Assembly: GCA_018524725.1 (NCBI GenBank)
Contig: JAEUWP010000483.1
Coordinates: 62,001 to 126,000, forward strand
DNA length: 64,000 nucleotides
DNA from: Podaxis mareebaensis
Lineage: Eukaryota; Basidiomycota; Agaricomycetes; Agaricales; Agaricaceae
Direction: 5' to 3'
The notes beneath the pieces were generated by a model. That model was not told where the DNA came from and made no database searches. It saw nothing but the letters and a program-made list of their open reading frames with translations. Each line of letters starts with the position of its first letter. Position 1 is the first letter of the stretch. Both the position numbers and the translations under genes were made by a program. Shown here in pieces: positions 1 to 64,000 of the stretch.

Positions 1-344
1 GATCCTGATGGCTCTTCCAACTTTTTCGTTGATCACTGATGGGGTAGTTGTACTATCCGTTTCTTCCTTCCCTCCCACATCTTACATCGATGAATCATTA
101 ATCGCGAAAGCTCCCTCCTCTCCGTCTCCTCGTTCCTTTATACCTTTTTCTGAACTCACTTTTCCATATCGTCATACTTGAAACGGTCTCCCGAAAGAAT
201 TCGCTACGTGTTTAGTAGTAGTAGTGCGCCGTTCTTTTGTAAACTTAGTCTTTTTTCCTCTCCTGTGACCTAGTAAATAGCTTCTTTTCTGGTAGTACGA
301 ATAAAGCAATGAAATACTTGGATCTATCTCTGTGTGAGTGGGAC
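1..344. other. Left edge, no gene supported
   Basis: No reading frame, RNA gene or repeat could be supported here. The stretch ends where the left copy of the Copia LTR begins. A CTTT sits at 344-347 and again just outside the right LTR at 6117-6120, but it overlaps LTR sequence and is too short to prove a target-site duplication. Confidence 0.5.
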
Positions 345-897
345 TTTAGCTGCTGGTGAGTTTGTAACCCTCGTTTTCGATGGTCACAATCATTGGTCCA
401 GGGCCAGTCAAGGTGGCTGGGTCCGGAACGGCAACGCTCTGGATGTTCGACTCTGATGAATTATACTCCTTGTTTTCTCCACGACATTCTCCAACATGAC
501 CCTATAAAATGGATACCTTGACGTACCTTTGTGAAAGATATACAAATAGATTCAGTCACTCGAAATATGCACGAGTACTAGATATATTCAATACCTGAAA
601 GATATACAAATAGACTAAGTACCAACACAATTAGTATAAGTCCAACTCGGTCAAGATATACAATACTCACTTCAGTCACTCGAAATATGTGCGAGTACTG
701 AAGCGGAAGCATACATGGTATATAGCTTTTATAATAAAGGCTGTCGTATGGAAAAACAACGGGAACAATATAAGTCATATGGAAGTAAAAAATGAAATTC
801 ACTATTCCTCCTTTCAGCCTATGCACCTCCTGACTGCTTCAGGCACACATCTCGGTGGCCACTCGATATACATGACACTGCTTTGCTGACTCCAACA
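345..897 (-). repeat. Copia 3' LTR (left copy)
   Basis: Same length as the right copy with no indels visible over 553 bp, and differing at scattered sites, many of them C/T or G/A. It contains internal short repeats: the string TGAAAGATATACAAATAG occurs at 531 and again near 593, and TTCAGTCACTCGAAATATG occurs near 549 and 672. Relative to the 5' LTR it lacks the outermost 36 bp (TGAAAG end), so its outer edge at about 345 is either truncated or has diverged. Confidence 0.9.
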
Positions 898-907
898 CTC
901 CCCCTCA
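898..907 (-). promoter_or_regulatory. Polypurine tract
   Basis: In element orientation TGAGGGGGAG lies immediately upstream of the 3' LTR start TGTTGGAG. This is the expected place and composition for plus-strand priming. Confidence 0.75.
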
Positions 908-2449
908 AAGCGTGGTGAGGCCTAACTCACAGGCGAAATGCTTGACTTTGGGGGACAGAAGCACTTTGGTGAAGACGTCGGCCACCATATCTGTAGTAGG
1001 GCAGTAGATTATATGAATCTTGCCTTCTTCGATAACCCAGTGAATGAAATGATACTGGATGTCGATATGCTTTGTATGAGTGTGGTACTGATGGTCTTTC
1101 ATGAGCACTATCATGGATTGGTTGTCAGAGAAGATGGTGGTAGTGGGAAGAATCAAGTCGAAGACCTGTGACATGAGCAAGCAGAGCCACAAGGCCTCTT
1201 TCGCTGCATGAGTTGCACTGACATACTCTGACTCCATCATCAACAGAGTCACAATCTCCTGGCGTTTCACACTCCATGATACAGCACTGCTGTTGACCAA
1301 GAATGCATACCTGGATGTGGCACAATGGTCTTCTGCCATGTTCCCATCTGTGTCTGTGAAGCCTTCCAATTCTTCTCCAGAGCCCCCATATGTCAACCAG
1401 AGTTCACGTGTACCCTTCAGATAATGAAAAACTCTTTTGACAGCTTCCCAATGAGCATTGCCAGGGTTTTTCGAGAATCTTGAGAGAACTTGGACAGCAT
1501 AAGCAATGTCTGGGCACGTTCTGAGCACTGCATACATGAGCGTGCTGACTGCTTCCTGATAGGGGATTTTGGCCATGTGAGCGATATCAGCTGTGGATTT
1601 GGGGGACATGTCAGATGAGAGGTGCATGGAAGGGTCCATTGGTGTACTGATGGGTTTAGCATCCTCGAGCCCAAAACAATGAAGGGATGTGTCAATGTAA
1701 GATCTTTGAGACAGGGAAATCCTGCCTGCTTCCCAGTCCCTCTTCAACTCAATGCCCAGCAACCAGTGGATCTCTCCCAGATCTGTTATCTCCATGAATT
1801 CCTTCATTCCATTCTTCACCCAATCTACCAGTGAAATCGTCATAGCCACGATTGTGCAGTTGTCAATGTGTACGAGGATGACTATCAGGTCTGGGTCTGC
1901 CACCTTGAAGAAAACGCTGTGGTCCACATTGCAGCACATGAATCCCAGGTGATCCACCAGGATTTCGCACAAATGTTGGTACCACTGCCTACTGGATTGT
2001 TTAAGTCCATAGAGTGTCCTTTTTAAATGGCACACTTTGTGTGGATGGGATGGATCGATGAAACCCAGAGGTTGATGCATGTATATCGTTTCATCATCAT
2101 TGAGTTGGCCATTGAGGTATGCCCCCTTTATGTTGATTTGGTGGATTTCCCAATTTTGGGCTGCAGCAATTGCAAGGACTGTGCAAATGGAGGCAAGCTT
2201 GGCTACAGGAGCAAAGGTGTCGAAGTAGTCAATGCCTGGCACTTGGGAGAACCCCTGTGCTACGAGGCGCACTTTGTAGCAGACTACATTACCTGACGCA
2301 TCTTTCTTGGCCTTGAACACCCACTTCGATCCAACGATGTTGGCATCAGCCAGTGGGTCAACTAGTTCCCACATTCTGGATTTGTCCAACATGGTGAGTT
2401 CTTCTTCCATAGCCACCTTCCACAGCTTCCAATCCCCTCAGTCTTTTGC
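905..2449 (-). pseudogene. Copia reverse transcriptase and RNase H
   Basis: The open piece from 2416 contains the RT opening (VDPLADANIVGSKWVFK), FDTFAPVAKL, motif A as QINIKGAYLNG, and the YVDD box as VHIDNCTIV, followed by RNase H (EGFTDTDGN, then ESEYVSATHAAKEALWL). The catalytic Asp of motif A is Asn (AAC, expected GAC after ATC), and the second Asp of the YVDD box is Asn (GACAAC, expected GACGAC). Both are CpG-to-CpA transitions. The polymerase is therefore predicted dead although the frame is open for 503 residues. It ends at TGA 905-907, next to the polypurine tract. Confidence 0.92.
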
Positions 2450-3745
2450 CTCTCTCAGACTCCCCAGTTCCAGCACTTCGACATCTCCCATATCTGCCAC
2501 AAATGTCTGGACTTCCAACCAGTCCAGCTCTTCAGCCAGGGTGACTGCTTCTCCTTCAAGGATGGCCTGGGCTTTCTGGCTTGGGTTTCAAGCACGTCAA
2601 GGGCATTCCTCAATTGCATTGGGTTTAGGTGTTTTCATGGTGGGTTCTCCATTGTCAGTGGCTTTAGATGTGTTCATGGCAGGTTCTCCATCATTATGTG
2701 CATCAATGATATTGTTATCGAGCTCATCACAATTGCAGGGATAGAGGGCAAGTGGGGTGGGCTCGTCATTGTGTAGAGTGGCATTGCTTGGGGTGGGCAG
2801 TGCATTGGATTGGGTTGACTTCAGGTCAGGTGGCAGTGGCAGGTTGTTACAAGGCTCATTTGCAGGTAAGTTCTCCCCCTCGAGACCAGAATGACTTGCA
2901 TTTATGAAATGGAAATTTTGTTCAATCCTGACAGTGCTGGAGTCTGGGAAATAGATGCATGATCCATTACTCTCCATGTTGTAACCTATCCATTGCCCCC
3001 TTTTTGCTTGCCCACTTAACTTATCTCCTCCTGCCTGGTGTACCCAAACCTCCTCTCCCCACTCTCTGACTGACCAGAGATCTGGTTTCCACCCATATAA
3101 CACCTCAAAAGGTGTTCTATCTGCAACCGCTTTTGTACCCATTTGGTTCATCAACCACATGACATGTGCAACCACATCTGCCCATAAGAACTTGGGCAAT
3201 TGACTAGCATGAAACAGAGCATGGGTGTGTTTGACTATGGTTCGATTTCGACACTCAGCAATGCCATTGTGTTGCAGCATGTCATGTACAGTGAGTTTGA
3301 TTTCAGTTCCACACGATTTTAAATGTGCTTGGAACTCTGCTGATGTGTATTCTCCCCCACAGTCTGAGTGCAGTGACTTGATGTGTGTGTTGAATTGAGT
3401 TTCACACCACACTTCAAAGTCTTTGTATGAGCATAAGACCTCTGATTTTGCAGTGAGGAAGTTGATGTGCATCCAATGTGAGTAGTCGTCTATGAAGGTA
3501 ACATAGTATCATCGCCCTTTCTTTGTCTCTACCCTAGCAGGTCCCCACACATCAGAATGTATCTCTTCACTGAATGCCTTCGCCCTCTTGCCCTCTCAGA
3601 CCTTGGAGATTGGTGATCAGGTTGCTTTCCCATATGCACAGGACTCACAGAAAAAATTTGTGTCCATACTGTCCTCCAACCTCAAACCGGTAACAAGTAC
3701 ATCACGAAGGAGTTTCCTTGCTGCCTCAGGAGTGATGTGGCCAAG
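2450..3745 (-). pseudogene. Copia integrase
   Basis: Downstream of the stop at 3746 the same frame gives LGHITPEAARKLL, a C-x2-C pair (FCESCAYGK), the first core region (HSDVWGPA and FIDDYSH), then the second Asp (LHSDCGGEYTS) and the Glu (GIAECRN) of the D,D-E catalytic triad. TGA codons at 3617, 3596, 3509, 2606, 2597 and 2438 interrupt it. The longest open piece is 3472-2597. The tail after the core is Pro/Asn/Glu-rich linker, as usual between integrase and reverse transcriptase in this family. The enzyme would insert element DNA; this copy is broken. Confidence 0.88.
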
Positions 3746-4429
3746 TCAACAGTGGAGAACGTCTAAAGTGAGTGGTTTGTTGACTGCATTTATCTCCTCC
3801 TCCTCCTCCTCTCTGACAACTTTGTACAGTCCCTTCCCATTTCTGGGAATCTCTGCCATGCAAGCACCATTGACATCCCAAATAATGCATTTCCCATTCA
3901 CGAAAGTTGTAGAGAAACTGGCATCATCTAGCTGTCCAATGGAAATGAGGGTGTAACCAGCTTGTGGGGAGTAGAGCACCTCCATCAGGTGTAACTGTGA
4001 CAAGGTAGTGCTGTTGGGCAGGGTGAGGACGACCTTGCCCCTTCTGATGGCATTGAAGGCTTGTTTGTTGGTGGCTTGTAGTGGCTTGGGAGGAATCGGT
4101 TCGAGCAAGGTAAAGTCGCTCCTGTAAGGGGAGATGTGAGTGGTCGTGCTGGAATCAAAGATCTCAACTTGTGTCTGGGGAGCAGGTTCATTAACAATAT
4201 TTGTGTCTTCAGCATCAATTGAGCATGCATTCATAGGTTCTTCATCAATACTTTCTGTTTCCTCGAAATCTGACCAGTCCTCTGACTCAACAGCATACTC
4301 CCCCTCAACCAATAGCCTGTCAGACTCACCACTGACCCTGGGTTCAGTCTGACTCAATTCCATCTCATCATCCAACATTTCTTTGACCATGAAGGTGTAA
4401 TCCTCATCTTCCTCTACTGCATTTGCACT
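3746..4429 (-). pseudogene. Copia aspartic protease region
   Basis: After an acidic linker the frame reads FDSSTTTHISPYRSDF at about 4120-4160. In Copia proteases this position carries the DSGA active-site signature followed by THxS; here Gly and the next residue are replaced (DSST). Both changes fit G-to-A transitions at former CpG sites. The segment then runs into the GAG-pre-integrase domain (LDVLHC) and stops with TGA at 3746, where a CGA Arg codon of the conserved C-R-L-G-H motif is expected. The protease is predicted to be inactive. Confidence 0.8.
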
Positions 4430-5503
4430 GACATTGGGTTTGGCAGGTACACTTCCACCCCTTCCCTCTCCCTTCTTTGCCTTGTCCTTGTCAGGACACT
4501 CCCTCTTCCAGTGTTCACCTCCACAAATCCAGCACAGTCCCTTTTTCTTTCCTTTCCCTTTCCCTTTCCCTTTCCCCTTATCCTTCCCTTTTCTGCCCAC
4601 TTCAACACTCATAGCATCATCTGTCTGCTTTCCACCACCACGGGATCAGTCTGGGCAGGTACAGTCCCATTCATCACTGATCAGAATGATCAGGATCTCA
4701 GGGTCGATTGTATGCTGGAGGGAACTGTGGAGTTGGGTGGCTGAAAGCTGATTTGAAGCATATGTTGCAAGCCAGCAAGGTAAGGATTGAATGATTGCTC
4801 TCCTGTAGTTGTCATCATTGATGACCATGCCAATAGTGCCAAGTTCAGCTTTCTGAGCATGCAACTCACTCAAGAAAAGTCAAACATTGCCTTTGTCAGG
4901 GCAACAAGCCATCATAAACTCTTGTTGAAGCCTAGCTTGTGAGAAGGCGCTTTTGTATGTGTACTCCCATATGATGGCATCCCACATGGCCTTGACATCA
5001 TTGTAGGTTGAGACAACAATCAAGGTTGAGTCAGGGAGTCGCTGAGTGAGGAGGGAATGAGCGACACTTTCATCTCTGTCCCATGCTTCAACCATTTCAG
5101 GGGTAACAGTAGGTGGTGTTGATTCTGTAGTGGCAGCAGTGGATGATGCTGTGGTGGTCAGTGTAGTTGTAGGAGCAACAGCTGGGGATGGTGCAGGCAA
5201 TCCTTTTGTGCCTGTGGGTGTCATAGGTTGGACTGGAGTTTGGGGTGCTCCTCCAGCAGTACTCGGAATGGCAGCTGAGGGTGAGGGCACTGTGGGGGAA
5301 TTTGAAGATGGCACAGTTGGATGTGGCACACTTCCATTGAAGTGTCCCCACAGTCCCTTTCCCTGGATTACCATCCAGAAACGCAGCGAGAATATTGCCC
5401 AGTTACCACCAGACACATCCAACTTCAGGACTGAGGTGGGCAGAACATTGTCCACAGTAGACATCATAGGATTTACTTCGAGCATTGGATTTCTTTTCAG
5501 CAA
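4430..5503 (-). pseudogene. gag: Copia Gag with zinc knuckle
   Basis: Start chosen at the ATG at 5503, just inside the primer-binding site. The N-terminal part (5503-4880) is a Gag-like domain followed by a Thr/Ala/Pro-rich linker; further Gag sequence lies at 4873-4649. The C-terminal part carries a lysine/glycine run (GKGKGKGKGK) and then a zinc knuckle CWICGGEHWKREC at about 4496-4534, of the form CX2CX3HX4C. TGA stops at 4880 and 4646 split the frame; both pieces remain in register. Gag packages the element RNA into particles and the knuckle binds nucleic acid. The gene can no longer give a full-length product. Confidence 0.85.
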
Positions 5504-5514
5504 TGCAATGGGTC

Positions 5515-5527
5515 GGGGCCCATAACC
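5515..5527 (-). promoter_or_regulatory. Primer-binding site, initiator tRNA-Met anticodon arm
   Basis: The plus strand reads GGGGCCCATAACC directly beside the 5' LTR. GGGCCCATAACC is the anticodon stem-loop of eukaryotic initiator tRNA-Met (CAU anticodon inside). The element RNA is the complement, so it would pair with the middle of that tRNA and not its 3' end. Priming by an internal half-tRNA fragment is known for Drosophila copia and related elements. Confidence 0.8.
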
Positions 5528-6116
5528 TGAAAGATATACAAATAGATTCAGTCACTCAAAATATTTAGCTGCTGGTGAGTTTGTAACCCTTGTTTTCGAT
5601 GGTCACAATCATTGGTCCAGGGCCAGTCAAGGTGGCTGGGTCCGGAATGGCAACGCTCTGGATGTTTGACTCTGATGAATTATACTCCTTGTTTTCTCCA
5701 CGACATTCTCCAACATGACCCTATAAAATGGATACCTTGACATACCTTTGTGAAAGATATACAAATAGATTCAGTCACTCAAAATATGCATGAGTACTAG
5801 ATATATTCAATACCTGAAAGATATACAAATAGACTAAGTACCAACACAATTAGTATAAGTCCAACTCAGTCAAGATATACAATACTCACTTCAGTCACTC
5901 GAAATATGTGCGAGTACTGAAGCGGAAGCATACATGGTATATAGCTTTTATAATAAAGGCTGTCGTATGGAAAAACAACAGGAACAATATAAGTCATATG
6001 GAAGTAAAAAATGAAATTCACTATTCCTCCTTTCAGCCTACGCACCTCCTGACCGCTTCAGGTACGCATCTCGGCGGCCGCTCAATATACACGACACCGC
6101 TTTGCTGACTCCAACA
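5528..6116 (-). repeat. Copia 5' LTR (right copy)
   Basis: Matches the left LTR over 5564-6116. On the inner side it has a further 36-37 bp (5528-5564) that is an exact copy of its own segment 5751-5787. With this extension the LTR ends in TTTCA directly next to the primer-binding site, which fits the TG...CA rule (TGTTGGAG...TTTCA in element orientation). The duplicated 37-mer matches the right LTR's own variant base and not that of the left LTR, so it arose after the LTRs diverged or the left LTR lost it. Confidence 0.88.
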
Positions 6117-6836
6117 CTTTGATGGTCTGGTAATGGTCGGACTTAAGTTGTAAATTACAATATTTTAAGGGGACGGTGATAAATTATGCTGAGGATGGAC
6201 CGAATGGACGGATGGTATAATTATAGGCGTGGCTCCGAGTGAACGGTCTGATTACTGAAACGTTGACCAGTGATGCGACAACATCGAAGGACCGTTCAGA
6301 GGAGAAATAGAGAAGATAGACAATTAGGAACTAATTACCTTCCTTTTTCTTCCCCCTTCCACGCTCTCCCCGCAATACATGCGAAATCGGGCATTATACA
6401 GTACCCATACATAAAGCCGCCCGTCCCAGTAGTTACTCTCCAGTGAAATATCACCGCCGTGCTCATTTTCTTGCCACCTGATACCCCGAAACCCCTTTTC
6501 CGACCTCGGGACCCCCTTGATTCACCACTCTTCAAATCTTCAAATCTTCGACTTGTCCGTTTACTTTACCGTCGCTTTGACTCTTTGGACCTTTCTGTGG
6601 GGTTACGAACCACAGTGATTGATGGACGGGACCGCGGTAGCATTCTTGCAGAGTCTTCAATACACACGCTTGAACAGTTTAACAAGACATGTGGATTCCC
6701 CTGCACCAAGGAAAAACACCCTATGACATGCATCCTAAGGACCTGCGATGAGTCTTTGGCATGGATTGTGCTCAGATAGGAATCCAATTCGGGAAGGTAC
6801 ATCCTAGATATAGGAAAGAAAAAAAAGGACCTGATT
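6117..6836. other. Spacer between Copia element and NACHT remnant
   Basis: Nothing codable could be supported. The short frames here lack family features, and those at 6566-7012 overlap the NACHT gene in other frames. Confidence 0.5.
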
Positions 6837-8370
6837 TCACTTCGATAGGTAAGAAGAGTCATAACGTACTGTGATGGGCAGGGTGTCATCAAACGTACAA
6901 TATTTTCCCTTGATGAGACTATAATCAATTCGCGAATTCGATTGACAGCGGAGAAGCGCTCCACGACCCTCTCCCTGATCGACGTTGTATTGATTTTCGG
7001 ATGACACAGCAATAAGGGTGACGCTCACCAGATGGTGAAGCCTGTTGATAAACTCAATAAAATCCCCTTCAACATCTACGAGGTGGCGGAACTCAAATTG
7101 ACGGAGTTCTGCAACAACCAGGTCAACATCGTCATCACGGACTAGGCGACATGCTCTCCAGCAAGCTTTTGAGGCAAATCGACCAATAGCCCAGAGTGAT
7201 CTTGCGTTCTTATCAGGTAGTGCCCATGCGATATCTGGCAATTTTGTATGATATATGAAGGCTACCAAATGCCTTTGAGTCAAACCTCTAATGGGATCTG
7301 GAAGTGCCTCGCTTTTCACCGGGCATGAAGACCCAAGGTAGTAGTTATACCATCGCAGGGAGTGGACAGCAGCATCAGCCTGTGCTCTCAATTCACCGAG
7401 AGAAAAAGACCCCGAGCGGCTTGGGTTCCTCAGGAAATCCCCAAATGAAGCATGGTAGAACTTGATACCGAGTTCACCTGCGTCTGTCGGTTCTGGGATA
7501 TCGAGAACGGAATGCAACCTCCGAAGGGCACCATAAAAAGCGGATTTCTCAAGCTCCAGGAAATTTGCAAGAGCGTGAGCGGGTAACGAATGATCGGGGT
7601 AGTAGATGCATAAACTGAGGATACGTCTTGTATTCGTGAGGATGTCAAGAAGAATATCGAAGAAGATCTGTTTATAGAGGAGGTCGAGCGCGTGAAGCGG
7701 GTTGACAGCGCCTGGCATTGGATAAACCGGAGAACGAGCGCCAGTTGGGCGTTTGGGTCACCCCGATCCTTATCTCCCATGAATTTGAGGATGATCGAAG
7801 CAAAGATGAAGAGACTGGATGCAGCGACTGCGATTCGCCGCAGTTGAGCATCTGACGGCCATGGGTTGTCGAGAACGTCTCTGAACTGCCGGCGAATATC
7901 TTTGAACCCGTCTCGCAGAACGCGAAGTACGTCCTCTTGAGACTTATGGTCATCGATCAATAGCTCTTCACGCTGGCACTTGATTTCATAGTCCGCGTCA
8001 GAGAGCATGGTCTTGAGATGCCATTCTGGGCGGCTACAAATCATCCAAAGTAGGGGGAAGCCCTTCGTCAGGCGAACGCGTTCACTAATGAGTTCGATGA
8101 ATTCGCATTGGGCCTCTTTGCCATAACATTCGTCCAGGCCATCAAGGATGGTGGGCAGTGGTTGCTGAACAATGGAGGGATTACACGACGTCAAGATGCT
8201 AAACTTTGGGTTCCCTGAATTGAGTGCGTAAATTCTTCTCGAGGATAGTAGGATTATCCGCGAGACGCTGCGTAACCAGCCGTTTGTAGTCAGGGCGTTG
8301 GACCGCAAGTTGGTAGGCGAGAGTAGGCGGCAACTGGTGGGAGCGTTTCGGGGTCTCCGGGGTCGAAGTG
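6837..8370 (-). pseudogene. NACHT-type P-loop NTPase, truncated and frameshifted
   Basis: Minus-strand pieces in three frames give the middle and C-terminal part of a basidiomycete NACHT NTPase. The first piece (about 8345-8210) reads RSHQLPPTLAYQLAVQRPDY and continues to NLRTQF. The second (8208-7720) carries the Walker B region TILDGLDECYG and the sensor motif ICSRPEWHL. The third (7718-6837) reads PGAVNPLHALDLLYKQIF and a helical tail with HASFGDFL. A one-base disruption is inferred near 8212 and another near 7715. The Walker A loop is missing: upstream of about 8350 the sequence becomes an inverted copy of a carrier-gene promoter. NACHT proteins act in fungal non-self recognition and heterokaryon incompatibility; this one should be non-functional. 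Confidence 0.8.
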
Positions 8371-8765
8371 CCGGACCATTCCTTTATTTTACTTATTTCG
8401 ACTACTCTTCATTTAGCGCCACAGCAGGTCTGCCTGTATACCCCTCTCTTCCCTCTGCGCTCTCTCTGGATGCGTATACTATGGAAGGTATAATAACATC
8501 AACCACACCTACTATTAGACCTTAGAGACTTAATCTAAAAGGAACGAAATGTATAGATAGGGCAAGAACATGGACCTACTGGTGGGGAATTGGGAATTGT
8601 GAAAGCAGCGAAGGATATTCTCTTCCTTTTTTTTTAAATCAACAAGGATATTCTCTTCGGTGGTGTACGTCCCTACCTTGTAATGTTCGGCGTCAATGAC
8701 TAACAAACTGCAGATCGCAGGGATGGTGTCAAGGGTGTTCAAACACCCAATTGACCTTAGAGCGC
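8345..8765 (+). pseudogene. Inverted duplicate of the carrier gene 5' end
   Basis: This plus-strand stretch matches the reverse complement of about 10,480-10,905: promoter, first exon, first intron and the beginning of exon 2 of the carrier gene on the minus strand. The start codon is changed to ATA (ATAGGGCAAGAACATGG against ATGGGACAAGAGCATGG). A T-rich insertion has duplicated the words GGATATTCTCTTC inside exon 1. The intron (GTACGTCCCTACC...ACTAAC...CTGCAG) and the first codons of exon 2 (ATCGCAGGGATGGTGTC) are recognisable. Similarity fades after about 8765. It is a dead partial copy joined directly to the truncated NACHT gene. Confidence 0.88.
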
Positions 8766-9466
8766 TAGGGTGCCCTTTTCGCGAAAGTATTTTGTATCCG
8801 CAGGATGGGGCGCCCTTGGGAGAGGCTCATGCGGAGGACCAATCGATCACTTCCGACAGTTGACATGGCTTTCGACTTCCTCCAATGTTCCAACCTGATT
8901 AATTACTCATTCTCACGCCTGTTTCTCCGTTTCCCCCCCTTCCACGAGCAAGTAAGCGTTCCTCGTCTTCGTCGCCTAAGACGGGTGTTTAGCGACCCAA
9001 AGTGGGTCATTTGCCTTTCCTTTCCTGCGCTTCTCAGCACTCCGCGACTTTCGTACTCACACGCATGTCAACCCTACGTCAACGTATTTTCGTTTGCCCA
9101 ACCCCGCGCGTAAATGTCTTGAAGCTTATCCTTGGAGGCTTTGGATGATGCGGCTAAGTTCGGGGACGGCCTCTTGCACTCACGGGGTTAGCCCTCATTA
9201 TTAACGGTGAGGCCGTTTACGTGAAGGGGTTCAGCTGGAGGTTGTGCAGGATTTTGTCAAAGCAAACTAGCCAGACTGGTCATCGCAGTAATATTGAACG
9301 TTTAATCATCATTTCTCTGAACCTGGACTATCGACACCCTGAACAGTGTTCCAAGCGCATCAGGTGTATTTGCACTGAGAAGAAACCTAATGTCCAAGTT
9401 CTATAAACATGGGAGGCAGACCCCAATACCTCGATATAGATACAATTCTAGACCATATCCTCGGAA
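8766..9466. other. Spacer, nothing supported
   Basis: Between the duplicate and the end of the carrier gene. The plus-strand frame at 8805-9113 has no recognisable family signature. Confidence 0.5.
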
Positions 9467-10698
9467 TCACCCAAAGTATTTGGTCAGCCCATCGAAAGTC
9501 AAGAAAATAATTGCACTGCTGGGTATCGATCTCGCGACAGTGATTCCACAGCCAGCATACAGCCCTCTGATTCCTCCTTTCCGATACATCTCCCCGAACG
9601 TACCCCAAAATGTCCGCTTCGGCCCCCCGTTCGCCCTTCCACTAGTAGGTCTCAATTCTTCTTCAGTCTGCATTGCACTCTTCACAGTATCTGCTGGGAA
9701 CATGACAAAGTTAAACATTGCACCAGCAAACGCGCCAGCCACAGCCGACTCCCACGCCTTCAACTCCTTCGTATGTGCCCTCACGGACTCTGGGTCGGTA
9801 GAAAGACCTTGGTCATGGAGACGTTTACGAACGAGGAGATACGCAACGTATTCTTTGGTACCGAACCACGCTGCGCCACCTCCTGTTTCTCGGATTAGGG
9901 TGCCTGTCTGACCCAACCAGAGGCCGCGGATGCCTGTCGTGCGAAGGACCGAAGTGAGAACTGCGATTGGACCTGGTGGTTTGGGGTTGGTGGAGATATG
10001 GGTCACGGTTGAGGGTATTCCGCCAACAGCAGTAGCTGTTGCTGTCGCCGCGGCAACTCCGGCAGGTGCAGGTGAGGATTGTGCGACTAGTTGTTGGACC
10101 TGCATTTTACATTTCACCAGCTCTACCGGTGTTCTGTATAGAGTGAATAAGGAGCCATTGAGCGCGAAGACGGAAACCTCACAAAATGAAACTCGTGACA
10201 GTGCCAGCTCCAGCAGCGGCAATCACCAGCTGTCCAAGTGGCAGTTGATACTCCGCGTCCTTGCCTGTGAGACTCCGGATGACATTCTGCAGTTCGCGGT
10301 ATGAAAGGAAGAGCGAGGCATTCTCCGCCGTGGCACCCGCTACCGGGGCCGGTAAACCCTGCAAGGATCCATACATTTGAGTAACCGTACGGAGGCGGAA
10401 TGGAGTGGAGGACACTCACGCGGTACAGCCCACGGAAGCCCTCATACTTCCACGTCTTGTACAAGCAATCCAAGGGTCCATTAAACCTTGCTGTGGCATC
10501 TAATACTTGTGCCTGTAGCCGAACCTTCGTAAGGTCGAATGGGTGTTCGAACACCTTCGACACCATCCCTGCGATCTGCAGTCCGTTAGTCCTTGAGTCG
10601 AGTATTACAAGGTAGGGACGTACACCACCGAAGAGTATATCCTTCGCAGCCTTCACAGCTCCCGATTCCCCACTGGTAGATCCATGCTCTTGTCCCAT
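9467..10698 (-). CDS. Mitochondrial ornithine carrier (ORT1/ARG11-like)
   Basis: Four exons give a 357-residue mitochondrial carrier: 10698-10624, 10575-10420, 10358-10183 and 10133-9467, with introns of 48, 61 and 49 nt, all GT-AG, and phases that sum to an open frame ending in TGA. The protein has three carrier repeats: IAGMVSKVFEHPFDLTKVRL near the N-terminus, FILTPVELVKCKMQV in the middle and FVMFPADTVKSAMQ near the C-terminus, each holding the PX[D/E]X2[K/R] signature (the last with T). This order and the sequence of repeat 1 resemble the fungal ornithine/basic amino acid exchangers of the inner mitochondrial membrane that link mitochondrial ornithine synthesis to cytosolic arginine synthesis. 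Start chosen at MGQEHG because it opens exon 1 shortly after the promoter shared with the inverted duplicate. Substrate is inferred from family likeness. Confidence 0.88.
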
Positions 10699-10909
10699 CT
10701 ATACGTTTCGGATTAAGTTCTCTAAGGTCTAGTAGTAGGTGTGGTTAATGTTATGATATCTTTCACGGGATATGAATCCAGGGAGAGCGCAGAGAGAAGA
10801 GGGAAGGGTATACAAGCAGACCTGCTGTGGTGTTAAATGAAGAGCGGCCAAAATAAGTAAAAATAAATCGGGAATGGTCCGGCACTTTGACCCCGGACAC
10901 CCGATCACC

Positions 10910-12506
10910 CCGGAACGTTCCCAGTTGTCACCCAGGTCATTCAAACGCTTGCATTGAGAAATAACTGAGCTGCTGTCATGTTTCTGGAATAAATTTCCGG
11001 GATCGCGTTACATGTGGCTGAGGCTGCTAGGGCAACTAATCATGAGGAAACGTCTAACCGCTAAGCCAGCTTGCTGGACAACTCACCATGCCCCTGCTTC
11101 AAACGTTGAGGTCGACTGTGTCTCGCTTCAGAAACAAAAATCCGATTTCACCTCCTCTGGGTGACACCTTTTCCCAAGGTTGTGTAAGCTCTAGGCGGAC
11201 AGACCTCCCCAACAAGGCTGCAGACATCTATGCGAGTGTCAATCCTCTTGGTGGACCATCCATCACAAGTCAGAAATTTCTCCATAGGACTCTTGCCGAT
11301 ATTCATGACAATAACTTTAGAGCCTCCCCATGTACTTAGCTCCACTATATCTTGTTTTCTTCTCTCCAGCATCAGAACATCCTTGTTTGTGACTCAGACA
11401 TGATCAATGTCGAGCATCTTGTTCGGATTCCCGACTTTGGCCAGATAGGTAATACTTTTCGACACATCCAATGATTATCGCCCTCACATATCCATCAGCT
11501 ATACGTTTGCTTGAACGGAAGAGAATCCCTCGTATTGGGGCAGATTCATCCACTTGGCAACCTCCACCCCTCCCATATGCCATCCTGACGCTCGCAAAAG
11601 TCTTTGAGGCTGAATCATGGAACGGCTCTCGGACCTCGACTGCAATCCCATGCCGTAGGCTGGAGGTCTTCCTTGGAGAAACTCATAGCCCCGCTATTCC
11701 ATGAGGTATTTAAAATGTAAGCCATTACTACCCAAGAAAAGAAGAGAAAGCTAAGACTGGAAGGGCGACTAAATGGAGCTGAATGGCATGCTGGAGCATC
11801 CACAAAACTAAGATCATGAGAGCGTGGGGCACGAAAAGAGACAAGATAGGGAAGTTACAGCGAACATTTAGGCGACAGGCACCCGAATCAATGAATGCTG
11901 AGTAATAATAATCACCAATTGAACCTCTTTATCTTCTTCCTCCTTCCCTATTCTGACTTCTTTTCCCCACACTGTATCATCCTTGGCCACCGCGGAAGGA
12001 CTGACGACAGGCTGCACCACCACTGGCGAAGAGAAGAAGATTTTTCGGAAAACTGGAGGCACAGAGGTTGTCATGATATCTTTCATCCAACTACCACCTT
12101 CCCACCCCTTTCCTTAATATGAAAGTGCACACCCTGTCACGACCAGCAAGATGAGGGCCTCCCTCGGCTCCGTTCAGTCTTGTTGACCAACAGCGGAACT
12201 TCTGACCCTGAAGATGTCGCTTACTGGTAATTCAACTCCTTAGTCACGAAGTCCTCGCCTACGAGGTTCAGCGAGAACAATAAGCCTGCTTTGATGCGTC
12301 AGATAGGAAATACTATAACTATGTCGTCACTGGACTGCTATTTTCTGTCCTTACTTCCAATGCTACTGCCACATGACCATGTACTCACTTCATTGGAACA
12401 CGTTCAAAGAATCTCCCCTGGACGACAAACGCTAGAAGGATGGATTCCCAGAACGATATAAAGCGTCTGATATTGTGGCTATCTAGCACCATTAGAGACA
12501 CACACG
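10910..12506. other. Intergenic, no supported gene
   Basis: Upstream of the carrier promoter (which matches the duplicate up to about 10,905). Short broken frames exist at 11,088-11,700 but lack a family signature that I can defend. No RNA gene or repeat seen. Confidence 0.45.
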
Positions 12507-14776
12507 ATGTTCCTCAAGCTATTAGCCATACTCGTATTGTCCCCTCTTACCCTGTGTGCAATCTGGGGATCAATCAAAGACGTTCCAAGACTCAACTGGG
12601 ATTTTATCATAATCGGAGGTAGTATCCATTGATACATGTCAATTTCCCCACTATCTTTAATATCATCCCAATTTTAGGTGGAACCGCTGGATCCGTCCTC
12701 GCAAGCCGGCTAACTGAAAACACAAAATTCAACGTCCTCTTAATAGAGGCAGGTCCAAAGTAGATTTTTCACCGCATCTGCTGATTTCTCTGTACTAAAT
12801 CGATATTGCAGCAATGAAGGCGTCCTATTATCAATGTGCCCAGGCCTTGAGCCGAAGTTCTTTCATACACGCTACGATTGGAACTTCACCACTGTCCCAA
12901 TTCCAGGCTACAATAATCGTTCTATTGGTTACCCACGTGGGCACATACTCGGCGGGAGTAGTTCCATTAGTAAGTGCGTTCAATTTGAAGTGAAGAATTT
13001 CGAAGTTCACCCAGAAGCATGATAGATGGGATGGTCTTTACCAGAGGTGCAGCCTCAGACTACGATCGCTGGGCCAGGGTCACTGACGATCCTGGATGGA
13101 GCTGGGCCAACCTCCAGCCGTATATTAAGAAAGTAGGTGCGATGACAAATAAGAAGCTGGCCGTGATCTCAACCTGTGCAGCAAGAAAAATTCCAACCCC
13201 CCGTCGACAACCACAACATCACCGGTCAATTCGATCCCGCAGTCCACAGCCTGAATGGTTCGGTCCCCGTAAGTGTCACGGGGTTCCTACATCCGGCCGT
13301 GGACTCAGTCACGCTACAAGTGACACGAGAGCTCGGTGGAGAGTTCGCATTCAATTTGGACTTCAACTCTGGAACGCCATTAGGCATAGGTTCGCATCTA
13401 GGCACTGTCGTTAGCAGAGCCATATTGGCTGAACAGCTTATCAGGATGGCTTCAAGCAACGATAGACCACGATGGAACTCGAAGCAGCGCCGCAACATCC
13501 TACCTCACTCCTCAAGTCCGGTCTCGCAAGAACCTCCACATCGTCACAGACACTCTTGTTACTCGCGTCCTCCGTACTCCCAATGGCTCCGGGGGCAAAG
13601 GGCGGGATCCTACTATCCGAACCATTGAGATCACCTCCCTGGACAATCCGTCGGATACCATCCTCATGACGGCCTCGAAAGAGGTCATCTTATCCGCAGG
13701 GGCGATCGGTACCCCTCATATCCTCCTCAACTCTGGGATTGGTGACCGGAACGATCTGGAGAAACTAGGGATTCCGGTGATATTGGATAATCCAAGTGTT
13801 GGACAGAACCTGACAGACCACACATCCTTCAACGCCTCATTCGGTCTGAGGCCGGGTTTTATCGACTTAGGACCTTGGGCAAAGTGAGTTCCGAAGGTGA
13901 CCGTATTTACATGTCCTAACGCAGAACTCTCCAGCCTGAGTTTCGATGCGGAACTGCAGGCTCAAGCCCTAGCACTTTGGGAGAAGAACAGAACTGGACC
14001 TTACACCGCATTAGTCCGAGATGACCACCTGGGTTGGGTCCGTGTACCAGATGATTCACCCATTTTCGAAGAGTTCCCTGATACCTCGTCTGGCCCTACC
14101 GCTCCTCATATTGAGATGACCGTAGGGGCAAGTCGCTTCATTCACCGCATCCACAACCAGTGGTTGATACTCAATGCTAGGCAACTAACACCGTGTGGGA
14201 TGCCCACCTCTATCTCATCAGTCCCGCATCACGTATATTGAATTATCCGTATTCACCAACTTTCACTAACATGAACGATGGTACTACAGGTGGCTACGTG
14301 GCCCTGCGCTCCTCCGACCCTCTCGATCCCCCGCTAATCAACCCGAATTTCTACGACCACCCATTCGACATCCTCGCCACTCTCGAAGGTATGAAAGCCT
14401 CCAGGCGACTCGTCTCTGTACCCGCTCTCAGAGATTCTATAACCGGCATCCTCGCGCCCTTTGCCAATGCTTCCACGGACGCCGAAATTGAGAATGCCAT
14501 AAGAGAGATCGCAGACTCAGCGTGGCACCCTGTCGGGACGGCTGCAATGTCTCCGAAAGGTGCGAATTGGGGTGTTGTGGATCCGGATTTGAAAGTGAAA
14601 GGGGTGAATGGGCTGAGGGTCATTGACGCGTCGATTATGGTAAGCGCTCCGATTGTTGGTGTGATGATATACTGAAATGTTCTCGGAAGCCGTATATACC
14701 GGCTGCGCATACACAGGCAGCGGTGTATTTCATTGCGGAACGGGGCGCGGACCTTGTCAAAGAAACTTGGAAATAG
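12507..14776 (+). CDS. GMC oxidoreductase, aryl-alcohol oxidase-like (AA3)
   Basis: Ten exons: 12507-12618, 12678-12759, 12812-12969, 13026-13132, 13182-13389, 13445-13883, 13935-14121, 14181-14232, 14290-14639 and 14690-14776; introns are 49-59 nt. They join into 593 codons plus stop. Residues 1-20 look like a secretion signal ([18 protein letters not shown]). The FAD-binding Rossmann motif [18 protein letters not shown] spans introns 1, then LIEAGP; the GMC signature [15 protein letters not shown] spans intron 3; the second signature [20 protein letters not shown] is in exon 6. The catalytic His is in [13 protein letters not shown] and the second active-site His in [11 protein letters not shown]. 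Length and motifs fit secreted flavoenzymes that oxidise aryl or aliphatic alcohols and supply hydrogen peroxide for lignocellulose decay. Intron 7 (donor at 14122) is the least certain join. The gene looks intact. Confidence 0.9.
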
Positions 14777-15705
14777 GTATTAGCTGTCAATGTGGGGTAA
14801 TTGGATAGAGAAACGTCTTCGAAGCTTCAGAACATATATTGATGAACGAGTCTCCATCATTAACCGTGACCTGCCGTTCGTGAGTCAACTGTTGGATTTT
14901 AAAACTGGCCCGTCGACAAGAGGAAGCCGGCGTTATTCACTGGAGAGTTCGCTGATCTTTCCGTGACAGGTTCTTTGTGTTCAGTCCATGAAATGTTGTA
15001 ACTATTTCACCAGGTCAGAACGAAGGGGCGATAACAAAAGCCAACCGAAGGAGCCAGCTTGTCGTGTCAATCACAGTGTTCCTAACTCATTTGAACTTTC
15101 CTTTACGTTCTACTAGTTTTCCATGCACTTGGGCTGTTGCTGTTGTAGGACTTCATGAGCTTGAGGCCGCAAGACCAGGATATATGACAAATTAATAGAC
15201 TTCACGATGCGAAGACAAGCCTGATGCGCGAGTGACCAGAGCGACTCGTGCCGACACTGTAGTAGACGATTCCGCCGTCCGTCCTTGGGATAGTTTTGAC
15301 ACCGTACTCAGTGGTAGGTGTTAGAGTCAGATACAGTAGGCCGACCACGCTAGCCATGGGAACATCATAGGATCCGGTATATCTCAACGCTAACGAGTGT
15401 CTGACATAGCCTGGTAAATTGTATGTATGTACGAAGAACTGGGTATGGTATATAGGAGATGCAATGCTCATGACGCAAATGCTATATCATAACGTGTAGA
15501 AAGCAACCATCAGACACCAAGAAAAGAAAGAAGAGACCAACACAGCCAAATACGGCGGAATCGTACACTAAAGCAGCTTGCAAAACTAGGAGTCATGAAA
15601 ACGAACGTGAGTCGAGCAAGAAAAGGGGAAAGAACGGAAGTATGAATGAATGCGAAAATGCGTGCCTGTCTACATTAATGAACGTCGAGCGCTGGATATT
15701 AGTGA
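14777..15705. other. Intergenic between convergent genes
   Basis: The GMC gene and the minus-strand gene that ends at 15706 converge here. No supported coding region; the 89-codon frame at 15202-15471 has no recognisable features. Confidence 0.5.
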
Positions 15706-17747
15706 TCACCAGTTCCACTCCTCATCATCTTCCTCCTCCTTCCCTTTCAGCGGATCCGTTTTTGTCGCTGGCGAGGGACTGGCGATCGGTTGTAGCACCG
15801 CCGCACCAAGCCTCGCGGTCTCGTCATCTTCATCATCCAACAACGATCCCGACACACTAGGATTCGGCGAAGCAGCAGGCAATATTGGGTTTGAAGACTC
15901 CGATCCGTTCGGTGTCCCATTTCCACTTATGCTTGGAGTAACGGAGCTTGAAGGTGCCAATACGCTCACAATCGACTGTGAAACGTCTGCCAGGAGTAGT
16001 GATGCGCGTTTCTGATTCTTTGAGAAACTATCAAGGATCAGTAAGATGACGGGACGATGCAGAAGGAAAGAGAACGCACGTCGAACTTCTCTGCAATTGC
16101 CCTAGCTTCTTCCCTACGCTATCCATCCACGAACCTACATGAGGCGTCGAAACAGTCACGCCAGCCGTCATCGATCCAAGACCCGGTATTGACGACATTG
16201 GTGCCAGTCCACCCAAACTTGGTGCCGAATTTGACCTCGAACTAGCTGTACTGTTTTTATTGGCTTCAAGATAGGAGGGCAAAGGTGACCCTCCTGGCCG
16301 AGGAGACGATGCGGGACTTGTACTGCTGCGGGAGATTGAAGGTGGAGAGAGAAGAACGGAAGGGGATAGCGTCGAGAAGTCGAGGTGTTCAAAGTCCAGC
16401 CGTGCTGCCTCACGCGATTTCCGACGGTGCGCTGTCGTAGTCGTGGATTGGACATCGGATGACCATGTCTCTCCGTCTACCTTGCCTATCAATTTCGATG
16501 GTGTGGATGCAGGTGATACAGAAACGTCAGAGTGGTGTGAGTTCCTAAGCCGCTGGTTTTGTTTATGCTTCTGTTGATGATGAAATTCAGGATTTGGGCT
16601 CATGGTTGGTGTAGCTCCCGTGTCGCGCACCATTAAAACCTGGATATTGGGATCGTCTTCGTCCTCATCTTGGCCTAGGACTGCTTCGGCACTCTGAGAT
16701 TCCTCCACAATTCCATTATACTCTTCTCCGAATGATGACTGGGAAGATTGCGAGAGCCGTGTTGTCGTTGCAGATCGTGAAGTAGCGTATGTGGATATAG
16801 ACGAGTCTGATTCTTTCGCGGAATGGGATTTCCGGTTGAGCGTGTGTGAAAGAGAAGGTGGTCGTGATTTCGGTTGCCGTCTGGATGATGCTGGGGATGG
16901 TGCGGGAGCAACTGACGTTGACGTGGAGAAGCTGGCGGCTAGGAGCCGGCTCACTCCTTGCACGCCTTCTTTGATGCCTTCGAAGACCACGCTGCCGGAA
17001 TCATGAATGCCGTTAACTGGCACGGAGTAGAGTTCGCGCTCGACTCCTCTGTTCACAATACGCTCCCACTGGCGTTTCACTGAGAAAGATTGAGTATATG
17101 CACGAAGGGTATGTGAGTAGGGTCGAACAAGCCGGAGCACGACATACGCACACTGAGCAAGTTCTGCTTCGTGTATGGCGAGTTGAGACCTGAGTTCGAG
17201 GCATTTGGATTCCTTCTGTGCAATAAGCCGGAGGAGATCTGCGTTCCTGCAAGAAACGACAGTGACATGAATACAGTTGTTCATGACGCTCAAAGTACAA
17301 AAGGACGCACTTTTCGGTTAGAGTCAGCGGGGGCCGCTCTCTCATTGGCGTACCAGGAGCAGTGTCTGTCCCCAGCATAGACGAGGCCGGAAGCGACATT
17401 GTACTTCTCCTATCTCCGGCTCTTGTCCATGGCCCCTCGCCCACATCTGCCAACGCCATCCCCTTGTTCAACTCCCCCAACGAATTCCTCCGTACCAGGG
17501 ATCCACGACGCGGGCTCTCCGTAGAATTCGGTGGAAAATATACTATTGACGACTGACGTCGCGCCGCCTTGCTTTGTGCCGTCCTGTTGCTTACCGGTGA
17601 AGAAAAAGTCATAGCAGCTGTCATTGAATATCGTTTGGAGTGGCAAAAGCTGGATGGGGGGGATGGCGAAGAAAACACATCGGTGGTGGGCGTTGATGTT
17701 GCTGAGCTTGTTACGAGGCGGAGAGGCCGTGGGGTGTGAGTAGACAT
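15706..17747 (-). CDS. Ser-rich coiled-coil protein, function unknown
   Basis: Four exons: 17747-17311, 17246-17152, 17079-16080 and 16027-15706, with introns of 64, 72 and 52 nt, give 617 residues. The N-terminal 140 residues are Ser/Thr/Pro-rich with basic patches (RRGSLVRRNSLGEL). A predicted coiled coil follows (LRLIAQKESKCLELRSQLA, then ELAQLKRQWERIVNRGVE across intron 2). A long Ser-rich low-complexity region leads to a conserved-looking helix (WMDSVGKKLGQLQ, then SKNQKRASLLLADVSQSI across intron 3) and an acidic C-terminus ending DDEEWNW. The helix with the LKRQWERIV core recalls a fungal domain of unknown function; I cannot name it with confidence. A start 15 codons upstream (17792) is also possible. 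The gene appears intact. Confidence 0.8.
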
Positions 17748-18102
17748 GATGGTTGCGGTGGTTGCGGTGGAGCTGCAACCATCGACGCCCAAATCACACT
17801 TCGCATCATTTCTGCCCTGAAGGCCTTAACGGCAATCTTATCGCCCTGTACGTTGCTTTTTTGAGCAACTTACGGTCACTCATTGATATTCATTAATTTC
17901 ATTTAGCTCTATGCTTGCCTTCCTCTTCAATGTTCCTGGGGCGTCCCCATTGACAGCCCACACTTGTCCACAAGGGTCTTCCAAACTGTGCCATTGTCAT
18001 TGGTGAATGATTAGACTCCCACTTCAACCTTACAACCCCATCATCTTTGCGAGTGCGGCCACAAGGTACTTTTCCTGCTTCTTGTAGATTGGTGCTCTTC
18101 AG
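17748..18102. other. Promoter-side spacer
   Basis: Lies between the start of the 617-residue gene and the F-box remnant. No element was recognised. Confidence 0.4.
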
Positions 18103-18640
18103 TCAAACTCCGAGTACACTCTCATCCCCGCCCTCATGTGCAGATGCGGAAGACGAATTCTCTTCAGTGCTTGTAGGATTGACGATCTCCTCTGCCTTTA
18201 CCCCGCTCCCCGCCCCACTCTGCTTTGCGGTACCAGAGGAAGCAACAGGCTTCCTAAACACCCTCGAAACTAAAACCCTCTTCTTGCTCCTCTCATCGAG
18301 AACCTCCACAGCTCTCGCGTTCCCAGCCAGGTCCATCCCTTTACATAAATGCTTCCGCACACCAATCATTGACAGCTTTGCCTGAATAACACGATACTCC
18401 CATTGTCGAGGAAACACGACCTCATAAAGCCTCCTGCAGGTGATCCCGAAATTCATGAGATCTTCACGCATTTCGATACAAGTTGCAATATGATCGAGGA
18501 TCTCTGTTGGTTGACGTACGAGGAGGACCCCGGGTCTTTTGAATGCGTGGGGATTTGACGCATTTGATAGTACGGGGACGTCGTCGTCGCCATGAGGAAG
18601 AGAGGAAGGACGAACGGCTCGACGGCGTTACAGAGATGAA
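18103..18640 (-). pseudogene. F-box protein remnant
   Basis: Reading the frame through 18,640-18,103 gives RQPTEILDHIATCIEMREDL, then MNFGITCRRLYEVVFPRQWE, which is an F-box pattern (hydrophobic LP-x-E-I-L helix, then the LxxxxLTCRRL-type helix), followed by YRVIQAKLSMIGVRKHLC. F-box proteins link targets to SCF ubiquitin ligases through Skp1. The reading frame extends upstream to a TAA near 18,640 with no good start codon, and the C-terminal leucine-rich or other target domain is missing: the frame ends in a Ser/Glu-rich tail at 18,103. It is either a truncated gene or one whose first exon I could not find. Confidence 0.5.
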
Positions 18641-19675
18641 AACACGACTTGCGTCCGTCAATCGTGAGAAGCCTGCACTGACATCCTGCACTTCCTCCTG
18701 TGATAACACACGAAGCCAATGATATGAGGAGTTCGGTGAGAGTGTTTGATGCATTGAATGTGTCTCTGCTATCGTAGGACCCGGGGTTAGTGTTGACTTC
18801 GTTGGATCTGAGGGGTCCGCTGATAGCACTGGGCTTTGTTAAGGACTTTGGAGTGCTATTGGGGGCAGCCGAAAGTGCTGAAGCTACGCGGTAGGGGCGT
18901 ATACACGAGTGTGCAAGCGCCATGGACTGTAGACCTGGGAAGGATGCCTTGGGGTACCTGACAGACTGAGGAGCGCTGGAAGTACTTGCCAACGGAGTTC
19001 TCAGGGAAGGGCGCTCACCAACATTTTTGGGCACATGACTGCAGAGTTGTATTCCAACGGATTGAGCTGAGGACGACTTGGTTAACAGAATGAGGTAGTG
19101 GACTAGCGTAGGGTTTCGATACTCACCCTTGCTAGTTTTCCAGTGTCCCCGATGTAGTGGTAGTTGACTGAATATATTCACCTGACGGACAACTAGTGTC
19201 TACCGAAGGAGTGAGTACAAGAATAGAACGTGCCGGGACAGAGGTCCACCTCAGTGTCTCCGACGTAGCGATAGACGATTAAGGTGGGCGAAAATGTGTC
19301 AATTTGGCTATCCGGTACTGAGGAAGATGGGATAGGGAAGGCACTATGGTGCTCAGGTCTACCGAAAAACAGTTAAGCCAGTATTGCCCGCCATCACTGC
19401 AGCACTCAGAAATTGATCCGTCCATGCGCGTGGCGTGCACAATCTCGACTGTACCTGAGGATCACTCCCATACTACAATCGGCCTCATAGCGAATGCGAC
19501 ATGCGAAACACACCTTCATTCAATCATGGTTACTTGATCTATATTTAAATTGACCATAGCCTACTTCGGAATTACAAAAATCATGATGCTTAGATATGGT
19601 GATCCAACAAAGATGATGTTAACCTCTTGACACAATAACGAAGGGGGATCCAACAATGATGATGTACACCACCAC
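18641..19675. other. No supported gene
   Basis: A long open frame runs on the minus strand through 18,453-19,181 but its composition and lack of motifs suggest it is not a real product; part of it overlaps the F-box frame. Nothing else was identified. Confidence 0.4.
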
Positions 19676-20330
19676 CTAGATAGCATCATCAGGTAAGGAA
19701 AACAAAAAGAGACGCGACTGGGGTTCAATGGTGTGTGAGTCATTTGCCAACTTGGCTTCTTGCTCGCCTGTCCCCACATTCCAGATCCTCATCATCTGAT
19801 CATGCGATCCCAAGGTAACTTGTGTGGCCCTCCAACTGGGCTCCCCCATCTGTCCCCACATTCCAGATCCTCACCGTCTGATCAAATGACCCCAAGGCAA
19901 CTTGCACACTGTCAGGCGAGAAAGCGACAGATAACACCTCGTCTGTGTGGCCCTCTAACTGGGTTTCTTCCTTGCCTGTCCTTGCATTCCAGATCCTCAC
20001 CACCCAATCACCTGATCTCAAGGCAATTTGTGCGCCGTCGGGCGAGAAAGCAACAGAGAACACTGAACCCGTGTGGCCCTCCAGCTGGGCTCCCTCCCTG
20101 CCAGTCCCCACATTCCAGATCCTCACTGTCCGATCTGACAATCCTGAGGCAACTTGCATGCCATCAGGTGAGAAAGCAACAGAGAACACTGAATCCATGT
20201 GGCCCTCCAACTGGGCTTCCTCACCTGTCCTCACATTCCAGATCCTCACCATCCCATCACACGATCCCAAGGCAACTCACATGCCATTGGGCGAGAAAGC
20301 GACAGACTACACCTCCATTTGGCCCTCTTG
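19676..20330 (-). pseudogene. WD40-repeat array fragment
   Basis: About five WD40 units of 42-43 residues run on the minus strand (20,330 to 19,676), with consensus GHTxSVFSVAFSPDGxQ...VRIWN. The open core is 20270-19800 with three full, closely similar units. The unit before it contains TAG and a TGA where Arg is expected, and the unit after it has an internal deletion with a change of frame near 19,810. The tail (SRLFLFSLPDDAI) then stops. Such near-identical repeats are typical of NACHT-WD40 proteins of basidiomycetes, where they form a beta-propeller sensor; no ATPase domain is attached here, so this is a remnant. Confidence 0.8.
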
Positions 20331-20742
20331 GTCACCAATCTGCATCATGATGTATGAAATCAACAACTCACCCCTGTTTCAAAATGTGGGATCTGCTTCA
20401 ACAGTGAATCCTTCTCCCACATAGCCTGAGCACACACCTGTGAGGTCCATGGCACACAGAGCATTACTTCTTCATGCCGATGGATAGGCATGTTCTCAAA
20501 CTCTGCAGATGAGGAGACGACTTCAAGATGGCCCTTCAGCTTGATATGTTCCTTGAAAGAGAGGGTATAAACCTTGATGGTGACATCTGTCATCATGTCA
20601 GTATGTGTTCCAATATGTAGAAAGGGAAAGACACACAGGAAATGTTATAAGATCATGCCCAGGTTGAGTACTGAAACATCCAGCTCATCCTCTGTTCAGT
20701 GTGTCAGCTTGCTACCTTTGTTGCGATAATAAAAACACTCAC

Positions 20743-22836
20743 CGATAGCAATCCATTTTGAGTTGACCAGGTCATTGAGGGTATTCTCAACCAATTTGGA
20801 CAAATGGTCTGACAAGTGCTGATGGCTGACACTGCAAATTGTAATAATTGGGATTTTGAGTCATGTGGTAATAGAAGTATGTCCATGTTAAGATATCCTA
20901 CAGTGCAAGCTCATCAACAAAAGCATTCCACGAATGCAAGGGATGAATTTACCATAGCATCCTGCTTGTTTTCGATAGTCTTCACAGCAATCTCTACCAA
21001 GTAGTCATGTAACAAGTGTGTCAGCAGGTGTGACTCAATGGGCAAACCCTCTGTGAGGAACTTCTTGTAGAAGACCTTTCATGTCTGTTGGCACATTAAG
21101 ACACACCGACTGTTTGAGTCTTCCCTTGGTCAGCACATGCAGCGACCCATCATCAGCAGCATGTCCATAACAGGATGGTCAACATAACAGTGTTCCTTGC
21201 CCTCATAGGATTGCATGCCCATGATAATGGCCATGTGGCTAGCGATGGGCAAGCTCCAGGCAGTATCCTACAAGATGTCAGCACTGTAATTGATTGCATG
21301 ATAGCATCAGCAATGTAACACACCTTGGAAGCAACAAGCACTTGAATTGCACTGGACTTGAACAAACGTTGTATGATCCTCCTGTCCTGTTTATCCAATG
21401 CCTCATGGTAGTACCCGATACTGTGCTTCAACATCTGCACAAGCCCTTTGTCATTGATATGATCCAAGGGCTTCTGCAGTTCATCCAGCTCAAGATTGAG
21501 AGAACAATCCTAGTTATCATTGGCTGCGCAGTGGGTGAGGAGATTGCTGACTGCGAGACAGCACTGTCAACACGATGGAATGAGAATGATGACCAGCTTT
21601 GTGAATGAATGTTTGAGTGTAGTGAAGTATGTGGGTTTGGACATAGTGACCATGAGAGAGGGAAGTGGGGGATCATGAATGATTGAATGTGGATCTCCAT
21701 ATTCAGTGGTTGCATGCTAGTGTCTCATTGTCAGCATCCACACTGGTAACCAGGGAAGTAAGGGAACATACTTGGGCAAGAAATTGAAGATTGTGTGCAA
21801 CCTCGCACTGATCCACTCTCCTAGGTCTTCTGCATTTGCAAGGGACACACTACATGCAACAATACATGTCAGCACCCTAGTCTGGAATGAGACATACTGC
21901 ATCCTCAAAATGATAACTTCATACATCGGCCCAACCTCTCCTCCAACCTGCTGGATCTCATCCACAATCAACAACCTGATATTCTGTACACTCTTCCACT
22001 GGCCCCATTGCCTTGACAAAACATCCCACTGAATTGGCACATCAGCATCCTGTCTGTCTAACCAAAAGCAGCAAAACTCACCTGTGTAGGTGTGCACATG
22101 ACTGCATCTGCCTTCTGCAACCTCAAGTCTGCATTGGTCTCCCTAGTAAGCCCCATGACCTCCTTCTCACCTTGCAAGTTCCCAAATCTCCCCCTCCACT
22201 TCCCTACCCCCTGGTCCACCATCTCCTGGAATGGCTCAATACACACTGCTCTTGGCTGCTCTCTCTTGCTCCATAGCCTCAATAACACAAACTCTGTGCA
22301 AATTGTCTTTCCACTGCCCATTGGAGCACCAATGAAGATGTTTTCATTGGATGTATAAAGTGCCTGGAAGACTTGCATCTGGATCTTGTTGAATTCATTG
22401 ATGGTGCTAGCATAAATCACCTTGAACTCCTTGTTGTGGAATGCTGACAACAGAAGGGCTTGGAGGTTGAGGAGAGAAGTAGAAGGCAGGAACTTGGTGG
22501 GAAGAATGAGGTGTTTGAAGCTTATTGGTAGCCTGGGCTCAGAATGCAACCATCTGTCTGAAATGATAGATATATAATAGTTTGGGGGAATGGGTTCACA
22601 CATGGGAACAGTGAGGGTGATGTTATGCTCACCCTCAGCATACTGTTGACAAAGGACAATGTTGTTGTGGAACAAGATCACTTCACCATCGACATCTTCA
22701 ACGAGGATGATGAAGGTCTCTGTGGAACCATGGACCCTTTCATCCCATCAGAAATTGGGGATGATGGAGAGATCAATGCAAAGGAGAGAGCGAGTGATTG
22801 GTTGGACCTGGGCCTGAAGTCTATACAAATTGATTA
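20743..22836 (-). pseudogene. BRR2-like U5 snRNP helicase fragment, introns retained
   Basis: The minus strand carries the middle of the spliceosomal helicase Brr2: end of the first Sec63 unit (VEDVDGEVILFH, near 22,690), the linker (LPISFKHLILPTKF), and the second helicase cassette with FIGAPMGSGKTICTEF (Walker A-like, about 22,310), AVCIEPFQEM, CTPTQ, then after an intron WDVLSRQWGQWK, LLIVDEIQQVGGEVGP, and IVACSVSLANAEDLGEW. Further down come the core motifs IQRLFKSSAIQVLVASK and, at 20,880-20,743, the start of the second Sec63 unit (ILTWTYFYYHMTQNPNYYNL, then HLSDHLSKLVENTLNDLV). At least two introns are visible (GTGAGTTTTG... near 22,083 and one near 20,830), so the copy came from genomic DNA and not from mRNA. 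A TGA replaces an expected Arg near 22,760 and several frames are broken. Both gene ends are absent. Confidence 0.88.
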
Positions 22837-22940
22837 ATGCAGATCAAGAAGGAAATGTTCAAAAGCACTTACTGAAGTTTAGGGAAACTGTGCACCAGTC
22901 TGTGCACTAGCCTCATCTATGGAACAATGATATATTAAAC

Positions 22941-23040
22941 CATCATTATCAATGCATGACCATCATAGACCCATCATTATCAATGCATGACCATCATAAA
23001 CCCATCATTATCAATGCATGACCATCATAGACCCATCACT
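22941..23040. repeat. 31-bp tandem repeat, about three units
   Basis: The word CATCATTATCAATGCATGAC recurs at 22941, 22972 and 23003, followed each time by CATCATAGACC or a one-base variant. There are no unique spacers, so this is a minisatellite and not a CRISPR-like array. Confidence 0.9.
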
Positions 23041-23238
23041 GTAAGTACCTTACCATCATTTAGGTATCTTTTTGATGACCTTATCATTATTGAGGGGCAG
23101 GAACTAGATATTTTGAAGTGCAAGGGAGATGCCCCTGTGCATCAAGAAAGGACTTACAAGGACTTAGAACTGACCCCTCCCTCTAATGAGACAAAGCAGG
23201 TAGTGAGCTATATATTATAATAACACAAGGCCCAGTAA

Positions 23239-23395
23239 GGCCTGATAGCTCAACTGGATAATTGTCTGGCTACTCTCAGGAGGTCTTGGGTTCAAGTCCT
23301 GGTCTAGCCAATTCTAATGTACCTCATAAACTCAATGGAGGTGTGTTGGAATAGATCTCCAGAAGGTGTTGGGGGTTCAAGCCCCTGTTTAGTCA
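23239..23395 (+). repeat. tRNA-derived dimeric repeat (SINE-like)
   Basis: At 23239-23310 the sequence has an A-box-like TAGCTCAACTGG, a B-box GGTTCAAGTCC and an end TCTAGCCA, spaced as in a tRNA. The acceptor stem is mismatched at two positions, so it is no longer a working tRNA. A second B-box, GGGTTCAAGCCCC, with a similar end (TTTAGTCA) follows at about 23369-23395. Two tRNA-like heads in tandem suggest a tRNA-derived SINE with internal RNA polymerase III promoters. The 3' limit is unknown. Confidence 0.55.
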
Positions 23396-23399
23396 ATTT

Positions 23400-24316
23400 T
23401 GGTGTTGTAACTAATGGTAAGCTGGTATACTTCAGACATGATGGGATTACCTGGTATACTTTGGACATGGTGGGACTGCCTTGTATTCATCCCCTGATAT
23501 GGTAAGCTCATATAACATTGGGTATGTATGTATTAAATTTGACAGAGGCCATGACTGGTAGTGCTTGGACATAACTTGTAGTCCTTATCCTGACTTGTAT
23601 GACCTTGACAGGTCTGAGCCTTTTTACTGATGAGCTTTTCAGCATTCAGGATGCCAATTAATTCTCCAACTTCAGGGGGCATAAGGCCAAAGTATTGATA
23701 CCATGGCTACAACCAGCAAATCATTAGCACCAATTACAAGTGAGAGCAGATGGGGGTAACTAATGGATTGTTTGTCCTCAGCCTCCTGATAATTTTATGG
23801 GGATGCCCTTAAACTGTCTCAGAGGAGTCAGAGATCCCCACACCTGCTTCTGACCATCTCACATAGGTCCAATACAGCCTTTGCAAGAATGGCCCATCCA
23901 CAGCTGAGACAAATCTCAAACATTGCACAAAGGATACTACATACATCAGGCTATATCAGAAATCAGAGCTACCCTGGAGAAAGGCAAAGATGCTCACTGT
24001 CCAGTGGATTGCTGCACAAAAATGCTGTGCCTGGCAAGGAATAAGCCAGGTGCAATTTTTCATGCCTGGAGTGATGATAAGGTAGCATAGTAATAGAGGT
24101 CATGAAATAATATTACAATGACATGTAGTGATATAGGTAACCAGATATACAAAGGATTTCAGGAATGATGGATTGGAGGTCAAGGAGACCCCTGACAATC
24201 AGGTTGTGAGGCTGAAAGGGAATGTGGATGGGTCACCCATTAACTGCACAGCCATCACAGTTCTTGGGAGGCTATGGCTAACCCCCAATGGTGGTTGCTT
24301 GTCAAAAGGATCCAGA
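23400..24316. other. No supported feature
   Basis: No coding signal or repeat structure recognised. Part of it may be the body of the tRNA-derived repeat or further remains of the recombinase element that follows. Confidence 0.35.
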
Positions 24317-24560
24317 TCAAGAGGAATGGAGGTGAATGTTTTGTGCATATAGAGGAATGATGTCTTCTACTGAGTGCCAGTACTTTAGGAAGGCATCTGA
24401 TGACCATTGGCCCATGGTTTTGACAACATCTGTTGCAACTCCTGCCAGTGGGAGTTCAGTGGTGCCACCAATATGAAAGCAGTGGCCTGTTGCTTGAGAA
24501 TGTCCCAACCTGGTCCAGATTTGGCTACAGTGCTCAAGGAAATCCTTTTTGTTAAGGACT
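24317..24560 (-). pseudogene. Tyrosine recombinase C-terminal fragment
   Basis: The minus strand reads TGHCFHIGGTTELPLAGVAT, then VVKTMGQWSSDAFLKYWHSV and a short tail. This is the C-terminal box of fungal tyrosine recombinases (H-x-x-R, G-H/W, nucleophile Tyr in FLKYW). The Arg of HxxR is His here (CAC, expected CGC), which would abolish catalysis. Such enzymes drive Crypton DNA elements and DIRS/Ngaro retrotransposons; without the rest of the element the choice is open. Upstream frame signs (FLKHCSQIWTRLG) extend it to about 24,560. Confidence 0.65.
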
Positions 24561-24599
24561 CAAATTCTTCCTTGACTGTTGTAAGTGAAGAAGGGTGAT

Positions 24600-25168
24600 G
24601 TACAAGGGGTGATGTTATGAAGTAGATAGTTTTAGATGGCAGAGATAAGGTTAGAAAGGGTTTTTTGTCATACTAGCACTATATCTTCTCCTTGTTTGTT
24701 GGTCTTGGTGCAAGGGAGATAAAGGACCCATGCCATCTTGTTTCTTTCTGAAAGGCATATTGCAGTGCAGGTGGGAATGGAGATTGGGATGGACTGAAGT
24801 GCTGAAGATGGGAGGAGTTCACCTAAATGGCACTGCCCCCAGAAGGCTGTACATGCACATGTAAAAACAGTGGTGTCTGCACCTTCCTCTTCCAGTAACC
24901 ACCATCATCATGGTTAAGCACTCATCACCATGGGCAATCATCACAAGGGCAAGAGCCCATCTGTTATTCCTGAAACCCCTCAATAGTGTAAAGATGCATT
25001 TGAGTGTCAAGTACACAAGAAAACTGAGAATATCTTGAAGCACACTGAATGATGTCCATTGATGAGGCAAATAGTTATGGCATCCACACTCCCTCCAACC
25101 CTGGTGGTTGGATTCCTGAAGCCCCCCTGCAACAAGAGTGGCAGTGACTCTCTTGGGCAACACTAGAG
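24600..25168. other. No supported gene
   Basis: Possibly further 5' remains of the recombinase element on the minus strand, but no motif is preserved. Confidence 0.35.
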
Positions 25169-26640
25169 TTGAGTACCCCTTCCCCTTCATCTTCTTCCAG
25201 GCATGCTACTGGGCATCTTCAGAGCAGGTCCTCTTCAGACATGGAGCTTGATCCTCCTGTCTCTCCCCCTCACAAGCAGACTACTCCTAAGGCTGCTCCC
25301 TCCACTCTTTCTTCCACTCCTACCCCTACCAAGGTCCAGAATGACAAAGAAGAACCTGAAACTATGTTGTCCATCATTTTAGGATGGACTCAAGAGCTTT
25401 ACAAGGCATATCAGGAGGATCTTTCTCCTGAACCTCATCTCTATGCCACTATCTGTGACTTCATTGCTGTTATAGAGTCAAAGAACATGTTTGCCAATTG
25501 CACTCCCCCCATCTGTCAATCCCCTCCTCCCCCAGGCAGTATTACTGCCTTACTATTCCAAGTGCAGCAGCCCCCACCACATGCCATCCCATGGAATGGC
25601 TGACTCAGCAATGACAGACACCCAAACAGCACCTGCTTCCCAACCCTCAACCTAGGCCCCAGTGCCTTCTCAGCCTCCCCCTGTGACTCCTTCATGTGAC
25701 AGGCCCAGACCTCCCTCACATGCCCCTCTGCCCCCATGAGACAGGCCCAGACCTCCCTCTCATGATGTCAAGACTGGCCCTTCTGGCCCCAACCATTCTA
25801 CTTGGTGTAAGCCATATTTTGTGACCTGGGGTCCTACCCAGCATCAATTCTTCTTGAGTGCCAGTGCTAGTGATCTTGCTAGCACTCATGTCTCCCTTCA
25901 ATCTCTAGTTGCACACTTCAATCAAGTGCTTATCTGGGCCAAATTGGCACTCTCAGTTGATTCTGACCACTTCCACTCTGGAGTCATAGCCTTCTCCACA
26001 GGCAGTATCCCTTCCTGGGTGGACCTCAATACCATTTCCACCTGCCTCCACTCTGCACTCAAGAGCACCTCTATCACCCTCCCTGTGTTCCAATCCTTTA
26101 TCAAGATTGTGGATGTTCCCTTTTTCTCAGCTGATGGGTTCACCCTCACAGCTGACCAAGTCAAGACTGAGGCCTCAGCCTCCCCCTTCTTCCCCTCCTC
26201 CAACATGCATCACTTGCATGTTGTTCACAATTCCACCAAGTCTAACACTGCCACCATATGGATTAACTTAGTTGATTCCCAATGTGGCACTCTTGCTGCT
26301 TCCCTTATCAACAGGTGCATCATGATTAATGGTGTGTCCTGCCTCATTAAAGGGGCTCACACCCACACCGGCACACCTCAGTGTCAGCACTACTGGCACT
26401 GGGATCATCCTTCTGATGCCTGTTGCACTCATGTACCCAGGTGCCCTCTCTGTGGAGGTCCTCATTCTGAGGCTTCTCACTGTTCCATGGCCAGGTATTG
26501 CAAGGGCAACCCCAAAGCAACTCCCCCCATCCCCCCCACTTCAGCAGGTGATCCCTGTCCTCACTCTCCCCAGTGCCTCAACTGCTCAGGTGCCCATTCT
26601 TCCAACAACTGCTGGTGTCCCTACTGGTGACATTGCTTCA
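25169..26640 (+). pseudogene. LINE ORF1 (gag-like, zinc knuckles)
   Basis: Two open stretches (25169-25603 and 25821-26630). The first is Ser/Pro/Thr-rich and starts at TTG where an ATG is expected. The second carries a globular part (SVDSDHFHSGVIAFSTGSIP, TTLPVFQSFIKIVDVPF-like) and three Cys-rich knuckles: CQHYWHWDHPSDAC, CPLCGGPHSEASHC and CLNCSGAHSSNNC. Three knuckles of this spacing are typical of ORF1 from basidiomycete LINEs. The protein would coat the element RNA. Breaks between the two frames and the lost start make it non-functional. Confidence 0.8.
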
Positions 26641-26871
26641 ACTGGGATTGGATTCTCAGGTGATACCAACATGACACAGCCTCCACTTCAGCCAAGAAAT
26701 CTTTTGCTCCTTGGGGTGGAGGATGTAAGGGTTAGTCAAGATAAGTGAAAGTGGCCATATCAATGTCTTCTGTATGGACTCTTACATTTTCATCTCACCA
26801 TGTTTTACTTTGAACTTTTCATTCATGTTGACTAGGGCACCTGTTTTCTTTTCCTCTGTTTCCTTTCTCTC
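25169..26871 (+). mobile_element. Non-LTR retrotransposon (LINE), left part of a split copy
   Basis: This stretch carries a LINE ORF1 and then, from about 26,760, a pyrimidine-rich stretch (TTTTCTTTTCCTCTGTTTCC) that resembles the 3' untranslated region of the second LINE at 37,200. The sequence is then interrupted by the 37-kb element; the LINE 3' end resumes at 63,945. Little more than 200 bp separates ORF1 from the 3' end, so ORF2 is missing and this copy was already internally deleted. Confidence 0.75.
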
Positions 26872-27224
26872 TATGGTGCAAGAGGCTTAGTCACCACTAG
26901 TTTTGGACAATGACAATGGCAGTTCAGGATGACATGATTTTTCTTGGTCCTCTTGCCAAAACACTCAGATTTGTAACCTGAACAAAACCCTAAGACAGAA
27001 TTTTCAGAAAGTCAAAACTGACAGAGCTATAATTTCAGACTATTTTGAAATTTGCCATACTACCATATATAGATGTATATACCTAAAATGGAAGGCCCCT
27101 AACTAATCCATTTGTCCACCCATCTTTTCAGAAATATGACAGTGTGATGCAAACTTGCATGAACTGAAATCATGGACTGTCTTTGAGCTGACTTGGCATC
27201 CAGGCCACTACCATCATCTGTATT

Positions 27225-27650
27225 CACTGGGCTGGTGAGTCAATAAGACATTGGGACTATTGAATAATTACTTAATATATATCATAAACTTGATCTGAGT
27301 AAGCCACCTGTATTATCAAAAAGTTATTGTGAGAAAACATTTGATAAGTCAGGTGGGATATTGTTTCACAAATCTGAGAATATTGAATTAAAATTTCATA
27401 AAATAGTTATAAGATCCAGCTTTGTTATCCCATGTGTTTTATCAAGACATTTTTAAAATCAAGAACTCATTAATTATTTAGTAAACCCACTGTCAGATCA
27501 TGTACTTATCATGAATTTATTGTAAACCATGGATTTCAATAAATGTTGGTTTAAGTAACATAATAGCTTTGATGAGCCAGCTGGTTTATTGAAATCTTAT
27601 CATGACACTGAGTCACACCATATTTACAATACATGGAAAAAAACATAACA
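27225..27650. repeat. AT-rich subterminal block, left
   Basis: About 400 bp of AT-rich DNA some 350 bp inside the left terminus, matching 63,205-63,627 inverted better than most of the arm. It contains several variants of an AGCTGG motif next to TTA or TAA (GAGCCAGCTGGTTTATTG near 27575; GATCCAGCTTTGTTA near 27413; AAGCCACCTGTATTATC near 27300). Dispersed subterminal motifs are where CACTA-type transposases bind, so this is a candidate binding region. Confidence 0.6.
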
Positions 27651-30600
27651 GGGGATATTGGACAAAGTTTTGACAGAACAAGTACCACAGCTGAAAATGA
27701 GTATATAAGGACTGACTGATTCCAGAGTTGTGGGTATTTGAAGACAGCTCTTTGCAATGAATTAGATATTCTATAAGAATGATACAGATTCTTGGCAGAT
27801 TATGGAGGATTGTGTGAGATTTAAATGTATACAGCAAGTTGAGAGAAAATCATACTTGAACCATAGATTCACCAAATGGACCCCCCGGTGCTGGGAGGCA
27901 ATGCATAACTGTGGCAACTCGAAATGATCAAGTGATACACAAAGCCTCAATATGCAGGTAGATAAAACCTGAGATATGAGTGTTTGATAGCATTGTGAGT
28001 GATGTGTTAAGTGCAAACAGCCGCGACTTACAGATTTGAATGGTTCCATTTGCGCTTCTCCCATGGTGTGTCGATGCAGCTGGCAGATCCCTTCATCTAT
28101 GATGCTTATACTGAATTTACAGTCGGTTTTGACAATACACAGGCACAGGGGTCGCTATGGTGTGCCCTGATCTCCTGCCAATCTCAAGAACATCCAATGA
28201 CTCTCCAGAAAGGTCAAGGTCTTCAATTATACGAGTCATGCATCGGGGGTTAGTCCAAGTGAGTGATGGGTTTGGGGCTTCCAATAAGAGGTAACAACCC
28301 CTTGCTCTCAGGATTTTCCTTAAAGCAGGGTGTGAGTGGGGTGGAAAACGGCAGACCGAAGCAGAAGATGAGAGTTTGGGCTTAGGAAGCTGGGATAAGG
28401 CTTGCATTGGAGCTCCAGGGTTGAGGAAAGGCTGTGGCTAGTGGTAGTGGTGGATTGGGTGAAAGATGGTGGGACGATAGTGGGACAATGGAAGATCGGT
28501 GATGTTGGCTACTGAAAGAGCCAAAGAGTGGAGAAGCAACTTCAGTTGAGTTCGAACTCGGCATGCAGGTGAGAAACACAGCTGCATTGGCCCCAGAGGT
28601 CGCTCAATGTGGCTATGGGCCACTCAGCTGATTTCAGATCCTTGACCATCGCTCCAGCCTCTGTCGCAGTAAGTGGACTGGATTCACAGCCTTGATCGGT
28701 TAGGATACTACCAGTCAACATACCAATTCAGTAAAACACTGGACTCGGATATTCTATGGGAATGGAACGGATTCTTTGACAGATCCTAAGGGATTATATG
28801 GAATCAAAAGGATATGGTGAGCAGGGAGAAAGTCCCACCCACTGTCCATTGTTTCTTGACTGATTCTAGGGAATTATGTGAAGTCAAATGGATATGGGTT
28901 GGGATGGAAATGTAGAGTTGAGGCCGGGATGTCGTGTGGAGGTGACAGCGGTTAGATTTCTATTGATGGGGTGGGGAGCAGGCCATCAGTGAAAGTGTCC
29001 AGATCACTAGAGACAGGAAGTAGAACATGAGCAATGACCGTTGAAGCAAGACATACATATACTTATCAATATTCCGACCTCCTTCTGTGTGCTGTTTCAT
29101 GCAAGATTGAGATTGATACACTCATATGTTCTATTCCATTTCTCCCTCTATTTCGGTCATCCTTTTCGTATCCCACCTTTGATTTTCTTGATCTTCTCCA
29201 CACTCTTCACACTCTTCATGTTTTTTCCTGCTCTCTGCCCTTTTTCTCTTCTTTCCTCTCTGTATTTCCCTCAATCACTGCATCAACCACACACGAAATG
29301 AAGGTGAAGTCCAAGAATTCCACCTGAATGTTCTTATTCCTCCACTTTCTACCACAACTCAGCCATATATCGGCAGGTTTTCCATTCCGTCCTGGGATAT
29401 GCATGGTCGCAACGACTTCTTGATGATTCCGGATCACTTTCAGAGTCGAGTGACAGAATCAAAAACTTGGTGATTTATGGGATGTATTACTGCCAACATG
29501 GAATGGATAAACATCTTTCATAATCTGATGTCAACTTACATGACACCAAAAGTAGTGTTTCTTTGAGCATCGGGGATCTTCCATTCAATGATAGGCCAGC
29601 AGAACTCCACACCCTTTTCTATTTCAACGAGTAAAGTGTCAGTGATAAGCTCCCTTTTGAGCTGGGAGCTGTTGTGGACTCAGAGAGGGAATGGGATTTT
29701 CAGGTGGTGCTTGGTGCTGGTAGGATGCGAGGTCTTATGAGCGTTAGCCAATGCATTGAAGTGAATTGCAAAGGTAATGCACAGAATTGGGTTGTGCAGA
29801 ACTATTCACTTTTTCAAGCATTATGCGCCATCGGACTGAATCCCTGTCACTTGTGCTATGAAGACAGCAGAAAAACCAAGTCCTCCACATCATGATGAAT
29901 GATGTTTGTGGTCAAGTGGAAGAGACAGTGACTGAAGGCTTACAAGTCTGAGGTCTTCCATAATGGGCTTCTCCCGTTGTTGACCATGTGCCTGCTGAAA
30001 TTTCATCTCTCTATCCACCGGCAATCAACCAACATCCACATTCACCAGTCAGACCATAGCACGAAGTATGTATTGAGGTGGGGCAGCAATGCTGGCAGGG
30101 GAAGGTTGGAAGTCTTCAGGTCATTGGCTGCGATTGGGAATGCGAGTGCGATTGTGGATAGTTTGTGCGTCCTGGACTCATAATGCAACAACAATACAAA
30201 TCATTGTCATTGTGAGTGGGAGAGCAGCTGTGAAGTAGTGACAGACCTAGAGTAGGGTTGGAGTCATTCTTAGATGTTCATACTGAATGTGGTCTGCACG
30301 TTGTTGGGTTGAATATGTAAGTTTCCTATGTCTCTTTCACCATGAGCTCTTTAGCACTTTTACTCTGATATTTGGTGAAATACCTCTCACTGTCAAGGGC
30401 GGGTATGACGTATCCAAGGCAAATTTGGACTGCTTGCAGAAACCTTTGAGGGAGGTATAGTGTAGAGGTGGACATGGATGCAGTGGGGCTCTGGTGTAAA
30501 GTCTAGGTCATTATCTTCTAAGATTTCAGATTCCTACATGATATATATTGATCGACAATTGATGACTATTCAAGGGGCAGCTCCCCAGAGCACATATGTG

Positions 30601-30944
30601 ATTATACATCATCTCTAAGCTCTCGTCCTAGGCATATAGTGGATACCACAGCAGATTCAGAAATGTGAGCATAGCATCCTTAGATCATGGGAAGACTTGG
30701 GACCAGTAGACAGACCGACCAGTAAGCTGGAAACGGCCGTGCAGTTCTTGAGCCATGCTAGGGCTTAACTTGTGGGGTGCATGGTAAGAGACAATTGTGT
30801 ACCCTTTTCTGGAATCACAGATCATGTAGAGGGAGAGGATGTTGAAGAACAGGATTTTCTTACCCAGAAGAGGGTGTCATGAGAAAGAATATATGTATGG
30901 AAGAGATGCATGCACTAGACTCCAGCCATAGAAACTCATCGGTC

Positions 30945-32060
30945 TTCATGAGTCAGCTTGGGCAGATGAGATGCAGTCGATCTGCGGGTTCGACTGCAAC
31001 TCGGGAACTTTGACGTAAACAGACTCACTGAGGTTTTGAAGGTTTCGCCTATGCTGTGCATCTGGAGGAGTGAAGAGGAGTAGGTGAGTAGTACCTCCAT
31101 AAGCGCCGTATCCGTGTCTACAACACTCGCTGAACACAGAATTCCAAGGTCAAAGAAGGGTGAATGTGCACCTTCGAACCTCATATTCAACATTCTTTCA
31201 ATGTAAATCCTCTTATCCTCAAAGCCCTGTCATTGAAACTCTGCCCAGGTATTGTTGATCATCTTACCCGATCTCGTTAGCAGACCTGGGCAGTTTTGTG
31301 TATAGAAGGTTGAGCAAGATGCTTGGACTTGTATGCACTGTAAGACCAAGCCAACATCAGCGTCACAGTCTCCACCAAGCAGCAAGTGCAAGCCCATAAT
31401 GGACAGGATAGAAATATACCCGTGGATCAAGATCGTCTTGATACCCAACAGATTCGCAATATCACAAGCATGTTGGCCACCCACACAGCCAAAACTCACT
31501 GGTATGAAAAATGATTCACAACAACACCTGATGATAGGGATGAAGGGGTACACACATGTACTTAGATGTCACATACCCCTTCGCCTCTGTCAATGCCTGT
31601 ACTGGCCAATGCACCATCTTGTTTGCGACCTTGAAGAACCTGTATCACGTGACCCAGAAGTAGGAATTGTCAATCAATGTTTCATACCACAACCACGATG
31701 GAAAGCCAACATTCCCTGAAAGAGGTGGACTTACCCATAAATAATCCCATCCACCTCAACCTCTTGTGGTTCACATTAATCTCCTCTGCAACCTTTTCAG
31801 ATAGTACCCTTGATGCATCCACACCCAATGGTTCTTTCTCCAATTTGCCAAAAATCCTGGGGAAGTAGTCCAGTCCAAGACAGGCGAGCATCCAGTACCT
31901 GTCAGTCACCCCCAGAGGACCTCCTTTCCTGTAACACATAACACAAGATATTGTCAGTATACTGACACAGTATATCATATAGTTGTGGAAGAGAGGAAGA
32001 GGACTTACCGATAACATGCGGGCCCAAGCTGCGCCTGTACTCTCAAGGCCAGTGGGAAAC
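30945..32060 (-). pseudogene. 5-oxoprolinase gene fragment, introns retained
   Basis: Minus-strand pieces follow the order of ATP-dependent 5-oxoprolinase (gamma-glutamyl cycle): STGAAWARMLSVSP-like start near 32,040, then after an intron CYRKGGPLGVTDRYW, DYFPRIFGKLEKEPLGVDAS and VAEEINVNH; then FFKVANKMVHWPVQALTEAK near 31,620; then SFGCVGGQHACDIANLLGIK near 31,470 and HGYISILSIMGLHL; and MLNMRFEG followed by DTDTALM near 31,190-31,100. Intron-like gaps lie between pieces, so the fragment derives from genomic DNA. Both gene ends are missing and frames are broken. It lies inside the left arm of the giant element and has no counterpart in the right arm. Confidence 0.85.
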
Positions 32061-33829
32061 AATACACTGCAGAAGGTTGGGGAGGATGCACCGCCTGCAG
32101 TGACAGTGTTAATGTCAGCTGCGGTGATTGAATCATCACACTGCTGTGGTTGTCCCATATCTCAGATGCAGCCTGGGGCCCTGAGTACATAGCTGCTGGT
32201 TCACCAATGAAAGAATTCATTTGAATTGTCTGATCACCAGATGATGATTCTGTTGACAATGGAGAGTAGCTCAGCTGTGGATTGGCAGGACTGGGGCTCT
32301 GGCTGAGGGCATCGGCATATGTGATGGGAGGAACCGGGATGGATGCAAGTGTAGGTAGTAGCTCCTACCAATCGCTGCGAGTGAATATCACATTGATTTA
32401 CCTGCAGGATTCTGTATTGTGATAACCCAACCCAATCGACAGGGGATGTTGCAGCAAATGCTTGAATGGGCAATGTAGCATGCTGTTAGAGGCTCCAGTG
32501 GGTTTTAGGAGCCACTGCTGGTGGCAGAAAGGCGATTGCATCAATGGAAGAGCAAGAATGTTGTTCTCACTCTGCAATCGGGCAATGATGTGACTATTGG
32601 AAGCACTTCCCGGCTGTGGATCTGCTAGGTTGGGGTGCCTGGACCGTGGTACCAACCATAATTGCCACTCCAGAGCTCTACTGAGAGCATGTTCACAGCA
32701 GCCAATTTCCCTGGCAGAAAGACCTGAGAGTTTAGTCCAGCAATTCCACCCAACAGTATCCCATCAAGGAATCATTCCAACCATGCTTTCAAATCAGAGG
32801 TAAGTGCCATTGTTGACAGTTATCAGGATTGTCATGACTCACCCTGGCAGAACAAAATGTAACACATGTAGAGGGAGAGTTAACCGAAATTGATAAGTTG
32901 AGATAACAATGAACATTTCCTTATATACGTCTGGTATAACAAGTCTAGTATTTTGATGATCCAACCCCTACCCGCAATTGCTCCCAGAACAATTACAGCA
33001 TCAGCCCTAGTATATTGCAATAATGGAAGCTGCCATGGAATGAAACACAATTGCATGGTATGAGCCAGGAGGGGTATGTGCGGGACAGCTGAGGTCATAT
33101 CAGCTCAGTCACGATGGAGAGGAATTTCATCATGGGATGGAGTTTCCAAAGACATGAGAATTAGTTGGAATTCTGGTAGAAGCTGACAGGTGCTGGTCAA
33201 CAAGCAAGGAAGGGGGTCCCTCGGGTGCTAGCTTATTCCGATGGAATGTCCGTAAATTGCCAGGTGGATTCGGGTTCCATGAGAATGAAGTGGACTCCCA
33301 AAGATGCTCAGAGATCTAAGGCCAAATACAGTCAGACATGGACCTGGCATCACCAGTAAGTACCATTTTTGACTTGAGATTCTGGACATCTCACCCCTAC
33401 AAACGTTGGCGGAACAAAGTAGGACTTGCCCTGTAGGGAACGGAACCCAACAACATTCTCTGTCGGGAGTGAGATTAGAACAGAGATTTGAGACTGTTGG
33501 GATACGTACTCTCAACACTGAGACAGTGGGGATCATTGTCATGGCTGAGAATAGATGGTAGGCAGCACTTGTAAAAAATCAGTGTGTGTGCGCAAGACTG
33601 AATGGCCACAGTTCACCAGAATCAGAGGGGCAGAGCATAGAAGTGACAGAAAGGCACCATACATGACTTCTGCAGGGCAGAAAGACATAAAAGGAGAGTA
33701 TAGGAAGGCCAATATAGCTCATTTAAGTGAGGAAAGAAGGCCAAAATGGCTCAGTCCATCCAAGAGACGAAGGCCAGTATGGCCCTTTGTGTCGGGGACC
33801 AAGAGTCGAAAGAACATAATGTGGAGGAT

Positions 33830-33843
33830 GAGGTACACAATAG
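33830..33843. repeat. LINE target-site duplication, left copy
   Basis: GAGGTACACAATAG, identical to 37316-37329. Confidence 0.95.
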
Positions 33844-36800
33844 TCTGACCACCTTCCCCTCCTCACCTCCCTCCCCATTCCCTCTCCTTTCAAACCCTTC
33901 ATCGAAAAGCTTACCATCCCGTGCGACTCCGAAGAGGAAGCCGCGTTCCTCTACTCACTGGGCCTTTGACTCCATACAATACCTCCTAATTTTGACTCTA
34001 GCGATGACGTTCTTTCTTATGCCAACTCCATGTCCCACATCATTTCTCAAGAATGGCACAACAATGCTAAGCTTGTTCGTATATGTGCCAGATCCAAACC
34101 CTGGTGGAACCAACAATGCTCGGCTGCTCTACGGGCTTTCCAATCACATAAATCCAAGTCAAATTGGACCAAATTCCGCCGCACTACTTACCAGGCCAAA
34201 TGTGCATTCTTCAACAAGAAAATCAAGGACATAGCAGAAGAAAATCGTCGTCCCTGGGACCTCATGTCCTGGATCAGCAAACGTAACCTCCCTCCCTCCC
34301 AATCAATCTCATACAAGGGGAAAAGCTGCAATGAACTCGAGGATCTCTGGCATGTGCTGGACTCCTCGTATAATTCCACATCCGATCGACAAGTCAACCT
34401 TAGCACCGTCGAATCACTTGATGCCCACCCTGAATGCCCATGGCTCCCCTTCTCCAGCACCGAACTTTTTGATGCCCTCAACCCCTGCACTAATGCATCT
34501 GCCCCAGGCCCAGACCATCTGTCATGGGCCCACATCAAACACTTGATGTCAGATGACATCTTTAAATCAAACTTCCTTCTCTTCACTTCCAAATGCGTAA
34601 AGTTCTCTACCTGGCTGGAACACTTCAAACACTCCACCTCCATCATCATTCCTAAGCCCAACAAACTGCATTACTCCACCCCGAAAATGTTCCAACCCAT
34701 TGTCCTCCTCAACACTCTCGGTAAGTTGATCGAGAAAATGATCTCTGCCAGGATGCAGTTCGAAGCGTCCCAACACAACCTAGTCCATCCCCTTCAATTT
34801 GGGGGTATCATTCAGCGTTCCACTGAAGACGCTGGTGTCTATGTTACTCATCTTGTCTGCACAGGTTGGAAACACAAGCTCAAAACAAGCGTCATTGCAT
34901 TCGATGTGGCGCAATTTTTCCCATCCACTAACCACTCCATCCTAATTGCCACCCTTCGTCGCCAAGGTTTCAACTCAAATCTTGTCTCTTTCTTTTCTGA
35001 TTATTTGAAGAATTGTTTCACCACATATTCCTGGAATAATCACCTATCCCCAAAATTCACCGCTTCTGTTGGCATAGGCCAAGGTTCTGCCCTTTCTCCT
35101 ATCCTCACTTCTCTCACCCTCTCCCCTTTTATGTACAAGTTTTCCAATGACCCTCGCTGTAAAATAGTATCTTTCGTTGATGACAGACTTATCATTGTTC
35201 AGTCAGAATCATTTACTACTAATTGTTGCCTTCTTTCACAGATCTACAAAAACTGTGAAGAATACCTTAACCGCCTTGGCTTTGTTCTCGAAGGAGACAA
35301 AACCGAAGCATTCCATTTTTCCAATTGACCCTCCCACGATCCCAATCCCCCCGTCATCATTGACGACTCTTTCACTATCCATCCCAAACCCTTCCTCCGA
35401 TATCTAGGCTTCTGGTTTGACAGAAGTCTCTCTTTCAAGGAACACATCCACTTTTATTCCACAAAAGTGCTCTCCACTGTCTGCTGCATGCGCATGCTTG
35501 GCAACTCCATCTGTGGCCTCTCTCCTTTACACAAACGGCTTCTATATCGATCCTGCATCGTCCCTATCACAATCTATGGATTCCATCTATGGTTCAACTG
35601 TAACGTCAAATATCATGGTCTTATCAAATTTTTACAACACATGCAGCGCCAAGTGGCTCTCTGGATTATGGGTGCATTCTGCACCACTCCCTCTGGTGGG
35701 GTTGAAGCCATTGCTGGTCTCATCCCTATCCAGCTTCATCTTTTCAAACTCGCCAAGCGATGCTCACTCTGATTCCACACCCTTCCCCCTTCCCACCCCC
35801 TCAAAATCCTCACCCGCGATGTCGACCCCCTAGATGCGCACCATACCAAACAGCACTCGACAGCACTTGATTTCGTCTCTGATGTTCAGCTGGTCACAGA
35901 CCGGTTCCAGTGTCTCCACCCCAGCGCCAAACCTGGCCAGCATCTGCTGGACTTGTTTAGTGATCAGATCAAATTCATCGAATGCCCTGACCCTTCGAAA
36001 GAAGGTGCCATGGCACTTCATATCGCCAATGCCTCCCATGCTCGAGACTCTTCCTTTTCCTCCCCTGTATCTCTTTTAGTAGCTACTGATGGTTCCGTTC
36101 CCACCAATCCCTCCCTATCTGCCACTTCTGCCTTCCTCATTTTCAATTCTTCTGAAACTGATATTCTATCTTCCGCCGTTCACCCTTGTGGTGAAGTGAC
36201 TTCCTCTGACTCTGAATCCTATGCTCTCCGTCTCGGTTTATTCTCTTCTATTTCTCTCGCCAAAGCTCTCAATGCCTCTTCGATTGTAGTTTTCACAGAC
36301 TCCATTTCCTCTGCTAAACTTTTATTTTCGTATAGGCCCCATAGTGCTCATCCGGACTCCATCATGGTCACTCCCCTTCTTCACTCCTGGCTTTCCTCCT
36401 CCCCCCTCAACCACGTCCACTTCTGGTCTATCCCCTCATCCACTAATTGGTCTATCCACCACAAGGCACACATCCTCGCAAAATCACTATGCCTTCCCAA
36501 CCTGCGTCATCAACCCATTCGCACTTCTCTCGGATTTGTTCGCAACCACTACACACAAAAGTGCCTATCCTTATGGCAACAAAAAATGAATGATCCGTCA
36601 TACTGCAGTCACAACTGGCTCCCTCTACTCAACCCCACATCGCAGCCCCTCCAACCCAAGTATGCCAAAGGTGGTACTTGGCTCAACTCGCCCCTTGGAA
36701 AGAACGCCCAGCTATGCGCACGCTTCACGTGTTGTGTCACCAATCATGCGTCCATTGGTGCCTTCCGACAGTGTTTCTTCCCTGGGCGCCACATCACCTC

Positions 36801-37041
36801 CTGCCCTTGCGGTGAGCCGCTTGAAACTCGCGACCACATTCTTGACGACTGCCCACGCTTCCGATACCCAGTAGGAGACCGTGACAGTTTCTATTGGATC
36901 ATCCAATTTCTAGACCAAAACCCCGTGGTGTTTTCCTTCACTGACCAGATTCAAGGACCAATCACTCAAGAGGAGTTTGCCACCCACCGCCTCAACAGAA
37001 GAGAGCGACTTGCAAGAAACAGAGTACCAGACGTTCACTAG
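33844..37041 (+). pseudogene. LINE ORF2: reverse transcriptase and RNase H
   Basis: One frame from 33,844 to the stop at 37,039-37,041, interrupted only by TGA at 33,967, 35,326 and 35,770. It starts with the end of an AP-endonuclease domain (SDHLPLLTSLPI). The reverse transcriptase has motif A (IAFDVAQFFPS), motif B (GIGQGSALSPIL) and motif C (SFVDDRLI) with both catalytic Asp residues present. RNase H follows with VATDGS, SESYAL and VFTDSISS, and the C-terminus has a Cys/His knuckle (CPCGEPLETRDHILDDC). The catalytic centres look intact, so loss of function here comes from truncation and three stops. Confidence 0.95.
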
Positions 37042-37315
37042 AGACCTCTCCTCCATCATCTGTTACCATAGCTAGCTCCACCGCTTCCTTTCTTACCATT
37101 CCATCCAATCTCATTTTCGTCTTGATAAGTTAGTTTCACTCTCTTCTCGTTTCAATTTTCCTGCGTAGTTCATATACTCTCGAATCTCATCTCCTCTAGT
37201 CTTTTTCTTTTCTTCTCTTTTATCTAGTTTCGGTATTGGGACTGCTATCGTGCACCCATTTGTAGTAGCTAGTCTATTGCAATAAACGTCAATTTAAAAA
37301 AAAAAAAAAAAAAAA
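33844..37315 (+). mobile_element. 5'-truncated LINE with poly(A) tail
   Basis: A non-LTR retrotransposon begins inside the endonuclease domain (SDHLP motif) and ends in a run of about 20 A (37,296-37,315). Perfect 14-bp target-site duplications flank it. The right arm of the giant element shows the matching site without the insertion (near 56,275), which confirms both the boundaries and the order of events: arms first, LINE second. Confidence 0.96.
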
Positions 37316-37329
37316 GAGGTACACAATAG
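37316..37329. repeat. LINE target-site duplication, right copy
   Basis: GAGGTACACAATAG directly after the poly(A) tail. Confidence 0.95.
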
Positions 37330-37599
37330 AGTGCGATCTGTTCAGTGAGCTAGAGAGAGATCTCTGCTTCATGGCTGTCACTTGCAGAGATGCAGGATGA
37401 CAACAGTGGCGAGAGGTTTGTTGTGGATGATAAGAGACAACTCGCTTGGGCAGGAAACATGGAAAGTCCTGAGTGGCTCATTCCATGGTGGATAGAAGGA
37501 CCAAGATGGCTCTTCTACATTCATGGCACACACAGATGGCAAAGAATGCACAATCTGGTCGTATTGACGAGAGGGAGACATGGGGAAGGTGTAAGGGTC

Positions 37600-38004
37600 A
37601 GTTCAGATACGATGGTCAATGCTGATCACAATTTTTGGTGATTGTTCACATGCTTCCAAATATAGTTGTTCCCCCTTTCTCATCAACATTTAGTTGTATT
37701 CCCAGCTCGGACGTTCGACAGCATTGTATATAGACCTGTATAGACAGGAAAATCTGCTATGAGTTCATGGAATCTCAAATGACTACATAAGACAGGATCA
37801 CAATAATGCATTAGAGCAAAAGGCATTGGCTCAGAATCACTGTTTAAAAGCGGAGAACATGAAACAAAAGTGTCTCCATTCATAACCTAGCATGAAAGAT
37901 GATAAATGGAATGGGCCCTGAGTTCACATTCATGTACAGAATAAGACTTCAGAATCACTTCAGTCAATGGTAGATATCTATCACATGGAAAATACCAGAT
38001 TGGT
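37600..38004. other. Junction of left arm and unique centre
   Basis: Similarity to the right arm ends near 37,600. No gene is supported up to the end of the next gene at 38,005. Confidence 0.5.
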
Positions 38005-38936
38005 TTAGTTCATGTCCGTCCACTTGTACTTGCCCAAAGTCTCCTTCTTTACCCAATGTGGCCCATCATGTCTTATGTAGAAGCCATAATCCTTTCCATC
38101 AATGGATTGTATTGCATTAGCACCATGGGCAATGACCCATTGAACCTTCCCCTCATTGCAACTGTTGTTGATCCACACTCGTCGTTCAACACATAATCCC
38201 CCTGAGTCGACAATGTCACAGATATAGAGAGCCTTGGGTGGAATTACCCCATCACGAGGTACTTTTGGGGGAGCAGATATTGGATGTTTGCATTGGTCAT
38301 AAAACCAAGTCTGTGTTGGCTTGCCATTGTAAAGGGTCACCTGTCTTGGATGGTGATATGGAGATACATCAGGTACCTGGGGACTGAGGGTAGTATTAGG
38401 AGCATAGTTGAATAAGAAACTTACGATTTTGGCCTCAATGGGCACCATGGAGCACTTTTCACCTGCATTTCTCATTTTTTCCTTGACATGAGATATATCC
38501 TGCGTTGAAGGAGATGTTAATATCTCACATATGATACAAGACCAATGCCATACCTTCGCTAACCCTCCCTCCCCGTCTGATTCACTCAGGTCTGACAAGG
38601 GTCCATCAAAGGCACTTATAAGAGATGAAGGTCTCGACCTAGAAGAGGTGGTTGACAAAAGGGTATCAACCTCCAACAAAGATTGGTCCAGGGACAGAAT
38701 AGTGCAATTGATTAATGGAACTGTTGCCTGTTCATGAATATCCTGGGTCTAAGGAACTTGGAACGGGATATTCAGGTGATACGTACCTTTGGTGGGTGGA
38801 GAGCAAACATGTGAAACTCCTTGTCATATTCTGTATTGAATGGGGCAGGGTGATGGATGACAGTGGTCTTTGAAGGGTCAGAATGTTTTATGGTAGTCAA
38901 GAAAAAGTAATTTTCCCCCTGTTGAGAGTGCGCCAT
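38005..38936 (-). CDS. Passenger gene of unknown function, 256 residues
   Basis: Four exons (38936-38787, 38727-38554, 38499-38425, 38376-38005) with introns of 59, 54, 48 nt, all GT-AG and all in phase 0, join into 257 codons with the stop. I do not recognise the family. The N-terminus begins MAHSQQGENYFF; the second exon encodes a Ser-rich acidic stretch (SRSRPSSLISAFDGPLSDLS); the last exon encodes a globular part rich in aromatic residues (TWFYDQCKHPIS, RRVWINNSCNEGKVQWVIAH, YGFYIRHDGPHWVKKE). No signal peptide, membrane span or catalytic motif is visible. The clean frame amid decayed neighbours suggests recent activity or selection. It lies just inside the left arm and is transcribed towards it. 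Confidence 0.75.
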
Positions 38937-39262
38937 GGAATAACTAGAATGGAGGAGGGGAAGGAGTGGGGAGGGAACAGGCAAAGGCTAGTAGAAGAGC
39001 TCGTGAGGAAGCATCTCACGTGCTTGATTCATATCTATAATGTGCGAGTTTGACAAACAATTATCATTTATGGGCATTACGAGACATCCTGAGATACTAC
39101 AATAGATCTTTGGTTGTTTTCTATACCTTAATTATGTGCTCAGAATGCAAAGGTCGTGCATTGCTTGATGTCCTGAGATTAGACTTGGAGTGCATTACGT
39201 CAGTCAGTACATAAGGTGGCAGGCAGCAATTGTAGCTCGCACCAAAATTATGCCTACAATAC

Positions 39263-39842
39263 ATGGTTCTCCCAGTTCCCCCCTTACCAAAGTGAGTCCT
39301 GATCTCACCCCATTAGACACCATCTCACCTGTCCTTCAAGTCTAAATGCTCCCAGAAGTGATGCAGAGTTTACCCAGCCCACCAGACTAGCCTGTACTTC
39401 AACTGGTGCATGTGCCAGAATCTGGGAGGCCGTCATCACCCTGTCATCGAGGGCATCTTTGCAGATAGAAACACGCAACCATGGATTCACGACTGTGTTG
39501 CAACAATCATTGATTGCAAGAAACCACACCGATTCCTAATTTCTGTGAAAAACCACAGCAGCCTTGCCATCAACAAGAGCCTTCCAAAAATCGTGAATGG
39601 CGTTCAATGGCATGGCGACATAGTCATTCTGTGCTGCAGTACTCTAAATCCCAGAATGTTCGTCAATATGTGCAAGGGTGATGACAAGCTAACAGATTTC
39701 CTCGTTTCCAAGTGAGTGTATGTTCATTCCTGGAATGGTGAAAAACTTACCTATATGAACTAGGTTCGTCGAAACAGCACTACAAGGCACAAAGCTTGTT
39801 ATTCCAATGGACCCAAAACATTTAACCTTTACGTGTAGATAG
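39263..39842 (+). pseudogene. Unrecognised passenger gene, frameshifted
   Basis: A probable start MVLPVPPL at 39263 with an intron near 39292-39341, then a frame with IWEAVITLSSRASLQIETRN, then a change of frame near 39,530 to NKSLPKIVNGVQWHGDIVIL and VNMCKGDDKLTDFLVSK; a 52-nt intron follows (GTGAGTGTATG...CTAG) and a last exon (FVETALQGTKLVIPMDPKHL) ends at TAG 39840. The joined order reads like one protein whose middle has lost or gained a base. The WxGDIVxx...VNMxxGDxxLxDF pattern is one I associate with uncharacterised agaricomycete proteins near transposons; function unknown. Confidence 0.5.
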
Positions 39843-40019
39843 CGAAGTTGTTCCTGTAGTGTATCCTAAGCTCATGAGCACCACCTTGAACTTGGCATAT
39901 TGACATATCCCAAACAAGACGATGCACTTTGAGACATTAAGTGGCTGAGGCTACAACATTAATAATAGGTATTGCTGGGCCAATCACGGAACTATGGGTA
40001 ACTTCAAAACAAATGGATG

Positions 40020-41194
40020 CTATTCAACAACTTCATCATGAATACCAACACTATAGAGGCAAGTAGTATTTGAACCCCAGTTGTCCAGAACCTCCAAAAG
40101 AACTATGCAAAATGGGAAATGTAGGGCTGATTGAATAGAAGGGGGAACATTGAAGTACTGGCGGGTGTTAGAAGACGATACATTATATGTTCCATTGGTA
40201 AGAAACACAAACATCTCCGTTAATGATACATCATCAGATGAGGGAGACAATAGGAGGAAATTGGAAGCTGATTGCATCGGGATATCAACTGGAATTGAAG
40301 CCACATGGGTATACAGGCCCCACAAGGCAAATGCTCTGGGAACTTTGCCAGCCAAAAGGGAAGATATCAAGCAAGGGTGGGCGTGATTGATGCTTAATGA
40401 CACAACGTGAGTTTCCTCCGAAAGCCTTATACCAAGTTGTCCTCGGGACCCAGTGAACTCCCAGCAGTATGAGCTTGCAGTATCATCAAGTACAAGAGAT
40501 GGAGGAATAACTTTTGGGCCATTCTTGAACCTGAAGTACTGGAAGAACCCATTGCTCTGGTCATTGTAAGTGGGGGATGTAAGTGCCTTTATGAAATGGG
40601 CCCCTTCAGCTCTCTTGGCGAAATTCCTGGGAGGTGGACTTCGGAGTAACATATTGAGAGCGTCGATATGAGTCTTGAGATCTGCAACAAGTGCGCTGAG
40701 GTTATTGAGATGTGATTTGGTATCAGTGGTGGGGGAATAGAGTTTATTGAGAGAATCAAGATGAGATTCCATGGCAGTAGTGCACACGGAAAGCATATGA
40801 AGGGTATCAAGACTCGATTCAAGGACCTCAATATGTGCAGCGAGTGTATCAAGAGATACCTTGGAGGACTTGGTGATGCCGAAGCAAATAGGAAGGCCCT
40901 TGGAGAACATGACGGGGGGTGTGAAGCGACCGATGGTTGGTGACTGAGATCCTATCCCCAATGCGACACAGAGGACAAGAAATGCAATTGTAGTGTGAAC
41001 CGTTATGGACCACAACAAGCGGAAAAAGCAGATAATGCACCAGAATTTATGCTTGACCTGATTTCCTGTGAGTTCTACACCATCCACTGACATTGAGAAC
41101 GTACCAGGGACTCTGGAACACAGGCTGTCTCAGCTAACTCTTCAGCCGGCTTAGGAAAGAACTGATCAACTGTGTCCTCTTTGCAGAGAGGCAT
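40020..41194 (-). CDS. SUN-domain (Sad1/UNC-84) membrane protein
   Basis: Preferred model: exon 41194-41105, 47-nt intron, exon 41057-40020, 375 residues; without the intron a start at 41093 gives 357. After a short N-terminus (MPLCKEDTVDQFF) comes one hydrophobic span, about residues 37-65 (VHTTIAFLVLCVALGIG). Residues 99-168 form heptad-like repeats (LAAHIEVLESSLDTL, HLNNLSALVADLKTHIDAL). From about 219 to 370 is a SUN domain: SSYCWEFTGSRGQLGIRLS, VPRAFALWGLYT, and the diagnostic end NWGSNTTCLYSVGIHDE. SUN proteins sit in the inner nuclear membrane; coiled coil and SUN domain project into the perinuclear space and grip the tails of KASH proteins, joining nucleus to cytoskeleton. The frame is fully open inside a decayed transposon, transcribed opposite to the transposase. 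It may be captured cargo. Confidence 0.85.
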
Positions 41195-41670
41195 GGAGGG
41201 ATGACATTGAATTTGGTACTTACGAGTATATGTATTCCAACTAAGAGACAGAAGTTGACAAGGAATGTAGTACCTTTCCAAACGGAGTCTGCTTGAGCAC
41301 ATGGTCAATCGGCCCCTGGAACGAGCTTGACAAGGATGGATATCACTCAGATCATTCGATTCAGTGAAGACTGGATGTCTTTCCGACTGAAAATGATGCT
41401 TACTGAGGATGGTCTTGTCTCACAATTAGCTCATGGTAAGGGAACAAGGAAGATTACATTTCATTCTTTGGTGAAATGAAGCCAATTACATAAGCCTACC
41501 TCCATACCAGAGCAAACCATTGTGCTTGTTAACTGTGGTTGGCCAGGTCGGAGATGAAAGGCAAAGCTCAAATGATCCAGCTAACCTGTCCCCTGAAGTA
41601 AAGATCTTCAGCCATCAGTGCCACCCAAGGTGATGTTACAAGCCCTCTTTTCACCACTACTTCTGCGATC

Positions 41671-43042
41671 ATGTTGACCTATGCTCTTGAAAAGGGATTT
41701 ACACTAAATGGACAAGTTCAATGCATTTCCTTTTCACCAGACAGCAGATACTTGGCTGTGGGGATAGATGACGAAGTCTGCATTTGGGACACAATGACCT
41801 GGATGCTTGATTTGCAATTTCAGAGAGTCACTGCGTCCATTTGCTCGATTGCTTGGGGTTCCCATGGTCGACTCTTTTTTGGCTGCAGTGGGGGACTTTT
41901 GACTATGGTTACCTTTGACAAAAAGGTCACACTGCTTAAACTTCCTATTCATCTCACCCATTCTGACACACTCTCTAGGAATATCATACTGAGGGCTTTC
42001 GCACTTCCCAACAACCCATCAAATTCATTGCAATTAACACTGATGGAGACCTTCTTGCACTGGGTGGTAATAATGAAGTCACCATTTGGACCTCTCAAGG
42101 TGTGTACGTTGTCTATCCTAATGCTGGTTCTCTGAATATGGTGTACCTCTTACAGGTGATGGTTTGCATTGTCACCCTAAGTGGGCATTCATGAAACAGT
42201 TAGACGATCCTCAAGACAAGCATGATAAAACCGCTGTTAGTGTGAGTGGGATCACCTGGGCGGATGATTGCCCCATTCACTTAGTTGTGTTGTATGCAAA
42301 ACAAGGCATCATGTGAGTCTGTTGTTTGAATGCTAATTTGTTACTTAGTTGACCACTTTAGGACGTGGGATATCGAGCACAATATCCCCCTTTTCAAGAC
42401 CAGCAAAATCTCACATGAAGATGCATCAGGCCCTCCAGGTGGTAGTGGTGATGTTTTAGTTGGGGGAGGCCCTTACTATGCTGTTCCTTCTGGCAAGGAA
42501 GTGTGTGTCTATGGCTGACACAATGGGAGGGACTTTCGGTGCCTTGAATTGCCAGGTGTTATACCTGGGGGCTCTCCGATGATATGGGCACATGACGGAG
42601 CATGCATTATTGTTGCCCTGGAACATGTCATTGCTCTTTTGCAGGTTGGAAAGCATTGTGAAACAGTGCTTGACATTGAAGGTATGTACACCATACTCCA
42701 TGGGTAAGGTCCCCTAGCTAACATGGTTTTAAGGGTGCAACAAAGTGACACACCTTGCTGTGAGTGACCCATTTGTTCTGCTGCTTACAGATTTGACATA
42801 AATCAGTGGAATAAACTCCAAGGTGACTGCAGCCAAGGGCCAATCTATCAGATCGTGTCAGTGTTGGGTGGCTGTGATCTATGGGTTCTGCGAGCTGATG
42901 GTGCATTAACACTGGTTCAACCTTTAAATGCCTATTCACTCTTTCTGCCAAGGACCCGTAACTTCAGCAAAAAGGACGATCCTGATCCAAGGACAGGTCC
43001 ATTTGCAACTATTATTTGCTTTCTCTATTGCAATTTTCGCTA
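41671..43042 (+). pseudogene. WD40-like passenger gene
   Basis: The first exon (41671-41930) begins MLTYALEKGFTLNGQVQCIS and has WD40-like blades (FSPDSRYLAVGIDDEVCIWD). A 53-nt intron leads to FIAINTDGDLLALGGNNEVT and IWTSQ; further introns near 42,107 and 42,313 join to DGLHCHPKWAFMKQLDDP, ITWADDCPIHLVVLYAKQG and TWDIEHNIPLFK. A TGA at about 42,518 (Arg expected) breaks the frame; the same frame then reads RDFRCLELPGVIPGGSPMIW and continues to an exon at 42,720. A last piece (VLGGCDLWVLRADGALTLV) is in another frame. It looks like a beta-propeller protein with several tiny introns, recently broken. Function unknown. Confidence 0.6.
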
Positions 43043-43230
43043 GCATCCTCATCCTCATCACACTGGCACAATATATAATTATATTTAAGTAGCTCAGCCA
43101 CATGCAGACTGTTTGTGATTATTATTGCTACTGTTGACTTCGATTCGTTATTCTCGCTGTTCACTTGCTGCTCAGCACTCATCCTTCTGTTTGTACTGAC
43201 ATTGCCAGGCCTTGAGCATCTCTAAAACAG

Positions 43231-45617
43231 GTGTGTGATCAAACTTCAATTTCATGGACAGATCACCTGATCATCCCAGCTGGAGGAGATACTCTATCCC
43301 TCCCAGGGAGAAGACACCATGTCTCTCTCGTGGTCTTGTTCTATTCTCAGAGCATTGACGTATATATCCTTCAGAAGCAGCAGTCAAGCATGTCATCTAG
43401 ACCACATGATGGTGCTGGAAAAATCATCTTCAAGTCTTTCACTCATCCTAATGACAGTAACTAAGGCATCACTCTTACTGCCAAGTGTCGGGGCTCATTC
43501 TTCTCAGCACAAATCCACGCCTCGGATGCAAGATTGATTGGTGAACTCAAGTCAACATACATATCAGCTGACAACAAGGATCTCCTCTCTACGAGTGGAA
43601 ACAAGTTGGAACGACTTGTCATCAGCATGCCAAATGCAGATTACCTACCAGAGGTCAATCTTGGTCATCAGGTCATCTCTGTGTGCATTGACGGATGTTG
43701 GGGAGCAGAAGACTGGGGTCAATGGCCTCAGTGGTATTTTGACAGATGGGAACACTTCTCTTACATTCTTTGCAAACCGAAGCCAGAAGATATGAAAACC
43801 CATCCTCTTCAATGACTTTGGTGGAATGTGACGGAACTTGACTTTTCTCAGGATCCAGGGCTGAACGCAGGTCTCCTCCATCTGCACATTGCACAAGAGC
43901 TGTACGACATCCGTGTGAATCTAATGAAGGAGGTGGATTCATGTGTATGCAACAACGGTGTAGATTGGCAAAAACTCCATGAGAGTGCTCGGAAGATGCG
44001 CAGCTGTACGGCTGCACTCTGTTTCACACCACAGCCATTCTTCAGTGTTAAACTAACTGTAGCTGCAGCCCAACGGTACTGTCTGGAGACTCGAGCCCTT
44101 CTTGACAAAATCACACAATGGGACCAAAAGCTGGCCGTATCCAATGAATATCCTCCTGCCAATAACAAACTCCTTGGTTGTGTCACCAACCGCATCCCCA
44201 TACTTTATGAGATGTACGAGAAAGGAATACTGGTATGGTTCATCCGCCCTGCATCCCAGGTGCCCGACAACACCAACATTGTTGAACAATCCTTCATAAC
44301 ATGACCAACTGACCTCGGCATTGAAACCAAGCGATGGCCAGGTGCTCCCATTTTTTACCAAGGTCCCTTGTCTCGCGAAATACACGCTGCCATTGAGAAC
44401 TGGAAACCGGGTAGCCTTGATCTCTGGCTCCTTGGGGAAGGGACCAAGTTGGACTTGGAGAAGCAGGACAAGCCGGAGCAAGGGCATTCAGGGTCTTTGG
44501 GTTCAAAGAAGGGCAAGTGTGCTGAACCATGTAAGTAAAGAATCTGGATGATGAAGATGTTGGCATCTGATTACCTTGAATTACAGATTCAAAAAGCCAA
44601 GCAACCATTCGGGTCATTTCGAAGAGACCTCATATCTCCCTGAACATGACGCTCTTCCAGAGTGTTGACTTGCCATACAGTGCTGCACCCCTCAAAGTCT
44701 GGAAGGAGGCACTTGCCTGTGTAGACACAAACACCAATCGTGTCATACAACACTCCAACATGTCACTCTTCTGAGGCTATGCGTTCCCCCCTCCACACAT
44801 TTTCTGTGGAGAAGATGAGAAGTTTTTGGACTTGATGCTCAGTTGGCTGGTCATATGCACTTCATGGATGGGCACAATTGGTGAAGCTAAATCATGTACT
44901 GTACTGCTCCCTTGTCCCCAGCAGTGGTGTACCTACCTTCAGGGAGTTGTGCTAGGACTGGAACTCACATGACCTGACTTTCGCAAACAACCACCTGCCT
45001 CCTCGACTCCTTCTGATGAGCATGAGGTGTCTCATTCGACCTGTCGAGGCACCAAATTAAAAGATGTCGCCAAGGAGATATTCAAAATATACATCCCATC
45101 CAAGAAGGCTCTCCAGTTTCTTGTCTGGCATGATTGCATCATGTGGCGGTGTGATCAGGTTGACTTCCCATCCTTGAGCTGTTGACTGCTTGTATGGGAT
45201 GCCCAGGAGCACAATTTCCACTTGGAGTTTTTAACCCTGGATTGCTGTATTTTGGCAAGCATTTGGGCAACGATGGAAGGCGCAGCTACTTGAGACAGGA
45301 AATTTTATGCAATGTGGCTGGATGAAGTTCTCTTAATGGCTAGCCTTCCCACGGAATCATCTGGAATCACCACTGAGGACTGGAAGAAAAGGGTGCCTTT
45401 TGTCGAAGCATTTCAAAGCATCATCATGGATTGGCTGGGAGAAATACCTGAACAACTTCGTCACCTGTCTTTTTGCTGGCACATTGATAATGGGATTGCC
45501 TGGGACAAATTGGTGATGGTAACAGTCGAGACCCTAGCTACTAAACATTATTGTCAAACCTTCTTCGATCATTTTGGGAGAGCTCCTTGCATTCCATGTG
45601 TTCTCCCAACTGTCTAG
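43231..45617 (+). pseudogene. Unrecognised large passenger gene, broken by TGA codons
   Basis: Coding-like pieces in order: LSLPGRRHHVSLVVLFYSQS (43,300), LGHQVISVCIDGCWGAEDWG (43,660), then 43828-44304 with AQRYCLETRALLDKITQWDQ and ILYEMYEKGILVWFIRPASQ, then after an in-frame TGA APIFYQGPLSREIHAAIENW, a further piece with SLNMTLFQSVDLPYSAAPLK, and 45312-45617 with MWLDEVLLMASLPTESSGI. The stops seen are mostly TGA. The pattern 'leader that fixes how a person or gene is paid' does not apply; I see no enzyme motif, only frequent Trp and His. The phrase VWFIRPASQVP recalls an uncharacterised family found in many agaricomycete genomes. Exon borders are not resolved. Confidence 0.45.
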
Positions 45618-45790
45618 CTAGTTACCCATTCATTCATTTACTCGCACTTTGTAAATTGTTGGCCTGCAACAGCTTGGAAAGGTCATTATCATTTGATCTG
45701 TGCCAAGTCTTTGTTCAAATTTTGGTGTACTCTGGTGTATTTAGCCTATGAAATACATATAAGCCATGTTCTCTGCTGACAAGTGTCTTC

Positions 45791-46147
45791 ATGGATCCCC
45801 GCTTTTCTGCTACTCAAGCTACTGACACTCAATCCATTCATTCCCTGGATTCAGATGAAGTTATCTCTCTTATTGGGGAGTCTGACTTGGATGATGAAAT
45901 CATCTCAATTGCATCAGACATCAGCGAAAGTGATCCCGTCATTCTTCAACAAGAGGTACAGTGTCTTCACCTTGAGGCGGAGTTGGTGAGTCTGTTGTGT
46001 CACACTTATCACTTGGCATTAATATGCTCCCAGAGAACCCGGCAAATGGAAATTGTCTTTCAGTGGGCAATTCGTGTGATGGCAGTTGTTGTTGTAAGGC
46101 AGCCAAATTTTGCTTGGTTCAATGAAAAGTTGACGCGGTATGCTTAG
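45791..46147 (+). CDS. Small acidic protein, function unknown
   Basis: Start at MDPRFSATQATDTQSIHS. The N-terminal half is acidic and Ser-rich (DSDEVISLIGESDLDDEII). A 48-nt stretch at 45986-46033 begins GTGAGT and ends CCCAG and is in phase, so it is probably an intron; then the product would be about 102 residues ending NFAWFNEKLTRYA. No known domain. It may be expressed or may be a remnant; the frame is open with or without the intron. Confidence 0.4.
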   Translation: MDPRFSATQATDTQSIHSLDSDEVISLIGESDLDDEIISIASDISESDPVILQQEVQCLHLEAELVSLLCHTYHLALICSQRTRQMEIVFQWAIRVMAVVVVRQPNFAWFNEKLTRYA

Positions 46148-46837
46148 GACCGAATACGACAAATGGAACACAATCGTGGCTTGGACTTGTAATTATTTTC
46201 TTGTGAGATTGTAGAATAAACTTTCTCAATTGCACAGGGTTTGCTGGATACTCATGATGGCATAATGATGGGATTTGGGAATGGAATCTGATGTAAATGT
46301 GACCACGTGCACATTGGGGTCAGCAGCAATGCGTCTGTAACTCAGCCTTGAGCTCTGTGTGCATGAAGAGCCATCCTGGTCCTTCATCTGCATACACTTA
46401 CGTGGGCACAGGCTGAGCTCTTTCAGCCACCATATGTCCCTTACCACTATGCCAATGAGTGTCATCTTGACCATGTTACTGCAGCAATGATTCGATGAGC
46501 CGATGAGCCTCTTGTGCCTTCTGCACTTGTACACGACCATGGGGAGCACTTCCTGCCCTCTTTGTGGCCATACATTGTCTGTTGGCTGGAGTCACATTGA
46601 CCCTGCAGACCTGACCTGGATATGTGCATATGCCCATTGGCTCTTTTTTAGAACAAGGCTCCTTAGAAGGTGCATTGAATTACTGCATGTTCCTTTTGTT
46701 TTTTTCTTCATTCCACTAGAAATTTAGTTTCATCCCCATTCGTGTTGCAAATCTCGATAGTCAGGAGCATTCAAAGTCAAGAGATGCCCTAAAACCTACC
46801 CCAGCGATCTCTGCAGGGAGTACCTTGCTGTGTTGAC
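46148..46837. other. Spacer upstream of the coiled-coil gene
   Basis: No coding region could be supported. It probably contains the promoter of the gene starting at 46838. Confidence 0.4.
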
Positions 46838-48282
46838 ATGCCTACAATGAGTCTCATGCCCAACCCAGCATCCGTAGAAAATGGTATGTTGTTGGCGCTA
46901 AGTTATCATGATGAAGGCTAACAACTACATGTTGACAGAGGATTCGCCTGAAAACATAGAATACTCTCAGGTGCTCACTCACAACTGCATGGAACAATAC
47001 ATGGTTCAGGACACGTTGAGCACAAATATTCAGGTGGCTCAGACTTCTCTTAGGAATGTATACTGCTTACAGAGATATATACAGGATGAAATACGCAACC
47101 TGATTAGCGAAAGACTTGATTCATTCTTCATCGGCCTTCGCCAGCAAATGAATGCTGCATCCCTGGACATCCAGGGCTTGGATGATCGTTTGTCCAAGCT
47201 GCAAGAAATGATGGAGGGTTGGTCGTATATGCGGACGTCAGTTAACAGATCTCTGGGAGAAATAGTGGTAGGTTTTACTTTACCAATCACTTCAAGTCAC
47301 TGGATGACATGCGTCAATAGTCTGTCAATCAATCTATCGAGCAAGTGGATGATAAGGCCAAGCACATTGAGCAGGAGCTGTCGAAAGGGAAAAAACAAAT
47401 GGCTTCTTTTGGTCTCAAACTACAGGATTTGGAGCTGAAGTTAACATCAAGGATCTCAGAGGTAGCATGTGGGGTTCGGGAGGGTTGCAACGAAGTCTGC
47501 CAGGATCTTTCTGCGTTCAAATTGAAGTGGTCGCAAGAGCATGACAAAGGTCACATCGTGGTTGATCGGTTAATCTGCAAGATCGAGGAGATGGAATCAC
47601 TCCAGGCGATGGTTATGACGAACCTTAACGATTTCGAGGAGCAGGTTCACAGCCAACTTGGTGCAACTACGAGTCCTTACAGGAGGGGGTCAATGATGTC
47701 CTTGTGCAGGTACAGAATGACCCCCTAAGCTATGCTACAAATTGGCAAGATTTACCTGCTGGGTATGAATCCACTTTGGATGCATGTTTGAAAGAACAAA
47801 ATACCATGCTAACTGAGTTCATCAGTAAGTGTGTGCCATTTAGTCATCGCTCACTGAACTTAAGCACTATAATAGCATTACTAAAAGATCTCAACAGCAA
47901 GATGATTCGCAAATCTTCCATTCCATCTTTAAGGCAGATTCTGCATTCACTTATTCTGTTGCCCCCCGATATGACTCCATTTTTCAACTCATCCCCATTT
48001 ATTCACTCCACCATGACAGATGCAACGCTGCTCCACCATTACATGGAGATAGGCCATAACTTCTTGAATCTTCCTTCCCATCTTTGGGCTAGGTTGCATA
48101 GGAGTTCATTGTGGAACATTCTGCTCAATTGTGTCCACAATAGGAGGATAATAGTGGGAAGCATTGGGATCTTCTCCTTGATAGTCTTGATAGTCTATCT
48201 TCATTATTGGTTTTCAGTCCTATCTGTTGATGACAATGATGACGAACTTTTCCATGCTTTGCGTACCTATCCTTTCTTCTGA
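46838..48282 (+). CDS. Coiled-coil protein with C-terminal membrane anchor, KASH-like layout
   Basis: Start at ATG 46838 (MPTMSLMPNPASVEN), intron 46884-46938 (GTATGT...GCTAAC...ACAG), second exon to 47267, probable 53-nt intron to 47320, then a long helical region (DKAKHIEQELSKGKKQM, RISEVACGVREGCNEVCQDL, IVVDRLICKIEEMESLQAM). Near 47,600-47,680 the frame changes; either a short intron ending at TTACAG (about 47,680) or a one-base indel explains it. The next part (QVQNDPLSYATNWQDLP) runs to 48282. About 45 residues from the end is a single hydrophobic span (IIVGSIGIFSLIVLIVYL), followed by some 25 residues ending ALRTYPFF. Coiled coil, one C-terminal span and a short tail are the layout of KASH proteins that bind SUN domains. 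The tail lacks a clear PPPX end, so that role is inference. Confidence 0.6.
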
Positions 48283-48285
48283 CCA

Positions 48286-49049
48286 ATATAATTATGTACT
48301 ATGTAAACATCTTACTGGCTCCTTATTTAGGTGTTCTCGCCCAGAAATGACTGAACATCATGTTCTATTGTCGATTGCACAAGTACCTAATTGTTATCAA
48401 GTGTTACTATGGGTTACTACCATTTGGCTGGTGTTTTTATGTCTATTCTGACTGCCATTGCTGGGCTCTTAAAAGGATTGTTCGCACCATTCAAACCCAG
48501 ATCTTTGTCATAGTTCAGCTTTCTTATGAAGTCACCAGCCAAACTCGATTCCACCATGTTGGGAGTGGTTCTGCCAAGGTGTGCCAAAAAGTCTTCATAA
48601 TGGGCACAACATCTCATCTATACTGCAGCCACAGGGAGGTTTCTGGTGCCCATGCATCTTTTGATCCTTACAAATGAGTTTATGGCAAAGCGAAGCAGCG
48701 ATTGCCTCCTTTCCATCAGGTCGCTGCTAGAGCAGTCATTAAAAGAAGTCAGAAGCCCGGTCGAAGCAACAAATCAGCCATGCAGGTCAACTCCTCTAGC
48801 ATGACAGAGCATGTCAGGGCTGTGCCTGAGGATCAGGAAATCGGTCCTTTTCATGGAGGCAGAAGAGGGGATAGTCGCCAAACCCCTGAGCACCATGCAA
48901 TGGCTTCAACTTAAGACATAGTAGGCATCGGTAGGAAACATAGGAGGGCAGTCTCAATATCAGATGGCAAACCCCGCAAATGGTCTCATATAAATTCTGA
49001 TACTTCTGAACACGAGGTTGAGGCAATACTCCTGCAACAGACTGGTTCT
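48286..49049. other. No firmly supported gene
   Basis: Contains an open stretch at 48,702-48,914 with basic and Ser-rich sequence but no family signature. It may be an exon of the gene that continues at 49,050. Confidence 0.35.
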
Positions 49050-49325
49050 GTGGACCTCACGGAGGATGAATGGCTTTCCGCAAATGAAGATATGTCATCT
49101 GGTGGGGCTACCACTCCAGAGCCTTCCATGTTTCCAATGGTTCCTCAGCATCCCTCCTCCAGCCCCATGGCACTTATGGAAGAGGAATGGCTTTCTGTGG
49201 ATGACGATGCATCATCTAGGGAGACTATCACTCCAGAGTGTTCCACGTCTTCAGTGGTCCCCCAGTATCCCCCCTCCAACCCTGTGGTATCCCTCAAAGG
49301 TGATCATAGGGTCCATGGTACCTGA
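49050..49325 (+). CDS. Short frame with internal duplication
   Basis: The frame has two copies of a 36-residue unit: LTEDEWLSANEDMSSGGATT followed by PEP..., and LMEEEWLSVDDDASSRETIT followed by PEC..., each ending in a PQHPSSSP or PQYPPSNP stretch. The copies differ at many sites but keep the EEWLS core, which suggests an old tandem duplication under some protein-level constraint. No known domain; probably one exon of a larger gene. Confidence 0.35.
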   Translation: MDLTEDEWLSANEDMSSGGATTPEPSMFPMVPQHPSSSPMALMEEEWLSVDDDASSRETITPECSTSSVVPQYPPSNPVVSLKGDHRVHGT

Positions 49326-50179
49326 ATTACTTTTGATGTAGCTCTCAGTTGTCCAGTTACCTTCAAGCACTGATCTTGCAAAGGGTGAGCTTCAAACTTT
49401 GTTTGAGGGTGTTGTTTGTTGATCAGATCAGTGCCAGATGAGCACCCAGATTCAGATACCCATATAAATGAGGATTTGCAAGCACTGGGTTAGTAATCCA
49501 TGCCATTGACTATCCAAGCCTTCTAAAACCTCTTTGCCATAGTTCCCTACTCAAGAAGGGCTGAAGGGAGTGTTGAAGCTCTTCATGACTGGTCCAGCAA
49601 ATCTGGTATTTTTCCCCATGAGTTTGAAATGTACCCAGCTAAATACTATCTGGACAGGGACTGGTGAGACACTCAATGGCGGAGGCCACTGCGAGAAACA
49701 TGGCACCTTTCATGGCCAAAATTCCAGATGTAATGAGGAAGAGACCGATTGTGAACCCCTTTGTAATGATATTGGGAATGTTGCCACCCCCCGCACCAAC
49801 AAAGAACATGCTGTCGCTGACATTGTGGGTGATACCAACATGAATGTGAATCTTTGTGACCTTGATACAGACGGTGTGTCAAACCATTGTGATAAACAGG
49901 TTCAAGTCTGACTCTGGATAGTGCCAATGAGCAGGATTAACATGAATAATGGGAGGTTGCATGATCTTGTGGCCGACAAGATCAGTTCACATTGGAGCGA
50001 GCTGGACAATGCTGAAGGTTCTTTCTTTCTTTCTCTCTCTCCCTTTTATTTTGTGCTGCTGACAGCTGAGACTTAGGGGGGACACAAGAAGACCAAGAGG
50101 ACATGGTAGAATCGGATCATGATGTTGCAGTGACCAGAGTTAGCTGTGGAATACAGACAGAGGTAACTTCACCTGCTGT
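49326..50179. other. Spacer with unclear coding content
   Basis: A frame at 49,570-49,911 is rich in Cys and His (HCEKHGTFHGQNSRCNEEET) but cannot be placed in a family. A pyrimidine tract (CTTTCTTTCTCTCTCTCCC) lies near 50,022. Confidence 0.35.
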
Positions 50180-51554
50180 ATGTACTATCATTGTTCACAC
50201 AAGGCATCTTCTGATCCCGTAAACAAGCATTGCCCTCACTGTGCGAATCGTCAGAAAAGGAGGATGGAAATGCATAGGCTGGGTGCTTATGATGCCAATG
50301 ATGAGAGTGAAGTCTACGACGACAACCAAGACAATGACAACCAAGACAACGACAACCAAGACAACGACAATGAAGACAACGACAACCAAGACAACGACAA
50401 CCAAGACAACGACAACCAAGACGACAACAATGAAGACAACAACAATGAAGACAATGACAACAAAGATGACAAATCGGGTGATGATACCTATAAGACGCAG
50501 AGCCATACCAAAGGCAAGAAGCGTGGCTGTGACAAGGATTCGGTCTATACCCCTCAATGTTTTGCCCCAAGTGAAACACAATTCAAGGTACTGGATGGAA
50601 CTACTCTTCACAGCAGATGGTTTACAATGGTTTTTAGGCTGATATTCGTGTGCAAATCAGCCAAATATTCAACTATCAGAAGCCTTACACAATCAAAACA
50701 CTGCCAAGGGACCAAGTGGAACAGTTTGGAAGAATGGGGAAAGCTACAGATGGACCCAATCTTGAGACATTTCTCCTCGATTTTGATGGTGAAACTGTAT
50801 TCACTCCGTGGAATGAGTGAATGGCACTGCTTCTTGCTTATAAATATGTGCGGGGCAAGGATCCATTTACAGATGATGTTGTGAAGGTGCAACAGGCTTT
50901 CATGCAACACTTCCAAACACTTCACCACAAGCACAAGAAAAACCGTGCCCCCATAACAGAAGAACAAGTCTTACAAGAAGCACAAGCCCAGTGACAGGAC
51001 AACCAATCTGCCTGGCAGCGTAAGGTGAGCACCTCTACTTCGATAGAATAGGTCTGGTACTAATAGACCTCTAGCTCCAGGATCGTTGTGAAAATGCAGC
51101 GATGCATTATGCATCCTGTGACTCAAAAATGCATGAATTTGCAGATCTTTGGAAACATATGCCTAAGGATGTCTGCAGTGGTGATGAAGCCGTTATCTAC
51201 CCTAATGGAGTGGTTCGGTTTGAAGTAGTAACTCCAGGATGGTGTAACTGTCAAACAGGGAAATGGTTCCAGACTTGGGATCATTTAGCCATGTCCTTGC
51301 GCTATGAAGCTGATGGGAAGCCGAACAGTCTGGGCAGGTTTCCTCATGTCCGTGTCAACCCAATATCTGGGCATAATGATCCACATGCCAAGGCACCTCC
51401 AAGGCTTCCGAGAAACTTTTACGACAATGATTGGTATCAGTCTTTGGATAAATTTGAGCAAAAGAAACTCGAGGCGCAAGAGGTTATGGATCTTGCCTTT
51501 CCAAGGAGCATAATTTGGTGTGTCATTATGCTTTTTGACTACCTCCGGTTCTGA
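50180..51554 (+). pseudogene. Transposase-associated gene with Cys cluster and acidic repeats
   Basis: Begins with a Cys/His cluster (MYYHCSHKASSDPVNKHCPH, then C), followed by a strongly acidic Asn/Asp/Gln repeat tract and KRGCDKDSVYTPQCF. After breaks near 50,640-50,880 the piece DPFTDDVVKVQQAFMQHFQT appears, then an intron and 51,087-51,510 with MHEFADLWKHMPKDVCSGDE, VTPGWCNCQTGKWFQTWDHL and PPRLPRNFYDNDWYQSLDKF. The last motif (PRNFYxxxWYxSLD) is familiar to me from genes that precede Tnp2-type transposases in agaricomycetes. Whether it is the N-terminal part of the transposase or a separate partner gene is open. Stops and frame changes make this copy defective. Confidence 0.5.
50317..50474. 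repeat. 15-bp coding minisatellite (NQDND units)
   Basis: Tandem 15-bp units CAAGACAACGACAAC and variants encode an acidic run of NQDND and NEDND. About ten units. The opposite strand is open too and encodes a hydrophobic Val/Ile run, which is an artefact of the repeat. Confidence 0.9.
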
Positions 51555-51692
51555 AACCTCCCTCAGTGTTGCAGAACATTATGAACACATCAAAATGCAC
51601 CACAACTGGCCATTGCCACCTGATCATCCAACCCTGACTCCACTGTGAACCATTCCACTTTATCAACACATGGACATGCATAGTCACGGAGA

Positions 51693-54600
51693 ATGTATCA
51701 TATATACTTCTGTGTATGCCTCAACATCTTTCCCTGTTTCCATTGTTATCCAATGTCAGAAATATCCACACCTGTACTCCCCGAATCCACCAGACGCTTC
51801 CTGCTACAATGGATTGAGGAAACAGAACAGCGCCTATCACGGCACAATGCTGGTTCACTGTTCACAACTTCCTCTTTCAGATTCTTGGACCTGCCTGCAA
51901 GCCACTCCTTGATGGACTCTTTTATTTCACCTGATGTTCTCCTACTCGATGCCAGATCACCGAATAATACTTTGGTGCTAAGCCACAAAAACTGGTTGAA
52001 GGAGCATGAAGAAGTCGCATCTTCCTACATGGCCAAATATGCCAATCAGAGTGAACTTGCACCACAATTGAATTCACTTCTGTCCAGTCTACGGACAGAT
52101 ATCAGCTGTATTGATGATATGAAACACAAGGAATGGCAGCAGCAGAAGGTGCTCATGGAGGAGAAAAACCAAGTTGACCCAGGTAAGCTGATGATATTTT
52201 ATTAGTTGGTTCCACCCTAATGCATATGTTCTGAAGGAATATACATGACATCCCCGTTTGCTACCATGGAACCATCAGCTGTTATCATTTATATTGTCCT
52301 CCTCTGCCTCTACCTGATTTCTGGTGTCTCGCAAGATCACTGTTCCTTCTATCTCACTGCACTCTCCCTTCAATGCAATCTTCCCCCTGAAGCATCCGAG
52401 GAACGTGCCCCTTTACCAGCCCTCGTCACACTCCTGACAACAATTGAAACGCTACTTCTCTGTTCGAAAATTAAGCCCAAATCAAAATCCTATGTATGTT
52501 GTCCACATTGTTTTTGCCTTTATGATCTGGATGGACCTTGCCCAGACACTTGTGACTTTACTGAATTGCCTGGTGGAAGCGAGTGTGGGATGCAGTTGCA
52601 GATGAAGAGCAGTTTGCCATTGCGCAAGTATGTCACCCATGATTTCAAAGATTGGCTAGCAAGGTTGTATGCGCATCCCGGGATGGAGGACCTTCTCGAT
52701 CGCAGGTTTATGATGTCATCAAAGCCAGGGACCATGGAAGATATATGGGATGCACCCATCCTTAGAGAATTTCGTGGGCTGGATGGTGATATATTCCTGT
52801 GTGACAAAGGGACTGAAGGCCACTTGATTTTCAGTATCAACATGGATGGCTTTAATCCCTATGGGAACAAGCAGTCAGGAAAGCAGGTCAGCGTTGGTGC
52901 AATTTACATGACCTGTCTCAATCTTCCTCATGACATCTGAAACTGCCCCAAGAATGTGTTTCTTTTTGGTGTCATCCCTGGGCCCAAAGAACCTTCAGTC
53001 ACACAAATTAATCATCTCCTTGTTCCACTTGTTGACCTCCTTTTGGAGCTTTGGGATATTGGTATTTACCTTTGATGAATGCCATGATATTCTTCAGGCC
53101 GGAGAGTTACTGGTGCCATGATACCACTGGTCTGTGACCTGATTGCTTCCAAGAAGATGGCTGGGTTTGGAAGTGCATGGTCCAAGAACTTTTGTTCACA
53201 CTGTTATCTGAATCTCAACAACATCGCAAACCTTGATTTTTGATCTTGGAAATGCTGTATGCAATGTCTACATCGTGAGATGGCAGAGGCATGGAGAACA
53301 GCGAAGACGAAGGATGAGCAGGAGGAGATCTTCAACCAGCATGGATTGCAATGGTTGGAACTTCTGCAATTGCCGTATTGGGACCCAACTTCCTATGTTG
53401 ACATTGACTCGATGCACTGCTTCTACCTGGGCCTGTTCCATCGTCATGCGATCAACATCTGGGGGATGGATGTAGGCATGGAGGATGGGGAGGGAGCAAC
53501 ATACCAGAGGCTCAGTGAGGCTCCTACTGGCTGGGAACTCCACAAAGCTTTGACAGCCTTCTCAGATGGCGACTTCAACAAATTCAACAATTTCCATTGG
53601 CATGTTGTGGCCCACATATGCGCATTATTTGGTCTTCACTTTGGTAGAACCAAATCAACCTTGATATCAAATCTCTGCACAGTGAGTCCTACCAACCTTG
53701 CTGGTTCTCACACCACTTGCTGAAACTGCCCAGTATAGAGCTTTGCTTCCTCCTGAGCATGAAGCTTTACATTACCAATCAAAGAATGAAGAACTGTGGG
53801 ACAAAGAATCAGAATCAACCAAAGTGCACACTTCGCCTTCACATGTAAGTTCAGCGGTGATTTTTCTCATTCCTGTTGCTGAGAGACCATAGGCGCCAAT
53901 GACTGCCACCTCTGACAATCAGGTGCCAGGGGATCATCCTTCCGCTGCTTCATTGAAGACCAAACAACATCTGACAGACAAGGACATCACATTCTGGTGG
54001 TTACATGCACCGAAATCGAAGTGGTCAAGCTTCACTGTGGACAATTTGAAGAGAGTCCTTCAGCTCAAGAACCCATCTGCTATTATTGAGGTGGGGACAA
54101 AGGCCTCATTGATCTGAAAAATACAAGATTCGGTAAGTGTTCTGAAATCTGTTCCTACTCAACTATGACTAACTGCTCACCAGTGGAAAAGAGAAGGCAT
54201 TATTGACGAATCTGAAACAGTGAAAGATCCTGAAATGAGGAGGCAGTCGAGGAAGCATGGAACAGTCTCACAAACATCAGCTATTCCCCAAGAGGGGAGT
54301 CTGGTCTGGATGGCTTTGACAACTGACCCAACCCAGCATGAGTTTTGGGTGATGTCTGAACTTGTCCCGGTTGAGAAACCTCAACCATCCAAAGTGCGTT
54401 CCACTTCCAGCATTGCTACAACCTGCTGACATATGATCTCAGCCAGACCGAAATGTCAATACACCTCCTAAGGCTCGCAAGTGGCCAAAGACTTGCATGC
54501 TTGGGTGTCAGATGATACCCGAAATCCGGAAAGACATGTCACGTCTATCACTTCCATTATGGGTCTCCAAAGGTCCAGTGCACCCTGGTCAGGCCAAAGG

Positions 54601-55782
54601 AGGGAAACTGCATGCAGATCAGTGGCGATCATTCTTCATGATCAATCTCCCTATCACTCTTACTCACTTATGGGGCACTGAACCACAGAACAGTTGGAAA
54701 GTGAGAATGCTGGAGAATTTTCTATATTTAGTCAGTGCAGTGAAGGTGGCATCCAAGCGCACCATTACAGAGGAAGATATCTTGTTGTATGAGGCTCATA
54801 TGCACAAGTATCTCACATCATTGTGGGAACTATATCCAGGTCTTGAACTTACACCCTATCAACATATTGCCCTTCATTTTGGTGAGTATTTGTGCCAATT
54901 CGGTCCTACACATGGATGGAGATGTTTCGCATTTGAGAGGTACAATTACCTCCTCCAACAATCATCTACCAATCAACTTTTTGGTACACCACGATTTGTC
55001 CCATTGGACGGGAAGAGCTCATATCCTATTTATCAGGTCAAATGGAAAAAACTATGTTTCAGAAGTTTTGCATGCTGCAAAATTTGCGTGCACTGTTCAA
55101 TGTACACCAACTCCCAAAACAATTTCATCCTCTCATTGATGCATATGGCCACTCTTTCAACCATGACATTCGAGGAACCCTCATGAGTGAGGACCTAGTT
55201 GACCGTAATGCCAATGAAGACTGCACATTTCAAGAGACCGTCACACTTCCAAAGGATATTTACCACCTCTTGGAGAAGTGGGTGAAAGCAGACAGTATCC
55301 AAACAACAATCCAACTTGATTCAAAAGCCCTTCTCCGACAAGCTATCTTCGGTGATGTTATGTACAAGATTGTGAAGTGCTCAGCTCTGGATAGTCAAGT
55401 AATGTTCCACACAGATGATGGTGACAGAAACCCATGGGGTGTTGGCTCTGTTACCCATATTTTCAATCAGAGGCATGAGACAGTTGAAGCGGGATGGATT
55501 TCTGAAACATTTTTCGTTGTATCTCCTTATCAGCCTGTGACACTAGATGACAACTGCCATCAGTGGGTGTTTCGACAAAGCAAGCAGTTTTCGTTTGTCC
55601 CTGGTCAACTTTTTCACAAGGAAGTGATGCAGCCAAGGGTGTTATGCCTCAACCAAATCCTTGGGCATTTTGGTTGTGCACTGACAGATTACGAGGATGG
55701 CTCAGAACACGAAATCTTTCAAGCGATTCCACTGCAGAAGGTAAAGTTGTCCTATCTGTTCTTCATTGGAGTTGCATGTTAA
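51693..55782 (+). pseudogene. Tnp2-type (Plavaka/CACTA-like) transposase
   Basis: The pieces follow a Tnp2-family protein: a helical N-terminal part (RRFLLQWIEETEQRLSRHNA), the Cys cluster YVCCPHCFCLYDLDGPCPDTC (C-x2-C with downstream Cys), FKDWLARLYAHPGMEDLLDR, the DDE-core start NMDGFNPYGNKQSGKQVSVG and AIYMTCLNLP, then GAMIPLVCDLIASKKMAGFG, FCSHC, QLPYWDPTSYVDIDSMHCFY and LGLFHRHAINIWGMD. Later pieces are PVHPGQAKGGKLHADQWRSF, FGPTHGWRCFAFERYNYLLQ and, after a 50-nt intron, QMEKTMFQKFCMLQNLRALF. A TGA follows LPHDI, and three TGA codons lie close together near 53,075 (Arg expected at each). Further frame changes occur near 53,230 and 53,700. The enzyme would cut and move the element by its terminal repeats; it is inactive here. 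It ends 0.2 kb before the right arm. Confidence 0.85.
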
Positions 55783-58639
55783 TACCTTGTTCTTAGTGAG
55801 GAATATTCACGTTTCATTAACACATATTCCCGTATAATGTTTTAAGTCATGTAGTTAGTTACCAGTTGTATGTTCGCAACATATTCACATACTACAGGCT
55901 ACAGGCAGAAAGGCAGAAATACATGAGAATCATTCGTGTGCCATCACGTGGGTGCAATGGCCATTTTGAGAATGCATGAGAAATGGAGAATAAATGGACT
56001 TTACACCTTCCCCATGTCGCCCCCTTGTCGGTATGATCAGATTGTGCATCCTTTGCCATCTGTACGTGTTGTGGGATGTGGAAGAGCCATCCTGGTCCTT
56101 CTGCCTGCCATGGAATGATCCACTCAGGACTTTTCATGTTTCCCGCTAAGCGAGGTTTTGAGTCAACTCTTGTCACCTGCGTTGAACCTCCTGCCACCGT
56201 TCACCTCCTGCATCTCCACAAGTGACAGTTGTGAAGCAGGGTGATCTCACTAGCTCTCTGAACAGATTGTGCCGCATTGGATGCCTTATCCCCCATATTA
56301 TGCTCTTTCAGCACTTGACCCTTGACATGAAGAGCCATATTGTCCTTTCTCTTCTCCATGGAATGAGCCACACTGGCCTTTCCATGCTCTCCTTTTGGGT
56401 CTTCCTTCCTTGAAGTACATGGAGAATGGTCCTAAGCCACAATTGTACCTGTCGCTGCTATCGTTCTCATGTTCATGTGGGTCCACTGTTTCTAGTGTCG
56501 AGACCTTGGTGAAGCATATTGGGGACTTTCTGAGTTTGAGGACTTTGTGAGTATACACTACCAATTGTTGTTCAATCATAATCATTGAAGGAGTTGATGT
56601 GTAATGCAGCCAATATAGACGCCCGGTGGAAGTCGTGTACAGTGTTTTTCATCACTTCTACACCTGATGCACTACTGGCGGGCCAGCTATGATGATATTT
56701 ACTCCAAGTTCCATCATCTGCCTGTTGTGGCAATCCTTGTGCTGCTGATTTTTGGTGAATCATAGCCACTCAGTCTCATATGTGCACACTGAATTTTTTT
56801 TTTTCACAAGTGCTGCCCACCCTACTATTCTCTGTCATGGCAACGATCCCCACTATTTTGGTGTTGAGAGTGCATATCCCAATGATCTTAAGTCTCCATT
56901 CTAACTTCACTCCCAATGGACTGAAAAACAACGTTCATCATGGCTTACACTCAGATGGTCCCAACACTAGGACATCGGGCAGATTTCCAGGTTGGGTGAT
57001 GCCAGGTTCATGTCCAGCTGTATTTGGCCTTTGGGAGTCCACCTCGTTCTCGTGGAACTGAATCCACCTGACAATACCTGACAACTCACAGATATTCCAC
57101 CAGAATAACTGGCAGCTGAGGGTTCCCTTCCCTTACTCACTGACTGAGCGCCCATCAGCTTTATCAGAATTCTGACTCATTCTCATGTCTTCAGAAACTC
57201 CACCTCATGACAAAGTTCCTCTCCGTCGTGACAGTGAACGTGCTCTTGATGAAGCTCTGGAGTGGTGATTATGGGCTGGCAGGCACCCCAACCTAGTGGA
57301 TCCGTGATGGCAAGCATTACCCATAGTCACACTGTTGCCCAATTGCAGAGAACAACATTCTCACTTTTCTCTCAACGTGATTGCCTTGCTACCAGTGGTG
57401 GCCCCTAATACCCATTGGACCTTTACATTGCCCGTTGAAGCATTTGCCATGAGGTCTCCCATCGATCAGGTTGGATTATTGCAATGCAGAACTCTGCAGG
57501 TAAATCAGTATGATATTCATTTGCAGCTATTGCTGATCCTTGTGTAGGAGCTACTACCTACATTTGCATCTGCCCCAGTGCCTTCCATCATGTATGCCAA
57601 TGTGCTCAGCCAGAGCACCACAGTCCTGACAATCTGGACTGAGCTACTCTCCATCAATAGAATAATTGTCTGGTGATTGGACAATTCAAATGAGTGCTTT
57701 CATTGATGAACCAAGAAAGCCCAGTTCCCAAGGAAAGTGATTGTATGTGTCCTCAATCCTTTGCTTATTACCATGCAATTTATATACTACCACCTAGATC
57801 TCACCATCACGCTCACTTCATCTGCAGCATCAACGTCCCATTCAACAATCCACCCACAACTGACAACGCCTCCTTCCAATCTGTGAACAACGAAGACATC
57901 AAACCTTAACGTAATGTTGCCATCAAAACCAACGAGTTTCTATGGCTGAAGTCTAGTGCGTGCATCCCTCCCATATATATTTTCTTTCTCATGACACCCT
58001 CTTCCAGGTTGTCTTTCAGGCAGGAAAATCCTGTTCTCTCACATCCTCTCCCTCCACATGACCCCCGATCCTGAGAGAGGGCACATGAATCATCTCTTAC
58101 CATGCGCCCCACAATTTCAGAGCTATCACAACCCATCAACTGTGTGACCTTTCCAGCTTATTGGTTGGTCTGTCCACCGGTTCCGAATCTTCGCATGATT
58201 CAAGGATCCTACATTCACATTTCTGAGTCTGCTGTGATATCCACTATATGCCTAGGATGAGAGTTTAGAGGTGATGTACAATCACATATGTGCTCTGGGG
58301 AGTTGCCCTTTGAATAGTCGTTGATCATTGCCCAATATATCGTGTACGAACCTAAAGTCTTGGAAGATAACAGTCTAGACTTTACACAAGAGTCCATCAT
58401 GTCAGTGTCCACCTTCTGCACTACAGCTCCCTCCTCAAAGATTTCCACAAAACAGTCCAATTTGTCTTGGATGCTCCCTACCTGGCCCTTGACAACATGA
58501 AGTACTTCACGAGGGATCAGAGCAAAATAGTAGAGCTCAAGGTGAAAGAGTACACCATCCTACTTAATGAGATTGAGCTATTGGAAGTGGTATGCAGGAT
58601 GCAGGACAAACGATTGGCAAACGTGATGCACCTGGTATG

Positions 58640-60230
58640 TTTGCCCTTCCTCCATGGTCAGCATCTACTGCTTAAAACCCCTAACTAATTACATTTCGAG
58701 ATGCATCACCTTCTGTCTGGAGTCAGTACTCTCAGTGGTCTTGGTACATCGTTTGAATCAAAGCAGTGCTGAATCCCTTTGCTCAGATGATGACTGGGCA
58801 ACATTCCGCAACCCCATGAGTTCCCCCATGTGTCAGCATACTGCAATGCCAAATGCCATGAAACTGTTTGGTGTTAAGGGCAGCAATCATCCACTGCACC
58901 AGGGCATTATCCATTCTCAAGGTTCCTTTGCAACCCCAAGCGACTGGGGTTAACCCACTCTGTCAGTGTATGCTGACATCAGAGATAACAGGCATGGCTC
59001 TGTTCAATGTGGGAGGTGGTTCTGGGATAGGTATGTGTTGGGTCAATCCTTCTCTGGCACGATATCACCCTCCCAATGACCCAGTTAACAGCCATAACAA
59101 CAAATGGGATATCCACTCCAAGCTTCATCCGCATCCATCTTCATGACACCTTCTATTCCAGCTTTCTCTACTTCGGCTTTCACCACAGCAATGCAGACAG
59201 GGACAAATTTGAATATTCCCCAACATCCCACATCGATGCCTCTACCTTTGGCAGCGCTTCACTACCACTCGTGAAGTCACTCAATAATCGAGCCCACCCC
59301 ACCAGTGGTGAAACTGCCTATGCTGGTGGAGTAGGCTATTGGGCTCAGTTCAGCCCCTGCTGGGTCCACTTAGCAAAATGGGGCAGCGATGAACACGAAT
59401 GCAAGTGGATTCAACTTTGCAAATATGGGTAGTATCATGTCCCCATTTGCGTTTCTGGATGCCAAGCCCAATGCTGCTGGTGCCATAGAGACCTTGCCAC
59501 TGCAACTACTGCAGGATCGACATTCTTGAACTCCTTGTTTGGTGGTTTGACAAATGTAGGGGTGTGAATCCACCGGTGTTGGGAGTGGTGTTGGTACTGG
59601 TGCCTGTGCGCTGTTAAGACCACAGATGATGCAGGATATCAGAATTTGGCATGTTGAGTAAGCAGCAGCAGACAGGATTCAGTGGAAGTTTGGGTGGATT
59701 TGGGGTGTCGAATGCTGGTGCAAATGCTGCTGAAAATGGGGTATTGCAGACACACCAACTACACCCATGCCCACCAATGTGGGTTCACCCAGAGCAACAT
59801 CTCCCACAAGGTTAGGAGCGACAGGGACAGCATCAAGGTTGGGTGTTGGGTTGAGGCCACAGGTTACAGAATGGTGAATCCGTTTAGGGAGTCAATGGCC
59901 ACTGGGATTGCACCTGGTGGTGGTTTGGCACAGGGTGCAGAGTGTCCCGCCATTGCCAACTGTTCTTGGGAGTGCGAATATGTTTGGCACAATGCCATTT
60001 TGCTCATCAGCAATGATGGGGGTGAATGGATTTGGAGCGTCTGGGAAAAGGGTGTGACAGGACAACAACCTGGAGGACAACAGCAGAGCCAAGGAAGTGC
60101 GTCGTTCTATGTGTCCACTCCTTGGGGGTGGTAATCCGTCGTCCATTGGGTATTTGATGCTGGGTTATTGGTGCACCATGTGCAAGATGCTGCGTTCATT
60201 TTTGTTTCCTTCTTTCCCGGTTTTGTCGTA
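58640..60230. other. 1.6-kb segment specific to the right arm
   Basis: Left and right arms match on both sides of this segment (30,255 on the left joins 58,640 and 60,230 on the right), so it is an insertion in the right arm or a deletion from the left. The plus strand has Gly/Asn/Phe/Thr-rich words (GFSGSLGGFGVSNAGANAA, NMFGTM, NGFGAS) and a Pro/Thr linker near 59,750, which might be a captured FG-type gene fragment, but I cannot show a homologue. Confidence 0.5.
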
Positions 60231-62194
60231 TTCAGTATGAGCATCCTAGAAATCAACGATGGCTCCACACCTTCCTTAGGTTAGTCACCACTTCGCAGTT
60301 GCTCTCCCACTCACTGCAATAACAATCTGAATCGTTGCTGCATTACAAGTCCAGGACACATGAACTACCATTGCATGCGACAACCTAAAGACTTCCAACC
60401 TTCCTCGTCAGCATTGTTGCCCTGCCTCAACCCATATAATCTTTGTGCTACATTCCAAGTGGTGTCCGCATGAATGACAGCCATCCGAAAGTCAAGAATG
60501 GTGAACGTGAGTTTTGGTTGGACATTGAGGTTGGATGTTGGTGGATAGAGGGGTGATGTTTCATCAGGCACACAATCAGCAGTGGGTGAAGCCTGTTATG
60601 GAAGACCTCCAACTTGTAAGCCTTCAGTTGCTATCTCTTCCACCTGACCCCAAACAATGTCATTCATCACAGTGTGGAGGACTTCATTCTTTCACTGCAT
60701 TCATAGGGCAAATGACAGGAATTCAGTTCGACGGCGCGTAACTCTTGAGAAATCATGTAGTTCTGTACAACCCAATTCAGTGCGTTCCCTTCAAACTCAT
60801 CTCAATGCGTTGGCTTAATGCTCATAAGACCTCGTATCTTACCAAATACTGCCCAAAGATCCCATTTCCCTCTCTGAGTCCACAACAGCTCCCAGCTCAA
60901 AAGGGAGCTTATCACAGAGACTTTACTTGTTGAGATAGAAAAGGGTGTGGAATTTTGCTGGCCTATTGTCGAATGGAAGATTCCCAATGCCCGAAGGAAC
61001 ATCACCTTTGGTGTCATGTAAGTTAATATTTGATTATAATGGACATTTATCCATTCCAAGTTGGTAGTAATACATCCCACAAATCGCTGAGTTTTTGGTT
61101 CTATCACTCAACTCTGAAAGTGATTCAGAACGGCCAAAAAGTCATTGCGACTATGCATATCCCAGGACAGAATGGAAAACCTGCCGATATATGGCTGAGT
61201 TGTGGCAGAAAGTGGAGGGGCAGGAATGTTCAGGCAGAATTCTTGGACTTCGCCTTCATTTCATGTGCAATTGGTGATGCAGTGGAAAGGAATGTGAGGA
61301 GGAAAGAAGAGAAAAGGGGCGCAGAGGGGAGGAATGTGGAAAGTGTGAAGAAGGTAGAGTAAACAAAGAAAGCTGAAGGCGGGATACCAAAAGGATGACT
61401 GAAAGGAATAACATATAGCATTGTGTCTCAATCTCACTTCAATCCCAATCTTGCGTGAAATAGCACATGGAAAGAGGCTGGAATACTGATGAGTACTTGC
61501 TAAATCAGTGGTCGTTGCTCATTCTCCACTTCCCTTCCCTAGTGGCCTGAATGTTTTCAGTCGACTGCCTGCTTTCCATCCCACTGGTTGGAATCCAACC
61601 ATTGTTGTCTCCAGATGTCATCTTGGCCTCTTGTTTCAACTTGTGGAAAGACCAAACTACATCCTGTGGTCAATCCTGCCATTACGTCTGCTCAAGTGCA
61701 TGGGGTACGATCACCAAATAATTCACCAACTTCAGCTTGTGAGTGTATATATTCACCATACGCAGGATCAATTCCTTGAGTCCTGCTGCCACCATTTCCT
61801 GACAACGTGTATATAGAACTTTAGACCACCTATGTTGTTGGTGTTGAAGAACCTGGAGACCCACTCCACATCTGCCTGATTCAATTCATGTACCCTATGC
61901 TCTTTGGTGATTACCAGCGAGGTTGGAGGTGGGTGCTAGTCATGAGAAACTCATGGATATCCGGCACACAAATGTTGACTCACCATGCCCTTAGGCACCC
62001 ATTTGACAGTGGGTGCATTGATACTCCTACCAACTGGGTGATCGTTGCCCAAATCTGTCTCGTGCTGTACTGATCTGACCACCCCTATCTCTTCCTAAAC
62101 CTCATTCAACCCATTGTTTCCTGCAGACGTCAGGCACCCACTTTTACCATGGTCTTGTACCCATGTTGTAGTGGATGCACGATCGGTGCATGAA

Positions 62195-63170
62195 GACTTA
62201 GCTTTCATGATGGATAATCAGTGAGATTTTCTCCCAACTTCGTATTTGATTTCAGTCCTCAGGATTTTGTCAAAAAATGTTTTATTCTCACAGAATATCC
62301 AAGTCCGTTGCAAACTGTCCCCCTCAAACACTCCCAACACTTTGCTGGACGATGTCAGAGTACCTGCAAAAGCTTTGCATACATTTGGATCAACCCTTGA
62401 GTGATTTGTTATTCAGGGTTCCTGTCGTTATTTACACAGCCTACACTCAACATACAATGATGGTGAGACTGGTAAGTGATGTTGAATCTTGATCAAAGGC
62501 AATTGAATGGACTCACATCACTTTGGATAGTCCATGGCAAAAACGCTTGTGCATTTTCGCCATTCCTCATCAATGGTTATGGGTCGGCAAAACCCTAACC
62601 CAGGCAGAGCTGGAAGGGGGAAGTGTGAGGACTCAGCTTCATGACAATCAGTGAGATTTTCTCCTAACTTGCGAAATCTCATGCAAACCTCAAGGATCTG
62701 CCAAGCATAGAATATTTAAGTCCATTGCAAGGTGCCTTTCTCAAATATTCACAACCTCCAGTGTGGGATGGCTGAGACTTGGTGTTTGTACGCTCATCTT
62801 CAGATCACCTCCCTCTATGAACTCTGAAGAATACATATTCTTCAAGTCTGCTTTGCCTAAACTCTCAGGTCTTCCCATGGGGAAAATTGGTCACTTTACA
62901 GTTGGCAAGACCCCAGTCCAGACACTATGGATTCACAGCGGGGAAGCGTTCCCGATGCATGAAGACTCTGCTTCACAGATAATCAGCAAGATTTTCTCTC
63001 GACTCACCATACACACTTAAAATCTCACACAATCCTCCAGAATCCACCAAGAATCTGTTTCATTCTTAGAGAATATCTGAATCCATCGCAGGGCACCATC
63101 TTCAAATGTTCATGACCTCCAGCATTGGATGGCTGAGATTCTGTGTTTATATGCTCATTTTTTGGTCCTG
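62195..63170. repeat. Three diverged direct repeats in the right arm
   Basis: A unit of about 170 bp starting with CAGTGAGATTTTCTCC or a variant recurs at about 62,219, 62,650 and 62,980, followed each time by AGAATATCCAAGTCC- or AGAATATTTAAGTCC-like words. Inverted partners lie in the left arm near 27,760-27,850 and 28,740-28,830. Confidence 0.65.
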
Positions 63171-63204
63171 GTACCCGTTCATCAAGACTTGTGTTCAATA
63201 TCCT

Positions 63205-63627
63205 GTTGAGTTTTTCTGTGTATTGTAAACATGATGTGACCCAGTGTCACAATTGAATTTCAATAAACCAGCTGGCTTACCAAAGCCATAATGTCGCCTA
63301 AACTAATATTTATTGAGATCTGTGGTTCATGATAAATTCACAATAAGTATTTGATCTGACAGTAGGTTTACTAAAAAGTTAATGAGTTCTTGATTTTAAA
63401 AATGTCTTGATAAAACACATGGGATAACAAAGCTGGATCTTATAGATATTTTATGAAAATTTAATTCAATATTCTCAGAATTATGAAACAGTATCCCACC
63501 TGACTTATCAAATGTTTTCTCACAATAACATTTTGATAATACAGCTGGATTACTTAGTTCAAGTTTATGATATATATTGGGTAATTACTCAATAATCCTG
63601 CTGGCTTACCGACTCACCAGCCCAGTG
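63205..63627. repeat. AT-rich subterminal block, right
   Basis: Inverted partner of 27,225-27,650. Motif variants include AATAAACCAGCTGGCTTACC near 63264, CAAAGCTGGATCTTA near 63430, ACAGCTGGATTAC at 63541 and CCTGCTGGCTTACCG near 63596. Confidence 0.6.
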
Positions 63628-63944
63628 TATTGATGTGATTTATTCCATCTTCCCATGGTGTGCAGATGCCAGGCTCATCAGCATTTGATTGCCGTGCTGT
63701 GGTCAAAGCTTCAACAAGGTCAGGCTTTGAAGCATGTTGAGCTGCTCAAGCAAGGGCGGCTGTAGTTTTTTGCACTTTCAATGCTCGTTTATGAGCTTGT
63801 GAGACATTACAGGTATCAAGGATGTGTATCAAAGGCTAGGAGTAGTACAAAATATATTCTAAAAATCGGAATATTTTTGAAAATTTCTGGACCTGAATCC
63901 ACCATTCGTCCAAAAGTGGTGCTGACTAAGCCTCTTGCACCATA

Positions 63945-64000
63945 TAACCATTGGGACTGCTACTGTGCACCCTTTTGTAGTAGGCTAACCTTGCTGCAAT
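63945..64000 (+). mobile_element. 3' end of the split LINE copy
   Basis: GGGACTGCTACTGTGCACCC and TTTTGTAGTAGGCTAACCTT match the 3' end of the intact LINE at 37,239-37,290 (GGGACTGCTATCGTGCACCC). With the sequence before 26,872 it forms one LINE 3' end, interrupted by the giant element. It runs off the window. Confidence 0.85.

What the first reader, a model, noticed from the sequence alone, without database searches (positions are those of the whole stretch)
26874..63942. A 37-kb transposon-like element bounded by identical 20-bp ends and 7-8 kb inverted arms
Seen: the terminus TGGTGCAAGAGGCTTAGTCA occurs at both ends in opposite orientation; arms match collinearly for kilobases; TA flanks both sides; outside the ends one LINE 3' region is split. 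Known: CACTA-type elements usually have short terminal repeats and lengths of 5-20 kb. Inference: a giant Tnp2-type element with arm-length inverted repeats and a cargo-bearing centre would be an unusual architecture.
Basis: partly seen in the sequence, partly recalled or inferred. Interest (0 to 1): 0.92.

Follow-up and report, generated by a model that had tools for sequence, protein, structure and literature searches.

The report
Giant gene-carrying transposon nested in smaller one
A mushroom-type fungal genome carries a roughly 32-kb multi-gene jumping element, sitting inside a much smaller one, whose genes include a nuclear-envelope-type (SUN) protein that appears to have been preserved by selection.

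Summary
The 20-bp ends (26874, 63942; TA on both sides) belong to a small element family (A). Five other copies are 558-568 bp long and match only the outermost 334 and 192 bp. The long inverted arms belong to an inner element (B), 27225-63627, with CACTGGGCTGGTGAGTC ends and the 4-bp target duplication TATT. Two other copies of B lie elsewhere without A's ends. One, inferred from two contigs, is about 32.2 kb, has matching ACGA duplications and lacks the window's LINE; the other matches at 87-88% in the core. B encodes a Tnp2 (PF02992) transposase, a SUN-domain protein, a coiled-coil-like protein with a C-terminal membrane segment, a WD40 exon and others. Between copies, 10 of 10 segments tested show purifying selection (10 of the 13). 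B is best called a giant CACTA-like (CMCT-clade) transposon; its 4-bp duplications, size, arms and SUN cargo are unusual. A role at the nuclear envelope is inference only.

The parts
26874..27224 (+). Left part of the small outer element A (first 334 bp shared with its 0.56-kb relatives), starting with the 20-bp end
63628..63942 (-). Right part of A (last 192 bp shared with its relatives), ending with the inverted 20-bp end
27225..63627 (.). Inner giant element B, 36,403 bp, ends CACTGGGCTGGTGAGTC inverted, flanked by TATT on both sides
27225..37603 (.). Left inverted arm of B (about 7 kb plus the LINE)
55992..63627 (.). Right inverted arm of B
33844..37315 (+). LINE copy (reverse transcriptase RVT_1, poly-A) inserted in the left arm, duplication GAGGTACACAATAG; C276 holds the empty site
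30947..32159 (-). Fragment of a hydantoinase-like host gene in the left arm, 78-83% to C389:47453-48840
38005..38748 (-). Gene G1, open frame of unknown function (247 aa)
40020..41057 (-). SUN-domain protein, main exon (modelled protein 375 aa in C276; splice site is my own model)
41105..41194 (-). SUN-domain protein, first exon (model)
41629..42132 (+). WD40 exon
43465..44535 (+). G3b, open frame in C276 of unknown function (357 aa); 2 in-frame stops in the window copy
46838..48282 (+). Gene K in three modelled exons: helical, coiled-coil-like, C-terminal membrane segment and short tail (448 aa in C276); a 10-bp loss breaks the frame in the window
50533..51551 (+). G6a and G6b, open frames next to the transposase, unknown function
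51684..55782 (+). Tnp2-type transposase gene (PF02992 in the C276 copy); five TGA stops in the window at 52938-53243, all CGA in C276

Best explanation
Shown by sequence: a small element A with TGGTGCAAGAGGCTTAGTCA ends inserted at a TA in a LINE 3' end. A transposon B, about 32 kb, then inserted into A with a TATT duplication. A LINE copy later landed in B's left arm, and the window copy lost much of its CpG, which put stops in its transposase. B has short exact CACTGGGCTGGTGAGTC ends, roughly 7-kb diverged inverted arms and a 19-kb core with a Tnp2-type transposase and several other selected open frames, among them a SUN-domain protein and a protein with a C-terminal membrane segment. Inferred: the Tnp2 protein binds the CACTG ends and moves the whole unit by cut and paste, with staggered cuts that leave 4-bp duplications; the accessory proteins serve the element rather than being chance passengers, since selection kept them between copies. 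Most likely the SUN protein and the membrane protein K act at the nuclear envelope; that last step is a guess from domain and topology.
For: A: five other copies 558-568 bp share only the outer 334 and 192 bp; TA on both sides in 6 of 6; empty site in 37 of 40 rows. B: arms start at the same inner point in other places; 4-bp duplications at 6 of 7 readable sites; C276 plus C174 give ACGA/ACGA and a LINE-empty site; core 96% (C276) and 87-88% (C285). Transposase PF02992 39.2 bits, cut-off 28.6. SUN domain 45.5 bits, cut-off 22, solved SUN1 structures at 3.1e-12 by profile. Purifying selection in 10 of 10 segments tested without CpG sites; 0 of 20 shifted frames below p 0.05. CpG decay: 644 of 697 window-C276 differences, 609 of them at CpG.
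Against: Copy 2 is joined from two contigs by its duplication and position, with 615 bp unseen between them. The right end of C285 is not held. One of seven sites (C352) lacks identical 4-bp flanks. No other A copy shares the 130-bp interior seen here. No expression or movement data; splice sites are my own models. The nuclear-envelope role rests on one domain match and hydropathy; structure models were too poor to help.
Confidence: 0.93

Rival explanations
1. One single 37-kb transposon bounded by the 20-bp ends; the 0.56-kb A copies would be its internally deleted derivatives.
For: The outer ends are true insertion boundaries and the 0.56-kb units share 334 and 192 bp with the ends.
Against: B occurs on C276/C174 and C285 with its own ends and without A's ends; the A relatives share nothing with B's arms.
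Confidence: 0.03
2. B is a composite: two inverted copies of a smaller arm element that trapped a stretch of host genes between them.
For: Arms are inverted and diverged; arm-like pieces occur elsewhere (C99, C240, C346, C364).
Against: The CACTGGGCTGG motif was found only at the outer ends in the window and C276; three copies share the same core, which includes the transposase and is under selection.
Confidence: 0.06
3. The inverted arms are an assembly artefact.
For: Copies 2 and 3 end at contig ends within the right arm.
Against: The arms are 77-86% alike in their main blocks, too different for a simple collapse; inverted arms occur on C318, on C276 with C174, and on C285; duplications match at both ends of B in the window.
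Confidence: 0.02
4. The non-transposase genes are chance passengers without use to the element; the SUN protein is just a captured host gene.
For: A host hydantoinase-like fragment was captured in the left arm; the host has two other SUN loci.
Against: SUN, K, WD40, G1, G3b and G6 all show synonymous excess between copies; the only two SUN relatives found are in species that also hold close Tnp2 relatives (candidate-limited).
Confidence: 0.2

Closest known systems
Fungal CACTA elements such as CNIRT6 of Cryptococcus neoformans (PMC12810828, passages read)
   Same: CACTG ends, DDE transposase of the CACTA/Mirage/Chapaev group, variable target sites
   Different: CNIRT6 is about 7.5 kb with 24-bp repeats and 3-bp duplications; B is about 32 kb with kilobase arms, 4-bp duplications and several cargo genes
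CMCT clade incl. EnSpm, Plavaka, ESTA (PMC12730594, abstract and passages read)
   Same: 5'-CA..TG-3' ends, duplications of 2-5 bp for the clade, CxxC motif in the transposase, fungal members that carry an extra gene (TET/JBP)
   Different: Cargo here is SUN and others, no TET/JBP match in the frames scanned; EnSpm in that paper makes 3 bp; Plavaka ends are TGT or CATCA
Enlarged En/Spm of the red alga Chondrus crispus, 16-20 kb with 4-5 ORFs (reviewed in PMC6431247, passages read)
   Same: Multi-gene enlarged CACTA elements
   Different: Smaller; SUN cargo and arm-length inverted repeats are not mentioned in the passages seen
Teratorn (PMC6431247, passage read)
   Different: piggyBac-like transposase with a herpesvirus genome; B has a Tnp2-type transposase and no viral Pfam match above cut-off in the frames scanned
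Starship giant fungal elements (recalled; a basidiomycete report seen as passages of PMC13066641)
   Same: Giant fungal mobile element with cargo
   Different: Starships use a tyrosine-recombinase captain; B has a Tnp2-type transposase

Membership tests
CMCT clade (CACTA-Mirage-Chapaev-Transib and kin) | 5'-CA..TG-3' ends | tested here: met
   CACTGGGCTGGTGAGTC at both ends
CMCT clade (CACTA-Mirage-Chapaev-Transib and kin) | Target duplications of 2-5 bp | tested here: met
   Identical 4-bp flanks at 6 of 7 readable sites
CMCT clade (CACTA-Mirage-Chapaev-Transib and kin) | DDE transposase with CxxC and H(3-4)H motifs | tested here: inconclusive
   PF02992 match; D306, C325 and C328 invariant and D209 nearly invariant in 16 aligned proteins; the last acidic residue and the H motif were not assigned
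EnSpm/CACTA proper | 3-bp target duplications | tested here: not met
   Duplications are 4 bp; so not filed as EnSpm proper
EnSpm/CACTA proper | Subterminal arrays of short transposase-binding motifs (recalled from plant elements) | tested here: not met
   No 9- to 14-mer with at least 2 copies in each arm and at least 6 in both; diverged motifs could be missed
Plavaka | TGT..ACA or CATCA..TGATG ends, Plavaka transposase | tested here: not met
   Ends CACTG..CAGTG; Plavaka model 14.5 bits, cut-off 26.3
KDZ | KDZ transposase domain, about 8-bp duplications | tested here: not met
   No KDZ match in the 30 frames scanned; 4-bp duplications
Starship | Tyrosine-recombinase captain gene (recalled) | tested here: inconclusive
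   No such match in the 30 frames scanned, but not every frame of the element was scanned
SUN-domain protein | Sad1/UNC domain above curated cut-off | tested here: met
   45.5 bits, cut-off 22; two SUN1 stretches aligned incl. NWG..TCLY
SUN-domain protein | N-terminal membrane segment, coiled coil, SUN domain at the C-terminus | tested here: inconclusive
   One hydrophobic segment near residues 45-66 in my model; coiled coil not computed; structure model of low confidence
KASH protein (gene K) | Single C-terminal membrane segment with a short tail | tested here: met
   Most hydrophobic window 405-423 of 448, tail of about 19-25 residues largely kept in C285
KASH protein (gene K) | KASH sequence match | tested here: not met
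   Only a sub-threshold coiled-coil match (KASH_CCD 10.5 bits, cut-off 43.3); no homologue; not filed as KASH
KASH protein (gene K) | Binding to a SUN domain | not testable with these tools
   Needs binding assays or complex prediction

The most novel reading that the evidence does not exclude
B belongs to a transposon lineage that carries its own nuclear-envelope bridge: a SUN protein and a tail-anchored coiled-coil partner (K) that work as a pair, tethering the element or moving nuclei in ways that favour its spread in a fungus whose cells hold two nuclei.
Probability: 0.22. Interest if true: 0.88.

Novelty: new variant of a known kind. Interest (0 to 1): 0.66.

Why it matters
If right, a DNA transposon of the CACTA kind can reach about 32 kb, keep several non-transposase genes under selection and include a SUN-domain protein, a class known for linking chromosomes to the cytoskeleton across the nuclear envelope. 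That is a testable case of a mobile element that may use nuclear architecture, and a second enzyme class, beside the tyrosine recombinases of Starships, for giant cargo-bearing fungal elements. A sister copy with little CpG decay makes the gene set readable.

Tried and rejected
Single 37-kb element: rejected because B occurs without A's ends. Misassembly of the arms: judged unlikely. A longer relative of this A copy: its 130-bp interior had no other match in the genome search. Subterminal motif arrays: none found. Rfam: no match at gathering scores. Structure prediction of the SUN protein and of G3b: mean pLDDT 37.2 and 34.3, so no fold search was made. NCBIfam for six frames: nothing above cut-off. 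Homologues of K: none at E 1e-3 or below, none in solved structures. G3b against solved structures: only two chance-level matches. G3c and G5 gave no clear frame preference; they and the last transposase frame were not put into, so one search tested 10 of the 13 segments. The DNA search with the 11-kb right half of the core was not scored by the tool. Paper searches joining SUN with transposons, or CACTA with giant size, inverted repeats or cargo showed no title or abstract reporting a SUN-carrying transposon; these searches cover open-licence PMC papers only and I saw listings plus passages of four papers. Whether the Agaricus bisporus SUN and Tnp2 relatives (P0121, P0002) are neighbours could not be tested; both are listed on a contig of 2,387,012 bases, which random genes would share now and then.
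Full report
What was checked. The 20-base terminus lies at 26874 (+) and 63942 (-), each with TA outside. The host assembly is unnamed: 36.95 Mb in 429 contigs, the window being C318:62001-126000. Named close relatives of its proteins come from Agaricus bisporus, Macrolepiota fuliginosa and Leucocoprinus birnbaumii, so an Agaricaceae-like mushroom is inferred.

Element A. The genome has 12 exact copies of the 20-mer and 0 of the reversed control; up to three mismatches gives 19 against 3. Besides the window's two, eight exact copies form four inverted pairs, one pairs with a three-mismatch partner (C118) and one (C373) has no partner in the list. The five pairs bound units of 558-568 bp; these and the window have TA on both outer sides, 6 of 6. 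They match the window's outermost 334 bp (92-94%) and 192 bp (89-92%), apart from the short inverted repeat itself. The outer flanks joined with one TA align through the junction in 37 of 40 rows returned; the other three are the window's two flanks and C390, which stops short (40 of 105 candidates scored). So A inserted into a repeated LINE 3' end. The A copy on C25 sits in the same kind of LINE end (flanks, compared with the LINE end printed). The A copy here has about 130 bp of interior without another match.

Element B. The arms begin inside A, at 27225 and 63627, with CACTGGGCTGGTGAGTC inverted and TATT on both sides. The 17-mer occurs 16 times exactly; with three mismatches there are 98 matches against 49 for the control, so only rows with 0 or 1 mismatch are used. 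Of seven sites where both ends could be read, six have identical 4-bp flanks: window TATT, copy 2 ACGA, and 512-bp relatives TATA, TACT, AATA and TGTA; C352 (CATA/TACA) does not. The 512-bp relatives share only their outer parts with B, at 74-78%. Lone ends on C25, C60 and C186 and the 149-bp pairs on C37, C59 and C360 were not examined for duplications.

Copies of B. C276 runs from its CACTG end at 26528 to the contig end at 52496 and matches window 27225-56651 at about 96% apart from the LINE. C174:1-5625 matches window 57267-63627 at 96-99% and ends in CAGTG; ACGA precedes C276's end and follows C174's end. Read as one copy, with 615 bp unseen between contigs, this is about 32.2 kb. It has one GAGGTACACAATAG where the window has two around the LINE, and lacks 735 bp present at window 62219-62953. 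C285 runs from 27025 to the contig end at 60260 with its own inverted arms; its core matches the window at 87-88%. C364 has a more diverged right arm (80-88%). By protein search these three places alone have a close transposase; the next best rows are 42% identical or less.

Arms. Left and right arms of copy 2 align over 2,855 columns, 82.5-85.7% identity in the four larger blocks; the window's over 3,039 columns at 77-85%; C285's over 2,164 columns, including 127 bp at 97.6%. Transversion differences are 4.27%, 3.95% and 2.13%. Between lineages the arms differ by 3.1-4.2% in transversions, the core by 1.5%. The arms look like old, mostly non-coding inverted repeats, with local homogenisation in C285. 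The left-arm piece 30947-32159 is a fragment of a hydantoinase-like host gene (PF01968 29.6 bits, cut-off 22.9; 78-83% to C389, with no C285 row).

Decay. Of 697 window-C276 core differences, 644 are T/A in the window where C276 has C/G, 609 of these at CpG in C276; 12 are transversions. CpG observed/expected in the core is 0.36 in the window, 0.85 in C276 and 0.61 in C285. Five in-frame TGA codons in the window's main transposase exon are CGA in C276; C285 shares one. So the two insertions are recent copies of nearly the same sequence, and the window's has decayed at CpG.

Genes. The main transposase exon in C276 (48034-49533) matches PF02992 at 39.2 bits, cut-off 28.6, and 474 proteins at E of 1e-3 or less among 7,998 scored candidates. 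A SUN-domain protein lies on the other strand: Sad1_UNC 45.5 bits, SUN1 chains at 3.1e-12 by profile. Its main exon is an unbroken 369-aa frame in all three copies, and two further SUN loci exist in the host. The candidate-limited protein search gave two relatives, in A. bisporus and M. fuliginosa, species that also hold close Tnp2 relatives. My spliced model has 375 aa with one hydrophobic segment near 45-66. Gene K is modelled at 448 aa with one C-terminal membrane segment and a tail of about 19-25 residues that is largely kept in C285; no relative was found, and in the window a 10-bp loss breaks its frame. A WD40 exon (33.2 bits, cut-off 27) and open frames G1, G3b, G6a and G6b complete the set.

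Selection. Comparing C276 with C285 and leaving out CpG sites, 10 of 10 tested segments show synonymous excess in the annotated frame (one-sided Fisher p from 2.8e-12 to 1.4e-2); 0 of 20 shifted-frame controls fall below 0.05, the lowest being K +1 at 0.069. Nonsynonymous/synonymous rate ratios: transposase 0.16, 0.17 and 0.33, G6 0.16 and 0.14, G3b 0.16, WD40 0.32, G1 0.35, SUN 0.36, K 0.36. One search holds 10 of the 13 segments; of those left out, G5 (0.57) and G3c (0.47) showed no clear frame preference and the last transposase frame gave 0.32. Window against C276 gives no consistent frame preference, as expected for decay.

Mechanism and comparison. The best-supported order is A into a LINE, B into A, a LINE into B. 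B's anatomy fits cut-and-paste transposition by a Tnp2-type enzyme acting on CACTG ends. Its 4-bp duplications differ from the 3 bp of EnSpm but lie in the 2-5 bp range given for the CMCT clade (PMC12730594, abstract and passages). Fungal CACTA elements with CACTG ends are known (CNIRT6, about 7.5 kb, 3-bp duplications; PMC12810828, passages), and enlarged En/Spm of 16-20 kb are reviewed in PMC6431247 (passages). What stands out here is the size, the kilobase inverted arms and the selected cargo with a SUN protein. That SUN and K work together at the nuclear envelope is untested: K has KASH-like topology but no KASH sequence match.

Noticed in passing
window 345-6118: Copia-type LTR retrotransposon: 555-bp direct repeats 96.9% alike with gag, Pol_BBD and RVT_2 domains between.
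   Followed up: partly
window 20000-26800: CpG observed/expected is 0.08, far below the rest of the window: heavily decayed repeat DNA next to A.
   Followed up: no
window 62219-62953: 735 bp present in the window's right arm but absent from the C174 copy; its nature was not determined.
   Followed up: no
C37:52294-52442, C59:26942-27090, C360:46711-46859: 149-bp units bounded by CACTGGGCCGGTGAGTC-type inverted ends, possibly the smallest B relatives.
   Followed up: no
C285:27774-27900 and 60134-60260: 127 bp of opposite arms 97.6% alike while the main arm blocks are 85-88%: perhaps recent conversion between arms.
   Followed up: no
window 50319-50466: 15-bp tandem repeat, about 10 copies, within an acidic low-complexity reading frame upstream of the transposase.
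   Followed up: no
window 9467-10222: Mitochondrial carrier protein gene piece (PF00153, 106.9 bits), an ordinary host gene outside the elements.
   Followed up: no
C373:3257-3600 (L025): A further A-family left end that diverges after 344 bp into an unrelated stretch beginning TGTAAACCCATTGGG; no right end in the 3-mismatch list.
   Followed up: partly
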